Assembly: GCF_030056735.1 (NCBI RefSeq)
Contig: NZ_JASHKN010000001.1
Span: 992,001-1,056,000 of the forward strand
Direction of reading: 5' to 3'
Length of the DNA: 64,000 bases
From: Rhodococcus sp. IEGM 1409
GTDB lineage: Bacteria; Actinomycetota; Actinomycetes; Mycobacteriales; Mycobacteriaceae
Below, piece after piece: positions 1-64,000 of this stretch; within the stretch, counting starts at the first letter, position 1, and each line of letters opens with the position of its first letter. The notes below the pieces were generated by a model. It had not been told where the DNA came from. It saw only the letters and a list, made by a program, of their open reading frames with translations, and did no database searches. Made by a program: the position numbers and the translations under genes.

Positions 1-968
1 TCCGGCGCGACGGATACAACTGGGGACCGGACGACACCACCTCGGACACGGCCGGAGTACCCAAGAATGTCGTCGCGTCCATCATCACGAACAACAGCAC
101 AGCGGCCAACCAGGTGTTGTCCGGTGATCTGAACGCCGCAGCGGTTTCCGGCCCCGACCAGGATCGCATGAACGCCGCGAACCTGGACACCGTCACGCAG
201 CCGGCTCCGGCGGGCGAGATGTTCTTCAACCACAGTCCCGGCAATCCGACGAGCGATCCTGCCGTACGCAAAGCTCTGGTCCAGGCTCTCAATCTCGATG
301 ACCTCGCCGAGATCTTCACAGCCGGTCGCGGAGCCCGGTCGACCACGATGGTGTCCATCGAACCGCGGGCCTGCATCTACGACTCCATCGCCGGAAACCT
401 GCCCGCCTTCGACACCAGCGCAGCCGCAGCAACTCTCGAATCTGCAGGATGGAAGATCGGCGCCGACGGTAAGCGCAGCAAGGACGGCGCACCGCTCCGA
501 CTTCGGATGGTCTACGAAACGTTCGGTGACTCGACCGATGCTGCCGCCGACGTCGCACTCAACGCATGGAACGACCTGGGCGCCACCGTTGAACTCACCA
601 GCGGCGACTCGAACAAGATTCTCGACGTCGCACTGAGCGGCAAGGACAACACGGCCTGGGACGTTGTATGGGAGCCGATCAACGTCGCGCTGCCCAGCAT
701 GCTGGTCCCCTTCCTCTCCGGTCCGGTGCCCGCTGCGGGAATGAATTTTGCGTCGATCTCCAATCCTGCCTACGATGCAGCCGTCGTCAAAGCCTCCGGA
801 CTGACCGGCGAGGACGCTTGTGCCGCTTGGGCAGACGCTGAGTCCGAGATCATCAAAGCGAACTCGGCGGTACCTTTTGCCGACAAGATCACGACTCTCT
901 ACTTCAACAATGCGGGTCTTGCATTCGGCCGCAATTTCATCGGTTCGGCCCTGCGCCTGTACCAGTAG
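1..968 (+). CDS. Peptide ABC transporter substrate-binding protein, SBP family 5 (3' part; 5' end outside window)
   Basis: This is the C-terminal ~320 residues of an extracytoplasmic solute-binding protein of the peptide/nickel family; the first complete codon is at position 3 and no start is visible. It aligns without gaps to the next gene from the RRDGYNWGPD motif to the terminal GSALRLYQ, at roughly four residues in five identical by eye. The N-terminus with its signal and lipobox lies upstream of the window. It would deliver peptides to the importer encoded from 4675 on. It could have its own ligand range, since two more paralogues follow. The truncation is caused by the window edge, not by decay. 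Confidence 0.93.
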   Translation, partial: RRDGYNWGPDDTTSDTAGVPKNVVASIITNNSTAANQVLSGDLNAAAVSGPDQDRMNAANLDTVTQPAPAGEMFFNHSPGNPTSDPAVRKALVQALNLDDLAEIFTAGRGARSTTMVSIEPRACIYDSIAGNLPAFDTSAAAATLESAGWKIGADGKRSKDGAPLRLRMVYETFGDSTDAAADVALNAWNDLGATVELTSGDSNKILDVALSGKDNTAWDVVWEPINVALPSMLVPFLSGPVPAAGMNFASISNPAYDAAVVKASGLTGEDACAAWADAESEIIKANSAVPFADKITTLYFNNAGLAFGRNFIGSALRLYQ

Positions 969-1036
969 TGGTTCGACGTCCTGCCCGTTCGACAACTGTG
1001 CATCGACGCTCAGAGTCGACCGGGCCGGGCGACCGT

Positions 1037-1096
1037 AATTCACTACGAAGAGTCTCCGAACTTTCGTGAATTGCCACGATACGACCGAGGGGTCGT
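1037..1096. promoter_or_regulatory. Inverted repeats upstream of the second binding-protein gene
   Basis: The 215-bp gap between the first two binding-protein genes holds arms AATTCAC (1037-1043) and GTGAATT (1066-1072), continued inward by CGAA/TTTCG with a 2-nt bulge. A second pair, ACGACC (1081-1086) and GGTCGT (1091-1096), follows. TTTCGTGA at 1062-1069 recurs upstream of the third binding-protein gene. These may be operators or a weak attenuator; which regulator binds is unknown. Confidence 0.4.
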
Positions 1097-1183
1097 CGCG
1101 TTAGTGTCGTCCAATCGTCATTCGTTCCTTGCCCGCTGCATCTGTTTTCGACTTGGGCCAAGGATTCTGCCACCGGAGGCTCC

Positions 1184-2782
1184 ATGAAAAAACGTACTTG
1201 CGTCGTGCTGGCAGTCGCCGGCTGCGCGACCCTTCTCTTGTCGGCTTGTTCGTCAAGCGGGTCGCCCGGCGGTAACAACGGCCAACCCGTCACGGACGGA
1301 ACGTTCCGGCTGGCACTGTTCGGTGACCCAGGAGCGCTGAATCCGTTGATGACCACGTCCACCTACGCCCACAGTCTTGCGCGCCTCAGCTACGACTACC
1401 TGATTCACGTCGATCCGGAGACCGGGGACGCCGGGCCTTGGCTGGCCGAAAAGTGGTCAGAGACAACCACTTCAGCCGAGTTCACAATTCGCGACGGTGT
1501 CACGTGCTCCGACGGATCCGCACTGACGGCCCGCACCGTCGCAGACAGCATCAACTTCGTCACCGACGAGACCAACGGGTCCGCTCTCCGCGGGGTCTAC
1601 GTGCCTGCAACCGCAACTGCCACTGATGATCTCGCGGCCCGGACGGTGACGGTCACTACCCCGGAACCGTCCCCGTTTCTGCTCCTCAACCTGGCCCGCC
1701 TGCCGATCATGTGTGAGGCGGGATTGACGGATGCGGCAGCGGCGAACAAAACCACCATCGGGTCCGGCATGTTCCAGATGACCGAGTCCGTCGCCAACGA
1801 TCACTACACCTTCGCCCGGCGCGAGGGCTACAACTGGGGACCGGACGACACGACCTCGACCACGGCCGGTCTACCGGAAACCGTCGTCGCGTCGATCGTC
1901 CCGAACATGAGTACCGCCGCAAACCAACTTCTGTCCGGCGATCTGAACGCTGCACAGGTATCCGGCGCGGATCAGGACCGATTGAACTCTGCGCCGCTGG
2001 ATACGATCAGGCAGCCCTTCCCGTCCGGCGACATGTTCTTCAACCACACGCCGGGCAATCCGACAAGCGATCCAGCGGTGCGGAAGGCTCTCGTCCAGTC
2101 GCTGAATCTCGACGATCTCGCCGAGATCTACACCTCAGGACGTGGCACACGTTCGAGCACGATGGTGTCCGTCGAACCACGCGCATGTGTCTACGATTCG
2201 GTCACCGGCAACGTACCCGCCTTCGATCCCAACGCAGCGGCAGCAACTCTCGAGTCTGCGGGCTGGAAGGTCGGCGCGGATGGTAAGCGCAGCAAGGACG
2301 GCGCGCCGTTGCGGATCCGACTGCTCTACGAGGCACTCGGTGACTCGTCCGACGCCTCGGCGGATCTCGCGCTCTCGGCATGGTCGAACCTCGGCGCAAC
2401 CGTCGAACTGATCAGCGGCGACGCCAACAAGATTCTCGATGTCGCGCTGAGTGGCAAGGACAACTCCGCGTGGGACGTGGCGTGGGAAACAATCAACGTT
2501 GCAGTGCCGAGCATGCTCGTGCCCTTCTTCTCCGGCCCCGTTCCGGCCGACGGACTGAACTTCGCGTCCATCTCCAATCCGAACTACAACGCGGCGGTAG
2601 CCGAGGCGTCAGCAGTCACCGGCGATGCTGCGTGCTCCGCGTGGGCGGAGGCCGAGTCGGAGATCGTCAAGGCCAATTCGGCGATTCCGTTCGCCGACCA
2701 GATCACCACGCTGTACTTCTCCAATTCGGGGCTCGCCTTCGGCCGCAACTATGTCGGCTCCGCTCTTCGGTTGTACGAGTAA
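1184..2782 (+). CDS. Peptide ABC transporter substrate-binding lipoprotein (second of three tandem copies)
   Basis: A complete 532-aa SBP_bac_5 protein. It begins with a short basic n-region, a hydrophobic stretch and the lipobox LLSAC (Cys near residue 22), so it should be an anchored extracellular lipoprotein. The ATG is preceded by GGAGG at good spacing. The DPGALNP and YDYL motifs after the linker are typical of family 5 binding proteins. The length is normal for the family. It is a close paralogue of the truncated gene to its left and a more distant one of the gene at 3010. It presumably feeds peptides to the permeases encoded downstream. The gap on each side is over 200 bp, so it may have its own promoter. 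Confidence 0.95.
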   Translation: MKKRTCVVLAVAGCATLLLSACSSSGSPGGNNGQPVTDGTFRLALFGDPGALNPLMTTSTYAHSLARLSYDYLIHVDPETGDAGPWLAEKWSETTTSAEFTIRDGVTCSDGSALTARTVADSINFVTDETNGSALRGVYVPATATATDDLAARTVTVTTPEPSPFLLLNLARLPIMCEAGLTDAAAANKTTIGSGMFQMTESVANDHYTFARREGYNWGPDDTTSTTAGLPETVVASIVPNMSTAANQLLSGDLNAAQVSGADQDRLNSAPLDTIRQPFPSGDMFFNHTPGNPTSDPAVRKALVQSLNLDDLAEIYTSGRGTRSSTMVSVEPRACVYDSVTGNVPAFDPNAAAATLESAGWKVGADGKRSKDGAPLRIRLLYEALGDSSDASADLALSAWSNLGATVELISGDANKILDVALSGKDNSAWDVAWETINVAVPSMLVPFFSGPVPADGLNFASISNPNYNAAVAEASAVTGDAACSAWAEAESEIVKANSAIPFADQITTLYFSNSGLAFGRNYVGSALRLYE

Positions 2783-2860
2783 CCGTGCTGCAGCGACCGG
2801 GGAAAACGTTCTGTTTCGCCGGTCGCTGTCCGCATACAGACAGGTATTCACTGATCATGC

Positions 2861-2903
2861 CGATTTTCGTGGGAGCGGACGAAAATCGACCCGATTTTCG
2901 TGA
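2861..2903. promoter_or_regulatory. Inverted and direct repeat CGATTTTCGT upstream of the third binding-protein gene
   Basis: CGATTTTCGT (2861-2870) and its exact reverse complement ACGAAAATCG (2879-2888) flank 8 bp. A third copy, in direct orientation, follows at 2892-2901 and continues as TTTCGTGA (2896-2903), an 8-mer also present at 1062-1069 before the second binding-protein gene. The AT-rich perfect arms and the third copy favour a regulator binding site over a terminator. The operon promoter probably lies here or between here and 3010. Confidence 0.5.
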
Positions 2904-3009
2904 GGATCGACAGAGATGCGCGTCACGTCATACGCCAAGATTTAGCAGTCAACACTCAACCGCGCCCTCACGTTTTTCGCTCGGGCCCCTGCTCCTTCAC
3001 GGAGGCACC

Positions 3010-4614
3010 ATGAAACACCGCTTCTATCCAACACTTGCAGCAGCCGCAGGGCTCGCTCTCGTGTTGTCCGCTTGTGGCTCGGGAGGGACGTCCTCGGGCT
3101 CGGGTGGCGGTGAACCGGCCACGGACGGGACTTTCCGTTTTGCGATGCAGACCGATCCGGGCGCACTCAACCCGATCATGGCGGCGTCCTCGGCAACTGG
3201 CGAAATGTCGAAGTTGGCTTACGACTACCTGATCTACCAGGATCCTGATACGAGTGAAATCAAACCGTGGTTGGCAGAGAAGTGGGAAGAAACCCCGACC
3301 TCCGCGTCCTTCACCATTCGTGAAGGGGTGACCTGTACCGACGGGTCCACGCTGACTCCGCAGACCGTCGCCGACAACATCAACTTCGTGGCGAATCCGG
3401 ACAACGGTTCACAGTTGCGCGGCCAGACCGTGCCGACCGGCGCTACTGCAACCGCTGATCCCGCGACCCGCACCGTCACGGTGACCACTGCGGCGCCGAG
3501 CCCGTTCCTTCTTCTGAACGTCGGCGCCCGTCTGGCGATCATGTGTGACGCCGGGCTCGAGGACCCGACCGCTTCGAACAAGAAGTCTCTCGGTACCGGC
3601 ATGTTCGAACTCACCGAAGTTGTCCCCAACGACCACTACACGTTCGAGCGTCGTGAAGGTTACAACTGGGGCCCGGACGGAACCACCTCTGACACCCCCG
3701 GTGTCCCCAAGACGGTCGTCGCCGCCATGGCACCCAATGTCAGCACAGCAGCCAACCAGCTTCTCTCGGGTGAGCTCAATGCCGCCCCGATCGGAGGGCC
3801 GGACAAGGACCGCGTAGACGCCGCCAACCTGGACTCAGTCCTGAGGCCGAATCCCGCCGGTCAGATGTACTTCAATCAGATCGCGAGCAATCCCACCAGT
3901 GATCCCGCAGTGCGTAAGGCACTGATCCAAGCAGTCAATCTCGACGACCTCACTCAGGTCATCACTGCGGGGCGCGGTGTCCGGGCCACCAGTCTCGTCG
4001 GCGTCGAACCGCGCGCCTGTGTCTACGACTCTGTCGCGGGTAACGTTCCCGACTTCGATCTGTCTGCCGCAAAGGCAACCCTGGATGCGGCGGGCTGGAC
4101 TGCCGGCTCTGATGGCAAGCGAAGCAAGGACGGCAAGCCGCTGAACCTTCGCCTCGTCTACGACGGCGTCGACGATCCGCGCAACGCAGCAGCCGAACTT
4201 GCTCAGTCGGCGTGGTCCGAACTCGGCGCTAACGTCGAGGTGACCGGTGGTGACTCGAACAAGATCATCGACGTCATTCTCAGTGGCAAGGACAACTCTG
4301 CCTGGGACATCGCGTGGGTCCAGATCAACACTCCGCTCCCCAGCACCTTCGCCGCGTACTTCGCCGGGCCGATTCCCGCAGCAGGCAAGAACTTCGCGTC
4401 GGTCAGCAACCCCGCATACGAAGCAGCAGCAACGAAGGCCTCCGGCCTGACCGGCGACGCGGCTTGTGATGCCTGGGCCGACGCCGAGTCGGAGATCACC
4501 AAGTCGTTCTCCGCTGTGCCCTTCGCCGACTCGGTCATGAACGTGTACTTCAACAAAGCTGGGCTCGCATTCGGTAAGTCGTACACCGGTTCTGCGTTGC
4601 GTCTGTACCAGTAG
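3010..4614 (+). CDS. Peptide ABC transporter substrate-binding lipoprotein (third tandem copy, nearest the permease genes)
   Basis: A 534-aa SBP_bac_5 lipoprotein with signal sequence and lipobox VLSAC (Cys near residue 22), followed by a Gly/Ser-rich linker. The frame is open far upstream, but ATG 3010 is chosen because GGAGG lies just before it and the signal peptide starts there. It shares the RREGYNWGPD and GSALRLYQ landmarks with its two upstream paralogues but differs more from both than they do from each other. Only about 60 bp separate it from the permease gene, so it is the likely core binding protein of the importer and the first gene of the operon ending at 14796. Confidence 0.95.
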   Translation: MKHRFYPTLAAAAGLALVLSACGSGGTSSGSGGGEPATDGTFRFAMQTDPGALNPIMAASSATGEMSKLAYDYLIYQDPDTSEIKPWLAEKWEETPTSASFTIREGVTCTDGSTLTPQTVADNINFVANPDNGSQLRGQTVPTGATATADPATRTVTVTTAAPSPFLLLNVGARLAIMCDAGLEDPTASNKKSLGTGMFELTEVVPNDHYTFERREGYNWGPDGTTSDTPGVPKTVVAAMAPNVSTAANQLLSGELNAAPIGGPDKDRVDAANLDSVLRPNPAGQMYFNQIASNPTSDPAVRKALIQAVNLDDLTQVITAGRGVRATSLVGVEPRACVYDSVAGNVPDFDLSAAKATLDAAGWTAGSDGKRSKDGKPLNLRLVYDGVDDPRNAAAELAQSAWSELGANVEVTGGDSNKIIDVILSGKDNSAWDIAWVQINTPLPSTFAAYFAGPIPAAGKNFASVSNPAYEAAATKASGLTGDAACDAWADAESEITKSFSAVPFADSVMNVYFNKAGLAFGKSYTGSALRLYQ

Positions 4615-4674
4615 GCAGCATCCCGCACTGAATCTCTTCCCGCCCCAGCATCCCGCCCTCCGGAAAGACAGCCC

Positions 4675-5688
4675 ATGAGTCAAACTATTGAAGCCGCGAA
4701 ACCAGAAGCGGCGCCTCAGGCTCGAGCAAAGTGGCTCGAGTCCGACAGCTGGCCTGCATATCTGCTGCGCCGTTTCGGCACCTTCGTGATTTCACTCTGG
4801 GCGCTGGTGACTGCTGCGTTCCTGATGCTCCAACTGATTCCGGGCGACCCGGTGCGGTTGGCGCTGGGAATGAACGCACCGGTCGAACTGGTCGAGACAA
4901 CGAGGTCTCAGCTCGGTTACGACCTTCCCTTGTGGCAGCAGTACTTCCGATTCGTCGGCGGGTTGCTGAGCGGGAATCCGGGTGACTCGATCACCTTGAG
5001 GACTCCGGTCTTCGAGGTGATCGCGTCCCGCCTACCGGCAACGCTCGAACTGGCTGTACTCACAGTCGTCACGGTGCTGGTACTGGGCATTCCGATCGGC
5101 CTCATCTTCGCTGCACTGACCCGCAACGGTAGACGACGCGGAGTCGAGATCGGTTACACCGCAACGTCGGGAACCATCGCCGTGATCCCCGAGTTCATGT
5201 TCGGCACGGCATTGGTCTACCTCTTTGCCGTCACGTTCCCTGTTCTTCCCGTCGCCGGCCGCGGCGGACCGGAAAGCTACATCCTTCCGGTCGCGGCCAT
5301 GTCGATCGGTGCCATCGCCTCGATGTCGCGCATCGTACGTGCAGAGGCGCTCGGCGTGTTGGACATGGATTACATCCGCACGGCGCGCGCCAAGCGAATG
5401 ACTGTGGCACGAATCTACTTCCGTCATGCAATGCCCAACCTCTTGACGTCGACGCTGACGCTTGCCGGACTCCTCTTGGGCGCACTGATCGCCGGAACCG
5501 TGCTCATCGAGAGCATCTTCGCCTGGCCCGGCATGGGCATGGCGCTGGTCAAGTCCATCACCGAGAAGGACTACCCGCTCGCCCAGACACTGGTCGTGAT
5601 CTACGGCGCCATCGTCCTTCTCATCAATTTCATCGTCGACGTGGTGCTCGCTCTCATCGACCCACGATCCACAATTCGGGAGAACTGA
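4675..5688 (+). CDS. Peptide ABC transporter permease, DppB/OppB type
   Basis: A 337-aa inner-membrane permease. The N-terminal ~30 residues are cytoplasmic; a first membrane helix is followed by the family motif IPGDPVRLALG, a long external loop and five more hydrophobic segments. The EAA loop (YIRTARAKRM, then RHAMPN) that docks on the ATPase is present near residues 235-255. It forms the transmembrane pore together with the permease half of the next protein. The stop codon is separated from the next start by one base, so the two are translationally coupled. Confidence 0.95.
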   Translation: MSQTIEAAKPEAAPQARAKWLESDSWPAYLLRRFGTFVISLWALVTAAFLMLQLIPGDPVRLALGMNAPVELVETTRSQLGYDLPLWQQYFRFVGGLLSGNPGDSITLRTPVFEVIASRLPATLELAVLTVVTVLVLGIPIGLIFAALTRNGRRRGVEIGYTATSGTIAVIPEFMFGTALVYLFAVTFPVLPVAGRGGPESYILPVAAMSIGAIASMSRIVRAEALGVLDMDYIRTARAKRMTVARIYFRHAMPNLLTSTLTLAGLLLGALIAGTVLIESIFAWPGMGMALVKSITEKDYPLAQTLVVIYGAIVLLINFIVDVVLALIDPRSTIREN

Positions 5689-5689
5689 G

Positions 5690-7570
5690 TTGAGCACCTC
5701 ACCTACGGCCCCCACTGCGGCCCCCAAGACACCTCCACAACGACACTGGATTGTCGGAACGTTCCGCACCCCTTTGGGAATCCTGGCCCTCACCTTCCTG
5801 ACCGCTCTGATCGCCCTCGTCATCTTCGGACCGATGATCTGGGGTGACGCCGCCGTCGCGGCCAACCCGAAGGCACTGTCTCAGGGACCGAGTTCCGAGC
5901 ACATCTTCGGTACCGACGCGGGCGGGCGTGACGTCTTCGCGCGCACGATGACGGCCGCGAGGCTGTCGGTAGTCATGGCGCTCGGAGCCGTAGCACTCGG
6001 TGTGACACTCGGCCTGATCCTCGGTACGCTCCCGACGCTCGCTCCCCGGTGGGTCGGACGAATGGTCGTGGCATTCCTCAACTTCGCCATCGCGTTCCCC
6101 GGTCTCCTTCTGGCCATCTTCCTGTTGGTCGTTCTCGGACAGGGTGCGGGCAGCGCGGTGATCGCCATCGGTCTCGCCCTGGCCTCGCCGTTCGCGAGGT
6201 TGACGTACGCGCTGGCTTCGTCGGTCAACGGACGCGACTTCATCGACGCAGCACGCATCCTCGGCGTCACCAAGCCCGGGTTGTTGTTCCGCCACATTCT
6301 CCCCAACATCCGTGAACCACTCATCGTCAACGCCAGCATCGCCGTCGGCAGCGGTCTTGTGGTCTTTGCCGGACTCTCGTTCCTCGGCTTGGGCATTCAG
6401 CCACCCGCGTTCGACTGGGGCCGGATGCTCAACGAAGGTCTGTCGAAGATCTTCGTCAACCCGGCCACCGCACTCGCCCCCGGCGTCGCCGTCGTGCTCG
6501 CCGGCTTGACCTTCACGTTGCTCGGCGAGGCTATTGCTCGCGGCGCGGGAGTTCGCAGCCCGATCAGCAGTCGTCTGCCGAAGTGGAAGCCGATCAATGC
6601 ACTTACAGCTCAGACGGATTCGACGCCCAGCGACGAAGACGCGGTACTGACCGTTCGCAACATGTCCGTCGCAGTTCCTGCCGGCGGCGACTGGCGCCGA
6701 CCGGTCGACAACATCAGCTTCACCGTTCACCGCGGCGAAACCGTCGGCATCGTCGGCGAATCGGGTTCCGGAAAGTCGCTGAGTTGCATGGCGATCGCGC
6801 AGCTCACCGATTACCCCACCGTGGTCGACGCCGGCCTCATCGAATTCGACGGCACCGTGCTGATGAAAGACGGCAAGCGGCCGGATAATTCGGCTTCACG
6901 CAAGGTTGCCCGTCAACTCGGCACGCGCATGGCGATGGTGTTCCAAGATCCGATGTCGTCCATGAATCCGTCTCTGAAGGTCGGATACCAGGTCGCCGAG
7001 ATCGGTTGGCTCCACGAAGGTATGAGCAAGGCCGACGCGAAGAAGGCGGCAGTCGAGCGACTGAACGCCGTCAAGATCCCCGACGCCCCCCGCCGCGCGA
7101 AGCAGTACCCCCACGAGTTCTCCGGCGGTATGCGTCAGCGCGCGATGATCGCCATGGGTCTGATGGGCAAGCCCGCTCTGATCATCGCGGACGAACCCAC
7201 CACGGCACTCGACGTGACCGTTCAGCGTGAGGTCCTCGGACTGCTGCACGAGGTTCGCGAAGAGACCGGCGCCGCAATCCTTCTCATCTCGCACGACATG
7301 GCCGTCATCACCGGCATGTGCACCCGTGTCCTGGTCATGTTCGCCGGAGAGATCGTCGAAGACATCGCGGTCGACGACCTGATCGCCGGTCGTGCACGAC
7401 ACCCGTACACCCGCGCGCTGATCGCCGCGGTCCCCACCATGACCACCGATCGCGACAAGCCGCTCGCCACCGTCGACGAAGCCTGGCAGGTGGAAAGTCT
7501 CGACATCGAAGCGAGCACCGCAGACATCGAGTTGGATGAGCTGATGGCAGTTGCAGAGGAGATCCGATGA
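5690..7570 (+). CDS. Fused peptide ABC transporter permease (DppC type) and ATPase (DppD type)
   Basis: A 626-aa protein that combines two usually separate subunits. Residues ~1-290 are a DppC-like permease with the FGTDAGGRDVFAR motif, several membrane helices and an EAA loop ending RHILPN. From ~315 an ATPase follows, with Walker A GESGSGKS at 356-363, signature SGGMRQR from 478 and Walker B ending ADEPTTALD near 505, then an oligopeptide-type C-terminal region. The start is TTG 5690, one base after the previous stop; no better start preserves the first helix. The fusion fixes one permease and one ATPase in a 1:1 ratio, and the second permease and ATPase are the flanking genes. No frameshift or stop interrupts the junction. 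Confidence 0.93.
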   Translation: MSTSPTAPTAAPKTPPQRHWIVGTFRTPLGILALTFLTALIALVIFGPMIWGDAAVAANPKALSQGPSSEHIFGTDAGGRDVFARTMTAARLSVVMALGAVALGVTLGLILGTLPTLAPRWVGRMVVAFLNFAIAFPGLLLAIFLLVVLGQGAGSAVIAIGLALASPFARLTYALASSVNGRDFIDAARILGVTKPGLLFRHILPNIREPLIVNASIAVGSGLVVFAGLSFLGLGIQPPAFDWGRMLNEGLSKIFVNPATALAPGVAVVLAGLTFTLLGEAIARGAGVRSPISSRLPKWKPINALTAQTDSTPSDEDAVLTVRNMSVAVPAGGDWRRPVDNISFTVHRGETVGIVGESGSGKSLSCMAIAQLTDYPTVVDAGLIEFDGTVLMKDGKRPDNSASRKVARQLGTRMAMVFQDPMSSMNPSLKVGYQVAEIGWLHEGMSKADAKKAAVERLNAVKIPDAPRRAKQYPHEFSGGMRQRAMIAMGLMGKPALIIADEPTTALDVTVQREVLGLLHEVREETGAAILLISHDMAVITGMCTRVLVMFAGEIVEDIAVDDLIAGRARHPYTRALIAAVPTMTTDRDKPLATVDEAWQVESLDIEASTADIELDELMAVAEEIR

Positions 7571-8358
7571 GCAGGCTGGAATTTCGCGACGTCAACGTCC
7601 ATCTGGGAAACGGTTCCAAGAAATTCCATGCCGTCAAGAACGTCAGCCTCGACATCCCCTCCGGATCGGTCGTCGGCCTCGTCGGTGAATCGGGTTCCGG
7701 AAAGTCGACGCTGGCGCGAGCAACCGTCGGCCTGGCCGAACCAAGTTCGGGCCAGATCCTTCTCGACGGTGTAGACGTCGCTCACGCCCGAGGCGCGACG
7801 GCTCGTCTGCGCCACCGGATACAGATGGTCTTCCAAGATCCGTACTCGTGCCTCGATCCGAGAATGACCATCGGCCAGTCCTTGGCCGAGGCGTTGCGGT
7901 CCACCGAGCGTCGTGACAAAGCTCGCCGCAGCCGCGGTGACCGCGCTGCCGAGGTCGCTCGACTCCTCGCCACCGTCCAACTGCCGGTGGAGAAGGCGCA
8001 CGAATACCCGTCGTCGTTGTCGGGTGGTCAGCGCCAACGTGTGGCTCTCGCGCGGGCATTGGCTGCTGCACCAGCAGTCCTGCTTGCCGACGAAATCACC
8101 TCTGCTCTAGACGTATCCGTACAGGGCGCCGTTCTGAATCTCTTGGTGGATCTGCAGAAGCAGCTGGGTCTGACGGTTCTGTTCGTCAGTCACAATCTCG
8201 CGGTGATCCGCTACGTCTGCGACCACGTCGCAGTCATGCTCGGCGGCGAGATCGTCGAACACGGACCGGTTCTCGACGTGATCGATTCGCCCAAGGAGGC
8301 GTACACGGCCAAGCTGCTGTCTGCGATCCCGACATTCGGGGAGCCGATGTTCCAATGA
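7567..8358 (+). CDS. Peptide ABC transporter ATP-binding protein, DppF type
   Basis: A 263-aa cytoplasmic ATPase, the second nucleotide-binding subunit of the importer. Walker A GESGSGKST starts near residue 40, the signature SGGQRQR near 152 and Walker B LLADEITSALD near 172-182; the Pro normally following Asp-Glu is Ile here, a mild variant. The H-loop (SHNLAVI) is intact. It overlaps the fusion gene by 4 bp and the following hydrolase gene by 4 bp (ATGA in both cases), which indicates coupled translation. It is somewhat short because it lacks the C-terminal oligopeptide extension. Confidence 0.95.
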   Translation: MSRLEFRDVNVHLGNGSKKFHAVKNVSLDIPSGSVVGLVGESGSGKSTLARATVGLAEPSSGQILLDGVDVAHARGATARLRHRIQMVFQDPYSCLDPRMTIGQSLAEALRSTERRDKARRSRGDRAAEVARLLATVQLPVEKAHEYPSSLSGGQRQRVALARALAAAPAVLLADEITSALDVSVQGAVLNLLVDLQKQLGLTVLFVSHNLAVIRYVCDHVAVMLGGEIVEHGPVLDVIDSPKEAYTAKLLSAIPTFGEPMFQ

Positions 8359-11300
8359 CAACACCGACTACTCTCGAATCCCCTGCTGCCGTATCCCGGA
8401 CCGAAGAACGTCGTTCGGCCGGTATCCAGGATTACGCGTCCGTGGTCACACCGACCGGCATAGCGGTGTCCGTCTCGGGACGCATTGCATACGTACGTAC
8501 CGAAGCGAATCCGGCCGCGGACACCAATGAGCATTCGATCTGGCTGGCTTCCCCGCAACTACAGCTCACCGCGGGACCGGCCGACACCTCCCCTGCTTGG
8601 CACCCCGTATCCACGTTGTTGGTCTTCGTACGACCGGATTCCTCGGGCACACCGCAACTGTGGAAGGTCGATGCCACCGGCGGACCCGCCATTCAAATGA
8701 CCGCCTCGGAACAGCTCCCACTCGGCGCCGGGGCACCGGTGTTCTCTCCCGACGGCGCTCGGATCGCCTTCAGCGCTCCGGTCGACCGCACTGCCGCCGG
8801 CTCGTCACGTCTCTTGGTGACGAAACGACTCAACTACAAGGTCGACGGATCCGGCGTCCGGGGCCGCGTTCGTGCGCACCTGTTCGAGTTCGATCTGGCG
8901 GCCGGCTCGCTTAGGCAACTGACGGACGGCGATTGGGACGCTTCGCATCCCGCGTACAGTCCCGACGGCACTGAATTGGCTTTCACTGCGGCGATGGACG
9001 GCGACGCCGATCTGACGCGAGCGAGTTCCGCCTGGACCGTATCGCTGACTGATCTCGGCTCAGCTCCGCGGAAATTGGGGCACGCACGCGGCATCGGCGG
9101 CCCTCTTGCATGGACACCTGCCGGCGATGCCGTCGTAGCAGTCGGTTGGCACACGCCGATCATTCACAACAACGAACTTCTTGTCCTGCACCGAGACCAT
9201 CGGGTGGAAGACCGCAGCCTGACGGCAGAACTCGATCGAAACGTCATGCCGGGCGGGACCGGGTATCCCGGTGGCGCACCGAGTTTCACCATCGACGGCG
9301 ACGTCGTCTTCTGCATCCGCAACCACGGTTCCACCGAACTGCACAAGGTCGATTTCCGGACGGGCTCCGTCTCACCGCTTCTCACCGGTGAGCAGACAGT
9401 GGTCTCCGGCCTTTCCCTGGCCTCCGGGCGGGCCGTCGTCGCGCTGGCAACGGCGACGTCCTTCGGCGAGGTCGCCGTCATCGACCTCGAGACCACCGCC
9501 GTCGAGACCGTCACCGAATTGAACACGGAACTGACAACTTCCGTCGCATTCCCAGTCGCCACCGAGCGTTGGTTCGACATCAGCGACGGCACCCGTGTTC
9601 AGGGTTGGATCCTGCGCGACCCGAACGTCACGGGCGCCGGTCCGCTGGTTCTGGACGTCCACGGCGGACCACACAATGCCTGGACCGGAACGCCTACCGT
9701 GATGCACGCATACCACGCGGAACTGGTCGCGCTCGGCTACACGGTCTTGATGATCAATCCGCGTGGAAGTGACGGCTACGGGAACGATTTCTTCGACGGT
9801 GTGCGGGACGGCTGGGGCGAGGCGGATCGCGCTGACCTGCTCGAACCGGTCGAAACCCTTGTCGCCGAAGGGATGGCCGATCCGAAACAACTGGTGCTCA
9901 CGGGCTACAGCTACGGCGGATTCATGACGTGCGCCCTGACGTCGGTCACCGATCGGTTTGCCGTCGCAGTCGCCGGTGGCCTTGTCTGCGACATCGCGAA
10001 CACGGCGGGCCCCTCGGACGAGGGCATCTTGCTGCAGACCGTCGAATTCGACCCGCAGTCATCTCGGGTAGAGGAACTTTCGCCGTTGGGGCGAGTCGCG
10101 AAGGTGACGACACCGACGCTGATACTTCACGGCGGCAGCGACGTCCGCTGCCCGGTCAACCAGGCCGAACAGTGGTTCGGTGGGCTGCGTTTGGCCGGCA
10201 CCCCGACCGAACTGGTGGTCTACCCGGACGCGTCGCATGCCTTTGTGTTGACGGGTCGGCTTTCCCACCGACTGGATTACAACACCAGGCTGGTCGAGTG
10301 GCTCGAGCGTCACCTCTCCCCCACGCCGGCACTCATCACAGTCGAACCCGACTATTGGCAGTACCGACTCGACACCCTGAGCGCGAAGTACGGAGTACCC
10401 GGTGCCTCGCTGGGAATTTTGACCACAGGTCGCAGCGGATTCGACCGCACCGTGGTCACTTCCGGTGTCGTCAGCACCCGCACCGGTGTGCCGGCAACGC
10501 CTGACACGTTGTTCCAGATGGGTTCGATCAGCAAGGTCTGGACGGCCACACTGATCATGCAACTCGTCGAAGAAGGACTACTGGACCTCGACGCACCTGT
10601 CCGGAACATACTGCCGGACTTCGCGGTTGCCGACACGGTGGCCACCGAAACGGTCACGACTCGCCACCTGTTGACTCATACCAGTGGCATCGACGGTGAC
10701 GTCTTCATCGACGGCGGACGCGGCGACGACTGCGTCGAGCGATACGTCGCAGCCCTGACATCGACGGTGCAGCTCTTCGCCCCCGGCACCGATTGGTCGT
10801 ACTGCAACACCGGCTTCGTCATCGCCGGACGAATCATCGAGGTTCTGCGAGGTAAGAGTTGGGACGCGGTTCTGCGCAAGCGGATCATCGAGCCGCTCGG
10901 CCTGACCAAGACCACGACTCTGCCCGAGGAGACGGCACTGCACCGTGCTGCAGTCGGACACGTCGGCGGCGCGGACAATCTCGAGCAGACACCACGATTC
11001 CTCATCCCTCGTTCGATGGGTCCCGCTGGTCTCATCAACAGCACAGCCGAAGATCTACTCCTGTTCGCGCAGGATTCGATGCGCGAGGATCCGGTTCTGC
11101 TTCAGCGTTCCACTCATCTGGCGATGCTCGAGGAGCGCCGCCAGATCGGTGACGTGTCGTCTGCAGACATCATGGGAACCACTTGGCTGCTGCACAATTG
11201 GGGCGGGGCACTGGCCCATGGCCACAACGGCGGAACCCTCGGCCAGCAGTCGTTCTTGCGGGTGGTCCCGTCCTGCGGCATGGCTGTGGCCCTCATGGCC

Positions 11301-11714
11301 AACGGCGGAGCAATGGACGCTCTCTCGGGCGATCTTCTGACTGAGGTGATCGGTTCCATCGGCGGCGTTGCCGTGACACCGGCATTCTCGCCTGGTGACC
11401 CCCACACCCGCATCACGTCCTCACCCGAGGAACTCGATGCGCTGTGCGGTCTGTATCGCGATGCTGCCGCCGATTTTGTCCTGGAAAGGACCGGCAGTTC
11501 CCTGACAGCCCGCCGCACCGACCACATCGACCCTTCGATCAACGCCGAAACTGCAGAGTCCGCCTCTCTCAGCCTGATCGAAGTTCACCCTGGAGTATTC
11601 GCGACCCAACTTCCTCAAACATCAGGTTGGATTCGGATCACTTTCTCCGACAACGGGAGTACACAATTGCTACACGTCGGAAGCCGCGCATATCCGCGAG
11701 TGAACAACCGATGA
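8355..11714 (+). CDS. S9 prolyl-oligopeptidase-type peptidase fused to an S12 beta-lactamase-type hydrolase
   Basis: A 1119-aa double serine hydrolase without a signal peptide, so probably cytoplasmic. Residues ~35-400 carry WD/TolB-like propeller repeats (SPDGARIAF, SPDGTELAF). Residues ~410-655 are an S9 alpha/beta hydrolase with Ser519 in GYSYGG, Asp596 in GGSDVRC and His628 in DASHAF. Residues ~670-1010 are an S12 penicillin-binding-like domain with SISK (Ser724, Lys727), YCN (Tyr816) and HNG (957-959), followed by a C-terminal beta-rich extension. Both active sites look intact. S12 members include D-aminopeptidases and D-stereospecific esterases/peptidases. Placed between a peptide importer and D-amino-acid-type enzymes, it plausibly hydrolyses imported peptides containing D-residues. 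The substrate is inference. Confidence 0.9.
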   Translation: MTTPTTLESPAAVSRTEERRSAGIQDYASVVTPTGIAVSVSGRIAYVRTEANPAADTNEHSIWLASPQLQLTAGPADTSPAWHPVSTLLVFVRPDSSGTPQLWKVDATGGPAIQMTASEQLPLGAGAPVFSPDGARIAFSAPVDRTAAGSSRLLVTKRLNYKVDGSGVRGRVRAHLFEFDLAAGSLRQLTDGDWDASHPAYSPDGTELAFTAAMDGDADLTRASSAWTVSLTDLGSAPRKLGHARGIGGPLAWTPAGDAVVAVGWHTPIIHNNELLVLHRDHRVEDRSLTAELDRNVMPGGTGYPGGAPSFTIDGDVVFCIRNHGSTELHKVDFRTGSVSPLLTGEQTVVSGLSLASGRAVVALATATSFGEVAVIDLETTAVETVTELNTELTTSVAFPVATERWFDISDGTRVQGWILRDPNVTGAGPLVLDVHGGPHNAWTGTPTVMHAYHAELVALGYTVLMINPRGSDGYGNDFFDGVRDGWGEADRADLLEPVETLVAEGMADPKQLVLTGYSYGGFMTCALTSVTDRFAVAVAGGLVCDIANTAGPSDEGILLQTVEFDPQSSRVEELSPLGRVAKVTTPTLILHGGSDVRCPVNQAEQWFGGLRLAGTPTELVVYPDASHAFVLTGRLSHRLDYNTRLVEWLERHLSPTPALITVEPDYWQYRLDTLSAKYGVPGASLGILTTGRSGFDRTVVTSGVVSTRTGVPATPDTLFQMGSISKVWTATLIMQLVEEGLLDLDAPVRNILPDFAVADTVATETVTTRHLLTHTSGIDGDVFIDGGRGDDCVERYVAALTSTVQLFAPGTDWSYCNTGFVIAGRIIEVLRGKSWDAVLRKRIIEPLGLTKTTTLPEETALHRAAVGHVGGADNLEQTPRFLIPRSMGPAGLINSTAEDLLLFAQDSMREDPVLLQRSTHLAMLEERRQIGDVSSADIMGTTWLLHNWGGALAHGHNGGTLGQQSFLRVVPSCGMAVALMANGGAMDALSGDLLTEVIGSIGGVAVTPAFSPGDPHTRITSSPEELDALCGLYRDAAADFVLERTGSSLTARRTDHIDPSINAETAESASLSLIEVHPGVFATQLPQTSGWIRITFSDNGSTQLLHVGSRAYPRVNNR

Positions 11715-12874
11715 CCGTTCTCCGCGATCTGGCCGAGCGCCAACTTCCTCAGATCCTCGAGGACGCCATCGCGCTCATCGAAGTCGAGTCGCCGTCCCAC
11801 GATCTCGAAGCTGTTGCCCGCAGCGCGAAATGGACGTCAGACCTTGTCCACGAACGACTCGGCGTTACACCGGAGTCGATAGTGAGGGAAGGCCGAACCC
11901 ATCTGGTGACCCGTTTCGGCAGCTCACCGACGCGGCTGATGCTGCTCGGTCACCACGACACCGTGTGGCCGATCGGCACCCTGACGCGCCTGGCCGCAGC
12001 AGTCACCGACGGAGCACTTCGAGGCCCGGGTGGCCTCGACATGAAACTTGGTGTCGTTCAGGCAATCCACGCCCTCGCCATCGTCCGAGAGTTGCACGGC
12101 GACGATGCACTCGACGGAATCACACTCCTCGTAACCGGTGACGAAGAAATCGGTTCACCCACGTCGCGGTCCCTCATCGAGGAACTTGCTGCAGGCGCGG
12201 TGCTCGTCCTCGAGGCCGGCGGCGACGGCGGTGAACTCAAGACCGTCCGCAAGGGAGTGTCGCTGTATCGGATCCATGTTGCCGGCCGCGCTGCGCATGC
12301 GGGATTGGAACCGGAAAAGGGCATCAACTCGGCAGTCGAGCTGGCTCGTCTCGTGATCGCGATCAACGACTTGTCCTCTCCCGCGCAGGCAACCACCGTC
12401 ACGCCGACCGTCATTTCAGCCGGAACCACCACCAACACGGTTCCGGCAGAAGCATTTGTCGACGTGGACGTGCGTGCAACCAGCGCCGCCGAGCAGGAGC
12501 GGGTCGATTCGAATATCCGAGCCCTGCAGGCAATCCACCCCGAAGCAGTAGTAACGGTCTCGGGTGGCGTCAACCGGCCTCCCCTCGAAGCAGCGATGTC
12601 CGCACCGTTGCTTTCCCTGGCGGAACGTGTTGCGCTCGAGCATGATCTGACTCCTCCCGTCGGCCTCGCCGTCGGCGGAGCCTCGGACGGAAACTTCACT
12701 GCCGGCATCGGCATCCCCACCCTCGACGGCCTCGGTGGCGTCGGCGGCGGTGCACACGCCGAGACCGAGCATGCGCTCGTGTCCGCTATCGCCCCGAGAA
12801 CGGCGTTGGTTGCGGGCCTTATTCGTTCGATCACGTCTGAAGGGGGCCCTCGTGTCGAAAAGCAAAGCGGTTGA
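11711..12874 (+). CDS. M20 family metallohydrolase (candidate N-succinyl-L-amino acid desuccinylase)
   Basis: A 387-aa M20 peptidase/deacylase. Metal-binding and catalytic motifs are present: His81-x-Asp83 (GHHDTV), Asp110 (GGLDMK), Glu145-Glu146 (GDEEIG) and a C-terminal AHAETEH. The dimerisation domain lies between, with a RAAHAG motif. ATG 11711 overlaps the previous stop by 4 bp; the frame is open further upstream but only inside the previous gene. Carboxypeptidase G2-like and acyl-amino-acid hydrolases belong to this family. Next to a GNAT and an N-acylamino acid racemase, removal of succinate from N-succinyl-L-amino acids is the best guess; a simple dipeptidase is the alternative. Confidence 0.9.
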   Translation: MTVLRDLAERQLPQILEDAIALIEVESPSHDLEAVARSAKWTSDLVHERLGVTPESIVREGRTHLVTRFGSSPTRLMLLGHHDTVWPIGTLTRLAAAVTDGALRGPGGLDMKLGVVQAIHALAIVRELHGDDALDGITLLVTGDEEIGSPTSRSLIEELAAGAVLVLEAGGDGGELKTVRKGVSLYRIHVAGRAAHAGLEPEKGINSAVELARLVIAINDLSSPAQATTVTPTVISAGTTTNTVPAEAFVDVDVRATSAAEQERVDSNIRALQAIHPEAVVTVSGGVNRPPLEAAMSAPLLSLAERVALEHDLTPPVGLAVGGASDGNFTAGIGIPTLDGLGGVGGGAHAETEHALVSAIAPRTALVAGLIRSITSEGGPRVEKQSG

Positions 12875-13673
12875 GTTTCGAGAACTGGTCGACACCCGCG
12901 AAATAGCCGATCTGTCTGCCGTTTTCGACGAGATCTGGGCTACCAGTCCCGGACCGGCTCATTTCGGCACGGCGATGTTGGTTGCACTTCATCACGGTGG
13001 TCACTACGTGGTGGGAGCCTTCTCCGAAGGCGAAATGATCGGCGGTTGCGTCGGATTCTTCGTCGAGCCTCTCGGCGAGGTTCTGCACTCACATATTGCC
13101 GGAGTTCTACCGGGGCATGCGGGCAAGGGAATCGGCCGCGCTCTGAAGCATCATCAGCGAGACTGGTGTATCGAGCGCGGCGTCAGAACGATCCGTTGGA
13201 CTTTCGATCCACTCGTCGCACGAAATGCCTATTTCAACATCCAGCGTCTCGGTGCCGAACCGGCTGAATACAATCCGGATTTCTACGGATCGATGGCAGA
13301 CGGTATCAACGCCGGCGACGCCAGCGACCGAATGCTGGTCAGTTGGGATCTCGACGCCGATGGATCTCCGAGTTCTACTGTGGCCGTAGATGATACATTC
13401 AAGGTGCTTCAACCCACCGAGGACGGTACACCTCGGATGCTCCCGATCCCACCCGACTGCATCGACATCGCAGTCGGAATACCCAGAGACATAGAGCATC
13501 TGAGAACCGTCGACCGCGCCTCCGCCTTTGCTTGGCGACACGCGCTTCGCGAGTACCTCGAACCACTGATCGCCTCGAAGGAATGGCAATCTACCGGCTT
13601 CGACCCCAGTGGCTATTACATGTTCACGAAAATCTGCGAGACAACCGGAGAAGAGCAAGTCCATGCACATTGA
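12852..13673 (+). CDS. COG3375-type GNAT acyltransferase (candidate succinyl-CoA:D-amino acid N-succinyltransferase)
   Basis: A 273-aa GNAT. The acyl-CoA-binding loop GHAGKGIGRAL lies in the N-terminal half, followed by RTIRWTFDPL and a FYGSMADGIN segment that I recognise as typical of the COG3375 group rather than of ordinary N-acetyltransferases. GTG 12852 (VSKSKAVEF) is chosen because GGGGG precedes it and the family N-terminus starts there; it overlaps the M20 gene by 23 bp. In Geobacillus a protein of this group N-succinylates D-amino acids and is encoded with a racemase and an M20 hydrolase. The same trio here supports that role, but the substrate has to be tested. Confidence 0.85.
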   Translation: MSKSKAVEFRELVDTREIADLSAVFDEIWATSPGPAHFGTAMLVALHHGGHYVVGAFSEGEMIGGCVGFFVEPLGEVLHSHIAGVLPGHAGKGIGRALKHHQRDWCIERGVRTIRWTFDPLVARNAYFNIQRLGAEPAEYNPDFYGSMADGINAGDASDRMLVSWDLDADGSPSSTVAVDDTFKVLQPTEDGTPRMLPIPPDCIDIAVGIPRDIEHLRTVDRASAFAWRHALREYLEPLIASKEWQSTGFDPSGYYMFTKICETTGEEQVHAH

Positions 13674-14796
13674 GTCCGTCGAATTGCGCGAACTGCGCAT
13701 CCCTCTCGTCTCCCCTTTCACCACGTCATTCAGCACCCAGCTCGAGCGCAACACCCTCGTCCTGAAGGTGAGTGGCACCACCGAGGGTCCCAACGGCCCG
13801 GTGGATACTGTCGGCTGGGGCGAGTGCGGCTCGCTGAGCGATCCGTACTACAACTCGGAGTACACCGCCGGAGCGCGAGCGATGCTGCGCGAGTATCTCG
13901 TTCCTACGCTGCGTAAGTCGCAGTCGGATCAGCCGCTCTCGGCCGAGACCGTCGGCAGCGTGCTTCATCCCATCGTGGGTCATCAGATGTCCAAGTCGGC
14001 CATCGAAATGGCAATCCTCGACGCGGAATTGCGTGCTCGCGGACAGTCGTTCGCTCGGTACCTCGGGGCCACTCGCACGCGGGTTCCGTCCGGTGTATCC
14101 GTCGGTATCCAGGACAGCATTCCGCAGTTGCTCGAGACCGTCGGCAACTACCTGTCCCAGGGTTACGTGCGAATCAAGCTGAAGATCAAGCCGGGCTGGG
14201 ACATCGAACCTGTGGCAGCAGTGCGCAAGGAGTTCGGCTACGACGTCCCCTTGCAGGTCGACGCGAATGCCGCGTACACCCTTGTCGACGCGCAGCTGCT
14301 GCGTCGCCTGGACGAATTCGCGTTGCTACTCATCGAACAGCCGCTGGCCGAGGACGATTTGGTGCAGCACGCCAAGCTTGCCCAGTCCCTCTCGACTCCG
14401 ATCTGCCTCGACGAGTCGGTCGAGTCGGCCAAGGATGCGGCGGACGCCATCACGCTCGGTGCCGCTTCGGTCATCAACATCAAGCCGAGCCGTGTCGGTG
14501 GATACCTGGAAGCCAAGCGAATCCACGATCTCGCCTCGGCGCACGGTATTGCGGTGTGGTGCGGCGGAATGCTCGAGACCGGAATCGGCCGCGCCGCCAA
14601 CGCAGCTCTCGCGGCGTTGGACGGCTTCACACTGCCCGGCGACATCTCGGCGTCCGATCGCTTCTACAAGGAAGACATCACCGAACCGTTTGTCATCGAG
14701 GACGGCCACATCGCCGTGCCCCAGGGACCGGGCTTCGGTGTGACTCCGCGTGAGGACGTCATGGAGCGCTTCACCGTCGGAACCGAAATTCTGTAG
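13663..14796 (+). CDS. N-acylamino acid (N-succinylamino acid) racemase / o-succinylbenzoate synthase family enzyme
   Basis: A 377-aa enolase-superfamily protein of the MenC/NSAR group. The catalytic set is visible: Lys172-x-Lys174 on strand 2, metal ligands Asp200 (VDAN), Glu225 (IEQPL) and Asp250 (CLDES), and Lys274 on strand 6 (INIKPSR). ATG 13663 overlaps the GNAT gene by 11 bp. Family members make o-succinylbenzoate for menaquinone, racemise N-succinylamino acids, or do both. No men genes are nearby and the partners are a GNAT and an M20 hydrolase, so racemisation is favoured. It is the last gene of the operon, 19 bp before a strong terminator. Confidence 0.9.
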   Translation: MHIESVELRELRIPLVSPFTTSFSTQLERNTLVLKVSGTTEGPNGPVDTVGWGECGSLSDPYYNSEYTAGARAMLREYLVPTLRKSQSDQPLSAETVGSVLHPIVGHQMSKSAIEMAILDAELRARGQSFARYLGATRTRVPSGVSVGIQDSIPQLLETVGNYLSQGYVRIKLKIKPGWDIEPVAAVRKEFGYDVPLQVDANAAYTLVDAQLLRRLDEFALLLIEQPLAEDDLVQHAKLAQSLSTPICLDESVESAKDAADAITLGAASVINIKPSRVGGYLEAKRIHDLASAHGIAVWCGGMLETGIGRAANAALAALDGFTLPGDISASDRFYKEDITEPFVIEDGHIAVPQGPGFGVTPREDVMERFTVGTEIL

Positions 14797-14815
14797 GTTT
14801 CCACTACGTCAGCTG

Positions 14816-14860
14816 CAGTCACCTCCGCCCTCACCCGGCGGAGGTGACTGTTTGTCGTTT
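14816..14860 (+). terminator. Rho-independent terminator of the peptide/D-amino acid operon
   Basis: Perfect 14-bp arms, CAGTCACCTCCGCC (14816-14829) and GGCGGAGGTGACTG (14837-14850), with a 7-nt loop are followed by TTTGTCGTTTG. It lies 19 bp after the racemase stop and closes the operon. Confidence 0.9.
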
Positions 14861-14919
14861 GTGTCGGTAGGGCGGTGCATAGTGATTCGGACATGATGTA
14901 CCGCACCGAAAGGCCCCCG

Positions 14920-15600
14920 ATGAGTAGCTGGTCCGATCGCCCGATCTGCGCGTTCGACCTCGAAACCACGGGACGAGATCCGTCGACCGCTCGTATCGTC
15001 AGTGCATGCGTCGCGGTGATCGACGGTTCGAGTGTCGAAACACGCACGTGGCTACTCGATCCCGGCGTCGACATCCCCGCCGGCGCCTCGGCCATTCACG
15101 GCATCAGCACCGAGTTCGCGGCGCAACACGGCCAGAACTACTCCGAAGGCTACGAAGAGATCCGCGAGGCTCTGCACAATTCCTGGGTGCGCGATCACGC
15201 TGTCGTGGCGTTCAACGCCTCCTACGATCTGACGGTCATGCATGCCGAGGGTCTGCGCATCGGCAAGCCCGCCTTCGTTCCGGGGTTGGTCATCGATCCG
15301 TACGTGATCGATCGCGCCATGGACACCTTCCGCAAGGGCAAACGAACGCTCGCGGCAGTGTGCGAGCACTACGGGATTTCATTGGAGTCAGCGCACGAAG
15401 CTGAGGCCGATGCCAAAGCAGCGGCAGCGTTGGCCCGCGAGCTGGCCGTTCGGTTCCCCGACATCCTGGGACTCGATCTCATGGTCGATCAAGCCGATTG
15501 GCACGCCGAGCGCCAGCGTGATTTCGCCGAGTATCTTCTCAGCCAGGGGAGGGACGTGGCAGATGTGAACGGCCAGTGGCCGATTCGCGTCATCGCCTGA
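14920..15600 (+). CDS. DEDDh 3'-5' exonuclease (DnaQ-like)
   Basis: A 226-aa exonuclease domain protein. The ExoI motif AFDLETTG is near the N-terminus, ExoII is AFNASYDL, and the ExoIII region HEAEADAKAA carries the His-Glu-x4-Asp pattern of DEDDh enzymes. Residues after ~185 form a short C-terminal extension. Family members are polymerase III epsilon subunits and stand-alone nucleases; no polymerase-binding tail is recognised, so a stand-alone role in DNA or RNA trimming is likely. ATG 14920 is preferred because GAAAGG lies upstream; in-frame ATGs at 14893 and 14896 are possible. It is convergent with the amidase gene, 30 bp away. Confidence 0.88.
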   Translation: MSSWSDRPICAFDLETTGRDPSTARIVSACVAVIDGSSVETRTWLLDPGVDIPAGASAIHGISTEFAAQHGQNYSEGYEEIREALHNSWVRDHAVVAFNASYDLTVMHAEGLRIGKPAFVPGLVIDPYVIDRAMDTFRKGKRTLAAVCEHYGISLESAHEAEADAKAAAALARELAVRFPDILGLDLMVDQADWHAERQRDFAEYLLSQGRDVADVNGQWPIRVIA

Positions 15601-15630
15601 CGTCCTCCCCTGCTCGGACGACCGCGCGCG

Positions 15631-17058
15631 CTACGCTGGGACCGGCGGCCACACCGGCGCAATGGACCACGGACGGGCCGTTTCGAGCTGCGACGCCACC
15701 TGTATCAGCACATCTTCACGCCCGAACGCGCCGACCAACTGCACGCCGATCGGAACGCCGGCCGAGTCGTGACCCATCGGCAAGGAAATCGCCGGCTGAC
15801 CGGAACTGTTGAATGGACTGGTCAAGCCGCTGTATCCGGCCGAGTGTTCCCAGATCGACATGGGATTTGCCGTATCGAGCAGACCAAGCGGCGCGGCCGG
15901 CCGAGCCATCGTCGGCGTCAGCAACAGGTCGTGATCGACAAAGAACGCACCGATCACCTGGGCTGCCCGCTCGAGTTCCTGCAACGCCTTGACGACGTTC
16001 GTCGCAGTTTCGGACTTCGCGCGGTCGTAGATCATCCGAGCCGTCGGCTCGAGGTCGTCGTCGCGGATTGCGCGGTTCAGCGCCTCGAGTCGTTCGTCGA
16101 CCTCGATCGTCATCGGAATTCCCATCAGCACGGACAGCCCGGCAGTAAGCGCATCGAGCGGAAAGTTCGGGGCACCCTCGGTGACATCGTGACCGAGTTC
16201 TTCGAGCAGGCCGGCAACACTGGTTGTGACGGTCCCACACTCCGGGTCCACCGGAGTGCCGTCCGGCAGCGCGTTACTCAGACCAATCCGCAACCGTCCG
16301 GGATCCGCACCCACTTCCTCGACGTACCGCCGCTTCGGCGCCAGGATCACGTAAGGATCGCCAACCGTCGGTCCGGCGGACAGGTCGAGAAGCAGCGCGG
16401 TGTCGCGGACACTTCGGGTGAGTGCGTGATGAACACTCATCGGCGACGAGAAGAGCGTGCGCGCCGGTGTCGTCGGAGTGCGTCCACGGCTTGGCTTGAG
16501 GCCTACCAAGCCGCAGGCCGATGCGGGAATACGGATCGATCCACCACCGTCACTGGCATGGCCGCCCGGCACGATCCCGACGGCAACAGCTACAGCCGTG
16601 CCACCGGAAGATCCGCCGGGCGAACGATCAAGTGCATACGGGTTGCGGGTGGGCCCGAACAGCGCAGGCTCGGTACTCGCGTTCTTGCCGAACTCCGGGG
16701 TGTTCGTCTTGCCGACGACAACAAGACCAGCCTCGCGGTAGCGCTCGACCAGCGTCGAATCTTTTTCTGCCACAGCGTCGGCGAACAATCGAGATCCATT
16801 GGTGCTCGGCAGTCCTGCGACGTCCATGCCGAGGTCTTTGATCACGAACGGGACGCCGTGCAGTGGACCTTCCGGCAGGCCGCCTGATACCTCGTTGCGC
16901 GCTTCCTCGCGCCGCTCACTGATCACTGCGTTGACTGCCGGGTTGCGCTCGTCGAGCCTGTCCAGGCTGAACTCGAGGACTTCCTTGGCGGAGACGTCGC
17001 CACTTTTGATTGCTTCGGCCAGGCCGGTCATGTCGTTGTTGTCGAACAAATCCTGCAT
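15631..17058 (-). CDS. Amidase signature family amidase
   Basis: A 475-aa enzyme with the Ser-cisSer-Lys triad: Lys74 in FVIKDLG, Ser150 in GGSSGG and Ser174 in DGGGSIR, embedded in the glycine-rich amidase signature. The usual family length is 450-500 aa. ATG at 17058 is chosen because GAGGG stands 6 bp before it; GTG 17073 and ATG 17070 have no such site. It hydrolyses a carboxamide or related C-N bond; the substrate cannot be read from sequence. It is not GatA with certainty, because gatB and gatC are absent from the neighbourhood. Confidence 0.9.
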
Positions 17059-17174
17059 CGATGCCCTCATCACTCGTGTAGAACTCTGCCGATAGTGAGG
17101 ACCGTCATATCAACCGGGGCGGCGACGCAGTTTCGAAATTCCGCTTGGCGGGACCGATCAGAGAATCAAGCCCC

Positions 17175-17438
17175 TCACAGAATCAAGCCATGCCGCCGCG
17201 CTTCCACGACCGCTTCGTGACGACTGCGGACGTCGAGTTTTCCCATCAGATTCCGCATGTACGTCTTGATCGTTTCGACGCTCAGGGACAACCTCTCGGC
17301 GATCTCGGCATTTCGTAGTCCGAGAGCGACGTACCCCATCACCTCCCGCTCGCGTGGCGACAAGACAACGGCGTTCACGGCTGGAGTGTTCGCGGAGGGA
17401 ATCGGCGACGCCAATGCCCGAAGCTTTGCCTCGACGGC
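17175..17438 (-). pseudogene. LuxR-family regulator, C-terminal HTH remnant
   Basis: About 85 residues remain of a LuxR-type regulator. The full GerE/LuxR helix-turn-helix is present (SPREREVM, NAEIAERL, SVETIKTYM), ending GLIL. Upstream the frame reads plausible LuxR linker back to about 17438 and then hits a TAG at 17444-17442, with no sensory domain. On the other strand the sequence becomes an acyl-CoA synthetase at the same point, so the 5' part has been deleted. The last codons and stop are followed by a near-copy of GGCTTGATTCT (tandem duplication at 17158-17187). It may still be expressed from TTG 17414, but no ribosome site supports this. Confidence 0.75.
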
Positions 17439-17853
17439 GTACTACCGCGACGAGGCAGCGACTGCCGAAGCGTTTGCCGGTGGCTGGTTCCATTCCGGGG
17501 ATCTCGGCGTCATGCATGCCGACGGTTACATCCAGCTCAAGGACCGCGCGAAGGACATCATCATCTCGGGCGGCGAGAACATCTCCACCGTCGAGGTGGA
17601 GCAGGCGATCATGAGCCACCCCGCCGTGATCGACGTGGCAGTCGTCGGCGTTCCGGACGAGAAGTGGGGCGAGCGGACGAAAGCATTCGTGGTGCTGGGC
17701 AAGGGGTTACAGGCTTCCGCAGAAGACATCGTGGACCACACCCGCACCTTGCTGGCCGGGTACAAGGTTCCCCGCGACATCGTCTTCCCCCTCGACCTTC
17801 CTCGCACCCCGACCGGCAAGGTTCTCAAGTTCGAACTGCGGGCGTCGAAGTAA
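17437..17853 (+). pseudogene. Acyl-CoA synthetase (FadD-type), C-terminal remnant
   Basis: About 138 residues match the C-terminal part of an AMP-forming acyl-CoA synthetase. They contain the hinge motif WFHSGDLG, the KDIIISGGENIS core and the catalytic C-terminal lysine in TPTGKVLKFELR. The N-terminal ~380 residues with the ATP-binding P-loop-like motif are missing, and homology begins abruptly at YYRD near 17437, exactly where the opposite-strand LuxR remnant ends. It cannot activate fatty acids by itself. The intact reading frame and natural stop suggest a fairly recent deletion. Confidence 0.85.
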
Positions 17854-17868
17854 CTCGGACGTAGGGGC

Positions 17869-19236
17869 TCAGCGCACCGGAATGGAGCGCCGACGCAGAT
17901 CGACAGGTTGACCGTCGGAGGGGAACGGTAAGGACGTGAAGTCGAGCGGGGCGACGTAATCGGCGTCGACGTTCCAGTCGAAGCGCAGGAGGAGGTGATG
18001 CATGATTGCCTTGATCTCGGCGCCGGCGAAGTGCATTCCCAGACATTTGTGCACTCCACCGCCGAACGGTTCCCACGCGTACCGATGAACCTTGTCTTCG
18101 CGTCGATTCTCGGCGAAACGCTCGGGATCGAAACGCTCGGGATCAGGCCAGTACTGCGCCATGTGGTGCGTGAAGTGAGGGGCGACAGAAGCATACGTTC
18201 CCGCAGGTACGAAGTGACCCCGCACTTGGGTGTCGCGGACCGCTCGCCGCGCCATGACCGGTACGGGAGAGACGAGCCGGAGGCATTCCTTCATCACCAG
18301 ATCAAGACTGCTCAGCCCGTCGAGATCTGCATAACTCGGCATCGAGGTCCCCAGTGCAAGCGATTCTGTCCGGCACTTGTCCTGCCACGTTGGGTGCTGA
18401 CCCAGGTATTGCATCATCGTGGAAAGGGTGATCGTCGAGGTATCGTGTGCGGCCATCAGAAGGAAGATCATGTGGTCGATCACTTCGTCGTCGCTGAAGC
18501 GTTGTCCCGCTTCGGATTCGATGTGACAGAGCACGGAGAACAGATCATCGGTTTCGAGATCTCGACGCGCCGGCAGGTAACGACGAAAGAAGTCTTCCAG
18601 GACCCGGCGGCCGTCGAGCCCTCGCTTCCATCGCGTCCCCGGCACGCGGTAGCGGACCAGAGACGTTGCTGCCTGGACGCAATCGACGAAAGCCTTCTTC
18701 ACCGAGGATATTTCGCTCTCGGTGCTTCCTTCCGCCCCGCCCATGAAAATGTCGGTGGCGAGATCGAGGGTCAGTGTCTTCAGCGCCGTGTAGGCACGGA
18801 ATCCGTCAGCGGGAGACCATGCGTCGAGTGCCGAGTCGATTGCCGGGTTGAGAACGTCGACAGACTTCTCGAGTCGTGATCGAGTGAACGCCTGCTGCAT
18901 GATTCGACGGTGTCGTAAATGTTCTTCGGAATCGAGCAGCATAAGCCCACCGTGAAAGAAGGGACCGATCAGCACCGACCAGCCGTCGCTGTTGACGAAA
19001 GCCCGATCTTTGTTCTGCAGCACCTCCTGACACGCGTCAGGTCCGAGTACAGCGATCCATCGCCGACCGACCATGGAGAACCAGGACACCTCGCCGAATC
19101 GATCCCAGTTCTCCTGCATCAGAGCGAGTGGATCGCGAATGTATGCCAGCGCATGCCCGACCAGGGGCAGCCCGGAACGACCCGAAATCGGGTGCAATGG
19201 CGAGTTCATCGGGGGACGAGCCAGGATCTTGGGCAC
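17869..19236 (-). CDS. Cytochrome P450
   Basis: A 455-aa soluble bacterial-type P450. The I-helix motif AAHDTST, the K-helix ECLRL (Glu-x-x-Arg pattern) and the haem loop FGGGVHKCLG with the Cys ligand are all present. The N-terminus has no membrane anchor. GTG 19236 has AGAGGT a few bases upstream; ATG at codon 10 is an alternative. It needs a ferredoxin and reductase, neither encoded beside it. The divergent TetR gene and the palindrome between them suggest an inducible mono-oxygenase. The substrate is not evident; the helix and haem motifs are of the CYP136/CYP110-like kind by memory only. Confidence 0.93.
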   Translation of the reverse strand: MPKILARPPMNSPLHPISGRSGLPLVGHALAYIRDPLALMQENWDRFGEVSWFSMVGRRWIAVLGPDACQEVLQNKDRAFVNSDGWSVLIGPFFHGGLMLLDSEEHLRHRRIMQQAFTRSRLEKSVDVLNPAIDSALDAWSPADGFRAYTALKTLTLDLATDIFMGGAEGSTESEISSVKKAFVDCVQAATSLVRYRVPGTRWKRGLDGRRVLEDFFRRYLPARRDLETDDLFSVLCHIESEAGQRFSDDEVIDHMIFLLMAAHDTSTITLSTMMQYLGQHPTWQDKCRTESLALGTSMPSYADLDGLSSLDLVMKECLRLVSPVPVMARRAVRDTQVRGHFVPAGTYASVAPHFTHHMAQYWPDPERFDPERFAENRREDKVHRYAWEPFGGGVHKCLGMHFAGAEIKAIMHHLLLRFDWNVDADYVAPLDFTSLPFPSDGQPVDLRRRSIPVR

Positions 19237-19256
19237 TGTGACCTCTACTCTCGCTC

Positions 19257-19318
19257 AATCTGACAGTGACTCCTGTCAGATTGACAGTAGTCTGCGTCAC
19301 ACTGATGCGTCTGTCAAT
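19257..19318. promoter_or_regulatory. TetR operator between the P450 and its divergent regulator
   Basis: A perfect inverted repeat, AATCTGACAG (19257-19266) and CTGTCAGATT (19273-19282) around 6 bp, sits in the 90-bp divergent promoter region. The half-site recurs as ATTGACAG (19280-19287) and CTGTCAAT (19311-19318), a second, wider inverted pair ending just before the TetR start. This layout fits autoregulation plus P450 repression. Confidence 0.8.
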
Positions 19319-19326
19319 ATCGACCT

Positions 19327-19947
19327 ATGACTCCTCCCAACTCGCGTCGATATGCCGGCCTGAGCGGCGATCAGCGCTCGGCGCTGCGGCGCGAGAGCTT
19401 GCTCGAGGCAGGGATGGAAATATTCGCGGCCGCAGGCAATCGCGGCGCCACGATGACCGCTATCTGCGCTCAGGCCAAGTTGACGGAACGATACTTTTAC
19501 GAAAGTTTCTCCAGCAGAGACGAATTGCTGGAAAAGATCCTGGACAGGATTGCGGACGAAGTCCGCGACGCAGGTCTGGCCGCACTACGAGCGAGCGACG
19601 GGACGCTCGAGCAGCGCGTACGAGATGCCATCGCGTCGTTTGTCACCATCCTCACCGACGATCCCCGTAAGGGCCGTGTAGCGATGATCGAATCCGCTGC
19701 ATACGAACCCCTGCGTACACACCGACGCGCAGTACTGCACGGCTTCGCCCAGATGGTCGCGGACGAAGCCACGCGAATGTACGGCGACCGAGCTTGGCCA
19801 CCTCGTCAAGGTCAGATCAACGGACTACTTTTTGTAGGCGGCCTCGCCGAGCTGGTCACCGCATGGTTGAACGAGGAGATCGCTATCTCCCCCCAGGAGA
19901 TCGTCGAGGCGGCAACCTACCAATTCACATCCACCGCACACCGTTGA
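19327..19947 (+). CDS. TetR family regulator, divergent from the P450 gene
   Basis: A 206-aa one-component repressor. The N-terminal TetR_N helix-turn-helix spans roughly residues 20-65 (GATMTAICAQAKLTERYFYESF), followed by an all-helical ligand domain. It is transcribed away from the P450 gene, and the 90-bp gap carries the CTGACAG palindromes. It probably represses the P450 gene and itself until a ligand, perhaps the P450 substrate, binds. ATG 19327 is the first start after the operator. Confidence 0.92.
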   Translation: MTPPNSRRYAGLSGDQRSALRRESLLEAGMEIFAAAGNRGATMTAICAQAKLTERYFYESFSSRDELLEKILDRIADEVRDAGLAALRASDGTLEQRVRDAIASFVTILTDDPRKGRVAMIESAAYEPLRTHRRAVLHGFAQMVADEATRMYGDRAWPPRQGQINGLLFVGGLAELVTAWLNEEIAISPQEIVEAATYQFTSTAHR

Positions 19948-20019
19948 GACAGAACGGTCCGGCACCTCGATCCCGCCCGTCGCACCGGGAGCGCGCTCAC
20001 AGGCGCAATACTTGTCCCC

Positions 20020-20712
20020 ATGAGTGAACGCGCAGACTTGCCCGGAACTGACCCCGCACAGTTTCGGGTCCACGTCGCGTCTCAAGCGATTCGGTTGTTC
20101 TCGGAGAACGGGTACGAAGCCACCACCGTCGAGCAGATCGCCGCTGCCGCCGGCGTGTCACGTCGGACGTTCTTCCGGCAGTTCCGCTCCAAGGAAGACG
20201 TGATCTTCGCCGATCACGAATCCCTCCTCGAACACGTCGCCGAGTTCCTGGCGTCCGATTCCGCCGACCCCTGGGCGTCCGTGTGCGAGGCGGCCGGACT
20301 CGTCTTCGATTTCTTCCGACGGAACCGTGACCTGTCGATGCGGCGATACCGCGTCGTACAGCATGTCCCGGCACTTCGCGACCGCGAGCTCGTCACCGGA
20401 TTCCGCTACGAGCGCCTCTTCGTCGACTACCTGCGCAGCGCTGTTCCCCGCGAGCCCGTCCTCGAGGTTGTCGGTTTTGCCGCAGCTGTCACCGCGTGCC
20501 ACAACTACCTCTTGCGAAGCATGATCAAGGGCGACGAGGACGCCACAGCCGAAGCGCTGAGCCAGGCGCTTCTCGACGTTCGGCGGACGTACGGCGTGGC
20601 CCCCGGGTCCAAGACCAGCACGCCAGAATCAAAGTCTGTGCTGGTAGTAGCGTTCACCCCGGGTACTTCCGCCGAGGAGATCAGCAGAAGGATCCACGAA
20701 CAACTCGGCTGA
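20020..20712 (+). CDS. TetR family regulator
   Basis: A 230-aa TetR protein. The DNA-binding domain occupies residues ~12-60 (TTVEQIAAAAGVSRRTFFRQF), and the remainder is an MftR-like or general helical effector domain. It is in the same direction as the P450-linked regulator, 72 bp downstream, and 159 bp before fadE25, so control of the acyl-CoA dehydrogenase gene is possible. No palindrome directly in front of it is convincing. Confidence 0.9.
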   Translation: MSERADLPGTDPAQFRVHVASQAIRLFSENGYEATTVEQIAAAAGVSRRTFFRQFRSKEDVIFADHESLLEHVAEFLASDSADPWASVCEAAGLVFDFFRRNRDLSMRRYRVVQHVPALRDRELVTGFRYERLFVDYLRSAVPREPVLEVVGFAAAVTACHNYLLRSMIKGDEDATAEALSQALLDVRRTYGVAPGSKTSTPESKSVLVVAFTPGTSAEEISRRIHEQLG

Positions 20713-20748
20713 CACTCCTCGTGCACGGAAACTTCACACGGCCATCCC

Positions 20749-20777
20749 TTGACCTGGCACTCAGTGCCGTGTTTGAC
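20749..20777 (+). promoter_or_regulatory. Possible promoter/operator upstream of fadE25
   Basis: TTGACC (20749-20754) is followed by the palindrome GGCACT-C-AGTGCC (20756-20768) and a weak AT-richer patch about 17 bp downstream. The arms are perfect but short. It could be a sigma-70-type promoter overlapped by an operator for the fadE25 gene. Confidence 0.35.
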
Positions 20778-20871
20778 TGGAGTCATTGGCACCGGACTGT
20801 CCGCGAATCTCGCGGGTAATGCCGGAGCCGCGCCGACCGCCTTCAAGCCACCTTCACCAAGGAGCGTTCCC

Positions 20872-22029
20872 ATGGCAGGAAACCCGGATTTCAATCTCTT
20901 CGCGCTGAACGAAGAGCACGACGAACTGCGGGCTGCTATCCGCGGACTCTCCGAGAAGGAAATCGCGCCGTACGCCAAGGACGTCGACGAGAACGCACGT
21001 TTCCCCGAGGAAGCGCTCACCGCTCTCAATGCGTCGGGCTTCAACGCCATCCACGTCCCCGAGGCTTACGACGGCCAGGGCGCCGACTCCGTCGCCACCT
21101 GCATCGTCATCGAGGAAGTTGCCCGCGTCTGTGGCTCCTCCTCGCTGATCCCCGCCGTGAACAAGCTCGGCACCATGGGCCTGATCCTCAAGGGTTCCGA
21201 AGAGCTCAAGTCCAAGGTGCTCCCGGACCTCGTCAACGGCGGAATGGCGTCGTACGCACTGTCCGAGCGTGAAGCGGGATCCGACGCCGCTTCGATGCGT
21301 ACCCGCGCGAAGGCTGACGGCGACGACTGGATCCTCAACGGCTCCAAGTGCTGGATCACCAACGGCGGCAAGTCCACCTGGTACACCGTCATGGCTGTTA
21401 CCGATCCCGACAAGGGTGCCAACGGCATCTCCTCCTTCATGGTCCACAAGGACGACGAGGGCTTTGTCGTCGGACCGAAGGAAAAGAAGCTCGGCATCAA
21501 GGGCTCCCCCACCGCCGAGCTGTACTTCGAGAACTGCCGCATCCCCGGCGACCGCATCATCGGCGAACCGGGCACCGGCTTCAAGACGGCTCTCGAGACC
21601 CTCGACCACACGCGTCCCACCATCGGCGCACAGGCTGTCGGCCTGGCCCAGGGTGCACTCGACGCAGCACTGGCATACACCAAGGACCGCAAACAGTTCG
21701 GCAAGTCCATCAGCGACTTCCAGGCTGTTCAGTTCATGCTCGCCGACATGGCGATGAAGGTCGAAGCCGCACGTCTGATGGTCTACACCTCCGCTGCTCG
21801 CGCCGAGCGTGGCGAGAAGAACCTCGGCTTCATCTCCGCTGCCGCCAAGTGCTTCGCTTCGGACGTTGCCATGGAGGTCACCACCGACGCCGTGCAACTG
21901 TTCGGTGGCGCCGGCTACACCACCGACTTCCCGGTCGAGCGCATGATGCGCGACGCCAAGATCACGCAGATCTACGAGGGCACCAACCAGATTCAGCGCG
22001 TCGTGATGTCGCGTGCGCTGCTGAAGTAG
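20872..22029 (+). CDS. fadE25: Acyl-CoA dehydrogenase, FadE25 orthologue
   Basis: A 385-aa FAD-dependent acyl-CoA dehydrogenase that matches my memory of Mycobacterium FadE25 along almost its whole length. FAD/substrate motifs YALSEREAGSDAASM and WITNGG, RKQFG, and the catalytic-base segment IYEGTNQIQR are intact. ATG 20872 follows AAGGAGCG; the frame is open upstream but without family sequence. It performs the first step of fatty acyl-CoA beta-oxidation and needs electron-transferring flavoprotein. It is followed by a hairpin and a 3-hydroxyacyl-CoA dehydrogenase gene. Confidence 0.95.
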   Translation: MAGNPDFNLFALNEEHDELRAAIRGLSEKEIAPYAKDVDENARFPEEALTALNASGFNAIHVPEAYDGQGADSVATCIVIEEVARVCGSSSLIPAVNKLGTMGLILKGSEELKSKVLPDLVNGGMASYALSEREAGSDAASMRTRAKADGDDWILNGSKCWITNGGKSTWYTVMAVTDPDKGANGISSFMVHKDDEGFVVGPKEKKLGIKGSPTAELYFENCRIPGDRIIGEPGTGFKTALETLDHTRPTIGAQAVGLAQGALDAALAYTKDRKQFGKSISDFQAVQFMLADMAMKVEAARLMVYTSAARAERGEKNLGFISAAAKCFASDVAMEVTTDAVQLFGGAGYTTDFPVERMMRDAKITQIYEGTNQIQRVVMSRALLK

Positions 22030-22042
22030 GGCCTCCGGCCCT

Positions 22043-22096
22043 GTGCGCGGTTAGGCAGTCCATAGACTCCTTAACCGCGCACGGGGGCTTGTCCCC
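22043..22096 (+). terminator. Long hairpin between fadE25 and the hydroxyacyl-CoA dehydrogenase gene
   Basis: Arms GTGCGCGGTTA (22043-22053) and TAACCGCGCAC (22072-22082) are perfect and continue with AGTC/GACT around a CATA loop, giving 16 of 18 paired bases. A small GGGG/CCCC hairpin follows at 22083-22096. There is no U-tract, so it may be a weak terminator, an attenuator or an mRNA-stability element. Confidence 0.6.
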
Positions 22097-22121
22097 TGTC
22101 TGAAGAATCTTGAGGAGAATC

Positions 22122-22970
22122 GTGGAACTCGTAGGCGTAATCGGCGGCGGCACCATGGGTGCCGGCATTGCCGAAGTTTGTGCAAAAGCCGGTAGCTCGG
22201 TACTGGTGCTCGAAACCAAAGAAGAATTTGCGGCCGCCGCTCGCGAGCGGATCGCCAAGTCGATCAACCGCGGCGTAGCCAAGGGCAAGATCACCCAGGA
22301 AGACGCCGACGCCGCCATCGCACGCGTTCGCGTCACCCTGGACATCGAAGAGTTCGCCGATCGCGATCTGGTGATCGAGGCGGCTCCCGAGATCGAAACT
22401 CTCAAGTACGAGATCTTCGGCAAGCTCGACAAGATTGTCAAGCCTGCAGGCATTCTGGCGACCAACACCTCGTCGATCCCCGTCATCAAGATCGCCAAGG
22501 CCACCTCGCGCCCCGGCCAGGTTGTGGGCGTTCACTTCTTCAACCCCGTGCCGGTCATGCCGCTCGTGGAGATCGTGGTCAGCCTCACGACGTCCGAAGA
22601 GACCGTCCTCGCCGTCACCGACTACGCAAAGAACACCTTGCGTAAGAAGACGGTTCGCGCGGGCGACCGTTCGGGCTTCATCGTCAACGCCCTGCTCATC
22701 CCGTACCTGTGCCAGGCCGTCCGGATGCTCGAATCCGGTTATGCCACAGCAGAAGACATCGACGAGGCCATGAAGGGCGGCTGCGGCTACCCGATGGGCC
22801 CGCTGACGCTCCTCGACACCGTCGGTCTCGACATCGCTCTCGCAGCGGCGGAGTCCCTGTACGCGGAATTCGCAGAACCGCACTACGCTCCGCCGGCGCT
22901 GCTTCGCCGCATGGTCGACGCCGGTCGCCTCGGCAAGAAGACCGGTCGCGGCTTCTACGAATACGCCTGA
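22122..22970 (+). CDS. fadB2: 3-hydroxybutyryl-CoA dehydrogenase (FadB2-like)
   Basis: A 282-aa NAD-dependent enzyme. It starts with the Rossmann motif GVIGGGTMGAGIAE, contains NTSSIPV and HFFNPVPVMPLVE, which position the catalytic His, and ends in the C-terminal domain with KKTGRGFYEY. GTG 22122 is preferred over the upstream in-frame start because GAGGAG lies at proper spacing and the Rossmann strand begins at once. It oxidises L-3-hydroxyacyl-CoA in beta-oxidation or polyhydroxybutyrate-related metabolism. It lies 92 bp after fadE25, with the hairpin between them. Confidence 0.93.
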   Translation: MELVGVIGGGTMGAGIAEVCAKAGSSVLVLETKEEFAAAARERIAKSINRGVAKGKITQEDADAAIARVRVTLDIEEFADRDLVIEAAPEIETLKYEIFGKLDKIVKPAGILATNTSSIPVIKIAKATSRPGQVVGVHFFNPVPVMPLVEIVVSLTTSEETVLAVTDYAKNTLRKKTVRAGDRSGFIVNALLIPYLCQAVRMLESGYATAEDIDEAMKGGCGYPMGPLTLLDTVGLDIALAAAESLYAEFAEPHYAPPALLRRMVDAGRLGKKTGRGFYEYA

Positions 22971-22988
22971 GTCCGACCGCTTCACTCT

Positions 22989-23030
22989 TCCGGCCCCTCA
23001 CCTGTTGCAGGTGAGGGGCCGGAGTTGTTT
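22989..23030 (+). terminator. Rho-independent terminator after the hydroxyacyl-CoA dehydrogenase gene
   Basis: Perfect 16-bp arms at 22989-23004 and 23008-23023 (core CGGCCCCTCACCTG / CAGGTGAGGGGCCG) with a 3-nt loop are followed by GTTGTTTT. It lies 18 bp after the stop codon. Confidence 0.93.
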
Positions 23031-23085
23031 TCGGGCAGATCTTGCCGAATCCATTGACAAATTCGCGTGGCGCAGCAAAAGTCAT

Positions 23086-23111
23086 CATGTGACAACAACC
23101 GTTGTCACATG
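23086..23111. promoter_or_regulatory. Perfect palindromic operator upstream of the DUF2236 gene
   Basis: CATGTGACAA (23086-23095) and TTGTCACATG (23102-23111) are exact reverse complements around 6 bp, 22 bp before the start codon. TTGACA at 23054-23059 could be a -35 element. The form is that of a TetR-type operator; the cognate regulator is not adjacent. Confidence 0.75.
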
Positions 23112-23133
23112 AGCGCATGCGGAGGCCAACCAG

Positions 23134-24045
23134 ATGAGCAGCGATGCGGACACCGGCACTCGTCGACCCAAGCTCCGGGAACAACCGAAGCCCCGGGAAC
23201 TACCAGTGCCCCGGGAACTACGAGCCGATCCGATCGGCCCCGGTTCCCTGACGTGGACACACTTCGGCGACATTCGCGGCCTGCTGTATCTCGGACGCGC
23301 AGGAACGCTGCAGAACATGCACCCCGCGGTAAGTGGAGCGCTGCAAGATCATTCGAACTTCTTCGACAACCCGCTCGACCGCCTGTTCCGCTCACTGCCT
23401 CCCATCTACGGCGTCGTGTACGACCGGACCGAAAAGGGCACAGGCACGCTCGTTCGCAATTTCCACACCGATCTCAAAGGAATAGACGAAACCGGCGGGC
23501 GCTACCACGCCCTCGCTCCTGACACTTTCTGGTGGACACACGTCACGTTCTTCGAGGTGATACTCGATTTCAACGAACGATTCGCGTACAAGAAATTCAC
23601 ACCGGAGCAGAAGGACCAGCTAGTCCGTGAGGCCGTAACCTGGTGGCGTTGTTACGGTCTCACCGATCGACCCGCTTTCGACGATTACGCGAGTTTTCGC
23701 GCGTACTGGGAAGACATGCTCGACAACCAGTTGATCAACACTCACACTACGAAGTGGTCGACGCGCATCTCCGAGCACAGCATCGCACCTGCTCCCAAGG
23801 TGCCGACGTGGTTGTGGAAACTCTCCTCGCGCCCCACGATGGCAGTGGCGAACTGGATCGGCAAGGCACTGATGCCGGAGAAGGCGCGCGAAACCCTCGG
23901 ATGGGAGTGGACGCCGCGCGACGAACGAATGTACTTCTGGTTCGCCCGCTTCCTGACACTGACCGATCGGTTCTGGCATCTACTTCCCCTACGTCTGCAG
24001 TACGCACCGCGTGCATACTCGGGTATCCGCACGCAGGGTCTTTGA
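23134..24045 (+). CDS. MpaB/DUF2236 family haem-type oxygenase-like protein
   Basis: A 303-aa protein of the DUF2236 family, which includes mycophenolic-acid MpaB and rubber-cleaving latex clearing protein. After a charged N-terminal ~30 residues come the family motifs GPGSLTW, LLYLGRAGTLQNMHP and DTFWWTHVTFFEV. The His in WWTHVTFF, with the Asn-Met-His upstream, is a candidate cofactor ligand. GGAGG precedes ATG 23134. There is no signal peptide. It may be a haem-dependent oxygenase or hydroxylase of a lipid-like substrate; which one cannot be told. Confidence 0.85.
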   Translation: MSSDADTGTRRPKLREQPKPRELPVPRELRADPIGPGSLTWTHFGDIRGLLYLGRAGTLQNMHPAVSGALQDHSNFFDNPLDRLFRSLPPIYGVVYDRTEKGTGTLVRNFHTDLKGIDETGGRYHALAPDTFWWTHVTFFEVILDFNERFAYKKFTPEQKDQLVREAVTWWRCYGLTDRPAFDDYASFRAYWEDMLDNQLINTHTTKWSTRISEHSIAPAPKVPTWLWKLSSRPTMAVANWIGKALMPEKARETLGWEWTPRDERMYFWFARFLTLTDRFWHLLPLRLQYAPRAYSGIRTQGL

Positions 24046-24069
24046 GCCTGCATCGGTAGGCTGGAGAGC

Positions 24070-24462
24070 GTGCCAGTCCAACTCCCCTCCGACGCGATCA
24101 GTGTCCGCGTGGACAGCTGGACGTGGGCCGTTCGACTCTTCAAGACACGCTCGCAGGCGGCGACCGCATGCCGATCAGGACACGTTCGGGTCAACGGAAC
24201 GTCGGCAAAGGCGGCTCAGCAGGTGAAAGCCGGCGACGAGGTACGGGTGCGCGTATCCGGCATCGAGCGCATCGTCGTAGTAGTCAAGCCGATCACGAAA
24301 CGAGTCAGCGCTGTGCTGGCCGCCGATTGCCTGCAGGATAATTCACCACCCCCACCGCCTCCCGAACTGATCGCGTCCATCCCGCGACGTGATCGCGGCG
24401 CCGGCAGACCGACCAAACGTGAGCGACGCGACCTCGAAAAGTTGCGCGGCCTCGAGCCCTAA
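24070..24462 (+). CDS. S4-domain RNA-binding protein (Hsp15-like)
   Basis: A 130-aa basic protein beginning with an S4 fold: VRVDSWTWAVRLFKTRS, then HVRVNG and the KAGDEVRV turn, followed by a proline run and a basic tail with RPTKRERR. This is the architecture of Hsp15/YrfH, which binds 50S subunits carrying stalled nascent chains. GTG 24070 is used as start; the S4 motif begins about 10 residues later. It is 24 bp after the DUF2236 gene and could be cotranscribed. Confidence 0.9.
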   Translation: MPVQLPSDAISVRVDSWTWAVRLFKTRSQAATACRSGHVRVNGTSAKAAQQVKAGDEVRVRVSGIERIVVVVKPITKRVSAVLAADCLQDNSPPPPPPELIASIPRRDRGAGRPTKRERRDLEKLRGLEP

Positions 24463-24480
24463 TCACTACCTCGAACGCAG

Positions 24481-25113
24481 TCACGACCTCGAAACAGGCT
24501 GACGCAGAACCGTCTTCAGTTTCTCGGGCGGCGTCCGGCGAGCGTCGCTGAGGTAGATCTCGTGATGATCGCCGTTGAAGCTCAGGCCGTTCGACGGGAT
24601 GAAGGTGTTGTGCAGCCGGTCCAGGGTGGGAGCTTCGTCGTCGTACGAGCCGACGTGAAGAATCTGGACGGACAGGCCTTCCTCCAACTCGAGAAACCTG
24701 ACCTTGTCGAGAGCGGCAATGTCCTTCTTGGCCCGGACTGCCTTGGCTCGGACTGCGGCAATCGCCTCAGACAGTTCGGACTGCGTGATCCACTCCGGTT
24801 GCGAGATCATCATCGTCCAATCCCACGACGCCTTGTCCCGCGTCACGAACACCTCGGGGTCGTCTGCCCGCCACAACCCTTCCAGTGGGCCCACGACGAA
24901 GTCGCGATCCAGTTCCTTCTTGCTCGCGAATTTTGTCGCGTAGGACACCGAATACAGCGCTTCGAGCGCCTCGGAGTACTCGGTGGCAGTGTTGGGATCG
25001 CCGTGACCGTCGACGGCGAAGTAGCCGAAGCGCGGGACGGTCACGAAGGCAAAATCGCGACGGCCGGGCGAATAGAGATCCTTGTAGGCCTTTTTGACGT
25101 CGTACTTCTCCAT
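24481..25113 (-). CDS. GyrI-like small-molecule-binding domain protein
   Basis: A 210-aa stand-alone GyrI-like protein (COG4832 type, related to the SOUL/BmrR effector fold). The motifs VPRFGYFAVDGHGDPN near the N-terminus and DHHEIYLSDARRTPPEKLKT near the C-terminus are characteristic. It lacks a DNA-binding domain, so it binds or turns over a small molecule rather than regulating transcription directly. It is convergent with the S4 gene, 18 bp away. Confidence 0.88.
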   Translation of the reverse strand: MEKYDVKKAYKDLYSPGRRDFAFVTVPRFGYFAVDGHGDPNTATEYSEALEALYSVSYATKFASKKELDRDFVVGPLEGLWRADDPEVFVTRDKASWDWTMMISQPEWITQSELSEAIAAVRAKAVRAKKDIAALDKVRFLELEEGLSVQILHVGSYDDEAPTLDRLHNTFIPSNGLSFNGDHHEIYLSDARRTPPEKLKTVLRQPVSRS

Positions 25114-25234
25114 GTGCCACCCACCTGAGCTCGGACCAAGTTCAACATCAGGAAACTAGCCGAAGACACCGACAACCGAATAGCGGACCGGCGTCCCCTT
25201 GTTAATAGACCAGTGGACCTTTACTCTGGACGGA

Positions 25235-26419
25235 GTGACTACACCCCCGACGACCGACGTCGTCCAAGCTCCGCGCCGCAGACCGTTGCGGATCGTGGCC
25301 ATTTCAGCGATTGTCGCGTCGATCTTGGCCCTACTGTTCGTGTACCCGTGGTGGAGTTTGTTCATCCGGCCGGACTGGCCGACGACCGTCACAGTGTTCG
25401 GCACCGTTCTGTCTGCCGTCCTGTTGATCACTCTGCCTGCCACGATGGTGCTCAGCCATGGCCACACCGATCGTGATCCCATTCGCATGGTCGGCGATGC
25501 GCTCCTCGGAATCATCTGGGTCGTGTTCGTGTGGACGCTGCTCGGCGAAGTCCTGCGACTCGGACTGCTCGTCGCGGGCGTGGAGGATCCGCTTCGGTCG
25601 AGAATTGTCGCCGTTGCGGCGCTGATCATCTCGGCCGTTCTGCTGGTCTGGGGCTATCGGGAAGCCATGCGGCTGCCTCGGATCAAGTACGTCGACGTCA
25701 CCATCCCTCGCCTCGGAGCGGGGATGGACAAGCTTCGAGTAGTCACAATTACCGACACCCATTTCGGGCCGATCAATCGCGAGAAGTGGTCGCAGCGCGT
25801 CATCGCGGCAGTCAACGAACTCGATGCCGACATCGTGGCCCACGTCGGTGACATTGCCGACGGAACGGTGGAGCAGCGCCTCGGCCAAGCCACCCCACTC
25901 GCATCCGTGGAAGCCAGACTCGCTCGTGTCTACGTCACCGGCAATCACGAGTACTTCCACGAGGCTCAGGAGTGGCTCGACTACATGACCTCGATCGGCT
26001 GGGATGCCCTGCACAACCGGCACCTCGTCGTCACCAAGGGCGGCGACAACCTAGTCATCGCCGGAGTCGACGACGCCACCGCTCTGGGATCGAAACTCGA
26101 CGGGCACGGCGCGAACTTCGAGATGGCCCTTGCCGGCACCGACCCCGATTTGCCGATCCTGATGCTCGCCCATCAACCGAAGCAGGTAACTCAGTCCGCT
26201 TCCGCGGGAGTGGATCTGCAACTCGCCGGTCATACCCACGGCGGACAGATCTGGCCTTTCAACCTTCTGGTCAAACTCGATCAACCGTCGGTGCACGGGC
26301 TCACCCGTCACGGCGACCGCACGCAGTTGTACACAAGCCGCGGAACCGGGTTCTGGGGTCCACCCTTCCGAGTGTTCGCACCGAGCGAGATCACCGTCCT
26401 GACGCTGCACAGCGCCTGA
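25235..26419 (+). CDS. Membrane-anchored metallophosphoesterase
   Basis: A 394-aa protein. Residues ~15-150 contain four or so hydrophobic segments; then a calcineurin-like phosphoesterase domain follows with TDTHFG (metal-binding Asp and His), GDIADG, GNHEY and the C-terminal GHTHGGQIWP. All metal-ligand motifs are intact. YkuE/YaeI-type lipid or nucleotide phosphoesterases have this order. GTG 25235 is directly behind GGACGGA; TTG 25199 would add 12 unconvincing residues. It ends 6 bp from the convergent TetR gene. Confidence 0.88.
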   Translation: MTTPPTTDVVQAPRRRPLRIVAISAIVASILALLFVYPWWSLFIRPDWPTTVTVFGTVLSAVLLITLPATMVLSHGHTDRDPIRMVGDALLGIIWVVFVWTLLGEVLRLGLLVAGVEDPLRSRIVAVAALIISAVLLVWGYREAMRLPRIKYVDVTIPRLGAGMDKLRVVTITDTHFGPINREKWSQRVIAAVNELDADIVAHVGDIADGTVEQRLGQATPLASVEARLARVYVTGNHEYFHEAQEWLDYMTSIGWDALHNRHLVVTKGGDNLVIAGVDDATALGSKLDGHGANFEMALAGTDPDLPILMLAHQPKQVTQSASAGVDLQLAGHTHGGQIWPFNLLVKLDQPSVHGLTRHGDRTQLYTSRGTGFWGPPFRVFAPSEITVLTLHSA

Positions 26420-26425
26420 ACGTGC

Positions 26426-27112
26426 TCAGCTCGTTCGGGTTGCCGCTCGCGCCGACAACCCGACGAGCTGATTGATCAGACCTTCACGTAGGCCGGTTGC
26501 GAACATGTCGGCAGCAGGGGGCGCCTGCATCTCGTTCAGCACGACGACCATGGATTCGGCGGGCTCGGCAGTCGGCCACAAGCCTGCAACAATCACCAGG
26601 GTCACCTTGGCAAATTGAGCCGCGTCACCCTCCGAGAGGTGAGGCAGTTGCGAATGAATCAGCGACGCAAACCTTCTCGAGTTGACCGTTGCCCGCTTCT
26701 TGAAGTCACGGGCGACGTCGACGGAGATGTTTCTTTCGAGGACACCTGCCATGACACTCGTCAACTCGCACAGTAGACGCTGTGCGACAAGCGATTCCGC
26801 AACCGTCGATGCCACATGGATTTCAGTGGCAAACGGTGAGTCGCCACCGGTCGGAGTCAACGACTCGGACAACCCGTCCAACCACGCAACCCAGTTCTCT
26901 TCGAGCACTTCGAGAAAGATGGCTTCGCGACTGTCGAAGTAGCGAAGCACGTTCGACTTCGCCAGGCCGACGCTCTCACTGAGTTCACGCAGGCTGATGT
27001 CGGCGACGGGCCTCGACCCGAGCATCGCGCGGGCTGCATCGAGAATCGCGCACCGACGTGCTTCGATCTGCTCAGGCCTGCGCGCGCGCTGAAATCCGTG
27101 GGTCGCCACCAT
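26426..27112 (-). CDS. TetR family regulator
   Basis: A 228-aa TetR protein with the helix-turn-helix at about residues 30-60 (ISLRELSESVGLAKSNVLRYFDSREAI) and a helical ligand domain of the AefR-like/TetR_C_17 kind. ATG 27112 or GTG 27115 may start it. Its target is unclear: the left neighbour is the convergent phosphoesterase gene and the right neighbour a truncated channel gene on the same strand. Confidence 0.9.
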   Translation of the reverse strand: MVATHGFQRARRPEQIEARRCAILDAARAMLGSRPVADISLRELSESVGLAKSNVLRYFDSREAIFLEVLEENWVAWLDGLSESLTPTGGDSPFATEIHVASTVAESLVAQRLLCELTSVMAGVLERNISVDVARDFKKRATVNSRRFASLIHSQLPHLSEGDAAQFAKVTLVIVAGLWPTAEPAESMVVVLNEMQAPPAADMFATGLREGLINQLVGLSARAATRTS

Positions 27113-27159
27113 CACACAAGATTATCAGACCATCGTTCTATTGTTCTCTGTGATGCGGG

Positions 27160-27627
27160 TCAATTGTCCGAAGACGCGTGCTGCGCCACGACTCCCCTCG
27201 ACGCCAATTCACGACGCAGCGAATCGGTATCGACGGACGCGAGATCAACCCGGTGCGTGCGGGCAGCCAAGGCTCGGACTTCCTCGGACAGATCCGCCAC
27301 CTGCTTACGCGTCGCGGCCTGGGATGCCTCGTCCTGTTCCGCCACGCGCTCGACCAGCCAAGAAGCGAGTGTGGCAGTCACGATGCCCAGCAACGCAATT
27401 CCGCCGATCATCAATGCTCCGGCGATCAAGCGCCCGGTCGTAGTAACGGGAGCCATGTCTCCGTAACCGACGGTCGTGACCGTCTCCATCGCCCACCACA
27501 ATGCCGTTCCGTACGACGTGATGGCGGCACCCTCGGCGTGACGCTCGGCATCGAGCATGGCCAGCGCCGCAACACCGATCAGCAAGGCCGTGGCAGAGGT
27601 GGCGTACACGACCACTCGTCCACATGG
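27160..27627 (-). pseudogene. Potassium channel, N-terminally truncated (S5-pore-S6 only)
   Basis: About 155 residues contain a hydrophobic helix (VVVYATSATALLIGVAALA), the pore with selectivity filter TVGYGD, a second helix and a cytoplasmic coiled tail. This is the C-terminal half of an actinobacterial six-helix Kv-like channel. S1-S4 are absent; homology begins near 27627, where a plus-strand gene fragment begins. The first usable start is GTG 27615, inside S5, without a ribosome site. Another reading on the minus strand at 27630-27720 faintly resembles an S1 segment, so an internal deletion plus frameshift is an alternative. A working two-helix channel is possible but unlikely. Confidence 0.7.
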
Positions 27628-27809
27628 TCCATTCGGTCAGAGGATGTGGGAGACCCGTCGGTTGCCCCAGCACTTGGTACGCGTACGCCACCAGGGACGG
27701 GCAGGCCGCAGCGGTCAACGGGATCTCGGTGGTGAGCTGCCATTACTCCGACGTCCACGCAGTGCAGCGGTGCACCGACTTCATCGATTCGTTCATCCGA
27801 GAAGTCTGA
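27624..27809 (+). pseudogene. C-terminal remnant of an unidentified secreted/sensor-domain protein
   Basis: The frame from about 27640 to the stop at 27809 uses codons like neighbouring genes, with high GC at third positions. It ends with VNGISVVSCHYSD, then AVQRCTDFIDSFIREV. The two Cys and the pattern resemble the C-terminal end of PknH-type extracellular sensor domains and related lipoproteins; that likeness is from memory. No upstream part is present because the channel remnant of the other strand begins there. It is probably not expressed. Confidence 0.4.
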
Positions 27810-27842
27810 CACCACCGCTACCGCGTGGTCGGCAGAACCGAC

Positions 27843-28760
27843 TCAGATCCGAGTGTGCGTCAAGATGTTGAGCGCAGTGGGAACTGCCTCGATCGTGATC
27901 GGCAACGGCCCCACCCGATCGCCGTCCGCGTAAGCGATGATGCCCTCGGAGACCAACCGGACCTTCTTCGATCGGTACGTCTGCACCGCGTCGAGAGAAA
28001 TGTGAGTTCCCTTGTACACCCGCGGAAACAGTCGCACCAGACGCAACCTCGAACCATGCCCGACGACGGTCAGATCCAACAACCCGTCCGACTTCGACGC
28101 GCCAGGGGTGATGAGCATGCCGCCGCCGTACGAGCGGCCGTTGCCAACAGCCACGAGCGTCGCGTCCACCGTGATGACCTCGTCGTCGAGTTCGATCCGA
28201 TACGGCAACGGCTTCATCTTCGCCAACTCGGCGAGCATAGCCAGGTTGTAGCGCATCGGCCCCTTGGGCCAGGACATCCGATTGGCCCGCTCGCTGACCA
28301 GCGAGTCGAATCCGCTGGCGATAATGGTTCCCGACCAGACGACGGAACCGTCGGCCAGCGTGATCTTCGCCAGATCTGACTGCTGCACGACGCCGTCTGC
28401 GATCACGTCGGCTGCTGCTTCGGGATCGCCTGTGGGAATGCCGAACTCACGGGCGTGATCGTTCCCGGTGCCTGCCGGGATGAGCCCGATGGGAGTATCG
28501 GTCAACGCTGCAGCTTGCAGTCCGATACTGATGGCACCGTCGCCGCCGACAACCACGAGTGCGTCGGTGCCCTCCTCGATCGCACGACGCGCCAACTTCT
28601 TGGCGTCGTCGGCGTCGGTTCCGATGATCTCGGTGACGGCAACTCCCCGAGCGCGCAGTTGCGCAACACCTTTGCGTCCTGCCGCAGGCGCGTGACCATG
28701 TCCCGCCATCGGATTGATCAGGACGGTAACCTTCTCGATCTGACTGCGGGTTTCGGTCAC
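27843..28760 (-). CDS. Diacylglycerol/lipid kinase (DagK family)
   Basis: A 305-aa lipid kinase with the DAGK catalytic motifs VVVGGDGAI and PAGTGNDHAREFGIP, an N-terminal VLINPMAGHG nucleotide-binding loop and a C-terminal beta-sandwich. It phosphorylates diacylglycerol or a related glycolipid at the membrane. GTG 28760 overlaps the preceding flavoprotein gene by 4 bp. The gene pair is arranged as Rv2251-Rv2252 in Mycobacterium tuberculosis by my recollection, so conserved linkage supports a joint role in lipid metabolism. Confidence 0.92.
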   Translation of the reverse strand: MTETRSQIEKVTVLINPMAGHGHAPAAGRKGVAQLRARGVAVTEIIGTDADDAKKLARRAIEEGTDALVVVGGDGAISIGLQAAALTDTPIGLIPAGTGNDHAREFGIPTGDPEAAADVIADGVVQQSDLAKITLADGSVVWSGTIIASGFDSLVSERANRMSWPKGPMRYNLAMLAELAKMKPLPYRIELDDEVITVDATLVAVGNGRSYGGGMLITPGASKSDGLLDLTVVGHGSRLRLVRLFPRVYKGTHISLDAVQTYRSKKVRLVSEGIIAYADGDRVGPLPITIEAVPTALNILTHTRI

Positions 28761-30370
28761 GGAATCAGCTTTCCAGGATTGAGGATGCCGGCAGGGTCCA
28801 CTGCATTCTTTACTGCGCGAAGGATGTTCGCGCCCAATTCACCGATCTCGTCCTTCATCCACGGGCGGTGATCAGCGCCGACGGCGTGGTGATGGGTGAT
28901 CGTGCCACCGGCCGCGATGATCGCATCGCCCGCGGCAGTCTTCGCCTTGTGCCACTGAGCGATCGGATCCTCGGTCTGCGCGCTGACCACGGTGAAGTAC
29001 AGCGAAGCGCCGGTCTTGTACGTGTGCGAAATGTGGCACATCACGAGCGGCTGAGTACCCTGCTCGACGAGAGCCTTCGTCAGTGCATCGGTGACCGAGG
29101 CGCGCAGGTTCGCGAGGTTACCCCAGGTGGTTGCCGTCTCGAGGGTTTCGCACAGAGCACCGACGTCGAGCAAGGCGTCACGCAGATATGGCGCATCGAA
29201 TCGCCCGTGTTCCCAACTGTTTCCAGGCTCCTCGCCTAGCGACGTCCCGCCGTGTGCGGTAAGAATTGCGCGGGCCTCCGCCATCCGCTCAGCGGTGTGC
29301 GAAGCTGTGCCCTCGTAGGTGGTGATGCCGAGGCAACCACCGGTGAAGGCGTTCTCGCCGATCTTGTCGGTGGTCGCCAGGTTCACGCCACTCTCGGCCT
29401 CGTCGGACAACCGCAGTACGGTCGGAGCCGATCCTTCCTGAACAAGCTCACGCAATGCTGCTGCGCCGGTGGCAAAGTCGGGGAAGCTCCACCCTTCGCG
29501 CACTGTGGTCTCAGGCAGGCGGTGAACCCGCACAGTCACGTGCGTGATGACGCCGAAGGTGCCCTCGGAGCCGACAAAGAGCTCACCCAGATCAGGGCCG
29601 GCGGCGGATGCCGGTGCGCGCCCGGTCTCGACCACACCACTCGGGGTGACGACAGTGAGGCCGTGGACCATGTCCTCGAAGCGTCCGTATCCAGCCGACG
29701 CCTGTCCCGACGATCGGGTAGCGGCAAACCCGCCCAAAGTGGCGAACAGGAAGCTCTGCGGGAAGTGCCCGACCGAGAAGCCGTGCTCACGCAGTAGCTC
29801 CTCGGCGCGTGGGCCGGTGGTTCCCCCGCCGAACGTCGCGATGCCCGACTCCTCGTCCAACCCGACGAGTTGATCGAACCGACGCAGGTCGAGAGAAAGA
29901 ACCGCGTCGAACCCGTCGCGGATGGGATCGAGCCCGCCGACGACGCTGGTGCCGCCGCCGAATGGGACCACTGCGATCCGGTTGGCAGAGCAGTGTCGGA
30001 GAACCTGCTCGACCTCTGCGTCTGTCCCTGGAGTGACGACTGCGTCCGGTGCGTCCTGCGGCTCGGCGCTACGACGGCGAAGCAGATCCGGGGTGCTCTT
30101 GCCACCGGCCCGACGGATTCGATCCGAATCCTTGGTGCTGACGTACTCGGCCCCGACCAGCTCTGCCAGCGCTTCGACATGCGACTGAGCCATAGCGGAC
30201 GGAGTCACCTGGACGTCTTCGATGGCGAGACGCGATCGAGTCGGTGCGGAGACGCCGAGAAATCCGGTCAGCAACGATGTGACTGCGTCCGACAGTTCAC
30301 GCTTTTTGGCCGGATCGCCCCAGGCGTCCCACTGCATCGGCGGTTGCAAGGCAGACTTTTCGGTGCTCAT
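28757..30370 (-). CDS. FAD-binding oxidase, alkyldihydroxyacetonephosphate synthase-like
   Basis: A 537-aa flavoprotein of the FAD-binding-4 / FAD-oxidase C family. Near residues 130-165 is the FAD loop VPFGGGTSVVGGL, followed by GRFEDMVHGLTVVTPSG and GSEGTFGVITHVTVRVH; the C-terminal half ends with HHHAVGADHRPWM, the His-rich active-site segment of AGPS-type enzymes. Its chemistry, ether-lipid synthesis or glycolate/lactate-like oxidation, is not settled. ATG 30370 is chosen; GTG 30376 is two codons upstream. Upstream, TGTTACA (30380) and TGTAAACA (30400) form an imperfect inverted repeat near a TATGTA -10-like box. Confidence 0.9.
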   Translation of the reverse strand: MSTEKSALQPPMQWDAWGDPAKKRELSDAVTSLLTGFLGVSAPTRSRLAIEDVQVTPSAMAQSHVEALAELVGAEYVSTKDSDRIRRAGGKSTPDLLRRRSAEPQDAPDAVVTPGTDAEVEQVLRHCSANRIAVVPFGGGTSVVGGLDPIRDGFDAVLSLDLRRFDQLVGLDEESGIATFGGGTTGPRAEELLREHGFSVGHFPQSFLFATLGGFAATRSSGQASAGYGRFEDMVHGLTVVTPSGVVETGRAPASAAGPDLGELFVGSEGTFGVITHVTVRVHRLPETTVREGWSFPDFATGAAALRELVQEGSAPTVLRLSDEAESGVNLATTDKIGENAFTGGCLGITTYEGTASHTAERMAEARAILTAHGGTSLGEEPGNSWEHGRFDAPYLRDALLDVGALCETLETATTWGNLANLRASVTDALTKALVEQGTQPLVMCHISHTYKTGASLYFTVVSAQTEDPIAQWHKAKTAAGDAIIAAGGTITHHHAVGADHRPWMKDEIGELGANILRAVKNAVDPAGILNPGKLIP

Positions 30371-30416
30371 AGACACTAGTGTTACATATTTGTGTGATGT
30401 GTAAACATCAGGTCGG

Positions 30417-30956
30417 TCAACCCATCGTCTTGGAACCGTCGATGGCTTCGCGAAGCATGTCCGCGTGGCCGGCGTGCTGGGCCGTCTCTGCGATGATGTG
30501 CAGCAACGCGCGCCGCGCTGACCAGCGAGCCCCCGCTTCGAACCACGGCGCCGACGGCAGTGGATGCGAGATGTCGAGGCTTTCGAGAGAGACCATCAAC
30601 TCATCTGTCCTTGCTGCGATCCGCTCGTACTCGGAGACGATATCCACCAGCGTGTCGCCCTCGACCATGGCAAATTCGTCCGCCCGTTCCCGCTGCATCT
30701 CTTCCGACCACTGGGTGGGATCGAAGTCTCCGCCCAGTCCGGCCGGCCCTTCCAGGATGAAGTCGACCCAACCCTTTTCCGCCTGACCGACGTGCTTGAC
30801 CAATCCGCCGAGGCACAGTTCGCTCACGGTCGGCCTCGAAGCAGCCTGTTCGTCGGTGAGGTTCTTGACGGTGAAGAGAAGGAATTCACGATGCCGACGC
30901 AGGCTCTGGAGGAGATCCGCGCGCTCGCCGGTGACGGTGGTGGTCGGTGCGTTCAT
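30417..30956 (-). CDS. DinB/DUF664 family protein (putative mycothiol-dependent)
   Basis: A 179-aa four-helix DinB-type protein. Metal-binding His candidates lie in LVKHVGQAEKGW and in HIIAETAQHAGHADML, the usual three-His arrangement. In actinobacteria such proteins are thiol-S-transferases or isomerases that use mycothiol. ATG at 30956 is chosen because GAAGGAAAA precedes it; an in-frame start 18 codons upstream lacks one. It is 46 bp from the AGPS-like gene start and transcribed in the same direction, upstream of it. Confidence 0.87.
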   Translation of the reverse strand: MNAPTTTVTGERADLLQSLRRHREFLLFTVKNLTDEQAASRPTVSELCLGGLVKHVGQAEKGWVDFILEGPAGLGGDFDPTQWSEEMQRERADEFAMVEGDTLVDIVSEYERIAARTDELMVSLESLDISHPLPSAPWFEAGARWSARRALLHIIAETAQHAGHADMLREAIDGSKTMG

Positions 30957-31044
30957 GATGTTTTCCTTCGCTAGTGGTTCGTGCCCTGTGAGAACTACGT
31001 TAGAAGTCATTGCGGACAGAAACGGTCCTCAATAGAAAACGATC

Positions 31045-31091
31045 AAGAAAAAACTCCCGGCTCCCACCGATGAAGGTGGATGCCGGGAGTT
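31045..31091 (-). terminator. Rho-independent terminator of htpG
   Basis: On the minus strand AACTCCCGGC and GCCGGGAGTT (31082-31091 and 31052-31061) pair, with an inner CACC/GGTG pair, and are followed by TTTTTTC. It lies 19 bp after the htpG stop. Confidence 0.92.
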
Positions 31092-31109
31092 CGAGCGAGA
31101 TAGACCAGA

Positions 31110-33038
31110 TCAGACTGTGCGGGCCAGTCGATCGGCCAACAGACGCGTGAAGTGCGCCGGGTCGCTCAGCTCGCCGCCCTCGGCAAGCAACGCCATGCCG
31201 TAGAGAAGCTGAGCGGTTTCCGTCAGGTTCTCTGCATTGTCATTGGCGGCCTGAGCCTCCCGCAGACCCGAGACCAGCGGGTGTGCCGGGTTGAGCTCGA
31301 GGATGCGCTTGCTGTGCGGAACAGGCTGACCCGAAGCCTTGTACATCTTCTCGAGTGTCGGCGACATGCTGAACGCGTCGCCGACGATGCAGGCAGCCGA
31401 CGTGGTCAGTCGCGTCGAGAGACGCGTTTCCTTGATGTCGTCGGACAGGGTTTCGGTCAGCCACGTCAGCAGCTCGCCGAATTCCTTCTCCTTCTCTTCG
31501 CGCTCGGCCTCGGCCGCCTTCTTCTCGTCCTCGGTGTCGAGGTCGACCTCGCCCTTGGCAATCGACTGGAAGGTCTTGCCGTCGAAGTCCGAGACAGCGT
31601 CGACCCACATCTCGTCCACGGGGTCGGTGAGTACCAGAACCTCGAGGCCCTTGGCCTTGAAAGCCTCCATGTGCGGGGAGCTTTCGATGAGGTGACGAGA
31701 TTCGCCGGTCATGAAGTAGATCTGTTCCTGACCGTCCTTCATACGCTCCACGTACTCGGCGAGAGTGGTCACGCCCTCTTCACTGTTGGTCGAGGCGAAG
31801 GACGAGACGTCGAGCAGCGTCTTACGGTTGTCGGCATCGGCCATCAGGCCTTCCTTGAGCGCGCGTCCGAACTCGGTCCAGAAGGTCGAGTACTTCTCCG
31901 GCTCGTTCGCCTTCATGTCCTTGATGGTCGAGAGGACCTTCTTGGTCAGACGACGACGGATGGCGGCGATCTGCCGGTCCTGCTGCAGAATTTCACGAGA
32001 GACGTTGAGCGAGAGGTCTTGTGCGTCGACCACGCCCTTGACGAATCGCAGGTAATCGGGCACCAATTCTTCGCAGTCGTCCATGATGAAGACGCGCTTG
32101 ACGTAGAGGTGGATGCCGGCCTTGCGCTCACGCATGAAGAGATCGAACGGCGCCGTCGACGGAATGAACAGCAGCGCTTGGTATTCGAAAGTACCTTCGG
32201 CCTTCATCGGGATGACTTCGAGGGGCTCGTCCCACGCGTGGCTGACGTGCTTGTAGAACTCCTTGTACTCGTCCTCGGACACCTCGTCCTTGGAACGAGT
32301 CCACAGAGCCTTCATCGAGTTGATCGTCTCGGTGTCGATGGTGACCTCGGGCTCCTCGCCCTCGGCCGGCGTCGATGTACGAGCGACATCCATGCGGATG
32401 GGCCACGCGATGAAGTCGGAGTACTTCTTGACCAGTTCCTTGATCTTCCATTCCGACGTGTAGTCGTGCAGGCCGTTCTCGGAATCCTCGGGCATCAGGT
32501 GCAGGGTCACCGAGCTGCCCTGCGGCGCCTCGTTCACATGCTCGAGCGTGTACGTGCCCTCGCCGGTCGATTCCCAGCGCGTCGCGTGATCTTCACCGGC
32601 ACGGCGGGTCAACAGCGTGACCTTGTCCGCGACCATGAATGTGGAGTAGAAGCCGATGCCGAACTGACCGATCAGTTCTTCGGATGCCGCTGCATCCTTG
32701 GCTTCCTTGAGCTTACGACGGACTTCGGCGGTGCCGGACTTGGCGAGCGTGCCGATCAGGTCGACGACCTCGTCACGCGACATGCCGATGCCGTTGTCGC
32801 GGATGGTCAGGGTGCGCGCCGCCTTGTCGATGTCGATCTCGATATGCAGATCGGAGACGTCGACGTTGAGGTCTTTGTCCTGGTACGACTCGAGGCGGAG
32901 CTTGTCCAGCGCGTCCGAAGCGTTGGAGATCAACTCACGAAGGAAGCTGTCCTTGTTCGTATAGATTGAATGAACCATCAGATCCAGCAGCTGGCGTGTT
33001 TCTGCTTGGAACTCGAGCTGCTCGGTATGCGCGGTCAC
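31110..33038 (-). CDS. htpG: Chaperone HtpG (Hsp90)
   Basis: A 642-aa Hsp90. The N-terminal GHKL ATPase domain has ELISNASDALDKLR (ATP/Mg-binding Asn), DNGIGM, GTLAKSG and GQFGIGFYS. The middle domain has the catalytic-loop Arg in LNVSREILQ, and the C-terminal dimerisation domain is complete. The length is as expected for bacterial HtpG. It folds and remodels client proteins in the cytoplasm with DnaK. It is monocistronic with its own terminator; no CIRCE or HAIR element was recognised in the 80 bp upstream. Confidence 0.98.
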   Translation of the reverse strand: MTAHTEQLEFQAETRQLLDLMVHSIYTNKDSFLRELISNASDALDKLRLESYQDKDLNVDVSDLHIEIDIDKAARTLTIRDNGIGMSRDEVVDLIGTLAKSGTAEVRRKLKEAKDAAASEELIGQFGIGFYSTFMVADKVTLLTRRAGEDHATRWESTGEGTYTLEHVNEAPQGSSVTLHLMPEDSENGLHDYTSEWKIKELVKKYSDFIAWPIRMDVARTSTPAEGEEPEVTIDTETINSMKALWTRSKDEVSEDEYKEFYKHVSHAWDEPLEVIPMKAEGTFEYQALLFIPSTAPFDLFMRERKAGIHLYVKRVFIMDDCEELVPDYLRFVKGVVDAQDLSLNVSREILQQDRQIAAIRRRLTKKVLSTIKDMKANEPEKYSTFWTEFGRALKEGLMADADNRKTLLDVSSFASTNSEEGVTTLAEYVERMKDGQEQIYFMTGESRHLIESSPHMEAFKAKGLEVLVLTDPVDEMWVDAVSDFDGKTFQSIAKGEVDLDTEDEKKAAEAEREEKEKEFGELLTWLTETLSDDIKETRLSTRLTTSAACIVGDAFSMSPTLEKMYKASGQPVPHSKRILELNPAHPLVSGLREAQAANDNAENLTETAQLLYGMALLAEGGELSDPAHFTRLLADRLARTV

Positions 33039-33120
33039 TTCGATCCCTTTCTCTTCTCGGACTGATCACAGGGATTTTACTCGACCTCGAATACCGGGGG
33101 TCGGCCCCTGCACGGACAAG

Positions 33121-33152
33121 GGGAGGTCACGCGAACCTGCGCGTGACCTCCC
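33121..33152 (-). terminator. Hairpin after the acyl-CoA dehydrogenase operon
   Basis: Perfect 13-bp arms, GGGAGGTCACGCG (33121-33133) and CGCGTGACCTCCC (33140-33152), with a 6-nt loop lie 18 bp after the minus-strand stop. The trailing T content (CTTGTCC) is modest, so termination is probable rather than certain. Confidence 0.8.
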
Positions 33153-33170
33153 GTTATCTTCACCACCGAA

Positions 33171-34304
33171 CTACTCGGTGACGTCCACCATCGAATAGTT
33201 CGAGACGCCACCGGCCAGCACCCGAAGGTGATCGTCCGAGGCACCCAAAGTGTGTTCGATGGCCACCAGCCGCGAGACGTAATGCCCGACCGGATACTCG
33301 GCCGTCATTCCGATACCACCGTGCATCTGAATCGCTTCCTGTCCGATCTGATGCGCGGCGCGACCGACAGCCAGCTTCGCGCGCGACGCGATGGTCGGAT
33401 CGATCACGCCGTCGGCGATGGCCATGGTGGCGTACAGACTCATACTGCTCGCCAGTTCGAGCGCCACGTACATGTCGGCAGCCCGATGCGTCAACGTCTG
33501 GAACTTCGCGAGCGGAACGCCGAACTGCTTGCGCTGCTTCAGGTAATCCGTCGTCAGTCGCAGCGCTTCCGTCATGATCCCGATCGCCTCGGCGCACAGA
33601 GCTGCCTGCGCCCGAACCTCTGCTTCGACGATCGCCGCCGTGACATCGCCGCCCTCACCAAGTTGTTCGGCCGCGGCATCGGTGAACGTGAACTGCGCAC
33701 CGCGTCGGCCGTCGTGGGTGGCGTACGTGCTCCGTGTGACACCCGAGCCTTCCGCATCTACCAGGAAGAGCCCGGTGCCGTTGCCCGGAAGTGCGGCGCT
33801 GACGATCACGACGTGCGCGCTGTCGCCCTGCAGGACCGGGTTCTTGACGCCGGTGATCGTCCACCCCGATCCCGACTGTGAAGCCGCGGTCGTGACGGTG
33901 GCGACCGGCCAGCGGGTGCCAGGTTCCGTATGCGCGAAGGCCGACAGAGTGGTCCCGTCGCTGAGCGCCGGCAGGAGCCGCGCCCGCTGATCTGCCGAAC
34001 CGACAGCAGCGACCAAACCGCCGGGGATCAGAACACCACCCAAGTACGGCTCGGGTGCAAGCGCGCGGCCCAGTTCGGTCATCACGACCATGGTCTCGAC
34101 CGGTCCGGCGCCCATTCCGCCGTCAGACTCCGCGAACGGCAGGCCGAGCAGCCCAAGCTCCGCGAACTGCTTCCACACCGCGGCATTCCATCCCTCGTCA
34201 GTAGCCGAGGTGGCGTTGCGCTTCTCCGCGTCGTAGCTGCGGCTGAGCAATTCGCGCGTCGTGTCGCGGAGCATCGTCTGCTCGTCGTCGAGTTCGAAAT
34301 TCAT
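33171..34304 (-). CDS. Acyl-CoA dehydrogenase, small-subunit type
   Basis: A 377-aa FAD enzyme of the type found as one half of alpha2beta2 acyl-CoA dehydrogenases. It starts MNFELDDEQTMLRDTTREL and has RKQFGVPLAKFQ and QMHGGIGMTAEYPVGHY. The usual YEGTNQIQR catalytic segment is replaced, so it probably relies on its partner. It lies 9 bp after the other dehydrogenase gene, which suggests a heteromeric complex like the FadE28/FadE29 or PimC/PimD pairs. Substrate unknown; branched or steroid-derived acyl-CoAs are typical for such pairs. Confidence 0.92.
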   Translation of the reverse strand: MNFELDDEQTMLRDTTRELLSRSYDAEKRNATSATDEGWNAAVWKQFAELGLLGLPFAESDGGMGAGPVETMVVMTELGRALAPEPYLGGVLIPGGLVAAVGSADQRARLLPALSDGTTLSAFAHTEPGTRWPVATVTTAASQSGSGWTITGVKNPVLQGDSAHVVIVSAALPGNGTGLFLVDAEGSGVTRSTYATHDGRRGAQFTFTDAAAEQLGEGGDVTAAIVEAEVRAQAALCAEAIGIMTEALRLTTDYLKQRKQFGVPLAKFQTLTHRAADMYVALELASSMSLYATMAIADGVIDPTIASRAKLAVGRAAHQIGQEAIQMHGGIGMTAEYPVGHYVSRLVAIEHTLGASDDHLRVLAGGVSNYSMVDVTE

Positions 34305-34313
34305 GTCAGATGC

Positions 34314-35486
34314 TCACAATCCGAGAATCGAGGAGGCAATGATGGAGCGCTGTACCTCACTTGATCCGCTGTAGATGGAAACCTTCCGGTAGTTCAGGTA
34401 GCGCGGCGCCTCTTGCTGCGCCCACTCCGGCGAGTCGATCTCGGCCGTATTCACCGGCAACGAGTCCGGACCCGCAACATCCATCAGCAATTCCGTTGCT
34501 GCCTGCTGCAATTCGGAGCCGCGGAGCTTGAGCAGCGAAGACGCCGGATTCGGCTTGCCGTCTGCCGAACTCGCCACAACTCGCAGTTGAGTCAGATCCA
34601 GTGCAAGCAATTCGTTTTCCAGCTCAGCCAACCGAGCCGCGAACAACGGATCATCGAGGAGGGTGCCGGTTCCGACGCGAACCTCCCTTGCCTTCTCTTT
34701 GGCCGTGGCGACAAGGGTTTTGGAGAACCCGACCCGCGTGACTCCCGTGCGTTCGTTGCCGAGCAGGAACTTGGCGTAGTCCCAGCCTTTGTTCTCCTCG
34801 CCGACAAGATTTTCCGCAGGCACACGGACGTTGTCGAAGAACACCTCGTTGACCTCGACGCTGCCGTCGATCAGTTTGATGGGGCGAACCGTGATGCCGG
34901 GAGTTGCCAGGTCGATGAGCAAGAACGAAATCCCGGCCTGCCGCTTCTGGGCACTGGCATCCGTCCGAACCAGACAGAAGATCCACTCGGCATGCTGCGC
35001 GAGAGTAGTCCACGTCTTCTGACCGTTGACGATGTAGTCTGCGCCGTCACGAACAGCGGCCGTCTTGAGTGAAGCGAGATCCGAACCGGCTTCGGGTTCC
35101 GAAAAACCTTGGCACCACCAGATATCGGCGTTGGCGGTGGCCGGGAGAAACTTCTCCTTCTGCTCCTGCGAGCCGAAGGCCGCGATAACGGGCCCAACCA
35201 TACTCACGTTGAACGGCAACGGGTTGGGTACCGACGCCAACTGCATTTCCTCGGAATAGATGTGGCGCTGAACCGGAGTCCAGTCCTTGCCGCCCCATTC
35301 GACCGGCCAGTGTGGAACCGCCAACCCGTGTGCGTTCAGAATCTGTTGGCCCGCAACGATGTCCTCACGCGTCAGCTTTCCGAATCCGGCTGCACGTGCT
35401 CGAAGTTCGGGCGAGAATTCGGTGGTGAAGAACGTTCGCATCTCCTCGCGGAACGCAACGTCCTCATTGGTCAGTTCGAGATTCAT
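34314..35486 (-). CDS. Acyl-CoA dehydrogenase, large-subunit type
   Basis: A 390-aa acyl-CoA dehydrogenase resembling pimeloyl-CoA dehydrogenase large subunits. It has WWCQGFSEPEAGSDLAS, NGQKTWTT and IYSGSSEVQRSIIA; the Glu of the common YEGT motif is Ser. A Glu in LLGNERTGVTR sits where isovaleryl-type enzymes place the catalytic base, so this subunit may carry the active site of the pair. It is followed by the small-subunit gene 9 bp away and preceded by a MaoC hydratase gene, together giving dehydrogenation and hydration steps. Confidence 0.92.
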   Translation of the reverse strand: MNLELTNEDVAFREEMRTFFTTEFSPELRARAAGFGKLTREDIVAGQQILNAHGLAVPHWPVEWGGKDWTPVQRHIYSEEMQLASVPNPLPFNVSMVGPVIAAFGSQEQKEKFLPATANADIWWCQGFSEPEAGSDLASLKTAAVRDGADYIVNGQKTWTTLAQHAEWIFCLVRTDASAQKRQAGISFLLIDLATPGITVRPIKLIDGSVEVNEVFFDNVRVPAENLVGEENKGWDYAKFLLGNERTGVTRVGFSKTLVATAKEKAREVRVGTGTLLDDPLFAARLAELENELLALDLTQLRVVASSADGKPNPASSLLKLRGSELQQAATELLMDVAGPDSLPVNTAEIDSPEWAQQEAPRYLNYRKVSIYSGSSEVQRSIIASSILGL

Positions 35487-35514
35487 GTGGCGTCTGCTTT
35501 CTTATTGCAGGATT

Positions 35515-35976
35515 TCAAAACAAGATTCGCGCGACGGTCTGTGCGACAACAGCAGGTTTGTCCACGCCTTCGATCTCGACGGTATTGGTGATCTGACTCT
35601 GCAGCGAGCCGTTCGGCAACTCTTCGAGAGCGGAGAGCACTGCAGTGTTTCGAACCCTGGCCCCGACGGGCACCGGACTCGGGAATCGAACCTTGTCGGA
35701 CCCGTAGTTGATCACCATCTTCGCCCCGTCGATGCGGTACACAGACTTCGACAGAAGCGGCAGGAGTGAGAGCGTCAAATACCCGTGCGCGATCGGACCA
35801 CCGAAAGGTGATTCACGCCTGGCTCTTTCGTCATCGACGTGAATCCACTGATGGTCACCGGTCGCGTCGGCGAATTGATGGACCATCTCGCGGGTGACCT
35901 CGACCCACTCGCTCGAACCCAGCGTTTCACCGACTGCTCCCAGGAGATCGGACTTGTTCTCGAACACCCGTGTCAT
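35515..35976 (-). CDS. MaoC-like enoyl-CoA hydratase / (R)-specific dehydratase
   Basis: A 153-aa hot-dog-fold protein. The hydratase-2 motif is clear: FADATGDHQWIHVD followed by SPFGGPIAHGYLTLSL, including the catalytic Asp and His. ATG 35976 follows GGAGG at 6-7 bp; an upstream GTG (36000) adds eight unsupported residues. It is the first gene of the acyl-CoA dehydrogenase operon and should hydrate the enoyl-CoA they make. The divergent TetR gene is the likely regulator. Confidence 0.92.
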   Translation of the reverse strand: MTRVFENKSDLLGAVGETLGSSEWVEVTREMVHQFADATGDHQWIHVDDERARRESPFGGPIAHGYLTLSLLPLLSKSVYRIDGAKMVINYGSDKVRFPSPVPVGARVRNTAVLSALEELPNGSLQSQITNTVEIEGVDKPAVVAQTVARILF

Positions 35977-36000
35977 CTGATCCTCCACGTTCCCGAACAC

Positions 36001-36039
36001 TGTTAGGTTAATTCGATAATAAACTCACGGTGTAAGGTT
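36001..36039. promoter_or_regulatory. Direct repeats in the MaoC/TetR divergent promoter region
   Basis: TGTTAGGTT (36001-36009) and TGTAAGGTT (36031-36039) are 9-bp direct repeats with one mismatch, 30 bp apart, within the 96-bp divergent gap. The region between is AT-rich and should hold promoter elements. They are candidates for the adjacent TetR protein, although that family more often binds inverted repeats. Confidence 0.35.
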
Positions 36040-36072
36040 GTCCAGTACTTTCAGACGAAAGGGTTCTGTGCG

Positions 36073-36726
36073 ATGGCGCGACCGCGGGTTCCACTACTGA
36101 GCAAGCCGATCATCAGGGACACTGCCCTGAAACTGGTGGACGAGCACGGTTTGACCGACTTCTCGATGCGCAAACTCGCCACTGTTCTCGGTGTACAGGC
36201 CCCGTCGCTGTACAGCCACTACGCCAACAAGGACGAGCTACTCGACGACGTCGCGAACGTCATCATGGAGTCTGTCGACGTGAGCGGCTTCGACTCCGAC
36301 GATTGGCGCGGCGCGCTGCGTACGTGGGCGCGGTCCTACCACGCCGCCCTGGGCAAGCATCCCAACATCGTTCCCTATCTGGCCTACGGTCCGAGCGTCA
36401 GGCCCATCGCCCTCGATCGCGCGAACGCCATCCACGGCGGCCTGGTGCGCGCCGGATGGCCGCAGCGCACGGCAACGCTGATCGGCGCTTCCGTCAAGTA
36501 CGTGGTCATGGGTGCTGCGACGGCAACGTTCTCCGGCGGATTCGTGGACGATCCCGCGATATACGCCGAGCGTTACCCGCACCTCACGCGAGCACACCTG
36601 TTGCGTGAGCGTGCCGCCGAGATAGACGGAGCCAGCTTCGAACTCGCACTGGAATCCCTGCTGGACGGACTGGAAGCCAAATTCGCACTGCTGCAGAGAA
36701 CTACAGAGCAATCTCCTCGAAACTAA
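36073..36726 (+). CDS. TetR family regulator of the acyl-CoA dehydrogenase operon (inferred)
   Basis: A 217-aa TetR protein with the helix-turn-helix at ~20-60 (FSMRKLATVLGVQAPSLYSHYANKDEL) and a tetracycline-repressor-like C-terminal domain. It is divergent from the MaoC gene over a 96-bp gap, which suggests it controls the MaoC-dehydrogenase operon. Its ligand is unknown; an acyl-CoA ester would fit the neighbours. It ends 6 bp before the convergent MarR gene. Confidence 0.9.
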   Translation: MARPRVPLLSKPIIRDTALKLVDEHGLTDFSMRKLATVLGVQAPSLYSHYANKDELLDDVANVIMESVDVSGFDSDDWRGALRTWARSYHAALGKHPNIVPYLAYGPSVRPIALDRANAIHGGLVRAGWPQRTATLIGASVKYVVMGAATATFSGGFVDDPAIYAERYPHLTRAHLLRERAAEIDGASFELALESLLDGLEAKFALLQRTTEQSPRN

Positions 36727-36732
36727 GAGTCG

Positions 36733-37179
36733 TTACTGTCGATCAAGCGCACCGAGCATCGTGACGAAGGCCGCCTGACGATCCCCCAGAGCGGCGAAGA
36801 ATTCCCGGTCCGAAGATTCCACCGCGCGGTTCGCCTTGCCGGCCAAGGCCGCACCCACCCGCGTGACGGCAAGCGAGCGAGCCCGAGCATCGGTCGGATG
36901 TGGACGTCGTTCGACAAACCCCTTGGATTCGAGGGCCCGAATCACCTGTGACGTCATCATCGGGTCGGTGCGCGCATACTCGGCAAGACCGCGTTGAGTT
37001 ATCGGCGTCTCTGCATCCAGCCAGGTCAGTGCGGCGAGCAGAACGAACTGCACGTGGGTCAGGTCGAAGGGTCGCAGCGCCGCGCGAATCGAAACCTGCC
37101 AAGCGTTGGTGACACGCCACAACATCAGGCCGGGACTCTCGTCCGCGTCCTCGAAGTCGGTTTCCAGTTTCTTCGCCAC
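36733..37179 (-). CDS. MarR family regulator
   Basis: A 148-aa winged-helix protein. The region from ITQRGLAEYARTDPMMTSQVIRALESKGFVERRPHPTDARAR contains the recognition helix and the wing with the family Asp-x-Arg. It lies 12 bp after the EVE-domain gene on the same strand and is probably cotranscribed with it. The start is GTG 37179. No target can be named. Confidence 0.92.
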   Translation of the reverse strand: MAKKLETDFEDADESPGLMLWRVTNAWQVSIRAALRPFDLTHVQFVLLAALTWLDAETPITQRGLAEYARTDPMMTSQVIRALESKGFVERRPHPTDARARSLAVTRVGAALAGKANRAVESSDREFFAALGDRQAAFVTMLGALDRQ

Positions 37180-37191
37180 AGCGTCAGTGTG

Positions 37192-37596
37192 TCAGCTCGT
37201 CACCGAGCGCAAGATCTCGACGTCATTGCCATCCAACGGAATCAGGCCACGCCGGAGTTGATACCCCCAATTGGGCGTCGAGGTCAGCGCCAAGTCACTC
37301 CGCACGTCGCCAAGAGGAACGGGCGTGAATTGCTCGTATCGCACTCGACGCCGAAACGGTTTGAAGCAACCCTCGTCCGCCTGCCAGATCTCACCCTCTT
37401 CGATCACGCCGAGAGCAGTGAACTCCCGCAACGGATCTCGGTCACCGATGGACTCGACCGGCGAATAGTAGACAAGCACGTCACCTGCCTTCATCCGTGC
37501 CAATCCGGACCTCTTCCCGTGCCCGATCTGTGCGATGCCGAGATCCACTGCGCGACGCACATGTTCGGCAGAGACAACCCCTAACCAGGCGTTCAT
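37192..37596 (-). CDS. EVE domain-containing protein (UPF0310)
   Basis: A 134-aa single EVE/PUA-like domain: WLGVVSAEHV at the start, MKAGDVLVYYSP in the middle and the RRRVRYEQF and PNWGYQLRRGL strands. EVE domains bind modified bases in DNA or RNA and occur alone or in defence proteins. This one stands alone before a MarR gene. Modified-base binding is a family property, not shown here. Confidence 0.9.
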   Translation of the reverse strand: MNAWLGVVSAEHVRRAVDLGIAQIGHGKRSGLARMKAGDVLVYYSPVESIGDRDPLREFTALGVIEEGEIWQADEGCFKPFRRRVRYEQFTPVPLGDVRSDLALTSTPNWGYQLRRGLIPLDGNDVEILRSVTS

Positions 37597-37680
37597 CGCC
37601 GACCCCTTGGCGAACCGATGGCAAGTTCAATCATTCATTTAGTATGCGCGCTTATTATATTTCCGGCAATAGATTCACTC

Positions 37681-37728
37681 TTGAACGTGTTCAACTTCAG
37701 GGCGTACGCTGCACTTGAACATGTTCAA
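37681..37728. promoter_or_regulatory. Twin 14-bp palindromes upstream of the TetR-TIGR01777 operon
   Basis: TTGAACGTGTTCAA (37681-37694) and the perfect palindrome TTGAACATGTTCAA (37715-37728) lie 34 bp apart, with the second ending 13 bp before the TetR start. They are almost certainly the operators of that TetR protein and imply tight autorepression. The second overlaps the region just before the ribosome site GAAGGAG. Confidence 0.88.
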
Positions 37729-37741
37729 AGAAGGAGCGCCC

Positions 37742-38419
37742 ATGAGTAGTCGCGGAATCGAGACCAGGGAAAAGCTGGTGGAAACCGCTTTGCGGCTCTT
37801 CCGCGACGAGGGCTTCGCAGCGACGACCATGCGCAAGATCGCGAATGAAGCAGAGGTCTCGCTCGGGAATGCCTACTACTACTTCGCCAGTAAGGACGAA
37901 CTGGTTCACGAGCTGTATCTGGTCATCCAACGCGATCACCGCGCGCTCGCGCTTCCACTCCTTCGCGAAGGTGGGTCACTGACAGAAAATCTCAGGATCG
38001 TCCTGCATACCGGTCTCGACGTCATGGGCCCCTATCACGGCTTCGGCAGCACTTTTCTGCACGTTGCCCTGCCCACCACATCACAGTCCAGCCCGTTCTC
38101 GGCCGAGTCGACCGATGCGAGATCGATGGCCGTCGATCTGATGCGTGAAGCACTGGCGGCGTCGAAGCAGCGGATGCCGTCGTCATTGGAGACCCAGCTC
38201 CCCACACTCTTGTGGCTCAGCTATCTGGGCGTGACGCTGCACTGGGTTACCGACTCGTCTCCAGGGCAAGCGCGCACCCGTTCCCTGGTCGACGGCCTGG
38301 TACCGATCATCGCGAAAGCGCTCACACTCGCCCGGCTGCCAGTGGCACGAGGTCTGGTCGGCGACGTCGCCGCCTTGATGACCAAAGTCGTTTCTCCAGA
38401 GGGGAGCACAGAACCATGA
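37742..38419 (+). CDS. TetR family regulator, autoregulated
   Basis: A 225-aa TetR protein; helix-turn-helix at ~15-55 (TTMRKIANEAEVSLGNAYYYFASKDEL). ATG 37742 is chosen since GAAGGAG is 6 bp upstream; an in-frame TTG at 37715 falls inside the operator and is rejected. Two TTGAAC(A/G)TGTTCAA sites stand directly upstream. It overlaps the next gene by 4 bp (ATGA), so regulator and epimerase-like protein are made together. Confidence 0.93.
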   Translation: MSSRGIETREKLVETALRLFRDEGFAATTMRKIANEAEVSLGNAYYYFASKDELVHELYLVIQRDHRALALPLLREGGSLTENLRIVLHTGLDVMGPYHGFGSTFLHVALPTTSQSSPFSAESTDARSMAVDLMREALAASKQRMPSSLETQLPTLLWLSYLGVTLHWVTDSSPGQARTRSLVDGLVPIIAKALTLARLPVARGLVGDVAALMTKVVSPEGSTEP

Positions 38420-39336
38420 AGACCGTCGTTGTATGCGGTGCGTCGGGTTACATAGGCCAACAACTTCTTCGAACGCTCGAATCCAACGGGGTCGACGTTC
38501 GGACGATCGGCCGGGGAGGAACGAGCGATGCAACGTGGTCCGACGAGCACGGTGTCGCCGACGTCCTCAGCGGCACGGATCTGCTCGTCAACCTCGCCGG
38601 TCGCTCCGTGAGCTGCCGCTACAACAAGCGCAATGCTGACGAAATCTTCTCCTCCCGAGTGGAAACGACTGCACTGTTGGGTCGTGCACTGACCCGTACG
38701 CCGCGTCCACCCTCACTCTGGGCGAATGCCAGTACCGGCACGATCTACCGAGACGCACGAGATCGACCGATGGACGAGAAGAACGGAGAGCTGGGAAAGG
38801 GATTCTCCGTCGCGGTCGCGCGAGCGTGGGAACACGAATTGTTCTCAGCACCGACACCTGTTCGCAAAGTGGCACTACGGATGTCGATCGTCCTCGGCGC
38901 CGGCGGCGGGGCGATCAACCCATTCGTCAACCTCGCCCGAATGGGCTTCGGCGGCAGAATGGGCGACGGACGACAAATGTTCAGCTGGATTCACATTGCC
39001 GACGTCATTCGCTCGATCATCCACATCTACGAGCATCCGGAGATCTCCGGCCCGGTCAATATCGCATCCCCGCACCCTGTGACCAATGACGAGATGATGC
39101 GACAGGTGCGCGCAGCGTTGGGTCGACGGTACGGTGTGCCTACACCCGATTGGATGCTGGAGTTCGGGGCTCGGGTTATCCGCACCGAGGCCGAGTTGGT
39201 GCTCAAGAGCCGCTGGGTAGCGCCAGGGGTGCTCGCGGACAACAACTTCCGCTATCAGTTTCCGACGCTGGAGTCGGCGCTGGACCAGATCGCTCAGGAG
39301 ACCCCGCGAGGGCTGCTTCCGGTGACACTCGGCTGA
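38416..39336 (+). CDS. TIGR01777 family NAD-dependent epimerase-like protein
   Basis: A 306-aa extended-SDR protein with a DUF1731 C-terminal domain (YfcH type). It has the Rossmann motif VVCGASGYIGQQL, NLAGRSVSCRYN, the RMSIVLG strand and the GDGRQMFSWIHIADV segment, all typical. ATG 38416 sits in the overlap with the TetR gene. The physiological substrate of this family is not known. Its 3' end overlaps the convergent thioredoxin-reductase-like gene by 43 bp. Confidence 0.93.
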   Translation: MKTVVVCGASGYIGQQLLRTLESNGVDVRTIGRGGTSDATWSDEHGVADVLSGTDLLVNLAGRSVSCRYNKRNADEIFSSRVETTALLGRALTRTPRPPSLWANASTGTIYRDARDRPMDEKNGELGKGFSVAVARAWEHELFSAPTPVRKVALRMSIVLGAGGGAINPFVNLARMGFGGRMGDGRQMFSWIHIADVIRSIIHIYEHPEISGPVNIASPHPVTNDEMMRQVRAALGRRYGVPTPDWMLEFGARVIRTEAELVLKSRWVAPGVLADNNFRYQFPTLESALDQIAQETPRGLLPVTLG

Positions 39337-40262
39337 AGTTCGGCTGCAATCGCCACCGCTCGCACGATATCCTGCTCGAGCAGATAGTGATTCAGTGCAA
39401 TCGCAGCCTTCGATCCAGCAGCGGCGGCGGTGATCAACTGCGCCGGAGAATCCGACACATTCCCCGCGGCCCAGGCTCCAGGCACGCTTGTAGTCCCCGC
39501 GGGATCAGTTACCACCCAACCATTTTCGTCGGCTTCACACCCCAGGCCAGTCAACAGATCGCCTTGCGCAACAAACCGTGGACCGACAAACAACACGCTC
39601 CGTGGAATCACCTGACCGGAGGCCAGTTCGACGCCGTCCAATCGACCATCACCAACCGACACCCCGGCCACGTCGCCTTCGACAATGCGAATCCCCCTGG
39701 CAGTCAACCGCTCCCGTTCGGCTCCGGACAGCTCGATGCGATTCGGGAAGAAGATTACATCCTCCGACCATTGACGCACCAACGACGCCTGATGAATGGT
39801 GAACGGCCTGTTGTCACCACCGAGCACACCGATCGGGGAATCTCGAACCTCGTATCCGTGACAGTAGGGGCAATGCAAAACATCGACTCCCCAGCGATCT
39901 TGCAGCCCAGCGATGTTCGGCAGCTCGTCACGTAACCCCGTGGCCACCAGAACAGTCCGCGCCTCCAGCGGCGCAGTGGCGTCGGTTTGCACAAGAAATC
40001 CACCGTCATCCGTGCGCTCGATTCGGATTGCGGTGCCTGTCGTCATTTCGCCGCCGTACCCGCGAACCTCCTTGCGGCCGGCCGCAAGTAATTGCGCAGG
40101 ACTCTCCCCATCCCGCGTCAGGTACCCGTGCAGGTGCTCGGAGACACCATTGCGCGGGTTACCAGCATCGACGATCATCACTCGCCGCCGAGCCCGAGCC
40201 AGAACAAGTGCGGCACTCAACCCCGCCGCACCGCCACCGACAATCACCACGTCGAACCTCAT
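39294..40262 (-). CDS. Thioredoxin reductase-like FAD/NAD(P)H oxidoreductase
   Basis: A 322-aa flavoprotein. The N-terminal FAD motif VVIVGGGAAGLSAALVLAR, the redox-active HCPYCHGYE (Cys-x-x-Cys), a variant NAD(P) motif GVLGGDNRP and the C-terminal WAAGNVSD are present. It resembles the smaller TrxR-like reductases rather than TrxB itself, with no thioredoxin gene nearby. It is divergent from a MarR gene over a palindrome, so redox or drug-responsive control is plausible. The coding end overlaps the opposite-strand TIGR01777 gene. Confidence 0.92.
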   Translation of the reverse strand: MRFDVVIVGGGAAGLSAALVLARARRRVMIVDAGNPRNGVSEHLHGYLTRDGESPAQLLAAGRKEVRGYGGEMTTGTAIRIERTDDGGFLVQTDATAPLEARTVLVATGLRDELPNIAGLQDRWGVDVLHCPYCHGYEVRDSPIGVLGGDNRPFTIHQASLVRQWSEDVIFFPNRIELSGAERERLTARGIRIVEGDVAGVSVGDGRLDGVELASGQVIPRSVLFVGPRFVAQGDLLTGLGCEADENGWVVTDPAGTTSVPGAWAAGNVSDSPAQLITAAAAGSKAAIALNHYLLEQDIVRAVAIAAELQPSVTGSSPRGVS

Positions 40263-40325
40263 GTGCTCCCCCAGTCCGCAGATCGTCCCACCCGAGACGG
40301 TGGGCTATTCTGTCAATCTAGCAAA

Positions 40326-40345
40326 TTTGTTTACCGGTTAACAAA
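40326..40345. promoter_or_regulatory. MarR operator between the reductase gene and the MarR gene
   Basis: A 20-bp palindrome centred on ACCGGT, with arms TTTGTT and AACAAA and a single mismatched pair, lies 12 bp before the MarR start and 64 bp from the reductase start. This is a good candidate site for repression of both genes. Confidence 0.8.
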
Positions 40346-40356
40346 GTTGAGGAATC

Positions 40357-40866
40357 GTGAACGAACCAACACTGCGCTCCCGTACCTGCAACCTCTGGGC
40401 CGAAAACAATCCCGACCTCGACACCTCGCCCATGGAAGTGGTCGCGCAACTCAAACGGATCACGGCCCTTCTCGAACTCGCAGTCGAACCGGTGTACCGA
40501 ACCGCGGACCTCACCGTATCGGAAGTGGAATTGCTTGTGCCACTGAGGTACACAGAGGAACCTGTCACCGCGATTCGACTCGCCGAACGCCTCGGCATGT
40601 CACGGGCCGGAGTCAGCAAGGCACTCGCACGGCTGGAGAAGCGAGGCCTTGTCTCCCGTACGAGCAATCCCGAAGATCGGCGATCTGCACTGATTACGAT
40701 GACCGCCCAGGGAAACAGTGTCGTCAACGACGTCTTCCCACTCGAACTCGCCGCTCACGGTGAACTGTTCACCCAACTCGGGCCGGACCGCGGCAAGGTC
40801 CTTTCCGCGCTCGAACAACTGGCAGTGTCCATGGAAAGTGGGCTCGATCGAATGCAGGGCAAGTAA
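40357..40866 (+). CDS. MarR family regulator
   Basis: A 169-aa MarR protein. The winged helix covers TAIRLAERLGMSRAGVSKALARLEKRGLVSRTSNPEDRRSA; helices before and after form the dimer. GTG 40357 follows TTGAGG. It is divergent from the reductase gene with a palindrome between, so it likely represses that gene and itself. It ends 6 bp before the convergent MerR gene. Confidence 0.92.
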   Translation: MNEPTLRSRTCNLWAENNPDLDTSPMEVVAQLKRITALLELAVEPVYRTADLTVSEVELLVPLRYTEEPVTAIRLAERLGMSRAGVSKALARLEKRGLVSRTSNPEDRRSALITMTAQGNSVVNDVFPLELAAHGELFTQLGPDRGKVLSALEQLAVSMESGLDRMQGK

Positions 40867-40872
40867 CCGGCG

Positions 40873-41346
40873 CTACTCCTGCTCCCCGGTTCGCCCGCCG
40901 TACGTCGCAATCTTGTACTCCGTCGCAGCAAGAGACAACGTGAGCTCCTTGATCTGCCGACGAACGGTGTCCCGGTGCTCGAGCAGCATGTCGAGCCTCT
41001 CCGGAACTGTCCCTTCACCGGCGTCAACCAGTTCGACGTAGTGCTGCAGGTCTCGAATCGCCATACCCGAGATACGCATGCGGGTCAGAAACACCAGCCT
41101 GCGAACAGATTCCGGACCGTACACACGATGTCCGCTCGAGTCACGATCGACCGCGACCAGACCGATCTTCTCGTAGTAGCGCAGCGTATGTGCCGAGACA
41201 TCCAGCAGGTCTGAGACTTCGGCGATCGACATCGGGTCCTGAACGTCCCCTGCATCGACGAGTCGGTGAATCACCTCGATCGACATGGGCCCATCCACTT
41301 CCCCAAGTGCCTCGAGCGCCTTACGCATCAAGTCTTCGGTAGCCAT
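40873..41346 (-). CDS. MerR family regulator with N-terminal extension
   Basis: A 157-aa MerR protein. The first ~35 residues (MRKALEALGEVDGPMSIEVIHRL) precede the usual domain, which begins MSIAEVSDLLDVSAHTLRYYEKIGLV and ends in a dimerisation coiled coil. It has no metal-binding Cys pair, so the effector is probably organic. The frame is open upstream but ATG 41346 is the first start with family-like sequence. It lies 10 bp after the SDR gene and is probably cotranscribed from the 19-bp-spacer promoter at 42226-42256. Confidence 0.92.
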   Translation of the reverse strand: MATEDLMRKALEALGEVDGPMSIEVIHRLVDAGDVQDPMSIAEVSDLLDVSAHTLRYYEKIGLVAVDRDSSGHRVYGPESVRRLVFLTRMRISGMAIRDLQHYVELVDAGEGTVPERLDMLLEHRDTVRRQIKELTLSLAATEYKIATYGGRTGEQE

Positions 41347-41356
41347 GACTCTCAGC

Positions 41357-42217
41357 CTAGAACGGGCGGACAGGTCCGGCAGCATCCGCGAAATCGGCGC
41401 TGCGAGCCAGATCGGCCCAGACGGATACCTCGGCCAGATTCTTTCGATACGACGCGGACACCCGCCCCACGGCTTCCTTTCCGAGGGGCAGACGAAGTGG
41501 CACATTCTCGCTGTGCACCAGCGAGGTGATGATCTCTGCTGCCTTCTCCGGATCACCCTCCTGAACACCGTCTGCCGCCGCCATGTCTCGCAGAACTGGA
41601 TCGAGCAAATCACGGTATTCCGAGGATGATTCGGCGAAACTCAGAACTCCAGGTGTGTTGAATGCTGTTCGGAATCGGCTGGGCTCGACGATCATCACCC
41701 GAACGCCGAACTGCGCGACCTCCCCGGCGAGAGCCTCCGACCAACCCTCGAGAGCGAACTTCGACGCCGAATACGCCCCGACGCCGGGAAACGACATCCG
41801 GCCACCTTGACTGCTCATCTGCACGATCGTCCCGCTGCCCTGCGCCCGCATCGACTGGAGGACGGCGCGCACCAACGCGGCGGGTCCGATCAGGTGCAGT
41901 TCCATGAGATCCCGCAAGGTCGAATCGTCCACCATCTCCGCCGCGCCGACCATCCCGCGACCGGCATTGTTGACCAGCACGTCGACGCGACCGAAATGTT
42001 CGAGCGCATGTTCGACGACGCTGGGTGCTGCCGCGGTATCGCGGACGTCGAACGTCACCGCCGAGAACCGATCCGGATGCTCCGACGCGATATCGGCAAC
42101 GGACTCGAGCCGACGAACTGCAGCGACTACCGCGTCCCCCGATCGAAGTGCGGACAGTGCAAGTTCGCGTCCGAAACCCTGAGAAACTCCAGTGATGATC
42201 CAGGTCTTTGTTGTCAT
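41357..42217 (-). CDS. SDR family oxidoreductase
   Basis: A 286-aa classical short-chain dehydrogenase/reductase. It has WIITGVSQGFGREL (nucleotide loop), NNAGRG, the catalytic Ser in VQMSSQGG and YSASKFALEG (Tyr-x-x-x-Lys). ATG 42217 is used; the TTG 42226 upstream falls in the -10 element. The predicted transcription start is within a few bases of this ATG, so the message is probably leaderless. Substrate unknown; likely a carbonyl or quinone controlled by the downstream MerR protein. Confidence 0.92.
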   Translation of the reverse strand: MTTKTWIITGVSQGFGRELALSALRSGDAVVAAVRRLESVADIASEHPDRFSAVTFDVRDTAAAPSVVEHALEHFGRVDVLVNNAGRGMVGAAEMVDDSTLRDLMELHLIGPAALVRAVLQSMRAQGSGTIVQMSSQGGRMSFPGVGAYSASKFALEGWSEALAGEVAQFGVRVMIVEPSRFRTAFNTPGVLSFAESSSEYRDLLDPVLRDMAAADGVQEGDPEKAAEIITSLVHSENVPLRLPLGKEAVGRVSASYRKNLAEVSVWADLARSADFADAAGPVRPF

Positions 42218-42225
42218 GGTCGGCA

Positions 42226-42256
42226 ACGCTAGGGGTTAGAGCGCGCTCCAACGCAA
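42226..42256 (-). promoter_or_regulatory. MerR-type promoter of the SDR-MerR operon
   Basis: On the minus strand a -35-like TTGCGT (42256-42251) and -10-like TAGCGT (42231-42226) are 19 bp apart, the over-long spacing of MerR-activated promoters. The spacer holds the palindrome TTGGAGCG-CGCTCTAA (42251-42236), with one mismatched pair. The start point would fall at about 42219, next to ATG 42217. Confidence 0.82.
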
Positions 42257-42277
42257 GCCTTTGGTTCTACCGCCGAA

Positions 42278-42908
42278 CTACACGCCGGCAGCCGCAAGCA
42301 GTTCCCGCGATACCTGGGCAGTCAGGCTGACGAACTCGGCCTCTGTTGCACAGTCGCTGAGGAAGCCGTTCCGCAGAGCCTCGTCGCTCGACATGACCCC
42401 CGCCCGAGCGACCAACGACATCAGACGCGTTGCTGCCGATCCTGTCCGCCAGCAACGCCACGGAATGGATCGACAACGAGTTTCCGAGCGTGCGCGCGAT
42501 CGGAAGGCAGAAGCGGGACCCGTGCGTCGCGATCCGCACATCGCACGCCGCCGACAGCAGCAGCCCGGCGCCCGCGCACACACCGTCGATGACCGCCAGC
42601 GTGGGAACCCGAATTTTCTCGAGTTCGGTCAGCACCCCGACGAACCGACTTTCGTAATCGAGTCCGTCGTGAAAGCTCGAGAAAGTCTGAAAGTGGCGTA
42701 TGTCGGAACCCGCCGAGAACGCCTCTCCCCCAGCTCCGCGGAGGGTGAGCAACCGGATCTTGCGGTCGGAGTCGGCGCGCCGGCAGGCTCCGGCAATGGC
42801 GTCGTATATCTGAGGAGTCAGTGCGTTGTGCTTTTCCGGCCGGTTGAACACGACGTCAAGATTCTCGCCATGACGGATGATCGAGATGTCTTCGTGCGTT
42901 TCAGTCAT
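42278..42908 (-). pseudogene. Enoyl-CoA hydratase/isomerase, frameshifted and 3'-truncated
   Basis: From ATG 42908 the frame gives a normal crotonase start (NRPEKHNALT, then FSAGSDIRHF and GVCAGAGLLLSAACDVRI) to about LLADRIGS near 42440. The family continues in another frame: TRLMSLVARAGVMSSDEALRNGF to a stop at 42278. Thus one frameshift lies near 42430-42445. The C-terminus stops after SRELLAAAGV, where the last helices should follow, so the 3' end is also missing, 22 bp from the SDR-MerR promoter. The product should be inactive. Confidence 0.85.
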
Positions 42909-43074
42909 GACACTCACGCTATTTCCGGTGGAGAAGAAGCGAAACACATTGCACTTGAATATCTTTGCGAATCCTCGATGCAAAGTTGCAGATAGTGTGA
43001 ACGGAGAAGCGTCGACGAGGCCAGGAGACGGTGATGCCAGAACCGAACCTCGCCGACGCAGCATCAAAGGGGCG

Positions 43075-44196
43075 TCATGCCACGACGGTGCGCTGTGGCA
43101 CGCCCGAATACTGGCTCAGCGGCCGGATCAGCGCATTCGACTGCCCCTGCTCGATGATGTGCGCCGTCCACCCGGTGATACGACTCATCACGAAGATCGG
43201 CGTAAACATCTCGACATCGAAGCCCATGAGGTAATACGCAGGGCCCGTGGGGAAATCAAGATTGGGCTTGATTCCGGTAGCACTGACCATCGTCTTCTCG
43301 AGGATTTCGTACATCTGCACCCACTTCTCGCCATCGGTGCACACAGCGACGTCGAGGAGTGCCTGCTTCATGGTCGGAACACGCGAATCGCCGTTCTTGT
43401 AGACACGGTGCCCGAAGCCCATGACCTTTTCCTTGGCGGCCAACTTCTCCGACATCCAGGCTTCCGCGCGATCGGGGTCGTCGATCTCGAGCATGTCGTG
43501 CATGACAGCTTCATTGGCGCCGCCATGCAGCGGGCCCTTGAGCGTGCCGATCGCAGCGGTCACTGCGCTGTAGATATCCGAGAGTGTCGACGTCACAACA
43601 CGCGCGGCGAACGTCGAGGCGTTGAAGGAGTGCTCCGCATACAGGATCAGCGAGACCTCGAAAGCCTTCACGATCGCCGGCTCCGGAACAGCGCCGAAGC
43701 ACATGTTCAGGAAGTTCTCGGCGAATCCCAGATCCGACTGCGGCGGGGTGGGATCCTGACCGCGGCGGCGGCGAAAATCCGCTGCCACGATGGTCGGCAG
43801 TACAGCCGTCATCCGCAGTGCCTTGGTCAGATTGGCCTTCTCCGAGTTGTCGTCCTCCGCCGGATCCTCGGCCCCGAGGTAGCTTATCGCCGTCCGGACC
43901 ACGTCCATCGGGTGGCAGTTGTCGGGCATCTTGGTCAGGAGCGAGAGCAGCGACCGATCCGCGCGACGGGCTGCACGCTCACGCAGACAGAGCAATTCGA
44001 GCTGCTCGGGTGTGGGCAATTCGCCGTACCAGAGCAGGTGCGCAACCTCTTCGAAGCTGCAGTTCGCAGCAAGGTCCTGCACTGCGTAACCGCGATACGT
44101 CAACGAATTCGTCTCGGGCACTACCTTGGAGATAGCCGTCGTGTCGACGACAACTCCGGCCAAGCCCTTGTAGATCGTCGGAATCTGTTCGGTCAT
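43075..44196 (-). CDS. prpC: 2-methylcitrate synthase
   Basis: A 373-aa citrate synthase-fold enzyme that condenses propionyl-CoA with oxaloacetate. GPLHGGANEAV (substrate His), VMGFGHRVYKNGDSRV (second His) and LDFPTGPAYYLMG (catalytic Asp) are present. It is the last gene of prpDBC; its ATG overlaps the prpB stop by 4 bp. The operon context distinguishes it from the TCA-cycle citrate synthase, though methylcitrate synthases often accept acetyl-CoA too. Confidence 0.95.
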   Translation of the reverse strand: MTEQIPTIYKGLAGVVVDTTAISKVVPETNSLTYRGYAVQDLAANCSFEEVAHLLWYGELPTPEQLELLCLRERAARRADRSLLSLLTKMPDNCHPMDVVRTAISYLGAEDPAEDDNSEKANLTKALRMTAVLPTIVAADFRRRRGQDPTPPQSDLGFAENFLNMCFGAVPEPAIVKAFEVSLILYAEHSFNASTFAARVVTSTLSDIYSAVTAAIGTLKGPLHGGANEAVMHDMLEIDDPDRAEAWMSEKLAAKEKVMGFGHRVYKNGDSRVPTMKQALLDVAVCTDGEKWVQMYEILEKTMVSATGIKPNLDFPTGPAYYLMGFDVEMFTPIFVMSRITGWTAHIIEQGQSNALIRPLSQYSGVPQRTVVA

Positions 44197-45110
44197 GCCT
44201 TACTCCCCTCCACGCTGAAATTGAAAATGCCACTGTCGAATTCGTTGTACCGTTCGTACTCGAGAATTTCGTAGAGCCGGCTGCGATGCTGCATCTCACC
44301 GAGCAGCCCCTCCTGAGTTCCCGTCTCGTGAATCTCACGCAGCCCCTTTTCGATGGCGAACATCGCCAACCGAAGGGTCGTCACGGGGTAGATGACGGCG
44401 TTGAACCCGATCTCTTCCAACGTCTTCGCCGAAATGAGATTCGATTTCCCGAACTCGGTCATGTTGGCGAGGAGCGGAGTGTCGAGGGCTGCGCGGAACT
44501 TCTCGAAGTCGGCCTCGGTGGCCAGCGCCTCCGTGAAGATCAAGTCGGCACCGGCATCCGCGTAAGCCTTCGCCCGCTCGATGGCTGCGTCGATACCGTC
44601 GATTCCGGCAGCATCTGTGCGCGCACAGATGACGAAGTTGGGGTCACGACGCGCCGACACCGCAGCACGAACACGGCGAACCATGTCTTCGGTGGGCACA
44701 ATCGCTTTGCCGTCGAGGTGCCCGCAGCGCTTGGGGTTGATCTGGTCTTCGAGGTGCAGACCGGCAATTCCGTCGTCCTCGAAGATCGTCACCGTGCGGG
44801 CAGCGCTCATGGGTTCACCGAAACCGGTGTCGGCGTCGATGAGCGTCGGAAGGTCGGTGACGCGCGCGATCTGCTTACTGTGGCCGGCTACCTCGGTCAA
44901 CGTTGTCAACCCGATATCGGGAAGCGCCAGTCCGGCGGAATACGCACCACCGGAAACGTAGACACCTTCGAACCCGATTTCCTGAATCAGCTTGGCTGTC
45001 AGCGGATTGACGGCACCTGGCAAGCGCTGAATCTTGCCGGAGGTCAACCCGGCGCGGAAAGCGACGCGCTTGTCGGCCGCGGACGTCGATGCTGCGATGA
45101 GACCCGTCAT
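44193..45110 (-). CDS. prpB: 2-methylisocitrate lyase
   Basis: A 305-aa PEP mutase/isocitrate lyase superfamily enzyme that splits 2-methylisocitrate into pyruvate and succinate. It has YVSGGAYSA, DADTGFGE, HLEDQINPKRCGHLDGK with the catalytic Cys in KRCGH, and ICARTDA. ATG 45110 shares one base with the prpD stop (TGATG), and its end overlaps prpC by 4 bp, so the three genes are coupled. Confidence 0.95.
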   Translation of the reverse strand: MTGLIAASTSAADKRVAFRAGLTSGKIQRLPGAVNPLTAKLIQEIGFEGVYVSGGAYSAGLALPDIGLTTLTEVAGHSKQIARVTDLPTLIDADTGFGEPMSAARTVTIFEDDGIAGLHLEDQINPKRCGHLDGKAIVPTEDMVRRVRAAVSARRDPNFVICARTDAAGIDGIDAAIERAKAYADAGADLIFTEALATEADFEKFRAALDTPLLANMTEFGKSNLISAKTLEEIGFNAVIYPVTTLRLAMFAIEKGLREIHETGTQEGLLGEMQHRSRLYEILEYERYNEFDSGIFNFSVEGSKA

Positions 45111-46612
45111 CAGAAGAGTCCCTTGGCGACCTTGGGTGACCGAGCCAGAACGTTTTCGGAGACGGTGAAGGTCAGCTGATCGAGCTCGCCGGCCTTCAGC
45201 TGCGCTGTGCGCTGTGCGGCGTCGAGGAAGCGATCCTGTTCGCTCGGCTCGATGACGCCCTCGGCGAGGGTGCGGAACTTCGCGACGTACTGATCGCGAG
45301 CGAACGGACGTGCGCCGAGCGGATGCGCGTCGGCCACCGCAAGCTCGTCGACGATGACTTCGCCGCTCTTCAAGGTGATCTCGGCACGAGCACCGAAGGC
45401 CTTCTCGTCCGGATCCGTCGAGTGGTAACGACGTGTCCATTCGGGGTCTTCGTGCGTGGAGATCTTGTTCCACAGCTCGATCGTGTCCGGGCGCTGTGCA
45501 CGCTCGGGCGCGTAGGAGTGCTCGTGGTGCCAGGTGCCGTCCTGCAGCGCAACGGCAAAGATGTACATCACCGAGTGGTCGAGGGTTTCGCGTGATGCGG
45601 TGGGGTCGAACTTCTGCGGATCGCCGGAACCGGTACCGATGACGACGTGGGTGTGGTGGCTGGTGTGCAGGACGATCGAGGCGATCTGGTCGAGATCGCC
45701 GACACGAGAACGCATCCGGCGAGCAAGGTCGATCGGTGCCTGGCTCTGGTATTCCGCGGAGTGTTCCTTGGTGTACGAGTCGAGGATGGCGCGCTTCGCC
45801 TCACCCGAACCCGGAAGCGGAACGTGATACTCCTTGTCCGGACCACCGAGCAGCCAGGCGATGACGCCGTCTTCGCCTTCCCAGATCGGCGAAGGTGCAC
45901 CTTCACCGCGCATCGCACGGTCGACCGCCTCGACAGCAACCTTGCCGGCCAGCGCGGGCGCGTATGCCTTCCAACTGGAGATCTCGCCCTTGCGGGACTG
46001 CCGTGTCGTCGTCGTGAGGTGCAGCGCCTGACCGATTGCCTGGTAGACCGTCTCGGTGTCGAGACCGAGCAAAGTTCCGATACCGGCGGCGGCCGAAGGG
46101 CCGAGGTGTGCAACGTGGTCGATCTTGTGCTCGTGCAGGCAGATAGCCCGAACCAGGTCGATCTGAATCTCGTAGCCGGTTGCCAAACCACGAATCAGGT
46201 CTTTGCCGTCACGGCCGGTGTGCTGAGCGACGGCGAGGATCGGCGGGATGTTGTCGCCGGGGTGCGAGTACTCGGCGGCGAGGAAGGTGTCGTGGAAATC
46301 GAGTTCGCGAACCGCGACGCCGTTGGCCCAAGCAGCCCATTCAGGCGAGAACGTACCGGGGATACCGAACACGGTCGAGCCCGGCGTGTACGGATGCGAC
46401 TGTGCTTGCGCCCGGGCATTGACGACGGGACGGCGTACCAGGGAGGCGGCGGCAACCGCCGCGTTGTCGATGATCCGGTTGACGATCATGTCGTACGTGG
46501 CATCGGTGACGTCGACGGAATCCGTCGCAACTTCCGCGATCTTCCACGCGAGGTGGTCTTCCTTGGGGAACTCTTCGGCAGAACGGTGGGTGCGTACGAG
46601 ATGCGTCTTCAT
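45110..46612 (-). CDS. prpD: 2-methylcitrate dehydratase
   Basis: A 500-aa MmgE/PrpD protein that dehydrates 2-methylcitrate. Family landmarks include [31 protein letters not shown] and [18 protein letters not shown] 46612 follows GAGAAGAGGA; GTG 46627 five codons upstream lacks a site. It is the first gene of the operon, with prpR divergent. Hydration to methylisocitrate would be done by aconitase, not encoded here. Confidence 0.95.
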
Positions 46613-46693
46613 CGATCCTCTTCTCACGTGCTTCGGTATCTATTTGCACGCTACGCAGCTCGTTCATCTCGGGATAGGCCCTCGCAGTTGCCT

Positions 46694-46736
46694 ATTTGTG
46701 CAATAACAATCCTGCAATGTTGCGAATGTTGCGAAT
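46694..46736. promoter_or_regulatory. Candidate PrpR-binding repeats in the prpD-prpR gap
   Basis: The 168-bp divergent gap has TTTGTGCAATA (46695-46705) and a tandem 9-bp repeat AATGTTGCG (46716-46724 and 46725-46733) followed by AAT. TTG-N2-CAA and TTGCG elements resemble the TTTGCAAA-type sites reported for mycobacterial PrpR. Coordinated control of both transcripts is likely. Confidence 0.55.
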
Positions 46737-46780
46737 GGCTTCTCGGTAGGGTGAACGCGATCGGCACCGAGGAGAATTCG

Positions 46781-48202
46781 ATGAAGAAGATGTACGCGGG
46801 AGCGCGGCTGCGACGACTGAGAGAAGAACGAAACCTTTCACAGTCTGCACTGGCGAAGGCACTCGAACTCTCCCCCAGTTATGTCAATCAACTCGAGAAC
46901 GATCAACGACCGCTGACGGTCCCCGTCCTCCTCAAGCTCAACGCCGAGTTCGATCTCGACGTGCAATTCTTCGCTTCCGATTCCGACGCACGCCTGGTTG
47001 CGGACGTTCATCACGCCCTGGCCGAAACCTCGGAATCCGGGGACGTATCGCTGGCGGAGGTGGACGAATTGGTGGCCCGAATGCCGGCGGTCGGACGCAC
47101 CCTCGTGATGTTGCACCGCCGCCTTCACGCCGCAACAGAGCAGTTGGACCAGTTCTCGACACAGTTGTCCGGCGAGACAGCATCTGATGTGTCGCTGGTG
47201 CCCATGCCTTACGAGGAAGTTCGGGACTTCTTCTACGACCGAAAGAATCACATCGCCGTACTCGACGACGCTGCTGAGCGGATGTTCGTGGACAACGGAT
47301 TGTCCGTGGGCGCAGTAGATCTGCAACTGGCGCGACTGCTTCGCGATCAGCACGGCGTCACCGTGACAATCCGCACGGACGAACCAGACAAGCTCGGCCC
47401 CAAGCGCTTCTACGATCCGGACAAGTCGATCCTCACCCTTGCGCGGCGTCTGTCAGCAGGTCAACGCGCGTTCCAGATCGCGATGCAGTTGGCCTTCTTC
47501 ACACAGGCCGACGTGATCGATTCCCTTGTCGCCGAAGATGAATCGTTGAGCACCGAGTCCGCAGCACTGGCCCGCATCGGACTCGCACACTACTTCGCCG
47601 GCGCGCTGCTACTCCCGTACACCCAATTCCTGGAATCCGCCGAGACCCTGCGATACGACATCGATCTACTAAGCCTCAAATTCGAGGTCGGCTTCGAAAC
47701 CGTCTGTCACCGGTTGTCCACTCTCCAGCGTCACGGCCAACGCGGCATTCCCTTTTTCTTCGTCCGAACCGATCGCGCCGGAAACATCTCGAAGCGTCAG
47801 TCTGCTACCGCTTTTCACTTCTCCCGCGTTGGCGGAAGTTGCCCGCTGTGGGTCATCCATGAGGCATTCGCGAGTCCCGGACGCATCCTCACCCAGGTTG
47901 CGAAGATGCCCGACGGCCGGACATACCTCTGGGTGGCGCGCACTACCCACAGCGGCGGACTCGGATACCTCGCACCGGAGCGGAACTTCGCCGTCGGGCT
48001 CGGTTGCGACATCGGCTACGCCGATCGCATGGTCTACTCCCACGGAATCCAGACGGACGACCCCGCGACCATCGTGCCGATCGGTGCGGGTTGCAAGGTC
48101 TGCGACAGACCGGCGTGCTCTCAACGCGCCTTCCCTCAACTCGGCCGCGCGATCTCCGTCAGCGAGAACAGCAGTAGTCATCTGCCGTATCCGCAACAAT
48201 AG
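46781..48202 (+). CDS. prpR: Short-chain fatty acyl-CoA-responsive regulator PrpR (XRE/IrrE-like)
   Basis: A 473-aa regulator. Residues ~5-60 are an XRE helix-turn-helix (LRRLREERNLSQSALAKALELSPSYVNQLE); the middle is an IrrE/M78-like domain in which the HExxH protease motif is lost (FQIAMQLAF); the C-terminal domain has CKVCDRPACSQRAFP, a Cys cluster consistent with the iron-sulphur site reported for M. tuberculosis PrpR. ATG 46781 follows GAGGAG. It activates or represses prpDBC in response to propionyl-CoA in relatives. The divergent position supports this. Confidence 0.94.
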   Translation: MKKMYAGARLRRLREERNLSQSALAKALELSPSYVNQLENDQRPLTVPVLLKLNAEFDLDVQFFASDSDARLVADVHHALAETSESGDVSLAEVDELVARMPAVGRTLVMLHRRLHAATEQLDQFSTQLSGETASDVSLVPMPYEEVRDFFYDRKNHIAVLDDAAERMFVDNGLSVGAVDLQLARLLRDQHGVTVTIRTDEPDKLGPKRFYDPDKSILTLARRLSAGQRAFQIAMQLAFFTQADVIDSLVAEDESLSTESAALARIGLAHYFAGALLLPYTQFLESAETLRYDIDLLSLKFEVGFETVCHRLSTLQRHGQRGIPFFFVRTDRAGNISKRQSATAFHFSRVGGSCPLWVIHEAFASPGRILTQVAKMPDGRTYLWVARTTHSGGLGYLAPERNFAVGLGCDIGYADRMVYSHGIQTDDPATIVPIGAGCKVCDRPACSQRAFPQLGRAISVSENSSSHLPYPQQ

Positions 48203-48269
48203 GGCGCAAACAATAGGGCGCACCGAATCCACCTGCAGTTTCCCGGAGCTACGACGCTCTTCTGCTTCC

Positions 48270-49265
48270 ATGGAGGTCATGCAACCCGATACCGTGACCC
48301 CGCGCCGGCGTGTTCTTCGCCGCCTTACTGCCGTGGTTGGTGTTGCCGGAATCGTCACTGGTCTGGGCGCGTTGGCCGCGACCATGCTCGACGTCGATCA
48401 CAACATCGTGATCGTTCTGGCGTCCGTGGCGCCTCCGTTGATTATCGCGCCGCTCATCGGCGCCGTCGTCTCGGGTATCGGGCGTCAGTGGATCGTGTGC
48501 GCCGCATCCCTGATCATCCTTGCACTGTTCGGATGGTCCGTGAGCCCGCTGTACATCGGTGGAAGTGGGGAATCGACGTCCGCGGCCGGCCCGTCGATTC
48601 GAATCATGCAGGCCAACTTGATGGTCGGTACAGCGGATCCGGAGTCGCTTGTGGCGACGGTTCGCGAACGCAACGTCGATGTGGTGACCGTCCAAGAGTT
48701 GACATACCAGGAAGCCGAATCTCTGAAAGCCGCGGGACTGGAAGAGGTTCTGAGCCACCAATTCCTGGTCCCGTACACCGACGGCGGTGGCGGAGCCGGA
48801 ATCTACAGTCGCTTTCCGCTCTCCAATCCGCTTAGCCTCGACGGATTCTCACCTGAAACACTCTCCGCGGAGCTGAACGTCGGCTTGTCTCAACCAGTCA
48901 CGCTTTTCGCAGTACATCCGGCACCGGCCTACATCTCACCGGCCTCGGTGTGGGCGGCCGAGCAGCGAAGGCTCGGGTCCTACATGGACAAAGTCGCCGG
49001 GCGGGACAACGTGATAGTGAGCGGAGACTTCAACGCGTCATACTCGAACAAGCAGTTCCGGAATCTCCTCACGAACGGATACACCAGTGCCGCCGACCAA
49101 TTGGGTTCCGGCCTGATCCCGACCTACCCGACCGACAAATGGTTTCCGGCTGTGGTTGGTATCGACCACATCATCACGAAAGGCGCCGTGGTGACTTCCC
49201 TCGAACGGATCAAGATCGAGGGATCCGATCACCACGGCCTGATTGCCGACATCACGTTGTCTTGA
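48270..49265 (+). CDS. Membrane-anchored endonuclease/exonuclease/phosphatase family protein
   Basis: A 331-aa protein. Three hydrophobic segments occupy residues ~20-105, then an EEP domain faces outward, with MQANLMVG, TVQELTY (catalytic Glu), VSGDFNA, GIDHIITK and GSDHHGLI. This is the exported phosphodiesterase/sphingomyelinase-like group. Start is uncertain: ATG 48270 has no ribosome site and ATG 48279 has GGAGGT only 2 bp away. It ends 20 bp before a perfect terminator. The substrate is unknown. Confidence 0.85.
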   Translation: MEVMQPDTVTPRRRVLRRLTAVVGVAGIVTGLGALAATMLDVDHNIVIVLASVAPPLIIAPLIGAVVSGIGRQWIVCAASLIILALFGWSVSPLYIGGSGESTSAAGPSIRIMQANLMVGTADPESLVATVRERNVDVVTVQELTYQEAESLKAAGLEEVLSHQFLVPYTDGGGGAGIYSRFPLSNPLSLDGFSPETLSAELNVGLSQPVTLFAVHPAPAYISPASVWAAEQRRLGSYMDKVAGRDNVIVSGDFNASYSNKQFRNLLTNGYTSAADQLGSGLIPTYPTDKWFPAVVGIDHIITKGAVVTSLERIKIEGSDHHGLIADITLS

Positions 49266-49285
49266 GTAAATACTGGATTGAGCAG

Positions 49286-49313
49286 GCACCGGGGCATGGT
49301 TATGCCCCGGTGC
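49286..49313. terminator. Bidirectional terminator hairpin
   Basis: Perfect 12-bp arms GCACCGGGGCAT (49286-49297) and ATGCCCCGGTGC (49302-49313) with a GGTT loop lie between convergent genes ending at 49265 and 49336. No long U-tract is present on either side. Confidence 0.85.
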
Positions 49314-49335
49314 TCGAGTCTTCAGTTGTGGAGGT

Positions 49336-50574
49336 TCAAGCCGCTGTCGGTGGTCTGTTCCCGCCGATCGGATGCTGGTGCGGGTCGATCGACATCGGCG
49401 GATAGAACACCGTCCTCCGATCCGGGCCGATCTCCACCCGCCACTGCGTGTGATGCAGCGTCCGATGATGATGACCACACAACAAGATCAGGTTGTCGAG
49501 ATCCGTTGGACCACCATCACTCCAGTGAACAACATGATGAGCATCGCACCACCCCGATGGTGTCCCGCACCCCGGAAACGCACACCCACCATCGCGGACG
49601 GCCAACGCCCGCCGCTGCGGAACCGTCGCCGTTCGCACTTCCTTACCGCACTCGAGCGGAACACCATTCTCATCCAACAAAATCCGAGTGACCGTGCAGT
49701 CGCAGGCCAACATCCGGGCAGTATCGATGCTGATCGGACCCACCCAATCCGCCCACGCACACCCGAGTTCCTCGGTCGACGGCAATAGATCTTTCAAAGC
49801 CTGCAGGTCCGTCATGTCCTTCGCCGACGCGGTCACAGTGATGTGCGGTTTCACCCCGCTCTCGATCGGACCCAACCCCGCCCGCTCCTACCGCCGCAAC
49901 AACTCACAGAACCCGTCCGCCCGCCGTAGCGCCGGAGTACGAGCGTCCTTCACGCCGTCTTTCTCCGGCGTCGGCGCTGACAGGCTTGACAGCAACGTGA
50001 TCAACCGGGCACCGTTGACCGCATCCAGATCGCCCTTTACGGTGACCCTGCCGTACAAGCCCTTCGACGCGTAGAACTCGTTACGTTCGGAATCCTCACC
50101 CACCGGAACCCCGTCCTCGCGCTTGCCGTACTGCTTTTCGATCCGCCGAATCGCCGCCCGCACCGCATCACAATCAGCAATGTTCTTCGACGCCAACCCC
50201 AACAGAATTCCGCGAGCCTTGTCCACATCCGCCGGGGTCATGTTCTTCGGCGGATGCTGACAAAACAACGCCACCTGCCGGGCTTTCAACGCATCAACCT
50301 CACCCCGGTGAAACGCATCCGCCACAACAGGTTCAAGCAACAGCAACCGCGCCAAACCGACCAGCAGACTGCACTCACCGATCTCCAAATTCGTCGAACC
50401 ATGCAACCACTGCGCAATCGCCCGAAAACCCTTCCCGACCACAGTCTCCCGGGAAAACATCTCCACAATCAGCAACACCATCCGCGACTGCAACTCGTGC
50501 CGGACGCGCACCAGATCCAGAACCTCACTCTCGAGATCCTCACCATCCAGCTGCCACGCTTCCCGACTGTCCAT
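49336..50574 (-). pseudogene. DUF222/13E12-type HNH endonuclease gene interrupted by an in-frame stop
   Basis: The frame from ATG 50574 encodes a DUF222 domain (DLESEVLDLVRVRHELQSR through ADGFCELLRR), then meets TAG at 49890-49888. Translation in the same frame continues ERAGLGPIES to an intact HNH domain (RDGGCAFPGCGTP, CDAHHVVHWSDGG, LILLCGHHHRTLHH) and ends at 49336. No bases need be gained or lost, so a single substitution split a 412-codon gene. A fragment from TTG 49875 might be made, but the gene is best read as a recent pseudogene. Such genes are multi-copy in mycolic-acid bacteria. Confidence 0.88.
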
Positions 50575-50688
50575 ACCGAAAGTTTAATCGAACATACTTT
50601 CGATAACCAGGGACATAACGGACAACTTCAAGAAGGTGCACGACTCGGGACCTATTGAAGTACAAACTCATTCGCGAGTGACACAGCA

Positions 50689-52596
50689 CTAGGTCGGAGT
50701 GACTATCGCAAAATTCGGATCCGGCTCGTCAAGGTACCCGGCAAGTTCTGCGAGCTTCGCCGGGTCACCGGCAACCGCGATATTGCCATTCGCGACCTCA
50801 GCACCCAAGTCCGAACCACCGAGCAGCACACCGAGCAAGTCGAGCCGACTCAAACTGAACTTTGCATTCACAGACCCAGCCTCCACAGACCCAGCGTCGA
50901 CGTCGAAATGGATCAGGACTCCGTTGCTGAGTTCCGTTCGGTGAACGATGTTTTCATCAGTGATGTTCCAATCGATGACGATGTGCGATCCCGCTGCGCG
51001 CACTCCGTCCACGCGCAGCGATACTGCATCGAAGACTTGACTCACCGACAGCGCCGCGGTGATGTCGGGCGCCGCGGCAACCGTGGGCGTTCCCACTGAG
51101 CCGTTGCGCAGTTCGTATGCACCGGTGAGGTAGAAGTTCCGCCATGTGCCGTTCTCGGCGCCGTACCCGAGTTGCTCGAAGGTATCGGCCTGCAGGTTCT
51201 TGGCTTCAACGTTGTCCGGTTCGGCGAAGACTACGTAGTTCACCACCTGCGCAACCCAGCGAAAGTCGCCGTGCACGTAAGATTCCCGAGCCTTCCGTAG
51301 CACTTCTGCTGATCCGCCCATGAACTCCACGTGACGCTTGGCGGATTCGACGGGTGGATGCTCCCACAGATGCGCAGGGTTACCGTCGAACCAGCCCATG
51401 TAGCGCTGGTAGATGGCCTTGACGTTGTGACTGACGGAACCGTAGTACCCGTGCGTGTGCCACGCCTGCTCCAATGCAGCTGGCAGTTCGATCGATTCGG
51501 CGATCTCGAGACCGGTCCACCCCTGGTTGATTCGACGAAGTGTCTGATCGTGGAGGTACCCGTAGAGGTCGCGCTGCAACGACAGGAACTCGGTGAGCCG
51601 CTCGGTCCCCCACGTCGGCCAGTGGTGGGACGCAAACAGAACGTCGGAACGCGAGCCGTAGCGATTGATCGATTCCGTCAGGTACGCAGACCAGACGTGA
51701 GGATCTCGCACCAGAGCTCCGCGAAGCGTGAGCAGGTTGTGCAGAGTATGAGTTGCGTTCTCTGCCATACACAGTGCGCGCAACTGCGGGAAATAGAAGT
51801 TCATCTCGGACGGCGCCTCGGTACCGGGCGTCATCTGAAACTCGATCCGAACGCCGTCGATCGTCTCCGTATGACCCGTCTCCGAGATCGACACCGTCGG
51901 CGAAATGAGTGTCGGCGTGCCGGTGGAGGTGGTCTGCCCCAACCCTGCTCCGACGGCACCGCGAGGACCTCGGGGTAATGCCGCCCCGTACATGTATGCC
52001 GCGCGTCGAGCCATTGCCGTTCCCGCATAGACGTTTTCCTCGACTGCATGCTCGACGAGGCCAGTGGGGGCTACGATCACGCATCGCCCGGCAGCGACGT
52101 CGTCGTCGGTAGTCACCCCTTTGACCCCGCCGAAGTGGTCGATGTGTGAATGCGTGTAGATCACCGCGACGACTGGTCGATCACCACGGTGCTCCCGGTA
52201 CAACGCGAGCCCAGCGGCAGCGGTTTCCCGGGAGATCAATGGATCGATGACGATGATTCCGGTCTCTCCCTCGATCAACGTCATGTTCGACAGATCAAGT
52301 CCGCGAATCTGATAGATCGAATCCGTCACCGCAAAAAGTCCCTGCTTGGCGACCAATCTCGACTGACGCCACAAGCTCGGATTGACCGTTGGAGGGCACT
52401 CCTCATCAAGGAAAGCGTAGGAATCGTTGTTCCACAAGACTTTTCCGTCTAAATCGGTTACCACTCCCGGATCGAGCTCGGCGACGAAACCCCGCTTCAC
52501 ATCGGTGAAATCGGCGTTGTCGGAGAACGGCAAAATCTCGGCGACCCGGGAGTTCGACGCTTCGATTGCGGCCGATGCGGCGCGGGGGTCGATCAT
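50689..52596 (-). CDS. Alkyl sulfatase, metallo-beta-lactamase fold (SdsA1-like)
   Basis: A 635-aa enzyme. The beta-lactamase-fold domain has THSHIDHFGG near residue 170 and further ligands AENATHTLHN and ASHHWPTWG; a dimerisation domain follows and an SCP2-like C-terminal domain of ~120 residues ends it, as in Pseudomonas SdsA1. It has no obvious signal peptide, so cytoplasmic. It hydrolyses primary alkyl sulfates such as dodecyl sulfate to alcohol and sulfate. A short duplication (GSVEAGSV) lies in the C-terminal domain. No regulator or transporter is adjacent. Confidence 0.92.
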   Translation of the reverse strand: MIDPRAASAAIEASNSRVAEILPFSDNADFTDVKRGFVAELDPGVVTDLDGKVLWNNDSYAFLDEECPPTVNPSLWRQSRLVAKQGLFAVTDSIYQIRGLDLSNMTLIEGETGIIVIDPLISRETAAAGLALYREHRGDRPVVAVIYTHSHIDHFGGVKGVTTDDDVAAGRCVIVAPTGLVEHAVEENVYAGTAMARRAAYMYGAALPRGPRGAVGAGLGQTTSTGTPTLISPTVSISETGHTETIDGVRIEFQMTPGTEAPSEMNFYFPQLRALCMAENATHTLHNLLTLRGALVRDPHVWSAYLTESINRYGSRSDVLFASHHWPTWGTERLTEFLSLQRDLYGYLHDQTLRRINQGWTGLEIAESIELPAALEQAWHTHGYYGSVSHNVKAIYQRYMGWFDGNPAHLWEHPPVESAKRHVEFMGGSAEVLRKARESYVHGDFRWVAQVVNYVVFAEPDNVEAKNLQADTFEQLGYGAENGTWRNFYLTGAYELRNGSVGTPTVAAAPDITAALSVSQVFDAVSLRVDGVRAAGSHIVIDWNITDENIVHRTELSNGVLIHFDVDAGSVEAGSVNAKFSLSRLDLLGVLLGGSDLGAEVANGNIAVAGDPAKLAELAGYLDEPDPNFAIVTPT

Positions 52597-52677
52597 TGAT
52601 CAGCCTTTCCTGCCGAATTGCGGCAATGCCGTATTGCCGTCCGAGTTGGGGAAGCAGCGTTGAGGGAAGCAGCAGGG

Positions 52678-52989
52678 CTAGCTCAGCAACTGCGCCTTTG
52701 CGGCCGCAAACTCTGCGTCGGTCAACAAGCCGGACTGATGAAGCTGCCCCAGTTCCTGCAATTTGGAGACCAGATCGTCGGCGCCGGAGGGGGGAACGGA
52801 CTGTAGGGGAGCGGCTTGGGCCGGCGGCGCCTGTTGCTGCTGGTACTCCTGCTGCTGCTCGTCAGCCTTGCGCTGGCTCCGTCGATCCATGGCGTTGGAC
52901 GTCGCTTTTGCGGTTCCAGCCACTACCGCAGTGCGCGCCACCGTGCCGAGCAATCCGGGCCGCCCTCTGCGTCCACCTCGAAAAACCAT
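52678..52989 (-). CDS. SHOCT domain small protein
   Basis: A 103-aa protein. A basic Gly/Arg N-terminus and a short hydrophobic stretch (LLGTVARTAVVAGTA) come first, then a Gln-rich linker and a C-terminal SHOCT motif (DLVSKLQELGQLHQSGLLTDAEFAAAKAQLL). SHOCT segments mediate oligomerisation. It follows the DUF6325-like gene by 24 bp and is probably its partner. Function unknown. Confidence 0.87.
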   Translation of the reverse strand: MVFRGGRRGRPGLLGTVARTAVVAGTAKATSNAMDRRSQRKADEQQQEYQQQQAPPAQAAPLQSVPPSGADDLVSKLQELGQLHQSGLLTDAEFAAAKAQLLS

Positions 52990-53013
52990 GCCGAACTCCT
53001 CAGGTAATTGTAG

Positions 53014-53442
53014 TTACTGAAATGCTGCTTCGACCGCTGCGACGACTACCTCGCGCGGGATCTGAACGTGTAGGACTACTTCGCCGCCGCCGCCGCGAAC
53101 CGTCGACGCGAGTTCACGCGCCCACGTCTGCTCGTAGACGATGACTGCGGCGGACGTGCCTGGTTCAAGTGACTCGCGGACCACGTCCAGATCCTCGTCA
53201 CTGATCAATGCCTTGGCTTCGATGGACAGTATCGCCAGTCCGATGTCGGTGAGATCTTCGTCGACGTCGATCTGCGTCACCTGTCCGTCGGCGTCCTTGG
53301 CGATGTAGACGAGGTCGAGCAGTGTGACAAAACCTCGTTCCACCACGTTTTGCAGCGCGGCAACCGCTTCGGGATCCACAGTAGAACCTGGGAATGCAAG
53401 CACCACGAGCTCGACCGGTCCGATGTTCATTGCGTCGTTCAT
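53014..53442 (-). CDS. DUF6325/DUF1269-like small protein
   Basis: A 142-aa acidic protein: IGPVELVVLAFPGSTVDPEAVAAL, FVTLLDLVYIAKDADGQV, and a C-terminal amphipathic VQIPREVVVAAVEAAF. I recognise the pattern of DUF6325, related to DUF1269 membrane-associated proteins; here no clear membrane helix is seen. It occurs with SHOCT proteins in actinobacteria, as here. Function unknown. Confidence 0.82.
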   Translation of the reverse strand: MNDAMNIGPVELVVLAFPGSTVDPEAVAALQNVVERGFVTLLDLVYIAKDADGQVTQIDVDEDLTDIGLAILSIEAKALISDEDLDVVRESLEPGTSAAVIVYEQTWARELASTVRGGGGEVVLHVQIPREVVVAAVEAAFQ

Positions 53443-53512
53443 CCATCAAGCCTGGTGGCTCCGGCGCGCAGTAACCTCACCCGCAGGGGATGAATTACCT
53501 GCCGCGGTCGAA

Positions 53513-54784
53513 CTATTTGTTGCGGCGTATGACTTCGCGAATCGGGCGCACATGTACGCCTTCTGCCGCGAGTTCGCGTCGGGCCTTACCTCTGGTGACG
53601 AGTACGCCGATGATGCCCAGAACCCAGACGGGATACTGCACCATCCAGGCGACGCGGAATCCGTCGAACGTGTATCCACCCATGTGTCCGAGGATCACGC
53701 CCATCACTTGAATCACGATGAGCGAAGCGAGAAATCCGCCGATGTTGACCATGCCCTGCGCTGTGCCCATTGCCGAACTCGGATTGGACGTGCGCGCGTA
53801 GTCGAAGCCGATCACCGAACCGGGCCCGCCCACCGAGATCACGATCACCAGGACCGTCAACAGCCAGAGCGGCGACGGTTCACTGCGTGAGAGCACGATC
53901 GTCCACATGAGCGCGCTGGCCACCATGATGGTGAGAACCAGCCACGATCGACGCATGGGATAGCGACCTGTCAGGATGCCCAGGATCGGGCCGGCCACGA
54001 TTGCCGAGATGACCGACAGCGTCAGCAGCGAGCCGACGGTCGCGGAATCGAGGCCCTGAGCCGACTTCAAATACGGCACACCCCACAACAATGCGAACGT
54101 GGTGATCGAGAACTGCGTACCCATGTGACTGAAGAACCCGAGACGTGTGCCTGGACGCATCCACACCGTCTTGATCTGCCGACCGATCTCCTTGGCACCT
54201 GCCGGCGCTGCCACGACTTCGGCGCCGGGTGGCGCATCGCGGATGACGGTGAGCGCAAGAACGAAAGCCAGAACCCCGACGGCCGCCGCGCTGCCGTAGG
54301 CGAACGTCCAGCCCGGCCCGGTCAGCAGAAGCATGAACGGCAGGGCGGACAGGACCTGACCCAACTGACCGAGAATGCCGGTGAACTGCGAGACCAGTGG
54401 CACCTGCCGGGGCGGGAACCACTGCGGTACCAACCGCAGCACCGAGATGAAGGTCAGTGCGTCTCCCGCACCCACTGCGATACGCGCACCGATCGCGACG
54501 GGCAGCGATTCGGTGAACGCAAGCGCCAACTGCGCGGACATCATGATGAACGCACCGACTGCGATCATGATCCGCGAACCGTAGCGGTCGAGGAGAACGC
54601 CTGCGGGAATCTGCATGCCCGCGTACACGACGATCTGCAGCACGACGAAGCTCGACAGGACGCTGGGAGAGATCGAGAACCGGTCAGCGGCAGACAGACC
54701 CGAGACACCGAACGAAGTGCGGTGAAGCACGGCGATCACGTAGGCAAAAACACCGACACCCCAGACCAACCACACTTTTTTCAT
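53513..54784 (-). CDS. Major facilitator superfamily transporter
   Basis: A 423-aa integral membrane protein with about twelve hydrophobic helices in two halves, separated by a charged loop near residues 195-215. The loop after helix 2 has LLDRYGSRIMI, the usual MFS motif A variant, and GMQIPAGVLLDR precedes it. It probably transports an organic anion or drug; the subtype (NNP, DHA or ACS) is not resolved. It has its own upstream region of 45 bp shared with the AKR gene end, so it may be read from the AKR promoter. Confidence 0.9.
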   Translation of the reverse strand: MKKVWLVWGVGVFAYVIAVLHRTSFGVSGLSAADRFSISPSVLSSFVVLQIVVYAGMQIPAGVLLDRYGSRIMIAVGAFIMMSAQLALAFTESLPVAIGARIAVGAGDALTFISVLRLVPQWFPPRQVPLVSQFTGILGQLGQVLSALPFMLLLTGPGWTFAYGSAAAVGVLAFVLALTVIRDAPPGAEVVAAPAGAKEIGRQIKTVWMRPGTRLGFFSHMGTQFSITTFALLWGVPYLKSAQGLDSATVGSLLTLSVISAIVAGPILGILTGRYPMRRSWLVLTIMVASALMWTIVLSRSEPSPLWLLTVLVIVISVGGPGSVIGFDYARTSNPSSAMGTAQGMVNIGGFLASLIVIQVMGVILGHMGGYTFDGFRVAWMVQYPVWVLGIIGVLVTRGKARRELAAEGVHVRPIREVIRRNK

Positions 54785-54829
54785 CGGGTCTGTATGTTAC
54801 TCCTGTCTTTCGCAAGGCTCAGGACATGA

Positions 54830-55825
54830 TCATTCGCGACCCTGTGACACCCAATTCAGATCTGCTGAACGGAACCCTTCGGTGATCGCGGCGAGTGAGT
54901 CGAGGCGCGCGATCTGGTCTTCGCTCAGAACGATGTCCAGGGCTCCCGCGTTCTCCGTGACGCGGGCAGCAAACCGAGTGCCGGGAATCGACACGGAAGG
55001 CAATCCGTACTGACGGCCCTTGGCGTCGAGCCATGCCAGGGAAACCTGCGCGGGCGTCGCGCCGAGCTCCTCGCCGACCGCGCGGACCACGTCGAGAACC
55101 TTCTGATTAGCAGGGAGCGCGGAGTCCGAGAAGCGGGGGAAGCGTCGGCGCAGGTCGTTGTCACCGAGCGTCTCCGCATCGAACGACCCCGCCAAGAAGC
55201 CTCGACCGACGGGTGAGAACGGTACGAAGCCGACTCCGAGTTCCGCGGCGGTCGGCACTACCTTGTTCTCGACGTCTCGACTCCAGATGCTCCATTCCGA
55301 CTGGATCGCTGCGATCGGATGCACCCCGTACGCACGACGCAGTTCGTCACCGGTCGCCTCGGACAGGCCGATGTTGCGGACCTTGCCTGCCTTCACCTGC
55401 TCTGCGATCGCGCCGACGGTGTCTTCGATCGGCACGTTCGGGTCGACCCGGTGTAAGTAGTAGAGGTCCACGTGATCGACGCCGAGTCGTCCCAGAGACT
55501 CGTCGAGTGCCTGCGGTACGTACGCCGGGTCTCCGTTGATCCCGCGCTGACCGTTGGCGATGTTGCCGACCAGACCGAACTTCGTCGCCAACTGCACCTC
55601 GTCTCGACGGTCTTTGAGAAGTTCTCCCACCGCACGCTCACTCGAGCCCTCGCCGTACACGTTGGCGGTGTCGATGAACGTGATCCCGATGTCCACCGCA
55701 TGGTGCAACGTGGCGAGCGCCTCGGCCGGATCAACGGGGCCGTAGACAGGGGCGACGGACATCGCGCCGTATCCCTGGGCACTGACGGTGAGACCTTCGG
55801 CCAGAGTGACGGTGGGGACGGTCAT
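54830..55825 (-). CDS. Aldo/keto reductase
   Basis: A 331-aa TIM-barrel NADPH-dependent reductase of the AKR13/YajO-like group. The tetrad is visible: Asp in DTANVYGEGSSERAVG with Tyr, Lys in LATKFG, and His in YYLHRVDP; NADPH binding is by SVSIPGTRFAARV. It reduces aldehydes or ketones. It is upstream of the MFS gene on the same strand, 45 bp away, and divergent from the TIGR03086 gene. Confidence 0.93.
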   Translation of the reverse strand: MTVPTVTLAEGLTVSAQGYGAMSVAPVYGPVDPAEALATLHHAVDIGITFIDTANVYGEGSSERAVGELLKDRRDEVQLATKFGLVGNIANGQRGINGDPAYVPQALDESLGRLGVDHVDLYYLHRVDPNVPIEDTVGAIAEQVKAGKVRNIGLSEATGDELRRAYGVHPIAAIQSEWSIWSRDVENKVVPTAAELGVGFVPFSPVGRGFLAGSFDAETLGDNDLRRRFPRFSDSALPANQKVLDVVRAVGEELGATPAQVSLAWLDAKGRQYGLPSVSIPGTRFAARVTENAGALDIVLSEDQIARLDSLAAITEGFRSADLNWVSQGRE

Positions 55826-55926
55826 GAAATCTCCTCGATTCGACTAAGCGACAACCTCGACAGTCTTCACCGAATCGAAGCCTCACGCACCGATTAACGT
55901 CACGCTGATCGGGTTACCCTCGAGTG

Positions 55927-56484
55927 ATGGCATTCGATTGGCTCGAACTCGTGCTCACCGCCCACCGCGAATTCGGTTCACGACTCGCCGCAGTCGAGGA
56001 CTGGAACGCACCCACGCCTGACTCCGACTGGCAGGTCGAACACCTCGTTCGCCACGTCATCGAGGAGCAGCAGTGGGTACCGCCGCTCCTGGCCGGGCTG
56101 ACTGTCGGCGAGGCAACTCCGGACATCGTTCCCGTCGGGGACGATCTATGGACGGAATGGCAGAAGTATTCCGATGCTGCCATCAAGGCGTGGAAATCGA
56201 CGGACCTCAGTGCCCACGTTCACCTCTCGTACGGCACGGTGAAGGTGGAACCGTATCTACGCCAGCAGACCTCGGACGTCACGATCCACACGTGGGATCT
56301 CGCGCGAGCGGTCGGCGCGGACGAGCGACTCGATCCCGACCTCGTCGAGGCCGTCTGGTCCGACCTCGACGGGCAGCGCGACATGCTCGCCGAGAGCGGC
56401 CTGTTCTCCGCTCCCGTCGAACTTCCTGACGATGCGTCGTTGCAGGACAAGCTGATTGCCCTGACCGGTCGCGACCCTCGCTAG
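55927..56484 (+). CDS. TIGR03086 family protein (mycothiol-dependent maleylpyruvate isomerase-like)
   Basis: A 185-aa DinB-like protein. WQVEHLVRHVIEEQQWVPPLL in the first third and DVTIHTWDLARAVG in the second third carry the His residues of the MDMPI fold. Known relatives use mycothiol as cofactor; the substrate here is unknown. ATG 55927 or the GTG immediately before it may start it. Its stop overlaps the convergent phosphatase gene by 4 bp (CTAG). Confidence 0.9.
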   Translation: MAFDWLELVLTAHREFGSRLAAVEDWNAPTPDSDWQVEHLVRHVIEEQQWVPPLLAGLTVGEATPDIVPVGDDLWTEWQKYSDAAIKAWKSTDLSAHVHLSYGTVKVEPYLRQQTSDVTIHTWDLARAVGADERLDPDLVEAVWSDLDGQRDMLAESGLFSAPVELPDDASLQDKLIALTGRDPR

Positions 56485-57755
56485 ACGTTCAGCGACACAC
56501 CCGCCGTGCGGGCGATGCCGTGCCAACCACCGGCAGGTGCACCGAGGCCGAGCAGAGCCGCCACCGTCGGCGCGACGTCGATCGTGCGAGCCTGCGTGTC
56601 GATCTTCCGTCCGCCGTCGAGCGCGGGATGCCCGCCACTGAGGAAGAACGGAATGGGCAGCGTCACGAAGTGGCCGTGGTTGCCGGGAATCGGATTGGAC
56701 AGTGGAGTCGGATCACTGAACCGCCAACCCTGACCGCAAAACGCAACGACGTCACCGGCATTGGTGCCGAGATCGAATTCGGCCGGAAGGTGGCTGGATT
56801 CGACGCCGTCGACGCCGTCCACGATTTGCTGGATTCGGCTGACGGCTTCCGCCCGTTCGCCATCGGGTCCGACGAAGTAGATCAGGTCTGCGCCACCGTT
56901 CTGGGCGATCCGAATCTTGCCTGCCAGCAACGGGTCCGCGTTCAGCGGCCGATCCAGGCCGATGAGCCTCGCGGGTTCCGACCAGTCCATCGAGTGGTCT
57001 GCCAACACGATCAGAATGCTCCGATTCCAACGACCGGTGTCGTGAAGGAAGTCGACGAAGCGGCGAACCTGGTTGTCGGTGTTCTGAAGTGCGGCTGTGC
57101 GGGCGATCCGGATGGATGGACCGGACAGATCCAGGTGCCCGACGCGATCGACGTCACCGAGGTTGGTGAACGACAGTCGCGGGGAGTTCCCGCCGACGAT
57201 ACGGATCAAGGCGTCGATCGTGAAATTGTCCGGCGCATGCTCCGTACCGGGAACGAGCGGCTGAGGATCCCACACCAGTGAGGCGCGATCACCGAACAGC
57301 CCGTGCAGGTAGTGCTTCGACAGCACACTCGCAGTGGTCAATCCGAGTTCGGTGCGCACCCGATCCAGAACTGTCGACGTCTGCAGGTCGGAAGGCCGAT
57401 CGAGGTCGCGCTTCTTGTCGATGGCCGGATCGTAGACGGAGTTGGCCGGCACTCCCGAACGCGCCGGCAGCACTCCCGTCATCATCGCCGTGTGGTTCGG
57501 CAGCGTCTCCGCGATCGGGATGGCGCTGGCGTCCGGGTAGTGAATACCGCCGGCCGCAAGCCCGGTGAGCGTCGGGGTGAGCTCCGATCGCAGCTCGTCC
57601 GGCCGCATGCCGTCGACGACGATGACATGCACATCCAGGTCTGGGATACCAGCGCTGGTGGGCGCACTCGCGCGAGCAGGCGTGCCGAGCAATGCCGTTC
57701 CCGCAACAACACTTCCACCGATCAGAACGCTACGGCGCGAAACTTCGATGCTCAC
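56481..57755 (-). CDS. Exported alkaline-phosphatase-fold phosphodiesterase/pyrophosphatase
   Basis: A 424-aa type I phosphodiesterase/nucleotide pyrophosphatase-like protein. A Tat signal (SRRSVLIGG, hydrophobic stretch, ARASAP) leads into VIVVDGMRPDEL (metal Asp), LPNHTAMMTG (nucleophile Thr region), ADHSMDW and NHGHFVTL (metal His). It should act outside the membrane on phosphodiesters or nucleotides. GTG 57755 overlaps the PhoD gene stop by 4 bp, so both exported phosphatases are made together. Confidence 0.9.
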   Translation of the reverse strand: MSIEVSRRSVLIGGSVVAGTALLGTPARASAPTSAGIPDLDVHVIVVDGMRPDELRSELTPTLTGLAAGGIHYPDASAIPIAETLPNHTAMMTGVLPARSGVPANSVYDPAIDKKRDLDRPSDLQTSTVLDRVRTELGLTTASVLSKHYLHGLFGDRASLVWDPQPLVPGTEHAPDNFTIDALIRIVGGNSPRLSFTNLGDVDRVGHLDLSGPSIRIARTAALQNTDNQVRRFVDFLHDTGRWNRSILIVLADHSMDWSEPARLIGLDRPLNADPLLAGKIRIAQNGGADLIYFVGPDGERAEAVSRIQQIVDGVDGVESSHLPAEFDLGTNAGDVVAFCGQGWRFSDPTPLSNPIPGNHGHFVTLPIPFFLSGGHPALDGGRKIDTQARTIDVAPTVAALLGLGAPAGGWHGIARTAGVSLNV

Positions 57756-59440
57756 TGGTCGACTCCTGGTCGGTACGAGGCCTGATCGAGGGCGGCCGAG
57801 GTGGGTGAGACTCTACTGCCCGCGCCTGCCGGTAGGCGGTAGCTCACGGCGTAGTGCGCGTTGCTCTGCGGATTGGTGAGATCGTCGACGTAGTACCAGT
57901 CCATCTGGGTACCTTCGCGGGCGATTTCGAAGACGCCGTAGCCGTGTGAATCCAGTTCGACGTACCGCACATGTCGGTTCACGGCCTTGAATGCTTCTTC
58001 TGCCGCAACGGTTACCGTGCGCGGCGGCACTTTCAGCATGTCGTCGATGTTGGGGGAAGTTACCGACGGGACGACGAACTCGGCGCCGACGGTCGGTCCA
58101 CCCGGATAGTTGGCCGCGTTGGTCGGCAAGTCGCACGCCCACGACGTGTGGATGTCACCGGTGATGAAGACGGTGTTGTCCACGCCGTTCGAGGTGATCG
58201 CGTCGAAAAGCCTGGTGCGGTCGGCGGTGTACCCGTCCCACTGATCGGTGTTGTACGGGATTCCGGCGTGCGGCACTCCCACCAGTTCGGTCAACGCCGC
58301 GGTGGTCGCCGGTTCGAGCGGCGGGAACACGCACGGCGTGATCATGACCGGATTTCCGACGATCTTCCACTGTGTCGGGGAGCTGACGATCCCGTTGGTC
58401 AACCAATCCATCTGTGCGCGTCCGGTAATGGTGCGCGACGGATCGTCGACCTGCTTCATCGTCGGCTGCTCGTCACGGTAGGTACGCAGGTCCAGCATCG
58501 AGATCTCGGCCAGATTCCCGAAGCGGAACCGGCGATACAGCTGAACATTGGAGCCACTACCCGACGGCCGGACGGGCATCCACTCGAAATATGCCTTGGC
58601 CGAGTTCGCCTTTCGATCAGCCCAATCGCCTTCGACCCCTGGCGTGTGGTTTTCGGCGCCGTCCCGGTACGCGTTGTCGGCCGATTCGTGATCGTCCCAC
58701 GTGGTGATGAACGGCAGCTTCAGGTGAAGTGCTGCCAGATCCGGGTCGGTCTTGTACTGCGCATGCCGAATTCGGTAGTCGGCCAGCGAAATGATCTCGT
58801 GGGCGGGCTCGTGCAGACGGATGGAGCCGTCCCTCGCGCCGTACTCCCCCTGCCCGTACTCGTAGATGTAGTCACCGAGATGGATGATCGCGTCGAGGTC
58901 TTCGCGAAACGCGAGGTGACGATAGGCACCGAAATACCCCGCCTCCCAGTTGGAGCAGGACACAACGCCGAAGCGGAGCCGATCGAGATCTGCCGAGTTC
59001 GACGGAGCCGTGCGGGTGCGGCCCACCGGAGAAACGGCCGAACCCGCAGTGAATCGGTACCAGTACGTCGTCGACGAATCGAGTCCGGTGACGTCGACCT
59101 TCGCGGTGTGATCGGAATCTGCCGAAGCAGCAACACTTCCGGACGCCACGACGCTCGCGAACCCCTCATCGGTCGCGACCTGCCAGTTGAGCGTCACCGT
59201 CGGCCCCACGCCCGAACCCGGCGTCGCGTCTGCCGTGGGGGTGAAGCGGGTCCAGATGATCACCGCATCCGGCAACGGGTCACCGGATGCCACGCTGTGC
59301 GCGAAGCCCGGGCTGCCACCCGGAACCTCGGCACCGGCATGGCTCGCCGAAGCGACACCGAGACCTACTGCGCCGGCGAGGGCCGCCGACCCCTGCAGCA
59401 GGCCACGTCTGGATATTCGATCGAAGGCATTCGTGTGCAC
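57752..59440 (-). CDS. phoD: Alkaline phosphatase D (PhoD) family protein, Tat-exported
   Basis: A 562-aa PhoD. A Tat signal (SRRGLLQGSAALAGA) precedes a fibronectin-like PhoD_N domain (residues ~45-140) and the catalytic domain with RFGVVSCSNWEAG, HLGDYIYEYG, TTWDDHESADN and FITGDIHTSW. The Cys after Ser in VSCSN and the Asp/His ligands fit Ca/Fe-dependent PhoD. It releases phosphate from phosphomono- or diesters outside the cell under phosphate limitation in relatives. No Pho box was recognised in the 100 bp upstream. Confidence 0.94.
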   Translation of the reverse strand: MHTNAFDRISRRGLLQGSAALAGAVGLGVASASHAGAEVPGGSPGFAHSVASGDPLPDAVIIWTRFTPTADATPGSGVGPTVTLNWQVATDEGFASVVASGSVAASADSDHTAKVDVTGLDSSTTYWYRFTAGSAVSPVGRTRTAPSNSADLDRLRFGVVSCSNWEAGYFGAYRHLAFREDLDAIIHLGDYIYEYGQGEYGARDGSIRLHEPAHEIISLADYRIRHAQYKTDPDLAALHLKLPFITTWDDHESADNAYRDGAENHTPGVEGDWADRKANSAKAYFEWMPVRPSGSGSNVQLYRRFRFGNLAEISMLDLRTYRDEQPTMKQVDDPSRTITGRAQMDWLTNGIVSSPTQWKIVGNPVMITPCVFPPLEPATTAALTELVGVPHAGIPYNTDQWDGYTADRTRLFDAITSNGVDNTVFITGDIHTSWACDLPTNAANYPGGPTVGAEFVVPSVTSPNIDDMLKVPPRTVTVAAEEAFKAVNRHVRYVELDSHGYGVFEIAREGTQMDWYYVDDLTNPQSNAHYAVSYRLPAGAGSRVSPTSAALDQASYRPGVDQ

Positions 59441-59543
59441 GCTAGGAGTGAACCCGCACCTGAACGGCCGTTCAAGAGAGCTTCGGGATGTTCACCCAGG
59501 CTTCGCCTGCGCTTCTCTGGAAGTTTGATCGAGTCGATCCCGA

Positions 59544-59885
59544 TTACAACCGGTAGTCGAGGGCCGAGCCTCGGACCACACCGACCTTGAATCCGATGTA
59601 ACCGCCGAGTGCGCACCCGACCACAATCAGGATCCAGAACGCCGGCGGAATCAGAGCCTCGGACCCGTCCACCTGGCTGAACGCGGAATAGCCGGCGATC
59701 AACGCACCGAACAGCACGGGCAGAATCAGCAGTGCGGCAAAGAACGTCACCCACACCGATACGAATCGCCGCTTCCACCGGGCAATCTCGTGCAGAACCG
59801 TCAGAACAACCAGGAAGACACCACTACCGGTCAAGAAGGCCGCCAGAACTGCAAATCCGAAAGCCGAGATCAGTTCTGACCCCAC
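59544..59885 (-). CDS. Small membrane protein of unknown function
   Basis: A 113-aa protein with three hydrophobic segments (~8-32, 45-66 and 82-105) joined by short basic or polar loops, WKRRF among them. I do not recognise a family. It is upstream of the PhoD gene on the same strand, 103 bp away, and divergent from ilvD. The start is GTG 59885. Confidence 0.72.
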   Translation of the reverse strand: MGSELISAFGFAVLAAFLTGSGVFLVVLTVLHEIARWKRRFVSVWVTFFAALLILPVLFGALIAGYSAFSQVDGSEALIPPAFWILIVVGCALGGYIGFKVGVVRGSALDYRL

Positions 59886-60028
59886 GTGAATCCCCCTGCA
59901 CTTGAATCGCCCAGCACACCCAGCCCCAACTGTGATGCGGCGAGTCTATTCAACGCGGGCGCCTTTTCGAGGCAACTCGAGTCGCTCGTCTGCCGGAAAG
60001 ACACTCCGCTGACGCCTATGCTTGTAAA

Positions 60029-61723
60029 ATGACCGAACCCGACATCAAGCCCAGAAGTCGTGACGTCACCGACGGACTCGAAAAGACCGCAGCGCGCGGC
60101 ATGTTGCGTGCAGTAGGAATGGGCGACGACGACTGGGTCAAGTCGCAGATCGGCGTCGCCTCGTCCTGGAACGAGATCACGCCGTGCAACCTGTCCCTCG
60201 ATCGCCTGGCCAAGGCCGTCAAGGAGGGCGTGCGGGAGGCCGGTGGGTTCCCCCTCGAATTCGGCACTATCTCCGTTTCCGACGGCATTTCGATGGGTCA
60301 CGAGGGCATGCATTTCTCCCTCGTCTCTCGCGAGGTGATCGCCGACAGCGTCGAGACCGTCATGCAGGCCGAGCGCCTCGACGGATCGGTTCTTCTCGCC
60401 GGCTGCGACAAGTCCTTGCCCGGCATGATGATGGCGGCGGCCCGCCTCGACCTGGCAAGCGTATTTCTCTACGCCGGTTCCACTCTCCCCGGCGTCGCCA
60501 AGCTTTCCGACGGCAGCGAGCGCGAAGTCACCGTCATCGACGCGTTCGAAGCTGTGGGCGCCTGCTCGCGTGGGCTGATGAGCCGCGAAGACGTCGACAC
60601 CATCGAACGCGCGATCTGCCCGGGCGAGGGTGCGTGCGGCGGCATGTACACCGCAAACACGATGGCCAGCGCCGCCGAAGCCATGGGAATGTCGCTGCCC
60701 GGCAGCGCTTCACCGCCCGCACCGGACCGTCGCCGAGACGGATTTGCCCGCGAGAGCGGCAAAGCCGTGGTCGAGCTCCTGCGTCGAGGCATCACCGCCA
60801 GGGACATCCTCACCAAGGAAGCATTCGAGAACGCCATCGCGGTGGTCATGGCTTTCGGCGGTTCCACCAATGCGGTGCTCCATCTCCTCGCGATCGCGCA
60901 CGAAGCGTACGTCCCGCTGACGCTCGACGACTTCGCTCGCGTCGGCGCCAAGGTCCCGCACCTCGCCGACGTCAAGCCTTTCGGAAAGCACGTCATGACG
61001 GACGTCGACCGTATCGGCGGCGTCCCCGTCATCATGAAGGCATTGCTCGACGCCGGACTCATGCACGGAGATTGCCTGACCGTCACCGGCAAGACCGTGG
61101 CGGAGAATCTGGCGCACATCACCCCGCCCGATCCCGACGGCAAGGTTCTGCGGGCGATGAACAAGCCCATTCACCCGACCGGAGGCATCACGATCCTGAA
61201 GGGGTCGCTCGCTCCCGGCGGAGCAGTCGTCAAGTCGGCAGGTTTCGAATCCGATGTATTCACCGGAACTGCAAGGGTTTTCGAACGCGAGCGCGCCGCA
61301 ATGGACGCACTCGAAGACGGAACAATCACCGGTGGCGACGTTGTTGTCATCCGCTACGAGGGCCCGAAGGGCGGCCCCGGAATGCGCGAGATGCTGGCGA
61401 TCACCGGCGCGATCAAGGGTGCGGGTCTCGGTAAGGACGTCCTGCTGCTGACGGACGGACGATTCTCCGGCGGCACCACCGGCCTGTGTGTCGGACACGT
61501 AGCGCCCGAGGCCGTCGACGGCGGCCCTATCGCGTTCGTTCGCGACGGCGATCAGATCCGGCTCGACGTGGGTACCGGACAACTCGAATTGTTGGTCGAC
61601 GATTCCGAATTGGAAGCCCGCAAGGAGGGCTGGGAGCCGTTGCCGCCTCGCTACACCCGTGGTGTGTTGGCCAAGTACTCCAAGCTCGTGGGATCAGCCT
61701 CGGGTGGAGCAGTGTGCGGCTGA
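60029..61723 (+). CDS. ilvD: Dihydroxy-acid dehydratase
   Basis: A 564-aa iron-sulphur enzyme that makes 2-keto acids in valine, isoleucine and pantothenate synthesis. The cluster Cys motifs are CDKSLPG and [33 protein letters not shown] and the C-terminal [18 protein letters not shown] (active-site Ser) follow. The length is normal. No other ilv genes are adjacent. ATG 60029 has no strong ribosome site (ACTTGTAAA upstream), so translation may start leaderless or weakly. Confidence 0.97.
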
Positions 61724-61739
61724 TCCCAGCGAGGCACTG

Positions 61740-62396
61740 CTAGATGGGCCGGTACCCGGCGCCGACGCCTCCGTGGGCATTGATCGTGTCCACGATGGAG
61801 GTCATGTTGGTGCCGAGTTCCGGCCCCAGGCACGGTACCCAGAGATATGCGTTCACCATCGCGACCAGCGTCGTGCCAACCGTGACCGGAGCTCCCGAAT
61901 CACCGTGGTCGACGCAGATCTGAGTCCAGGTGGATGCGTCGGCGCTCAAGTCTCCCCAAACGACGCCGCAGGTGGTGCCCGTCGTACGGCCTTCCTTGCA
62001 GGCTGTGGCCGGGAAGCTGGCCGGAGCGCCGATCGACGTGATGGTGGCCGCGCCCACCGTTCGAACTGGTGTGACTTTGGCGGGATCGAACTGTATGACC
62101 CCGTAGTCCAGCTCCGGGTTCGACTCGACGAACGTGCCGACCACGCCCGCGCCCTCATTGCTTTCCGGGATCACGGAAGATCCAGGGCCACCGCAGTGAC
62201 CTGCGGTGATGCCAACAAGTCTGCCGCCGTTGTCATGACCGATGGTGGTCAACGTACACACCAGCTGGTTGTCGATGATGATGCCCGAGCCACCGCCCAT
62301 GGGCGTGGGTGCAGCAACCGCGTTACTGCTGACGATGAAGCCGAGTCCGAGTGCCAAGACCAACGCTGCCAGGGCCGAAACAATTCGCTGCAACAT
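61740..62396 (-). CDS. Secreted trypsin-like serine protease (S1 family)
   Basis: A 218-aa protein with a Sec signal peptide (hydrophobic residues ~8-24, cleavage after AVAA). The triad is His in ITAGHCGG, Asp in LDYGVIQF and Ser in VDHGDSGAP; conserved Cys pairs flank the His and Ser regions. It is like the streptogrisin/Rv-type small actinobacterial proteases without a long propeptide. ATG 62396 is preferred over the adjacent GTG 62399 since GGAGAG stands 6 bp before it. It is convergent with ilvD, 16 bp away. Confidence 0.9.
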   Translation of the reverse strand: MLQRIVSALAALVLALGLGFIVSSNAVAAPTPMGGGSGIIIDNQLVCTLTTIGHDNGGRLVGITAGHCGGPGSSVIPESNEGAGVVGTFVESNPELDYGVIQFDPAKVTPVRTVGAATITSIGAPASFPATACKEGRTTGTTCGVVWGDLSADASTWTQICVDHGDSGAPVTVGTTLVAMVNAYLWVPCLGPELGTNMTSIVDTINAHGGVGAGYRPI

Positions 62397-62470
62397 CACA
62401 ATCTCTCCGCCGGTAATCTCCCCGCTGCAAAAAACGCATACCCCGGAAAGTGCGGACTTACGCAGCGGTT

Positions 62471-63199
62471 CTAGTCGGTAGCTCCGAGCGCCTCGAGCAT
62501 CTTGCGAGCCTCTTCGAGTTGACGACTCAACTCGTCGACTCGCGCCGCGGCCATGTCTCGCGCAGCGACGATGATGGACTCTACGGCTTCGATGGCGGTG
62601 GGCTCACCCAACTCGCGGACAGCTCGCTCGACTGCATCGGGTGCGACCGGAACCGCTTTGCCCGGACGCTTCGCGCCCTGTGTGACCGTCACGCTCCAAT
62701 CGTTGTCGGCACCCGCATGGATGGTGACACTGATGCCGGCGGGCAGTTTCTTCGCACGCTTGACTGCCGGGCGAGGTGTCGCGGCAGGAGTAGCCGGGGC
62801 GGTCGACACCGGGGCGGGTGCAGGCTGTGCCCGGGGCTTGGGCCGAACGGGCTCTACGAGTGGCTCCATCGGCTCCATCAAGGGTTCGGACTCCACAACT
62901 GGTTTGGGCCGGGGCGCCGGTTTGGCCGGTGACGCGGACACACGGTTGATGCGCAATTCTTCTGCCTCGAAAGGCAATTCGTCATTGACACCTTTGGGAC
63001 GGATGAGCACGGTATTGCCGTCCACCGACACGACTTTCGCCGAGGTACCGGCTTCGATCCCCAGGCTGGGGGTTGCCTCGCGCAGATAGACGGTGGCGCG
63101 CTTACCTTCGGCGACAGCCGTGGCGAGCGCTGCCAGATTTTCCGCAGTGAGGTGATCCGGCGTTGATGCGGCAGCGCCGGAACGTCTACGGGGTGGCAT
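62471..63199 (-). CDS. Proline-rich DUF6319-like hypothetical protein
   Basis: A 242-aa protein in three parts: a ~85-residue N-terminal domain (ATVYLREATPSLGIEAGTSAKV), a Pro/Ala-rich linker of ~60 residues with PMEPLVEP and KPAPRPKP repeats, and a C-terminal domain ending in a coiled coil (DELSRQLEEARKMLEALG). I place it by memory with DUF6319 of mycolic-acid actinobacteria; function unknown. ATG 63199 follows AAGGA; TTG 63205 is less likely. Confidence 0.75.
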   Translation of the reverse strand: MPPRRRSGAAASTPDHLTAENLAALATAVAEGKRATVYLREATPSLGIEAGTSAKVVSVDGNTVLIRPKGVNDELPFEAEELRINRVSASPAKPAPRPKPVVESEPLMEPMEPLVEPVRPKPRAQPAPAPVSTAPATPAATPRPAVKRAKKLPAGISVTIHAGADNDWSVTVTQGAKRPGKAVPVAPDAVERAVRELGEPTAIEAVESIIVAARDMAAARVDELSRQLEEARKMLEALGATD

Positions 63200-63405
63200 G
63201 CGCAAGTCCTTTCAGAAGAATGTGGTGCATTTCAGTATCGATAGGGCTTTTCTCGGGGCAACTCTTGCACAAGCCACCGACGTGTTCGCTCTCACCGCCC
63301 GCCTGAGCCCGAGGATTCGGAGGCGGTTCGGCTGATTCAGTACTGTTCTCGGGGCACCGCGTGGAAGATGGTGGACAGTAATTCGTTGCGGCAAGAAGGA
63401 GCACG
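63200..63405. other. 206-bp divergent intergenic region with an 11-bp direct repeat
   Basis: The gap between the proline-rich gene and the cyclase-type gene holds two copies of TTCTCGGGGCA at 63250-63260 and 63346-63356, 96 bp apart. Otherwise no hairpin, RNA gene or promoter stands out. A minus-strand reading across it with a Cys-x-x-Cys has no start signal and is not annotated. Confidence 0.5.
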
Positions 63406-64000
63406 GTGAGCAGTTCGGAGTCAGAGTGGATCGACGAGGTCACCGAACCCGCCCCTTCTGAACCTCACACTGCTGATCCGGTCGACGTGGATGCTCATCT
63501 GCTCAGCCGAATTCAAGCCGACATCGAGGAGTCTCTCCTCGGCGGGCCCCGTTGCTTCACTCAGTCGCAGATCGCGGAATTCGCCGGTGTGACACGCGAG
63601 CGTGCCGATCGTTTGTGGGTGGCGATGGGCTTTGCAGTCGACGAGGATCCCGACGCAGTCATGTTCACCCAGCAAGATGCCAACGCTCTCAAGACGATCA
63701 TCGACATGGTGAATCGAGGAGTCATCTCGCAGAGCAGTGAGGTGGCTGCCGCCCGCTCACTCGGGCAGTCGATGTCGAGATTGGCTGAGTGGCAGGTATC
63801 GCTCATCAGCACACACATCATCGACCAGCTCGCCGACTCGGCGGATCACGAGCCCGAAGCGATCCGGAAGATCGTTCTGAGCCTCGGCGCCGAGATCATC
63901 CCCGCGGTGGAATCTCTGCAGACGTACGTCTGGAAGCGTCACGTCGCGTCCTCGACGGGCCGCAACGTCGGAAACCCGGGCGAAGAAGTCGCGAGTCGTG
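63406..64000 (+). CDS. Adenylate cyclase-type protein, N-terminal regulatory domain (3' end outside window)
   Basis: The first ~198 residues of a protein with the actinobacterial adenylate cyclase regulatory (Ad_Cy_reg) domain: FTQSQIAEFAGVTRERADRLWVAMGF, FTQQDANALKTIIDMV and a helical SRLAEWQVSLI segment. In M. tuberculosis Rv1264-like and Rv2212-like cyclases this autoinhibitory domain precedes a class III catalytic domain, which should lie to the right of the window. GTG 63406 follows AGAAGGA at 5 bp. The catalytic domain is unseen, so cyclase activity is inferred. Confidence 0.85.
   Translation, partial: MSSSESEWIDEVTEPAPSEPHTADPVDVDAHLLSRIQADIEESLLGGPRCFTQSQIAEFAGVTRERADRLWVAMGFAVDEDPDAVMFTQQDANALKTIIDMVNRGVISQSSEVAAARSLGQSMSRLAEWQVSLISTHIIDQLADSADHEPEAIRKIVLSLGAEIIPAVESLQTYVWKRHVASSTGRNVGNPGEEVASR

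Follow-up and report, generated by a model that had tools for sequence, protein, structure and literature searches.

We propose that an operon on the plus strand of the 64-kb stretch of DNA analysed here (the window) provides for the import of peptides containing D-residues, their cleavage in the cytosol, and the succinylation, racemisation and desuccinylation of the D-amino acids released. Judging from sequence families and gene order, we put the probability of this reading at roughly 0.7. Profile matches recovered all gene types named in the initial annotation (binding proteins, a Dpp-type importer, an S9-S12 double hydrolase, an M20 hydrolase, a GNAT and an N-succinylamino acid racemase [NSAR]), collinear and on one strand. 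Each module has precedent: the enzyme trio in Geobacillus, the peptidase Pab87 beside an ABC importer, and DppA in Bacillus subtilis. The whole block was not found reported in the open-access literature searched, in agreement with the initial annotation, whose author knew of no description of the full arrangement.

In the proposed scheme, the lipoproteins SBP1 to SBP3 and the ABC importer would, by family resemblance, carry short peptides into the cytosol, where the S9-S12 enzyme would cut them. Freed D-amino acids would be N-succinylated by the GNAT, the N-succinyl-D-amino acids would be racemised by the NSAR, and the M20 hydrolase would free succinate from the L-enantiomer only. Racemisation would run one way because hydrolysis removes the L form, as reported for the trio chemistry of Geobacillus, at a cost of one succinyl-CoA per D-amino acid converted. 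An upstream PucR-type regulator probably controls the operon.

Operon layout and importer

Only the 3′ part of SBP1, a family 5 solute-binding lipoprotein gene (PF00496), falls within the window (positions 1 to 968, plus strand); its full ORF is L001:13265-14968, and near its N-terminus stands LTAC, which we take to be a lipobox-like motif. All parts of the putative complete system described earlier were seen, but the window edge cuts the operon, whose 5′ end lies further upstream. There, 5′ of SBP1 and on the same strand, the PucR-type regulator is encoded at L001:11617-13224. It is spaced 40 bp from the longest SBP1 ORF, or 145 bp if SBP1 starts at the later ATG at L001:13370 behind GGAGG, which is the likelier start.

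Two further family 5 lipoproteins follow on the plus strand: SBP2 (1184 to 2782; PF00496, 154 bits; 76% identical to SBP1) and SBP3 (3010 to 4614; PF00496, 173 bits; start MKHRF). The three are paralogues with 62 to 76% pairwise identity, and SBP2 looks like a recent duplicate, since SBP1 and SBP3 but not SBP2 were seen in the same-genus relative L142. Next come, also on the plus strand, a DppB/OppB-type permease (PermB, 4675 to 5688; PF00528 and PF19300), a permease fused to an OppD/DppD-type ATPase (PermC-ATP1, 5690 to 7570; PF00528 and PF00005) and an OppF/DppF-type ATPase (ATP2, 7567 to 8358; PF00005). The set thus comprises what a Dpp/Opp importer calls for, namely a family 5 binding protein, two BPD_transp_1 permeases and two ABC ATPases. 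Among the NCBIfam models listed, no cut-off was reached by any importer protein, and the matches of the binding proteins were scattered across NikA, DppA, OppA and others.

The gene overlaps of 4 to 23 bp noted earlier are present from PermC-ATP1 onward (successively 4, 4, 4, 23 and 11 bp up to the NSAR gene) and are confined to that part. The binding-protein genes are separated by gaps (215 bp between SBP1 and SBP2, 227 bp between SBP2 and SBP3, 60 bp between SBP3 and PermB), and 1 bp lies between PermB and PermC. At the other end, a terminator-like plus-strand hairpin with 15 pairs and a weak T run was located 3′ of the NSAR gene (14815 to 14851), where a terminator had been claimed. It has the longest stem of five such sites scanned in 15.7 kb; as shuffled sequence averages 9.3 sites, the scan alone is no evidence. 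A sigma-70 scan, whose model is uninformative for an actinobacterium, found no promoter. Upstream of SBP3, at 2861 to 2900, three operator-like 9-mers without assigned strand (CGATTTTCG, CGAAAATCG and again CGATTTTCG) may constitute a putative operator. An exact-match script found no other copies in the 64-kb window; two or three of them are retained in the relatives L142, L139 and L141, and the same script found none in L174 or L181.

A double hydrolase with two intact active sites

The plus-strand gene at 8355 to 11714 encodes a double serine hydrolase (PF00326 and PF00144) composed of a beta-propeller with an S9 domain (residues 1 to 655), an S12 module (about 669 to 1000) and a C-terminal beta-strand domain, placed at 1032 to 1115 in the structure model. 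No signal peptide was apparent by eye in its N-terminal sequence. The S9 triad S519/D596/H628 is invariant in 28 of 28 sequences, as are the S12 residues of the SxxK, YxN and HxG motifs (S724, K727, Y816, N818 and H957); G959 is found in 27 of the 28, the remaining one having a gap.

When the model was searched with Foldseek, it matched S9 carboxypeptidases and IS11. For the S9 part, a propeller plus alpha/beta hydrolase with Ser-Asp-His, the best match was the S9 carboxypeptidase 8wt1. The match to IS11 extended over 464 columns (target TM 0.82), and the S12 module is also related to Pab87 (2qmi, 95.4 bits). IS11, of all solved S12 proteins the nearest to the module, was characterised by assay as an esterase, although the D-peptidase Pab87 ranks among its top structural homologues. 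A C-terminal ERY is among the motifs given as specific for CubicO, a self-compartmentalising protease (PMC2651629).

The S9 propeller enzyme would act as an exopeptidase on bonds of L-residues and the S12 module would cut those of D-residues, stereospecificities that we infer for domains whose active sites are intact. We tentatively suggest, at somewhat less than even odds, that the two form a stereo-complementary double peptidase, with an L-specific S9 and a D-specific S12 exopeptidase in one chain. If so, mixed-chirality peptides, nonribosomal or modified, could be degraded from either type of residue and feed the D-to-L line, giving these actinobacteria a dedicated feeding route on peptides that ordinary peptidases leave uncut. 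Fused S9-S12 genes occur in 22 of the 80 best-scoring GNAT loci of at least 590 (23 ORFs), the domains being separate or single elsewhere. Among the matches listed for 151 genomes of the family, both halves were matched in four, all of the same genus.

The M20, GNAT and NSAR trio

All three trio genes lie on the plus strand. The M20 hydrolase (11711 to 12874; PF01546/PF07687), the proposed N-succinyl-L-amino acid desuccinylase, resembles carboxypeptidase G2 (1cg2, E 1.1e-31). Its residues H81, D83, D110, E145, E146, E168 and H349, presumably the metal-site positions, are invariant in 54 of 54 sequences; none of the NCBIfam models listed scored the enzyme above its cut-off. The GNAT (12852 to 13673), called a COG3375 type in the initial annotation and proposed as the D-amino acid N-succinyltransferase, carries a C-terminal extension. 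Its fold was confirmed by PF00583, by a structure model with pLDDT 92.4 and by GNAT fold matches, although these were with generic acetyltransferases over roughly 160 to 190 columns and indicated no donor specificity, and no sequence relative was found in the PDB at E 0.01.

The third enzyme, the proposed racemase (13663 to 14796), belongs to the NSAR/OSBS subfamily of enolases (TIGR01928, 296.8 bits; cut-off 200.65). Invariant in 69 of 69 sequences are K172, K174 and K274, which we take to be the KxK motif and the opposing lysine, and D200, E225 and D250, the presumed metal ligands. The racemase of Amycolatopsis (1sja), an N-acylamino/N-succinylamino acid racemase known as a biocatalyst, shares subfamily and catalytic residues with it. 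R277, the equivalent of Amycolatopsis R266, is likewise arginine in 69 of 69, and Arg at this position reportedly favours NSAR activity; 7s8w has Gln there.

That model TIGR01928 is named o-succinylbenzoate synthase in NCBIfam might suggest an enzyme of menaquinone synthesis in an operon unrelated to D-amino acids. We discount this reading almost entirely, as it is already contradicted: a dedicated menC of the actinobacterial type is present elsewhere in the genome (L136:6474-7466; PRK02901, 468.6 bits against a cut-off of 288), close to menB and menD, which argues against a menaquinone role for the window enzyme and removes the earlier objection that it might act only as an OSBS. The invariant R266 equivalent and the peptide-related neighbours also speak against it.

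Another alternative is broader: the operon would handle N-acylated amino acids and peptides whatever their chirality, D-residues being incidental. The S9 and S12 modules would then act as acylpeptide hydrolase and esterase, the M20 as an aminoacylase and the NSAR as a racemase of N-acylamino acids, with the GNAT serving as a detoxifying or recycling acyltransferase. The relatives of the S9 part do include acylaminoacyl peptidases, and the closest S12 structure is that esterase. The family of carboxypeptidase G2, which the M20 resembles, also has aminoacylases (PMC11511702), and NSARs accept many N-acyl groups (PMC7431475). Yet it is hard to see what a GNAT that produces N-acyl amino acids would be for if the cell imports them, and the M55, M19 and D-serine-dehydratase-like neighbours described below fit D-residues; we consider the general system unlikely.

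As to the source of the D-residues, peptides with hydrophobic or aromatic D-residues are favoured and peptidoglycan appears less likely, given the NSAR assay substrates tabulated in a review (succinyl-phenylglycine, succinyl-phenylalanine and acetyl-methionine) and a tryptophan 2,3-dioxygenase gene beside a second trio. The same table lists succinyl-phenylglycine for most NSARs, which would also suit beta-lactams or their opened products as the source, with beta-lactamase-fold enzymes opening and cleaving the antibiotics and the freed D-phenylglycine-type side chains entering the trio. S12 modules share the penicillin-recognising fold, and one ORF family, of which the single member scanned matched PF13354, recurs in 9 of the 80 best loci of at least 590, with further class A beta-lactamase-like (PF13354) genes in L174 and L182. 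However, the operon in the window showed no PF13354-type gene, the one PF13354 protein scored reached 95.3 bits against a class A NCBIfam cut-off of 200, and the importer family is broad, so that we regard a beta-lactam source as quite improbable.

Recurrence, neighbours and known systems

Gene order was surveyed in the 80 best-scoring named GNAT loci of at least 590 confirmed, all 80 actinobacterial; being the best-scoring, they over-represent close relatives of the GNAT in the window. We counted raw tblastn matches of at least 60 bits within flanks of up to 10 kb, and contig ends lower these numbers. An NSAR lies within 0.5 kb of the GNAT on one strand in 67 of these best 80, an M20 on the GNAT strand in 51, and importer, NSAR and S9 or S12 together on one strand in 24; in the 56 others that combination was not found, perhaps partly because of the 10-kb flanks and contig ends. 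No M20 was found on the GNAT strand in 29 of the 80, 16 of which have an NSAR, and the operons of two relatives from the genus likewise showed none. The GNAT occurs without NSAR in 13, 11 of them Brevibacterium, and genes for acyl-CoA synthetase, enoyl-CoA hydratase and 3-hydroxyacyl-CoA dehydrogenase turn up repeatedly in such loci, so the GNAT family may serve other pathways too.

In stretches from three genomes of the genus, the genes observed follow the window order (protein identity 89.7 to 99.7%), and the arrangement recurs in further genera. Chance juxtaposition of hydrolases and restriction to this clade were both rejected on these grounds, and the recurrent synteny supports the proposed wiring of importer, peptidase and trio. 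Several of the Amycolatopsis loci surveyed carry M20-GNAT-NSAR together with a PF07969 amidohydrolase gene in the same orientation, followed downstream by S12 or importer genes.

The D-peptide theme gains support from neighbouring M55, M19, S12, PRK09061 amidohydrolase and D-serine-dehydratase-like genes. Within 10 kb, M19 dipeptidases were found on the GNAT strand in 14, and PF07969 amidohydrolases in 13, of the 80 best loci of at least 590. The same genome contains a second M20-GNAT-NSAR-PucR set. Beside it lie the tryptophan 2,3-dioxygenase gene, a D-serine-dehydratase-like gene and genes for a PRK09061 amidohydrolase (733.7 bits against a cut-off of 340) and for a D-aminopeptidase of the DppA family, M55 (PF04951, 296.4 bits). 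Another importer locus carries S12, M55 and a DAO-family oxidoreductase, and a run of S12-SBP-DAO-S12 genes is also present. Both M55 genes of the genome lie outside the window; their nearest structure is DppA (1hi9), and both proteins, at 184 bits, fall short of the 430 bits set for the DppA equivalog.

Among 28 same-genus genomes, an M19 class occurs in exactly seven, those with a window-type NSAR, a count that is not independent, as these genomes may form one clade; in two same-genus relatives an S12-M19 pair lies 1 to 4 kb from the NSAR. In the 80 best loci of at least 590, M55 was seen once, on the opposite strand, and D-serine-dehydratase-like and DAO genes not at all, so support for these three links comes mostly from this genome and its relatives. 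Of 16 genomes of the order in which both M55 and, at E below 1e-20, a GNAT were matched, three have M55 within 5 kb of the GNAT (two lists compared by eye). A tryptophan 2,3-dioxygenase match in Kutzneria (L078) was rejected, being due to an over-long 5′ part of the query ORF that overlaps a transporter gene; the trimmed query matched in none of the same 80.

Of known systems, the closest in enzymes is the Geobacillus trio, in which a GNAT succinyltransferase, an NSAR and an M20 desuccinylase reportedly convert D- to L-amino acids (work attributed to Sakai et al. 2006). In Geobacillus kaustophilus, the same three families are adjacent and the same D-to-L logic is proposed; the window trio differs in standing together with an importer, with a peptidase of the S9-S12 type and with a PucR regulator, and its NSAR is nearer to that of Amycolatopsis (473.8 bits, against 304.7 for the next solved set). 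The dppABCDE-ykf genes of Bacillus subtilis likewise combine a peptide importer with a D-aminopeptidase (DppA) and an enolase-superfamily enzyme acting on D-residues (L-Ala-D/L-Glu epimerase). Unlike the window, they have M55 in place of S9-S12 and epimerise dipeptides, with murein peptides as substrates, whereas succinylated free amino acids are proposed here. Pab87 of Pyrococcus abyssi, an S12 peptidase with a C-terminal lipocalin domain, acts on peptides with D-amino acids, and its gene adjoins a D-aminoacylase and a dipeptide ABC transporter, according to the accessible part of its report (PMC2651629). As at that locus, a related S12 module stands beside a peptide ABC importer in the window; in contrast, the locus is archaeal, and the same part of the report lists no GNAT, NSAR or M20 and does not describe the S12 as fused to S9.

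What promiscuous NSAR/OSBS enzymes do for the cell is, to our knowledge, an open question. In several actinobacterial genera, the gene block offers them a testable role as the last stage of D-peptide import and salvage, and the idea is directly testable because blocks of this kind are found in a number of other actinobacteria. The proposal also predicts a substrate class for a subfamily of peptide importers, for the double hydrolases that combine S9 and S12, and for a GNAT family in which no relative has a solved structure. The enzymes could help to make enantiopure amino acids, and the proposal suggests how these bacteria may reuse peptides that contain D-residues.

Layout of the gene block and its predicted proteins

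The window (C11:992001-1056000, in a genome of 6.1 Mb) carries in its first 14.9 kb, on a single strand, three family 5 solute-binding proteins (SBP1 to SBP3), a Dpp-type importer, an S9-S12 double hydrolase, an M20 enzyme, a GNAT and an NSAR/OSBS-type enolase. Upstream DNA shows that the first SBP is truncated by the window edge and is preceded on the same strand by a PucR-type regulator, with a gap of 40 bp by longest ORF. The single direction proposed in the initial annotation thus stands, whereas its overlaps of 4 to 23 bp apply from the PermC/ATPase fusion to NSAR (4, 4, 4, 23 and 11 bp between successive genes) but not to the SBP genes, whose spacings are 215, 227 and 60 bp. The terminator placed at the end of the block has a counterpart in a 15-pair hairpin 3′ of NSAR, albeit with a weak T run.

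Three 9-mers (CGATTTTCG/CGAAAATCG) lie within a 40-bp stretch (2861-2900) upstream of SBP3 and occur nowhere else in the window. Three relatives retain two or three of them and two other loci (L174 and L181) none; they are a possible operator. An CTTTCGTGAATT element is located upstream of SBP2, at 1061, and CCTTCGTAAATT upstream of SBP1, at L001:13247, in the DNA preceding the window.

The predicted model of the S9-S12 protein (pLDDT 81.7) best matches S9 carboxypeptidases in its propeller/S9 part (8wt1, 28% identity, target TM ~0.86) and IS11 in its S12 part plus C-terminal beta domain (7spn, target TM 0.82). Both active sites are invariant in 28 aligned fused proteins, and a signal peptide is not apparent from the N-terminus, as judged by eye. 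Likewise, seven metal-site positions of M20 are invariant in 54/54 sequences, and NSAR retains its catalytic residues and the equivalent of R266, an arginine reported to favor NSAR activity, in 69/69. The nearest solved NSARs are Amycolatopsis enzymes (473.8 bits, the next scoring 304.7). The GNAT model is confident (pLDDT 92.4) but matches generic acetyltransferase folds, the family profile having no match among PDB sequences at E 0.01, and the importer proteins and M20 score below the curated thresholds of all the NCBIfam models listed for them.

Recurrence and neighbors across actinobacteria

Scanning named genomes with a GNAT alignment gave at least 590 confirmed loci; the analysis used the best 80, all actinobacterial by title, with flanks of at most 10 kb in either direction. 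Within 0.5 kb of GNAT and on its strand, NSAR is found in 67 of these best 80 loci and M20 in 51; within 10 kb on that strand, the figures are 38 for PucR, 34 for S12, 29 for S9 and 30 each for PermB and ATP2. A survey of gene order had been suggested in the initial annotation, and it supports the proposed wiring: PermB, PermC, ATP2 and NSAR, plus S9 or S12, are all present on the GNAT strand in 24/80. The arrangement is not unique and recurs in other actinobacterial genera, the full order SBP-PermB-PermC-ATP1-ATP2-S9-S12-M20-GNAT-NSAR-PucR being seen, for example, in Actinophytocola gossypii, Kibdelosporangium persicum, Kribbella kalugense, Nocardioides hwasunensis, Lentzea albidocapillata, Actinomadura geliboluensis and Streptomyces sp. 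YIM 130001. An S9-S12 fusion is present in 22 of the best 80 loci (23 ORFs), whereas others have the two as separate genes or one of them alone. The GNAT query also matched 74 of 298 further genomes of the order at E 0.001, weak matches counted.

Thirteen of the best 80 (of at least 590) GNAT loci have no nearby NSAR, which is evidence against a strict tie between the two genes. Eleven of them are from Brevibacterium (L062, L063, L067, L070, L071, L073, L079, L081, L084, L089 and L112), where the surroundings repeatedly include genes for acyl-CoA synthetase, enoyl-CoA hydratase and 3-hydroxyacyl-CoA dehydrogenase, a hint that the GNAT family has a different role there. At L143:1-11256 (genome G108), molybdopterin dehydrogenase subunits come after a GNAT that has no NSAR partner, and importer ATPases and a PucR gene are found in the vicinity.

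Families linked to D-amino acids also occur among the neighbors, given here as raw counts. An M19 dipeptidase lies within 10 kb on the GNAT strand in 14 of the best 80 loci, two of them >8 kb off and one (L099) in an NSAR-free locus; in four Lentzea loci (L095, L100, L116 and L118) the match sits between ATP2 and S9. The closest solved M19 belongs to the set 'Dipeptidase'/'renal dipeptidase' (3id7), a Streptomyces enzyme with a preference for L-Xaa-D-Xaa. A PF07969 amidohydrolase is present on the GNAT strand in 13/80, two being just 24-26% identical to the window genome's copy; that copy (733.7 bits) and the one of Amycolatopsis azurea (636.9) exceed the cut-off of 340 for PRK09061, a D-glutamate deacylase model. 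Class A beta-lactamase-like genes (PF13354) lie near S12/SBP genes at L114:13299-14186, L174:10175-11581 and L182:11426-12382, and one ORF family of this type is found in 9 of the best 80 loci.

Variation within the genus and further loci in the same genome

Among 28 same-genus genomes, an NSAR of the window type, at 97-100% identity, is present in seven and a second type in six. A strong M19 class is present in exactly the same seven. Its distance to NSAR is 1.1 kb in G434 and 4.1 kb in G430, against 103-120 kb in the other five; since these genomes may be one clade, the co-occurrence is not independent evidence. G434 carries an island of ~31 kb (L174, L175) comprising S12, importer-GNAT-NSAR, M19, a further S12 and a second PucR-NSAR-GNAT set, then M55, an amidohydrolase, a D-serine-dehydratase-like gene, an SBP and the start of an S9 gene. 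The latter resembles the S9 part of an S9-S12 protein on contig C3 of the window's genome and is truncated by the end of the stretch examined. No M20 was found in the block counterparts of G434 and G430, and at the S9-S12 position the former lacks the gene and the latter has S9 only; these gaps count against a fixed unit. G419 retains a 43-codon NSAR remnant (L176:10130-10258, 81% identical) bordered by the same two genes as the block, which are 93% and 85% identical, with no other match to the block within the 19 kb examined, which points to loss.

The window's genome itself holds a second set on C3 (L054:7028-18000). One strand encodes PucR, NSAR (58% identical), GNAT, M20, a tryptophan 2,3-dioxygenase, an MFS transporter and an M55 D-aminopeptidase; the opposite strand encodes a PF07969 amidohydrolase and has a D-serine-dehydratase-like gene. 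The dioxygenase scores 379.1 bits, slightly below its cut-off (390.7), and M55 is over its Pfam cut-off (296.4 bits) and under that of the DppA equivalog (184.4 vs 430). The first six of these genes stand together in two relatives (L177, L178), and the set as a whole suggests a route from D-tryptophan to kynurenine. On contig C57 (L182:5869-16447), SBP-PermB-PermC-ATPase-ATPase, a class A beta-lactamase-like gene, S12, M55 and a DAO-family oxidoreductase run in one direction; this would be a second D-peptide route, ending in oxidation, not racemisation. Contig C55 has S12-SBP-DAO-S12 in one direction (L055:5322-12906; SBP of the same subfamily), C3 a further SBP-S9S12-S12 group, and C11 an S12-M19 pair 103 kb from the block.

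Proposed pathway and its precedents

Judging from its families, the importer would bring in short peptides, and the S9-S12 enzyme, with its active sites in place and a presumed specificity, would cleave them in the cytosol. The Geobacillus trio is reportedly a precedent for succinylation, racemisation and L-specific desuccinylation; by analogy, GNAT would N-succinylate D-amino acids, NSAR would racemise the N-succinyl forms and M20 would specifically desuccinylate the L form. That NSAR instead serves menaquinone synthesis is very unlikely, because the genome encodes menC close to menB and menD.

As for the substrates of the salvage route, a review tabulates succinyl-phenylglycine, succinyl-phenylalanine and acetyl-methionine for NSAR assays (PMC8142540), and the tryptophan dioxygenase beside the C3 set points to D-tryptophan there. 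For these reasons peptidoglycan D-Ala and D-Glu seem to us less likely substrates than hydrophobic or aromatic D-residues such as those of nonribosomal peptides. Import and salvage of D-peptides, as first proposed, is well supported as a genomic prediction by the recurrent block and the D-residue families nearby; peptidoglycan, one source then suggested, is disfavored.

Pab87 of Pyrococcus abyssi is an S12 peptidase with a lipocalin domain that was found to act on peptides of D-amino acids; the neighbors of its gene include a D-aminoacylase and a dipeptide ABC transporter, and the authors proposed the processing of environmental D-peptides (PMC2651629). A second paper describes IS11 as an esterase with Pab87 among its top structural homologues (PMC9972953). 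Pab87 and the window S12 module are sequence relatives, IS11 being the nearer one. Both combinations, importer with S12 D-peptidase and the GNAT-NSAR-M20 trio, are thus known separately. In line with the initial annotation, the open-access literature searched gave no report of the two joined, together with an S9-S12 double enzyme, in a single operon conserved among actinobacteria. The block offers a direct way to test the biological role of NSAR.
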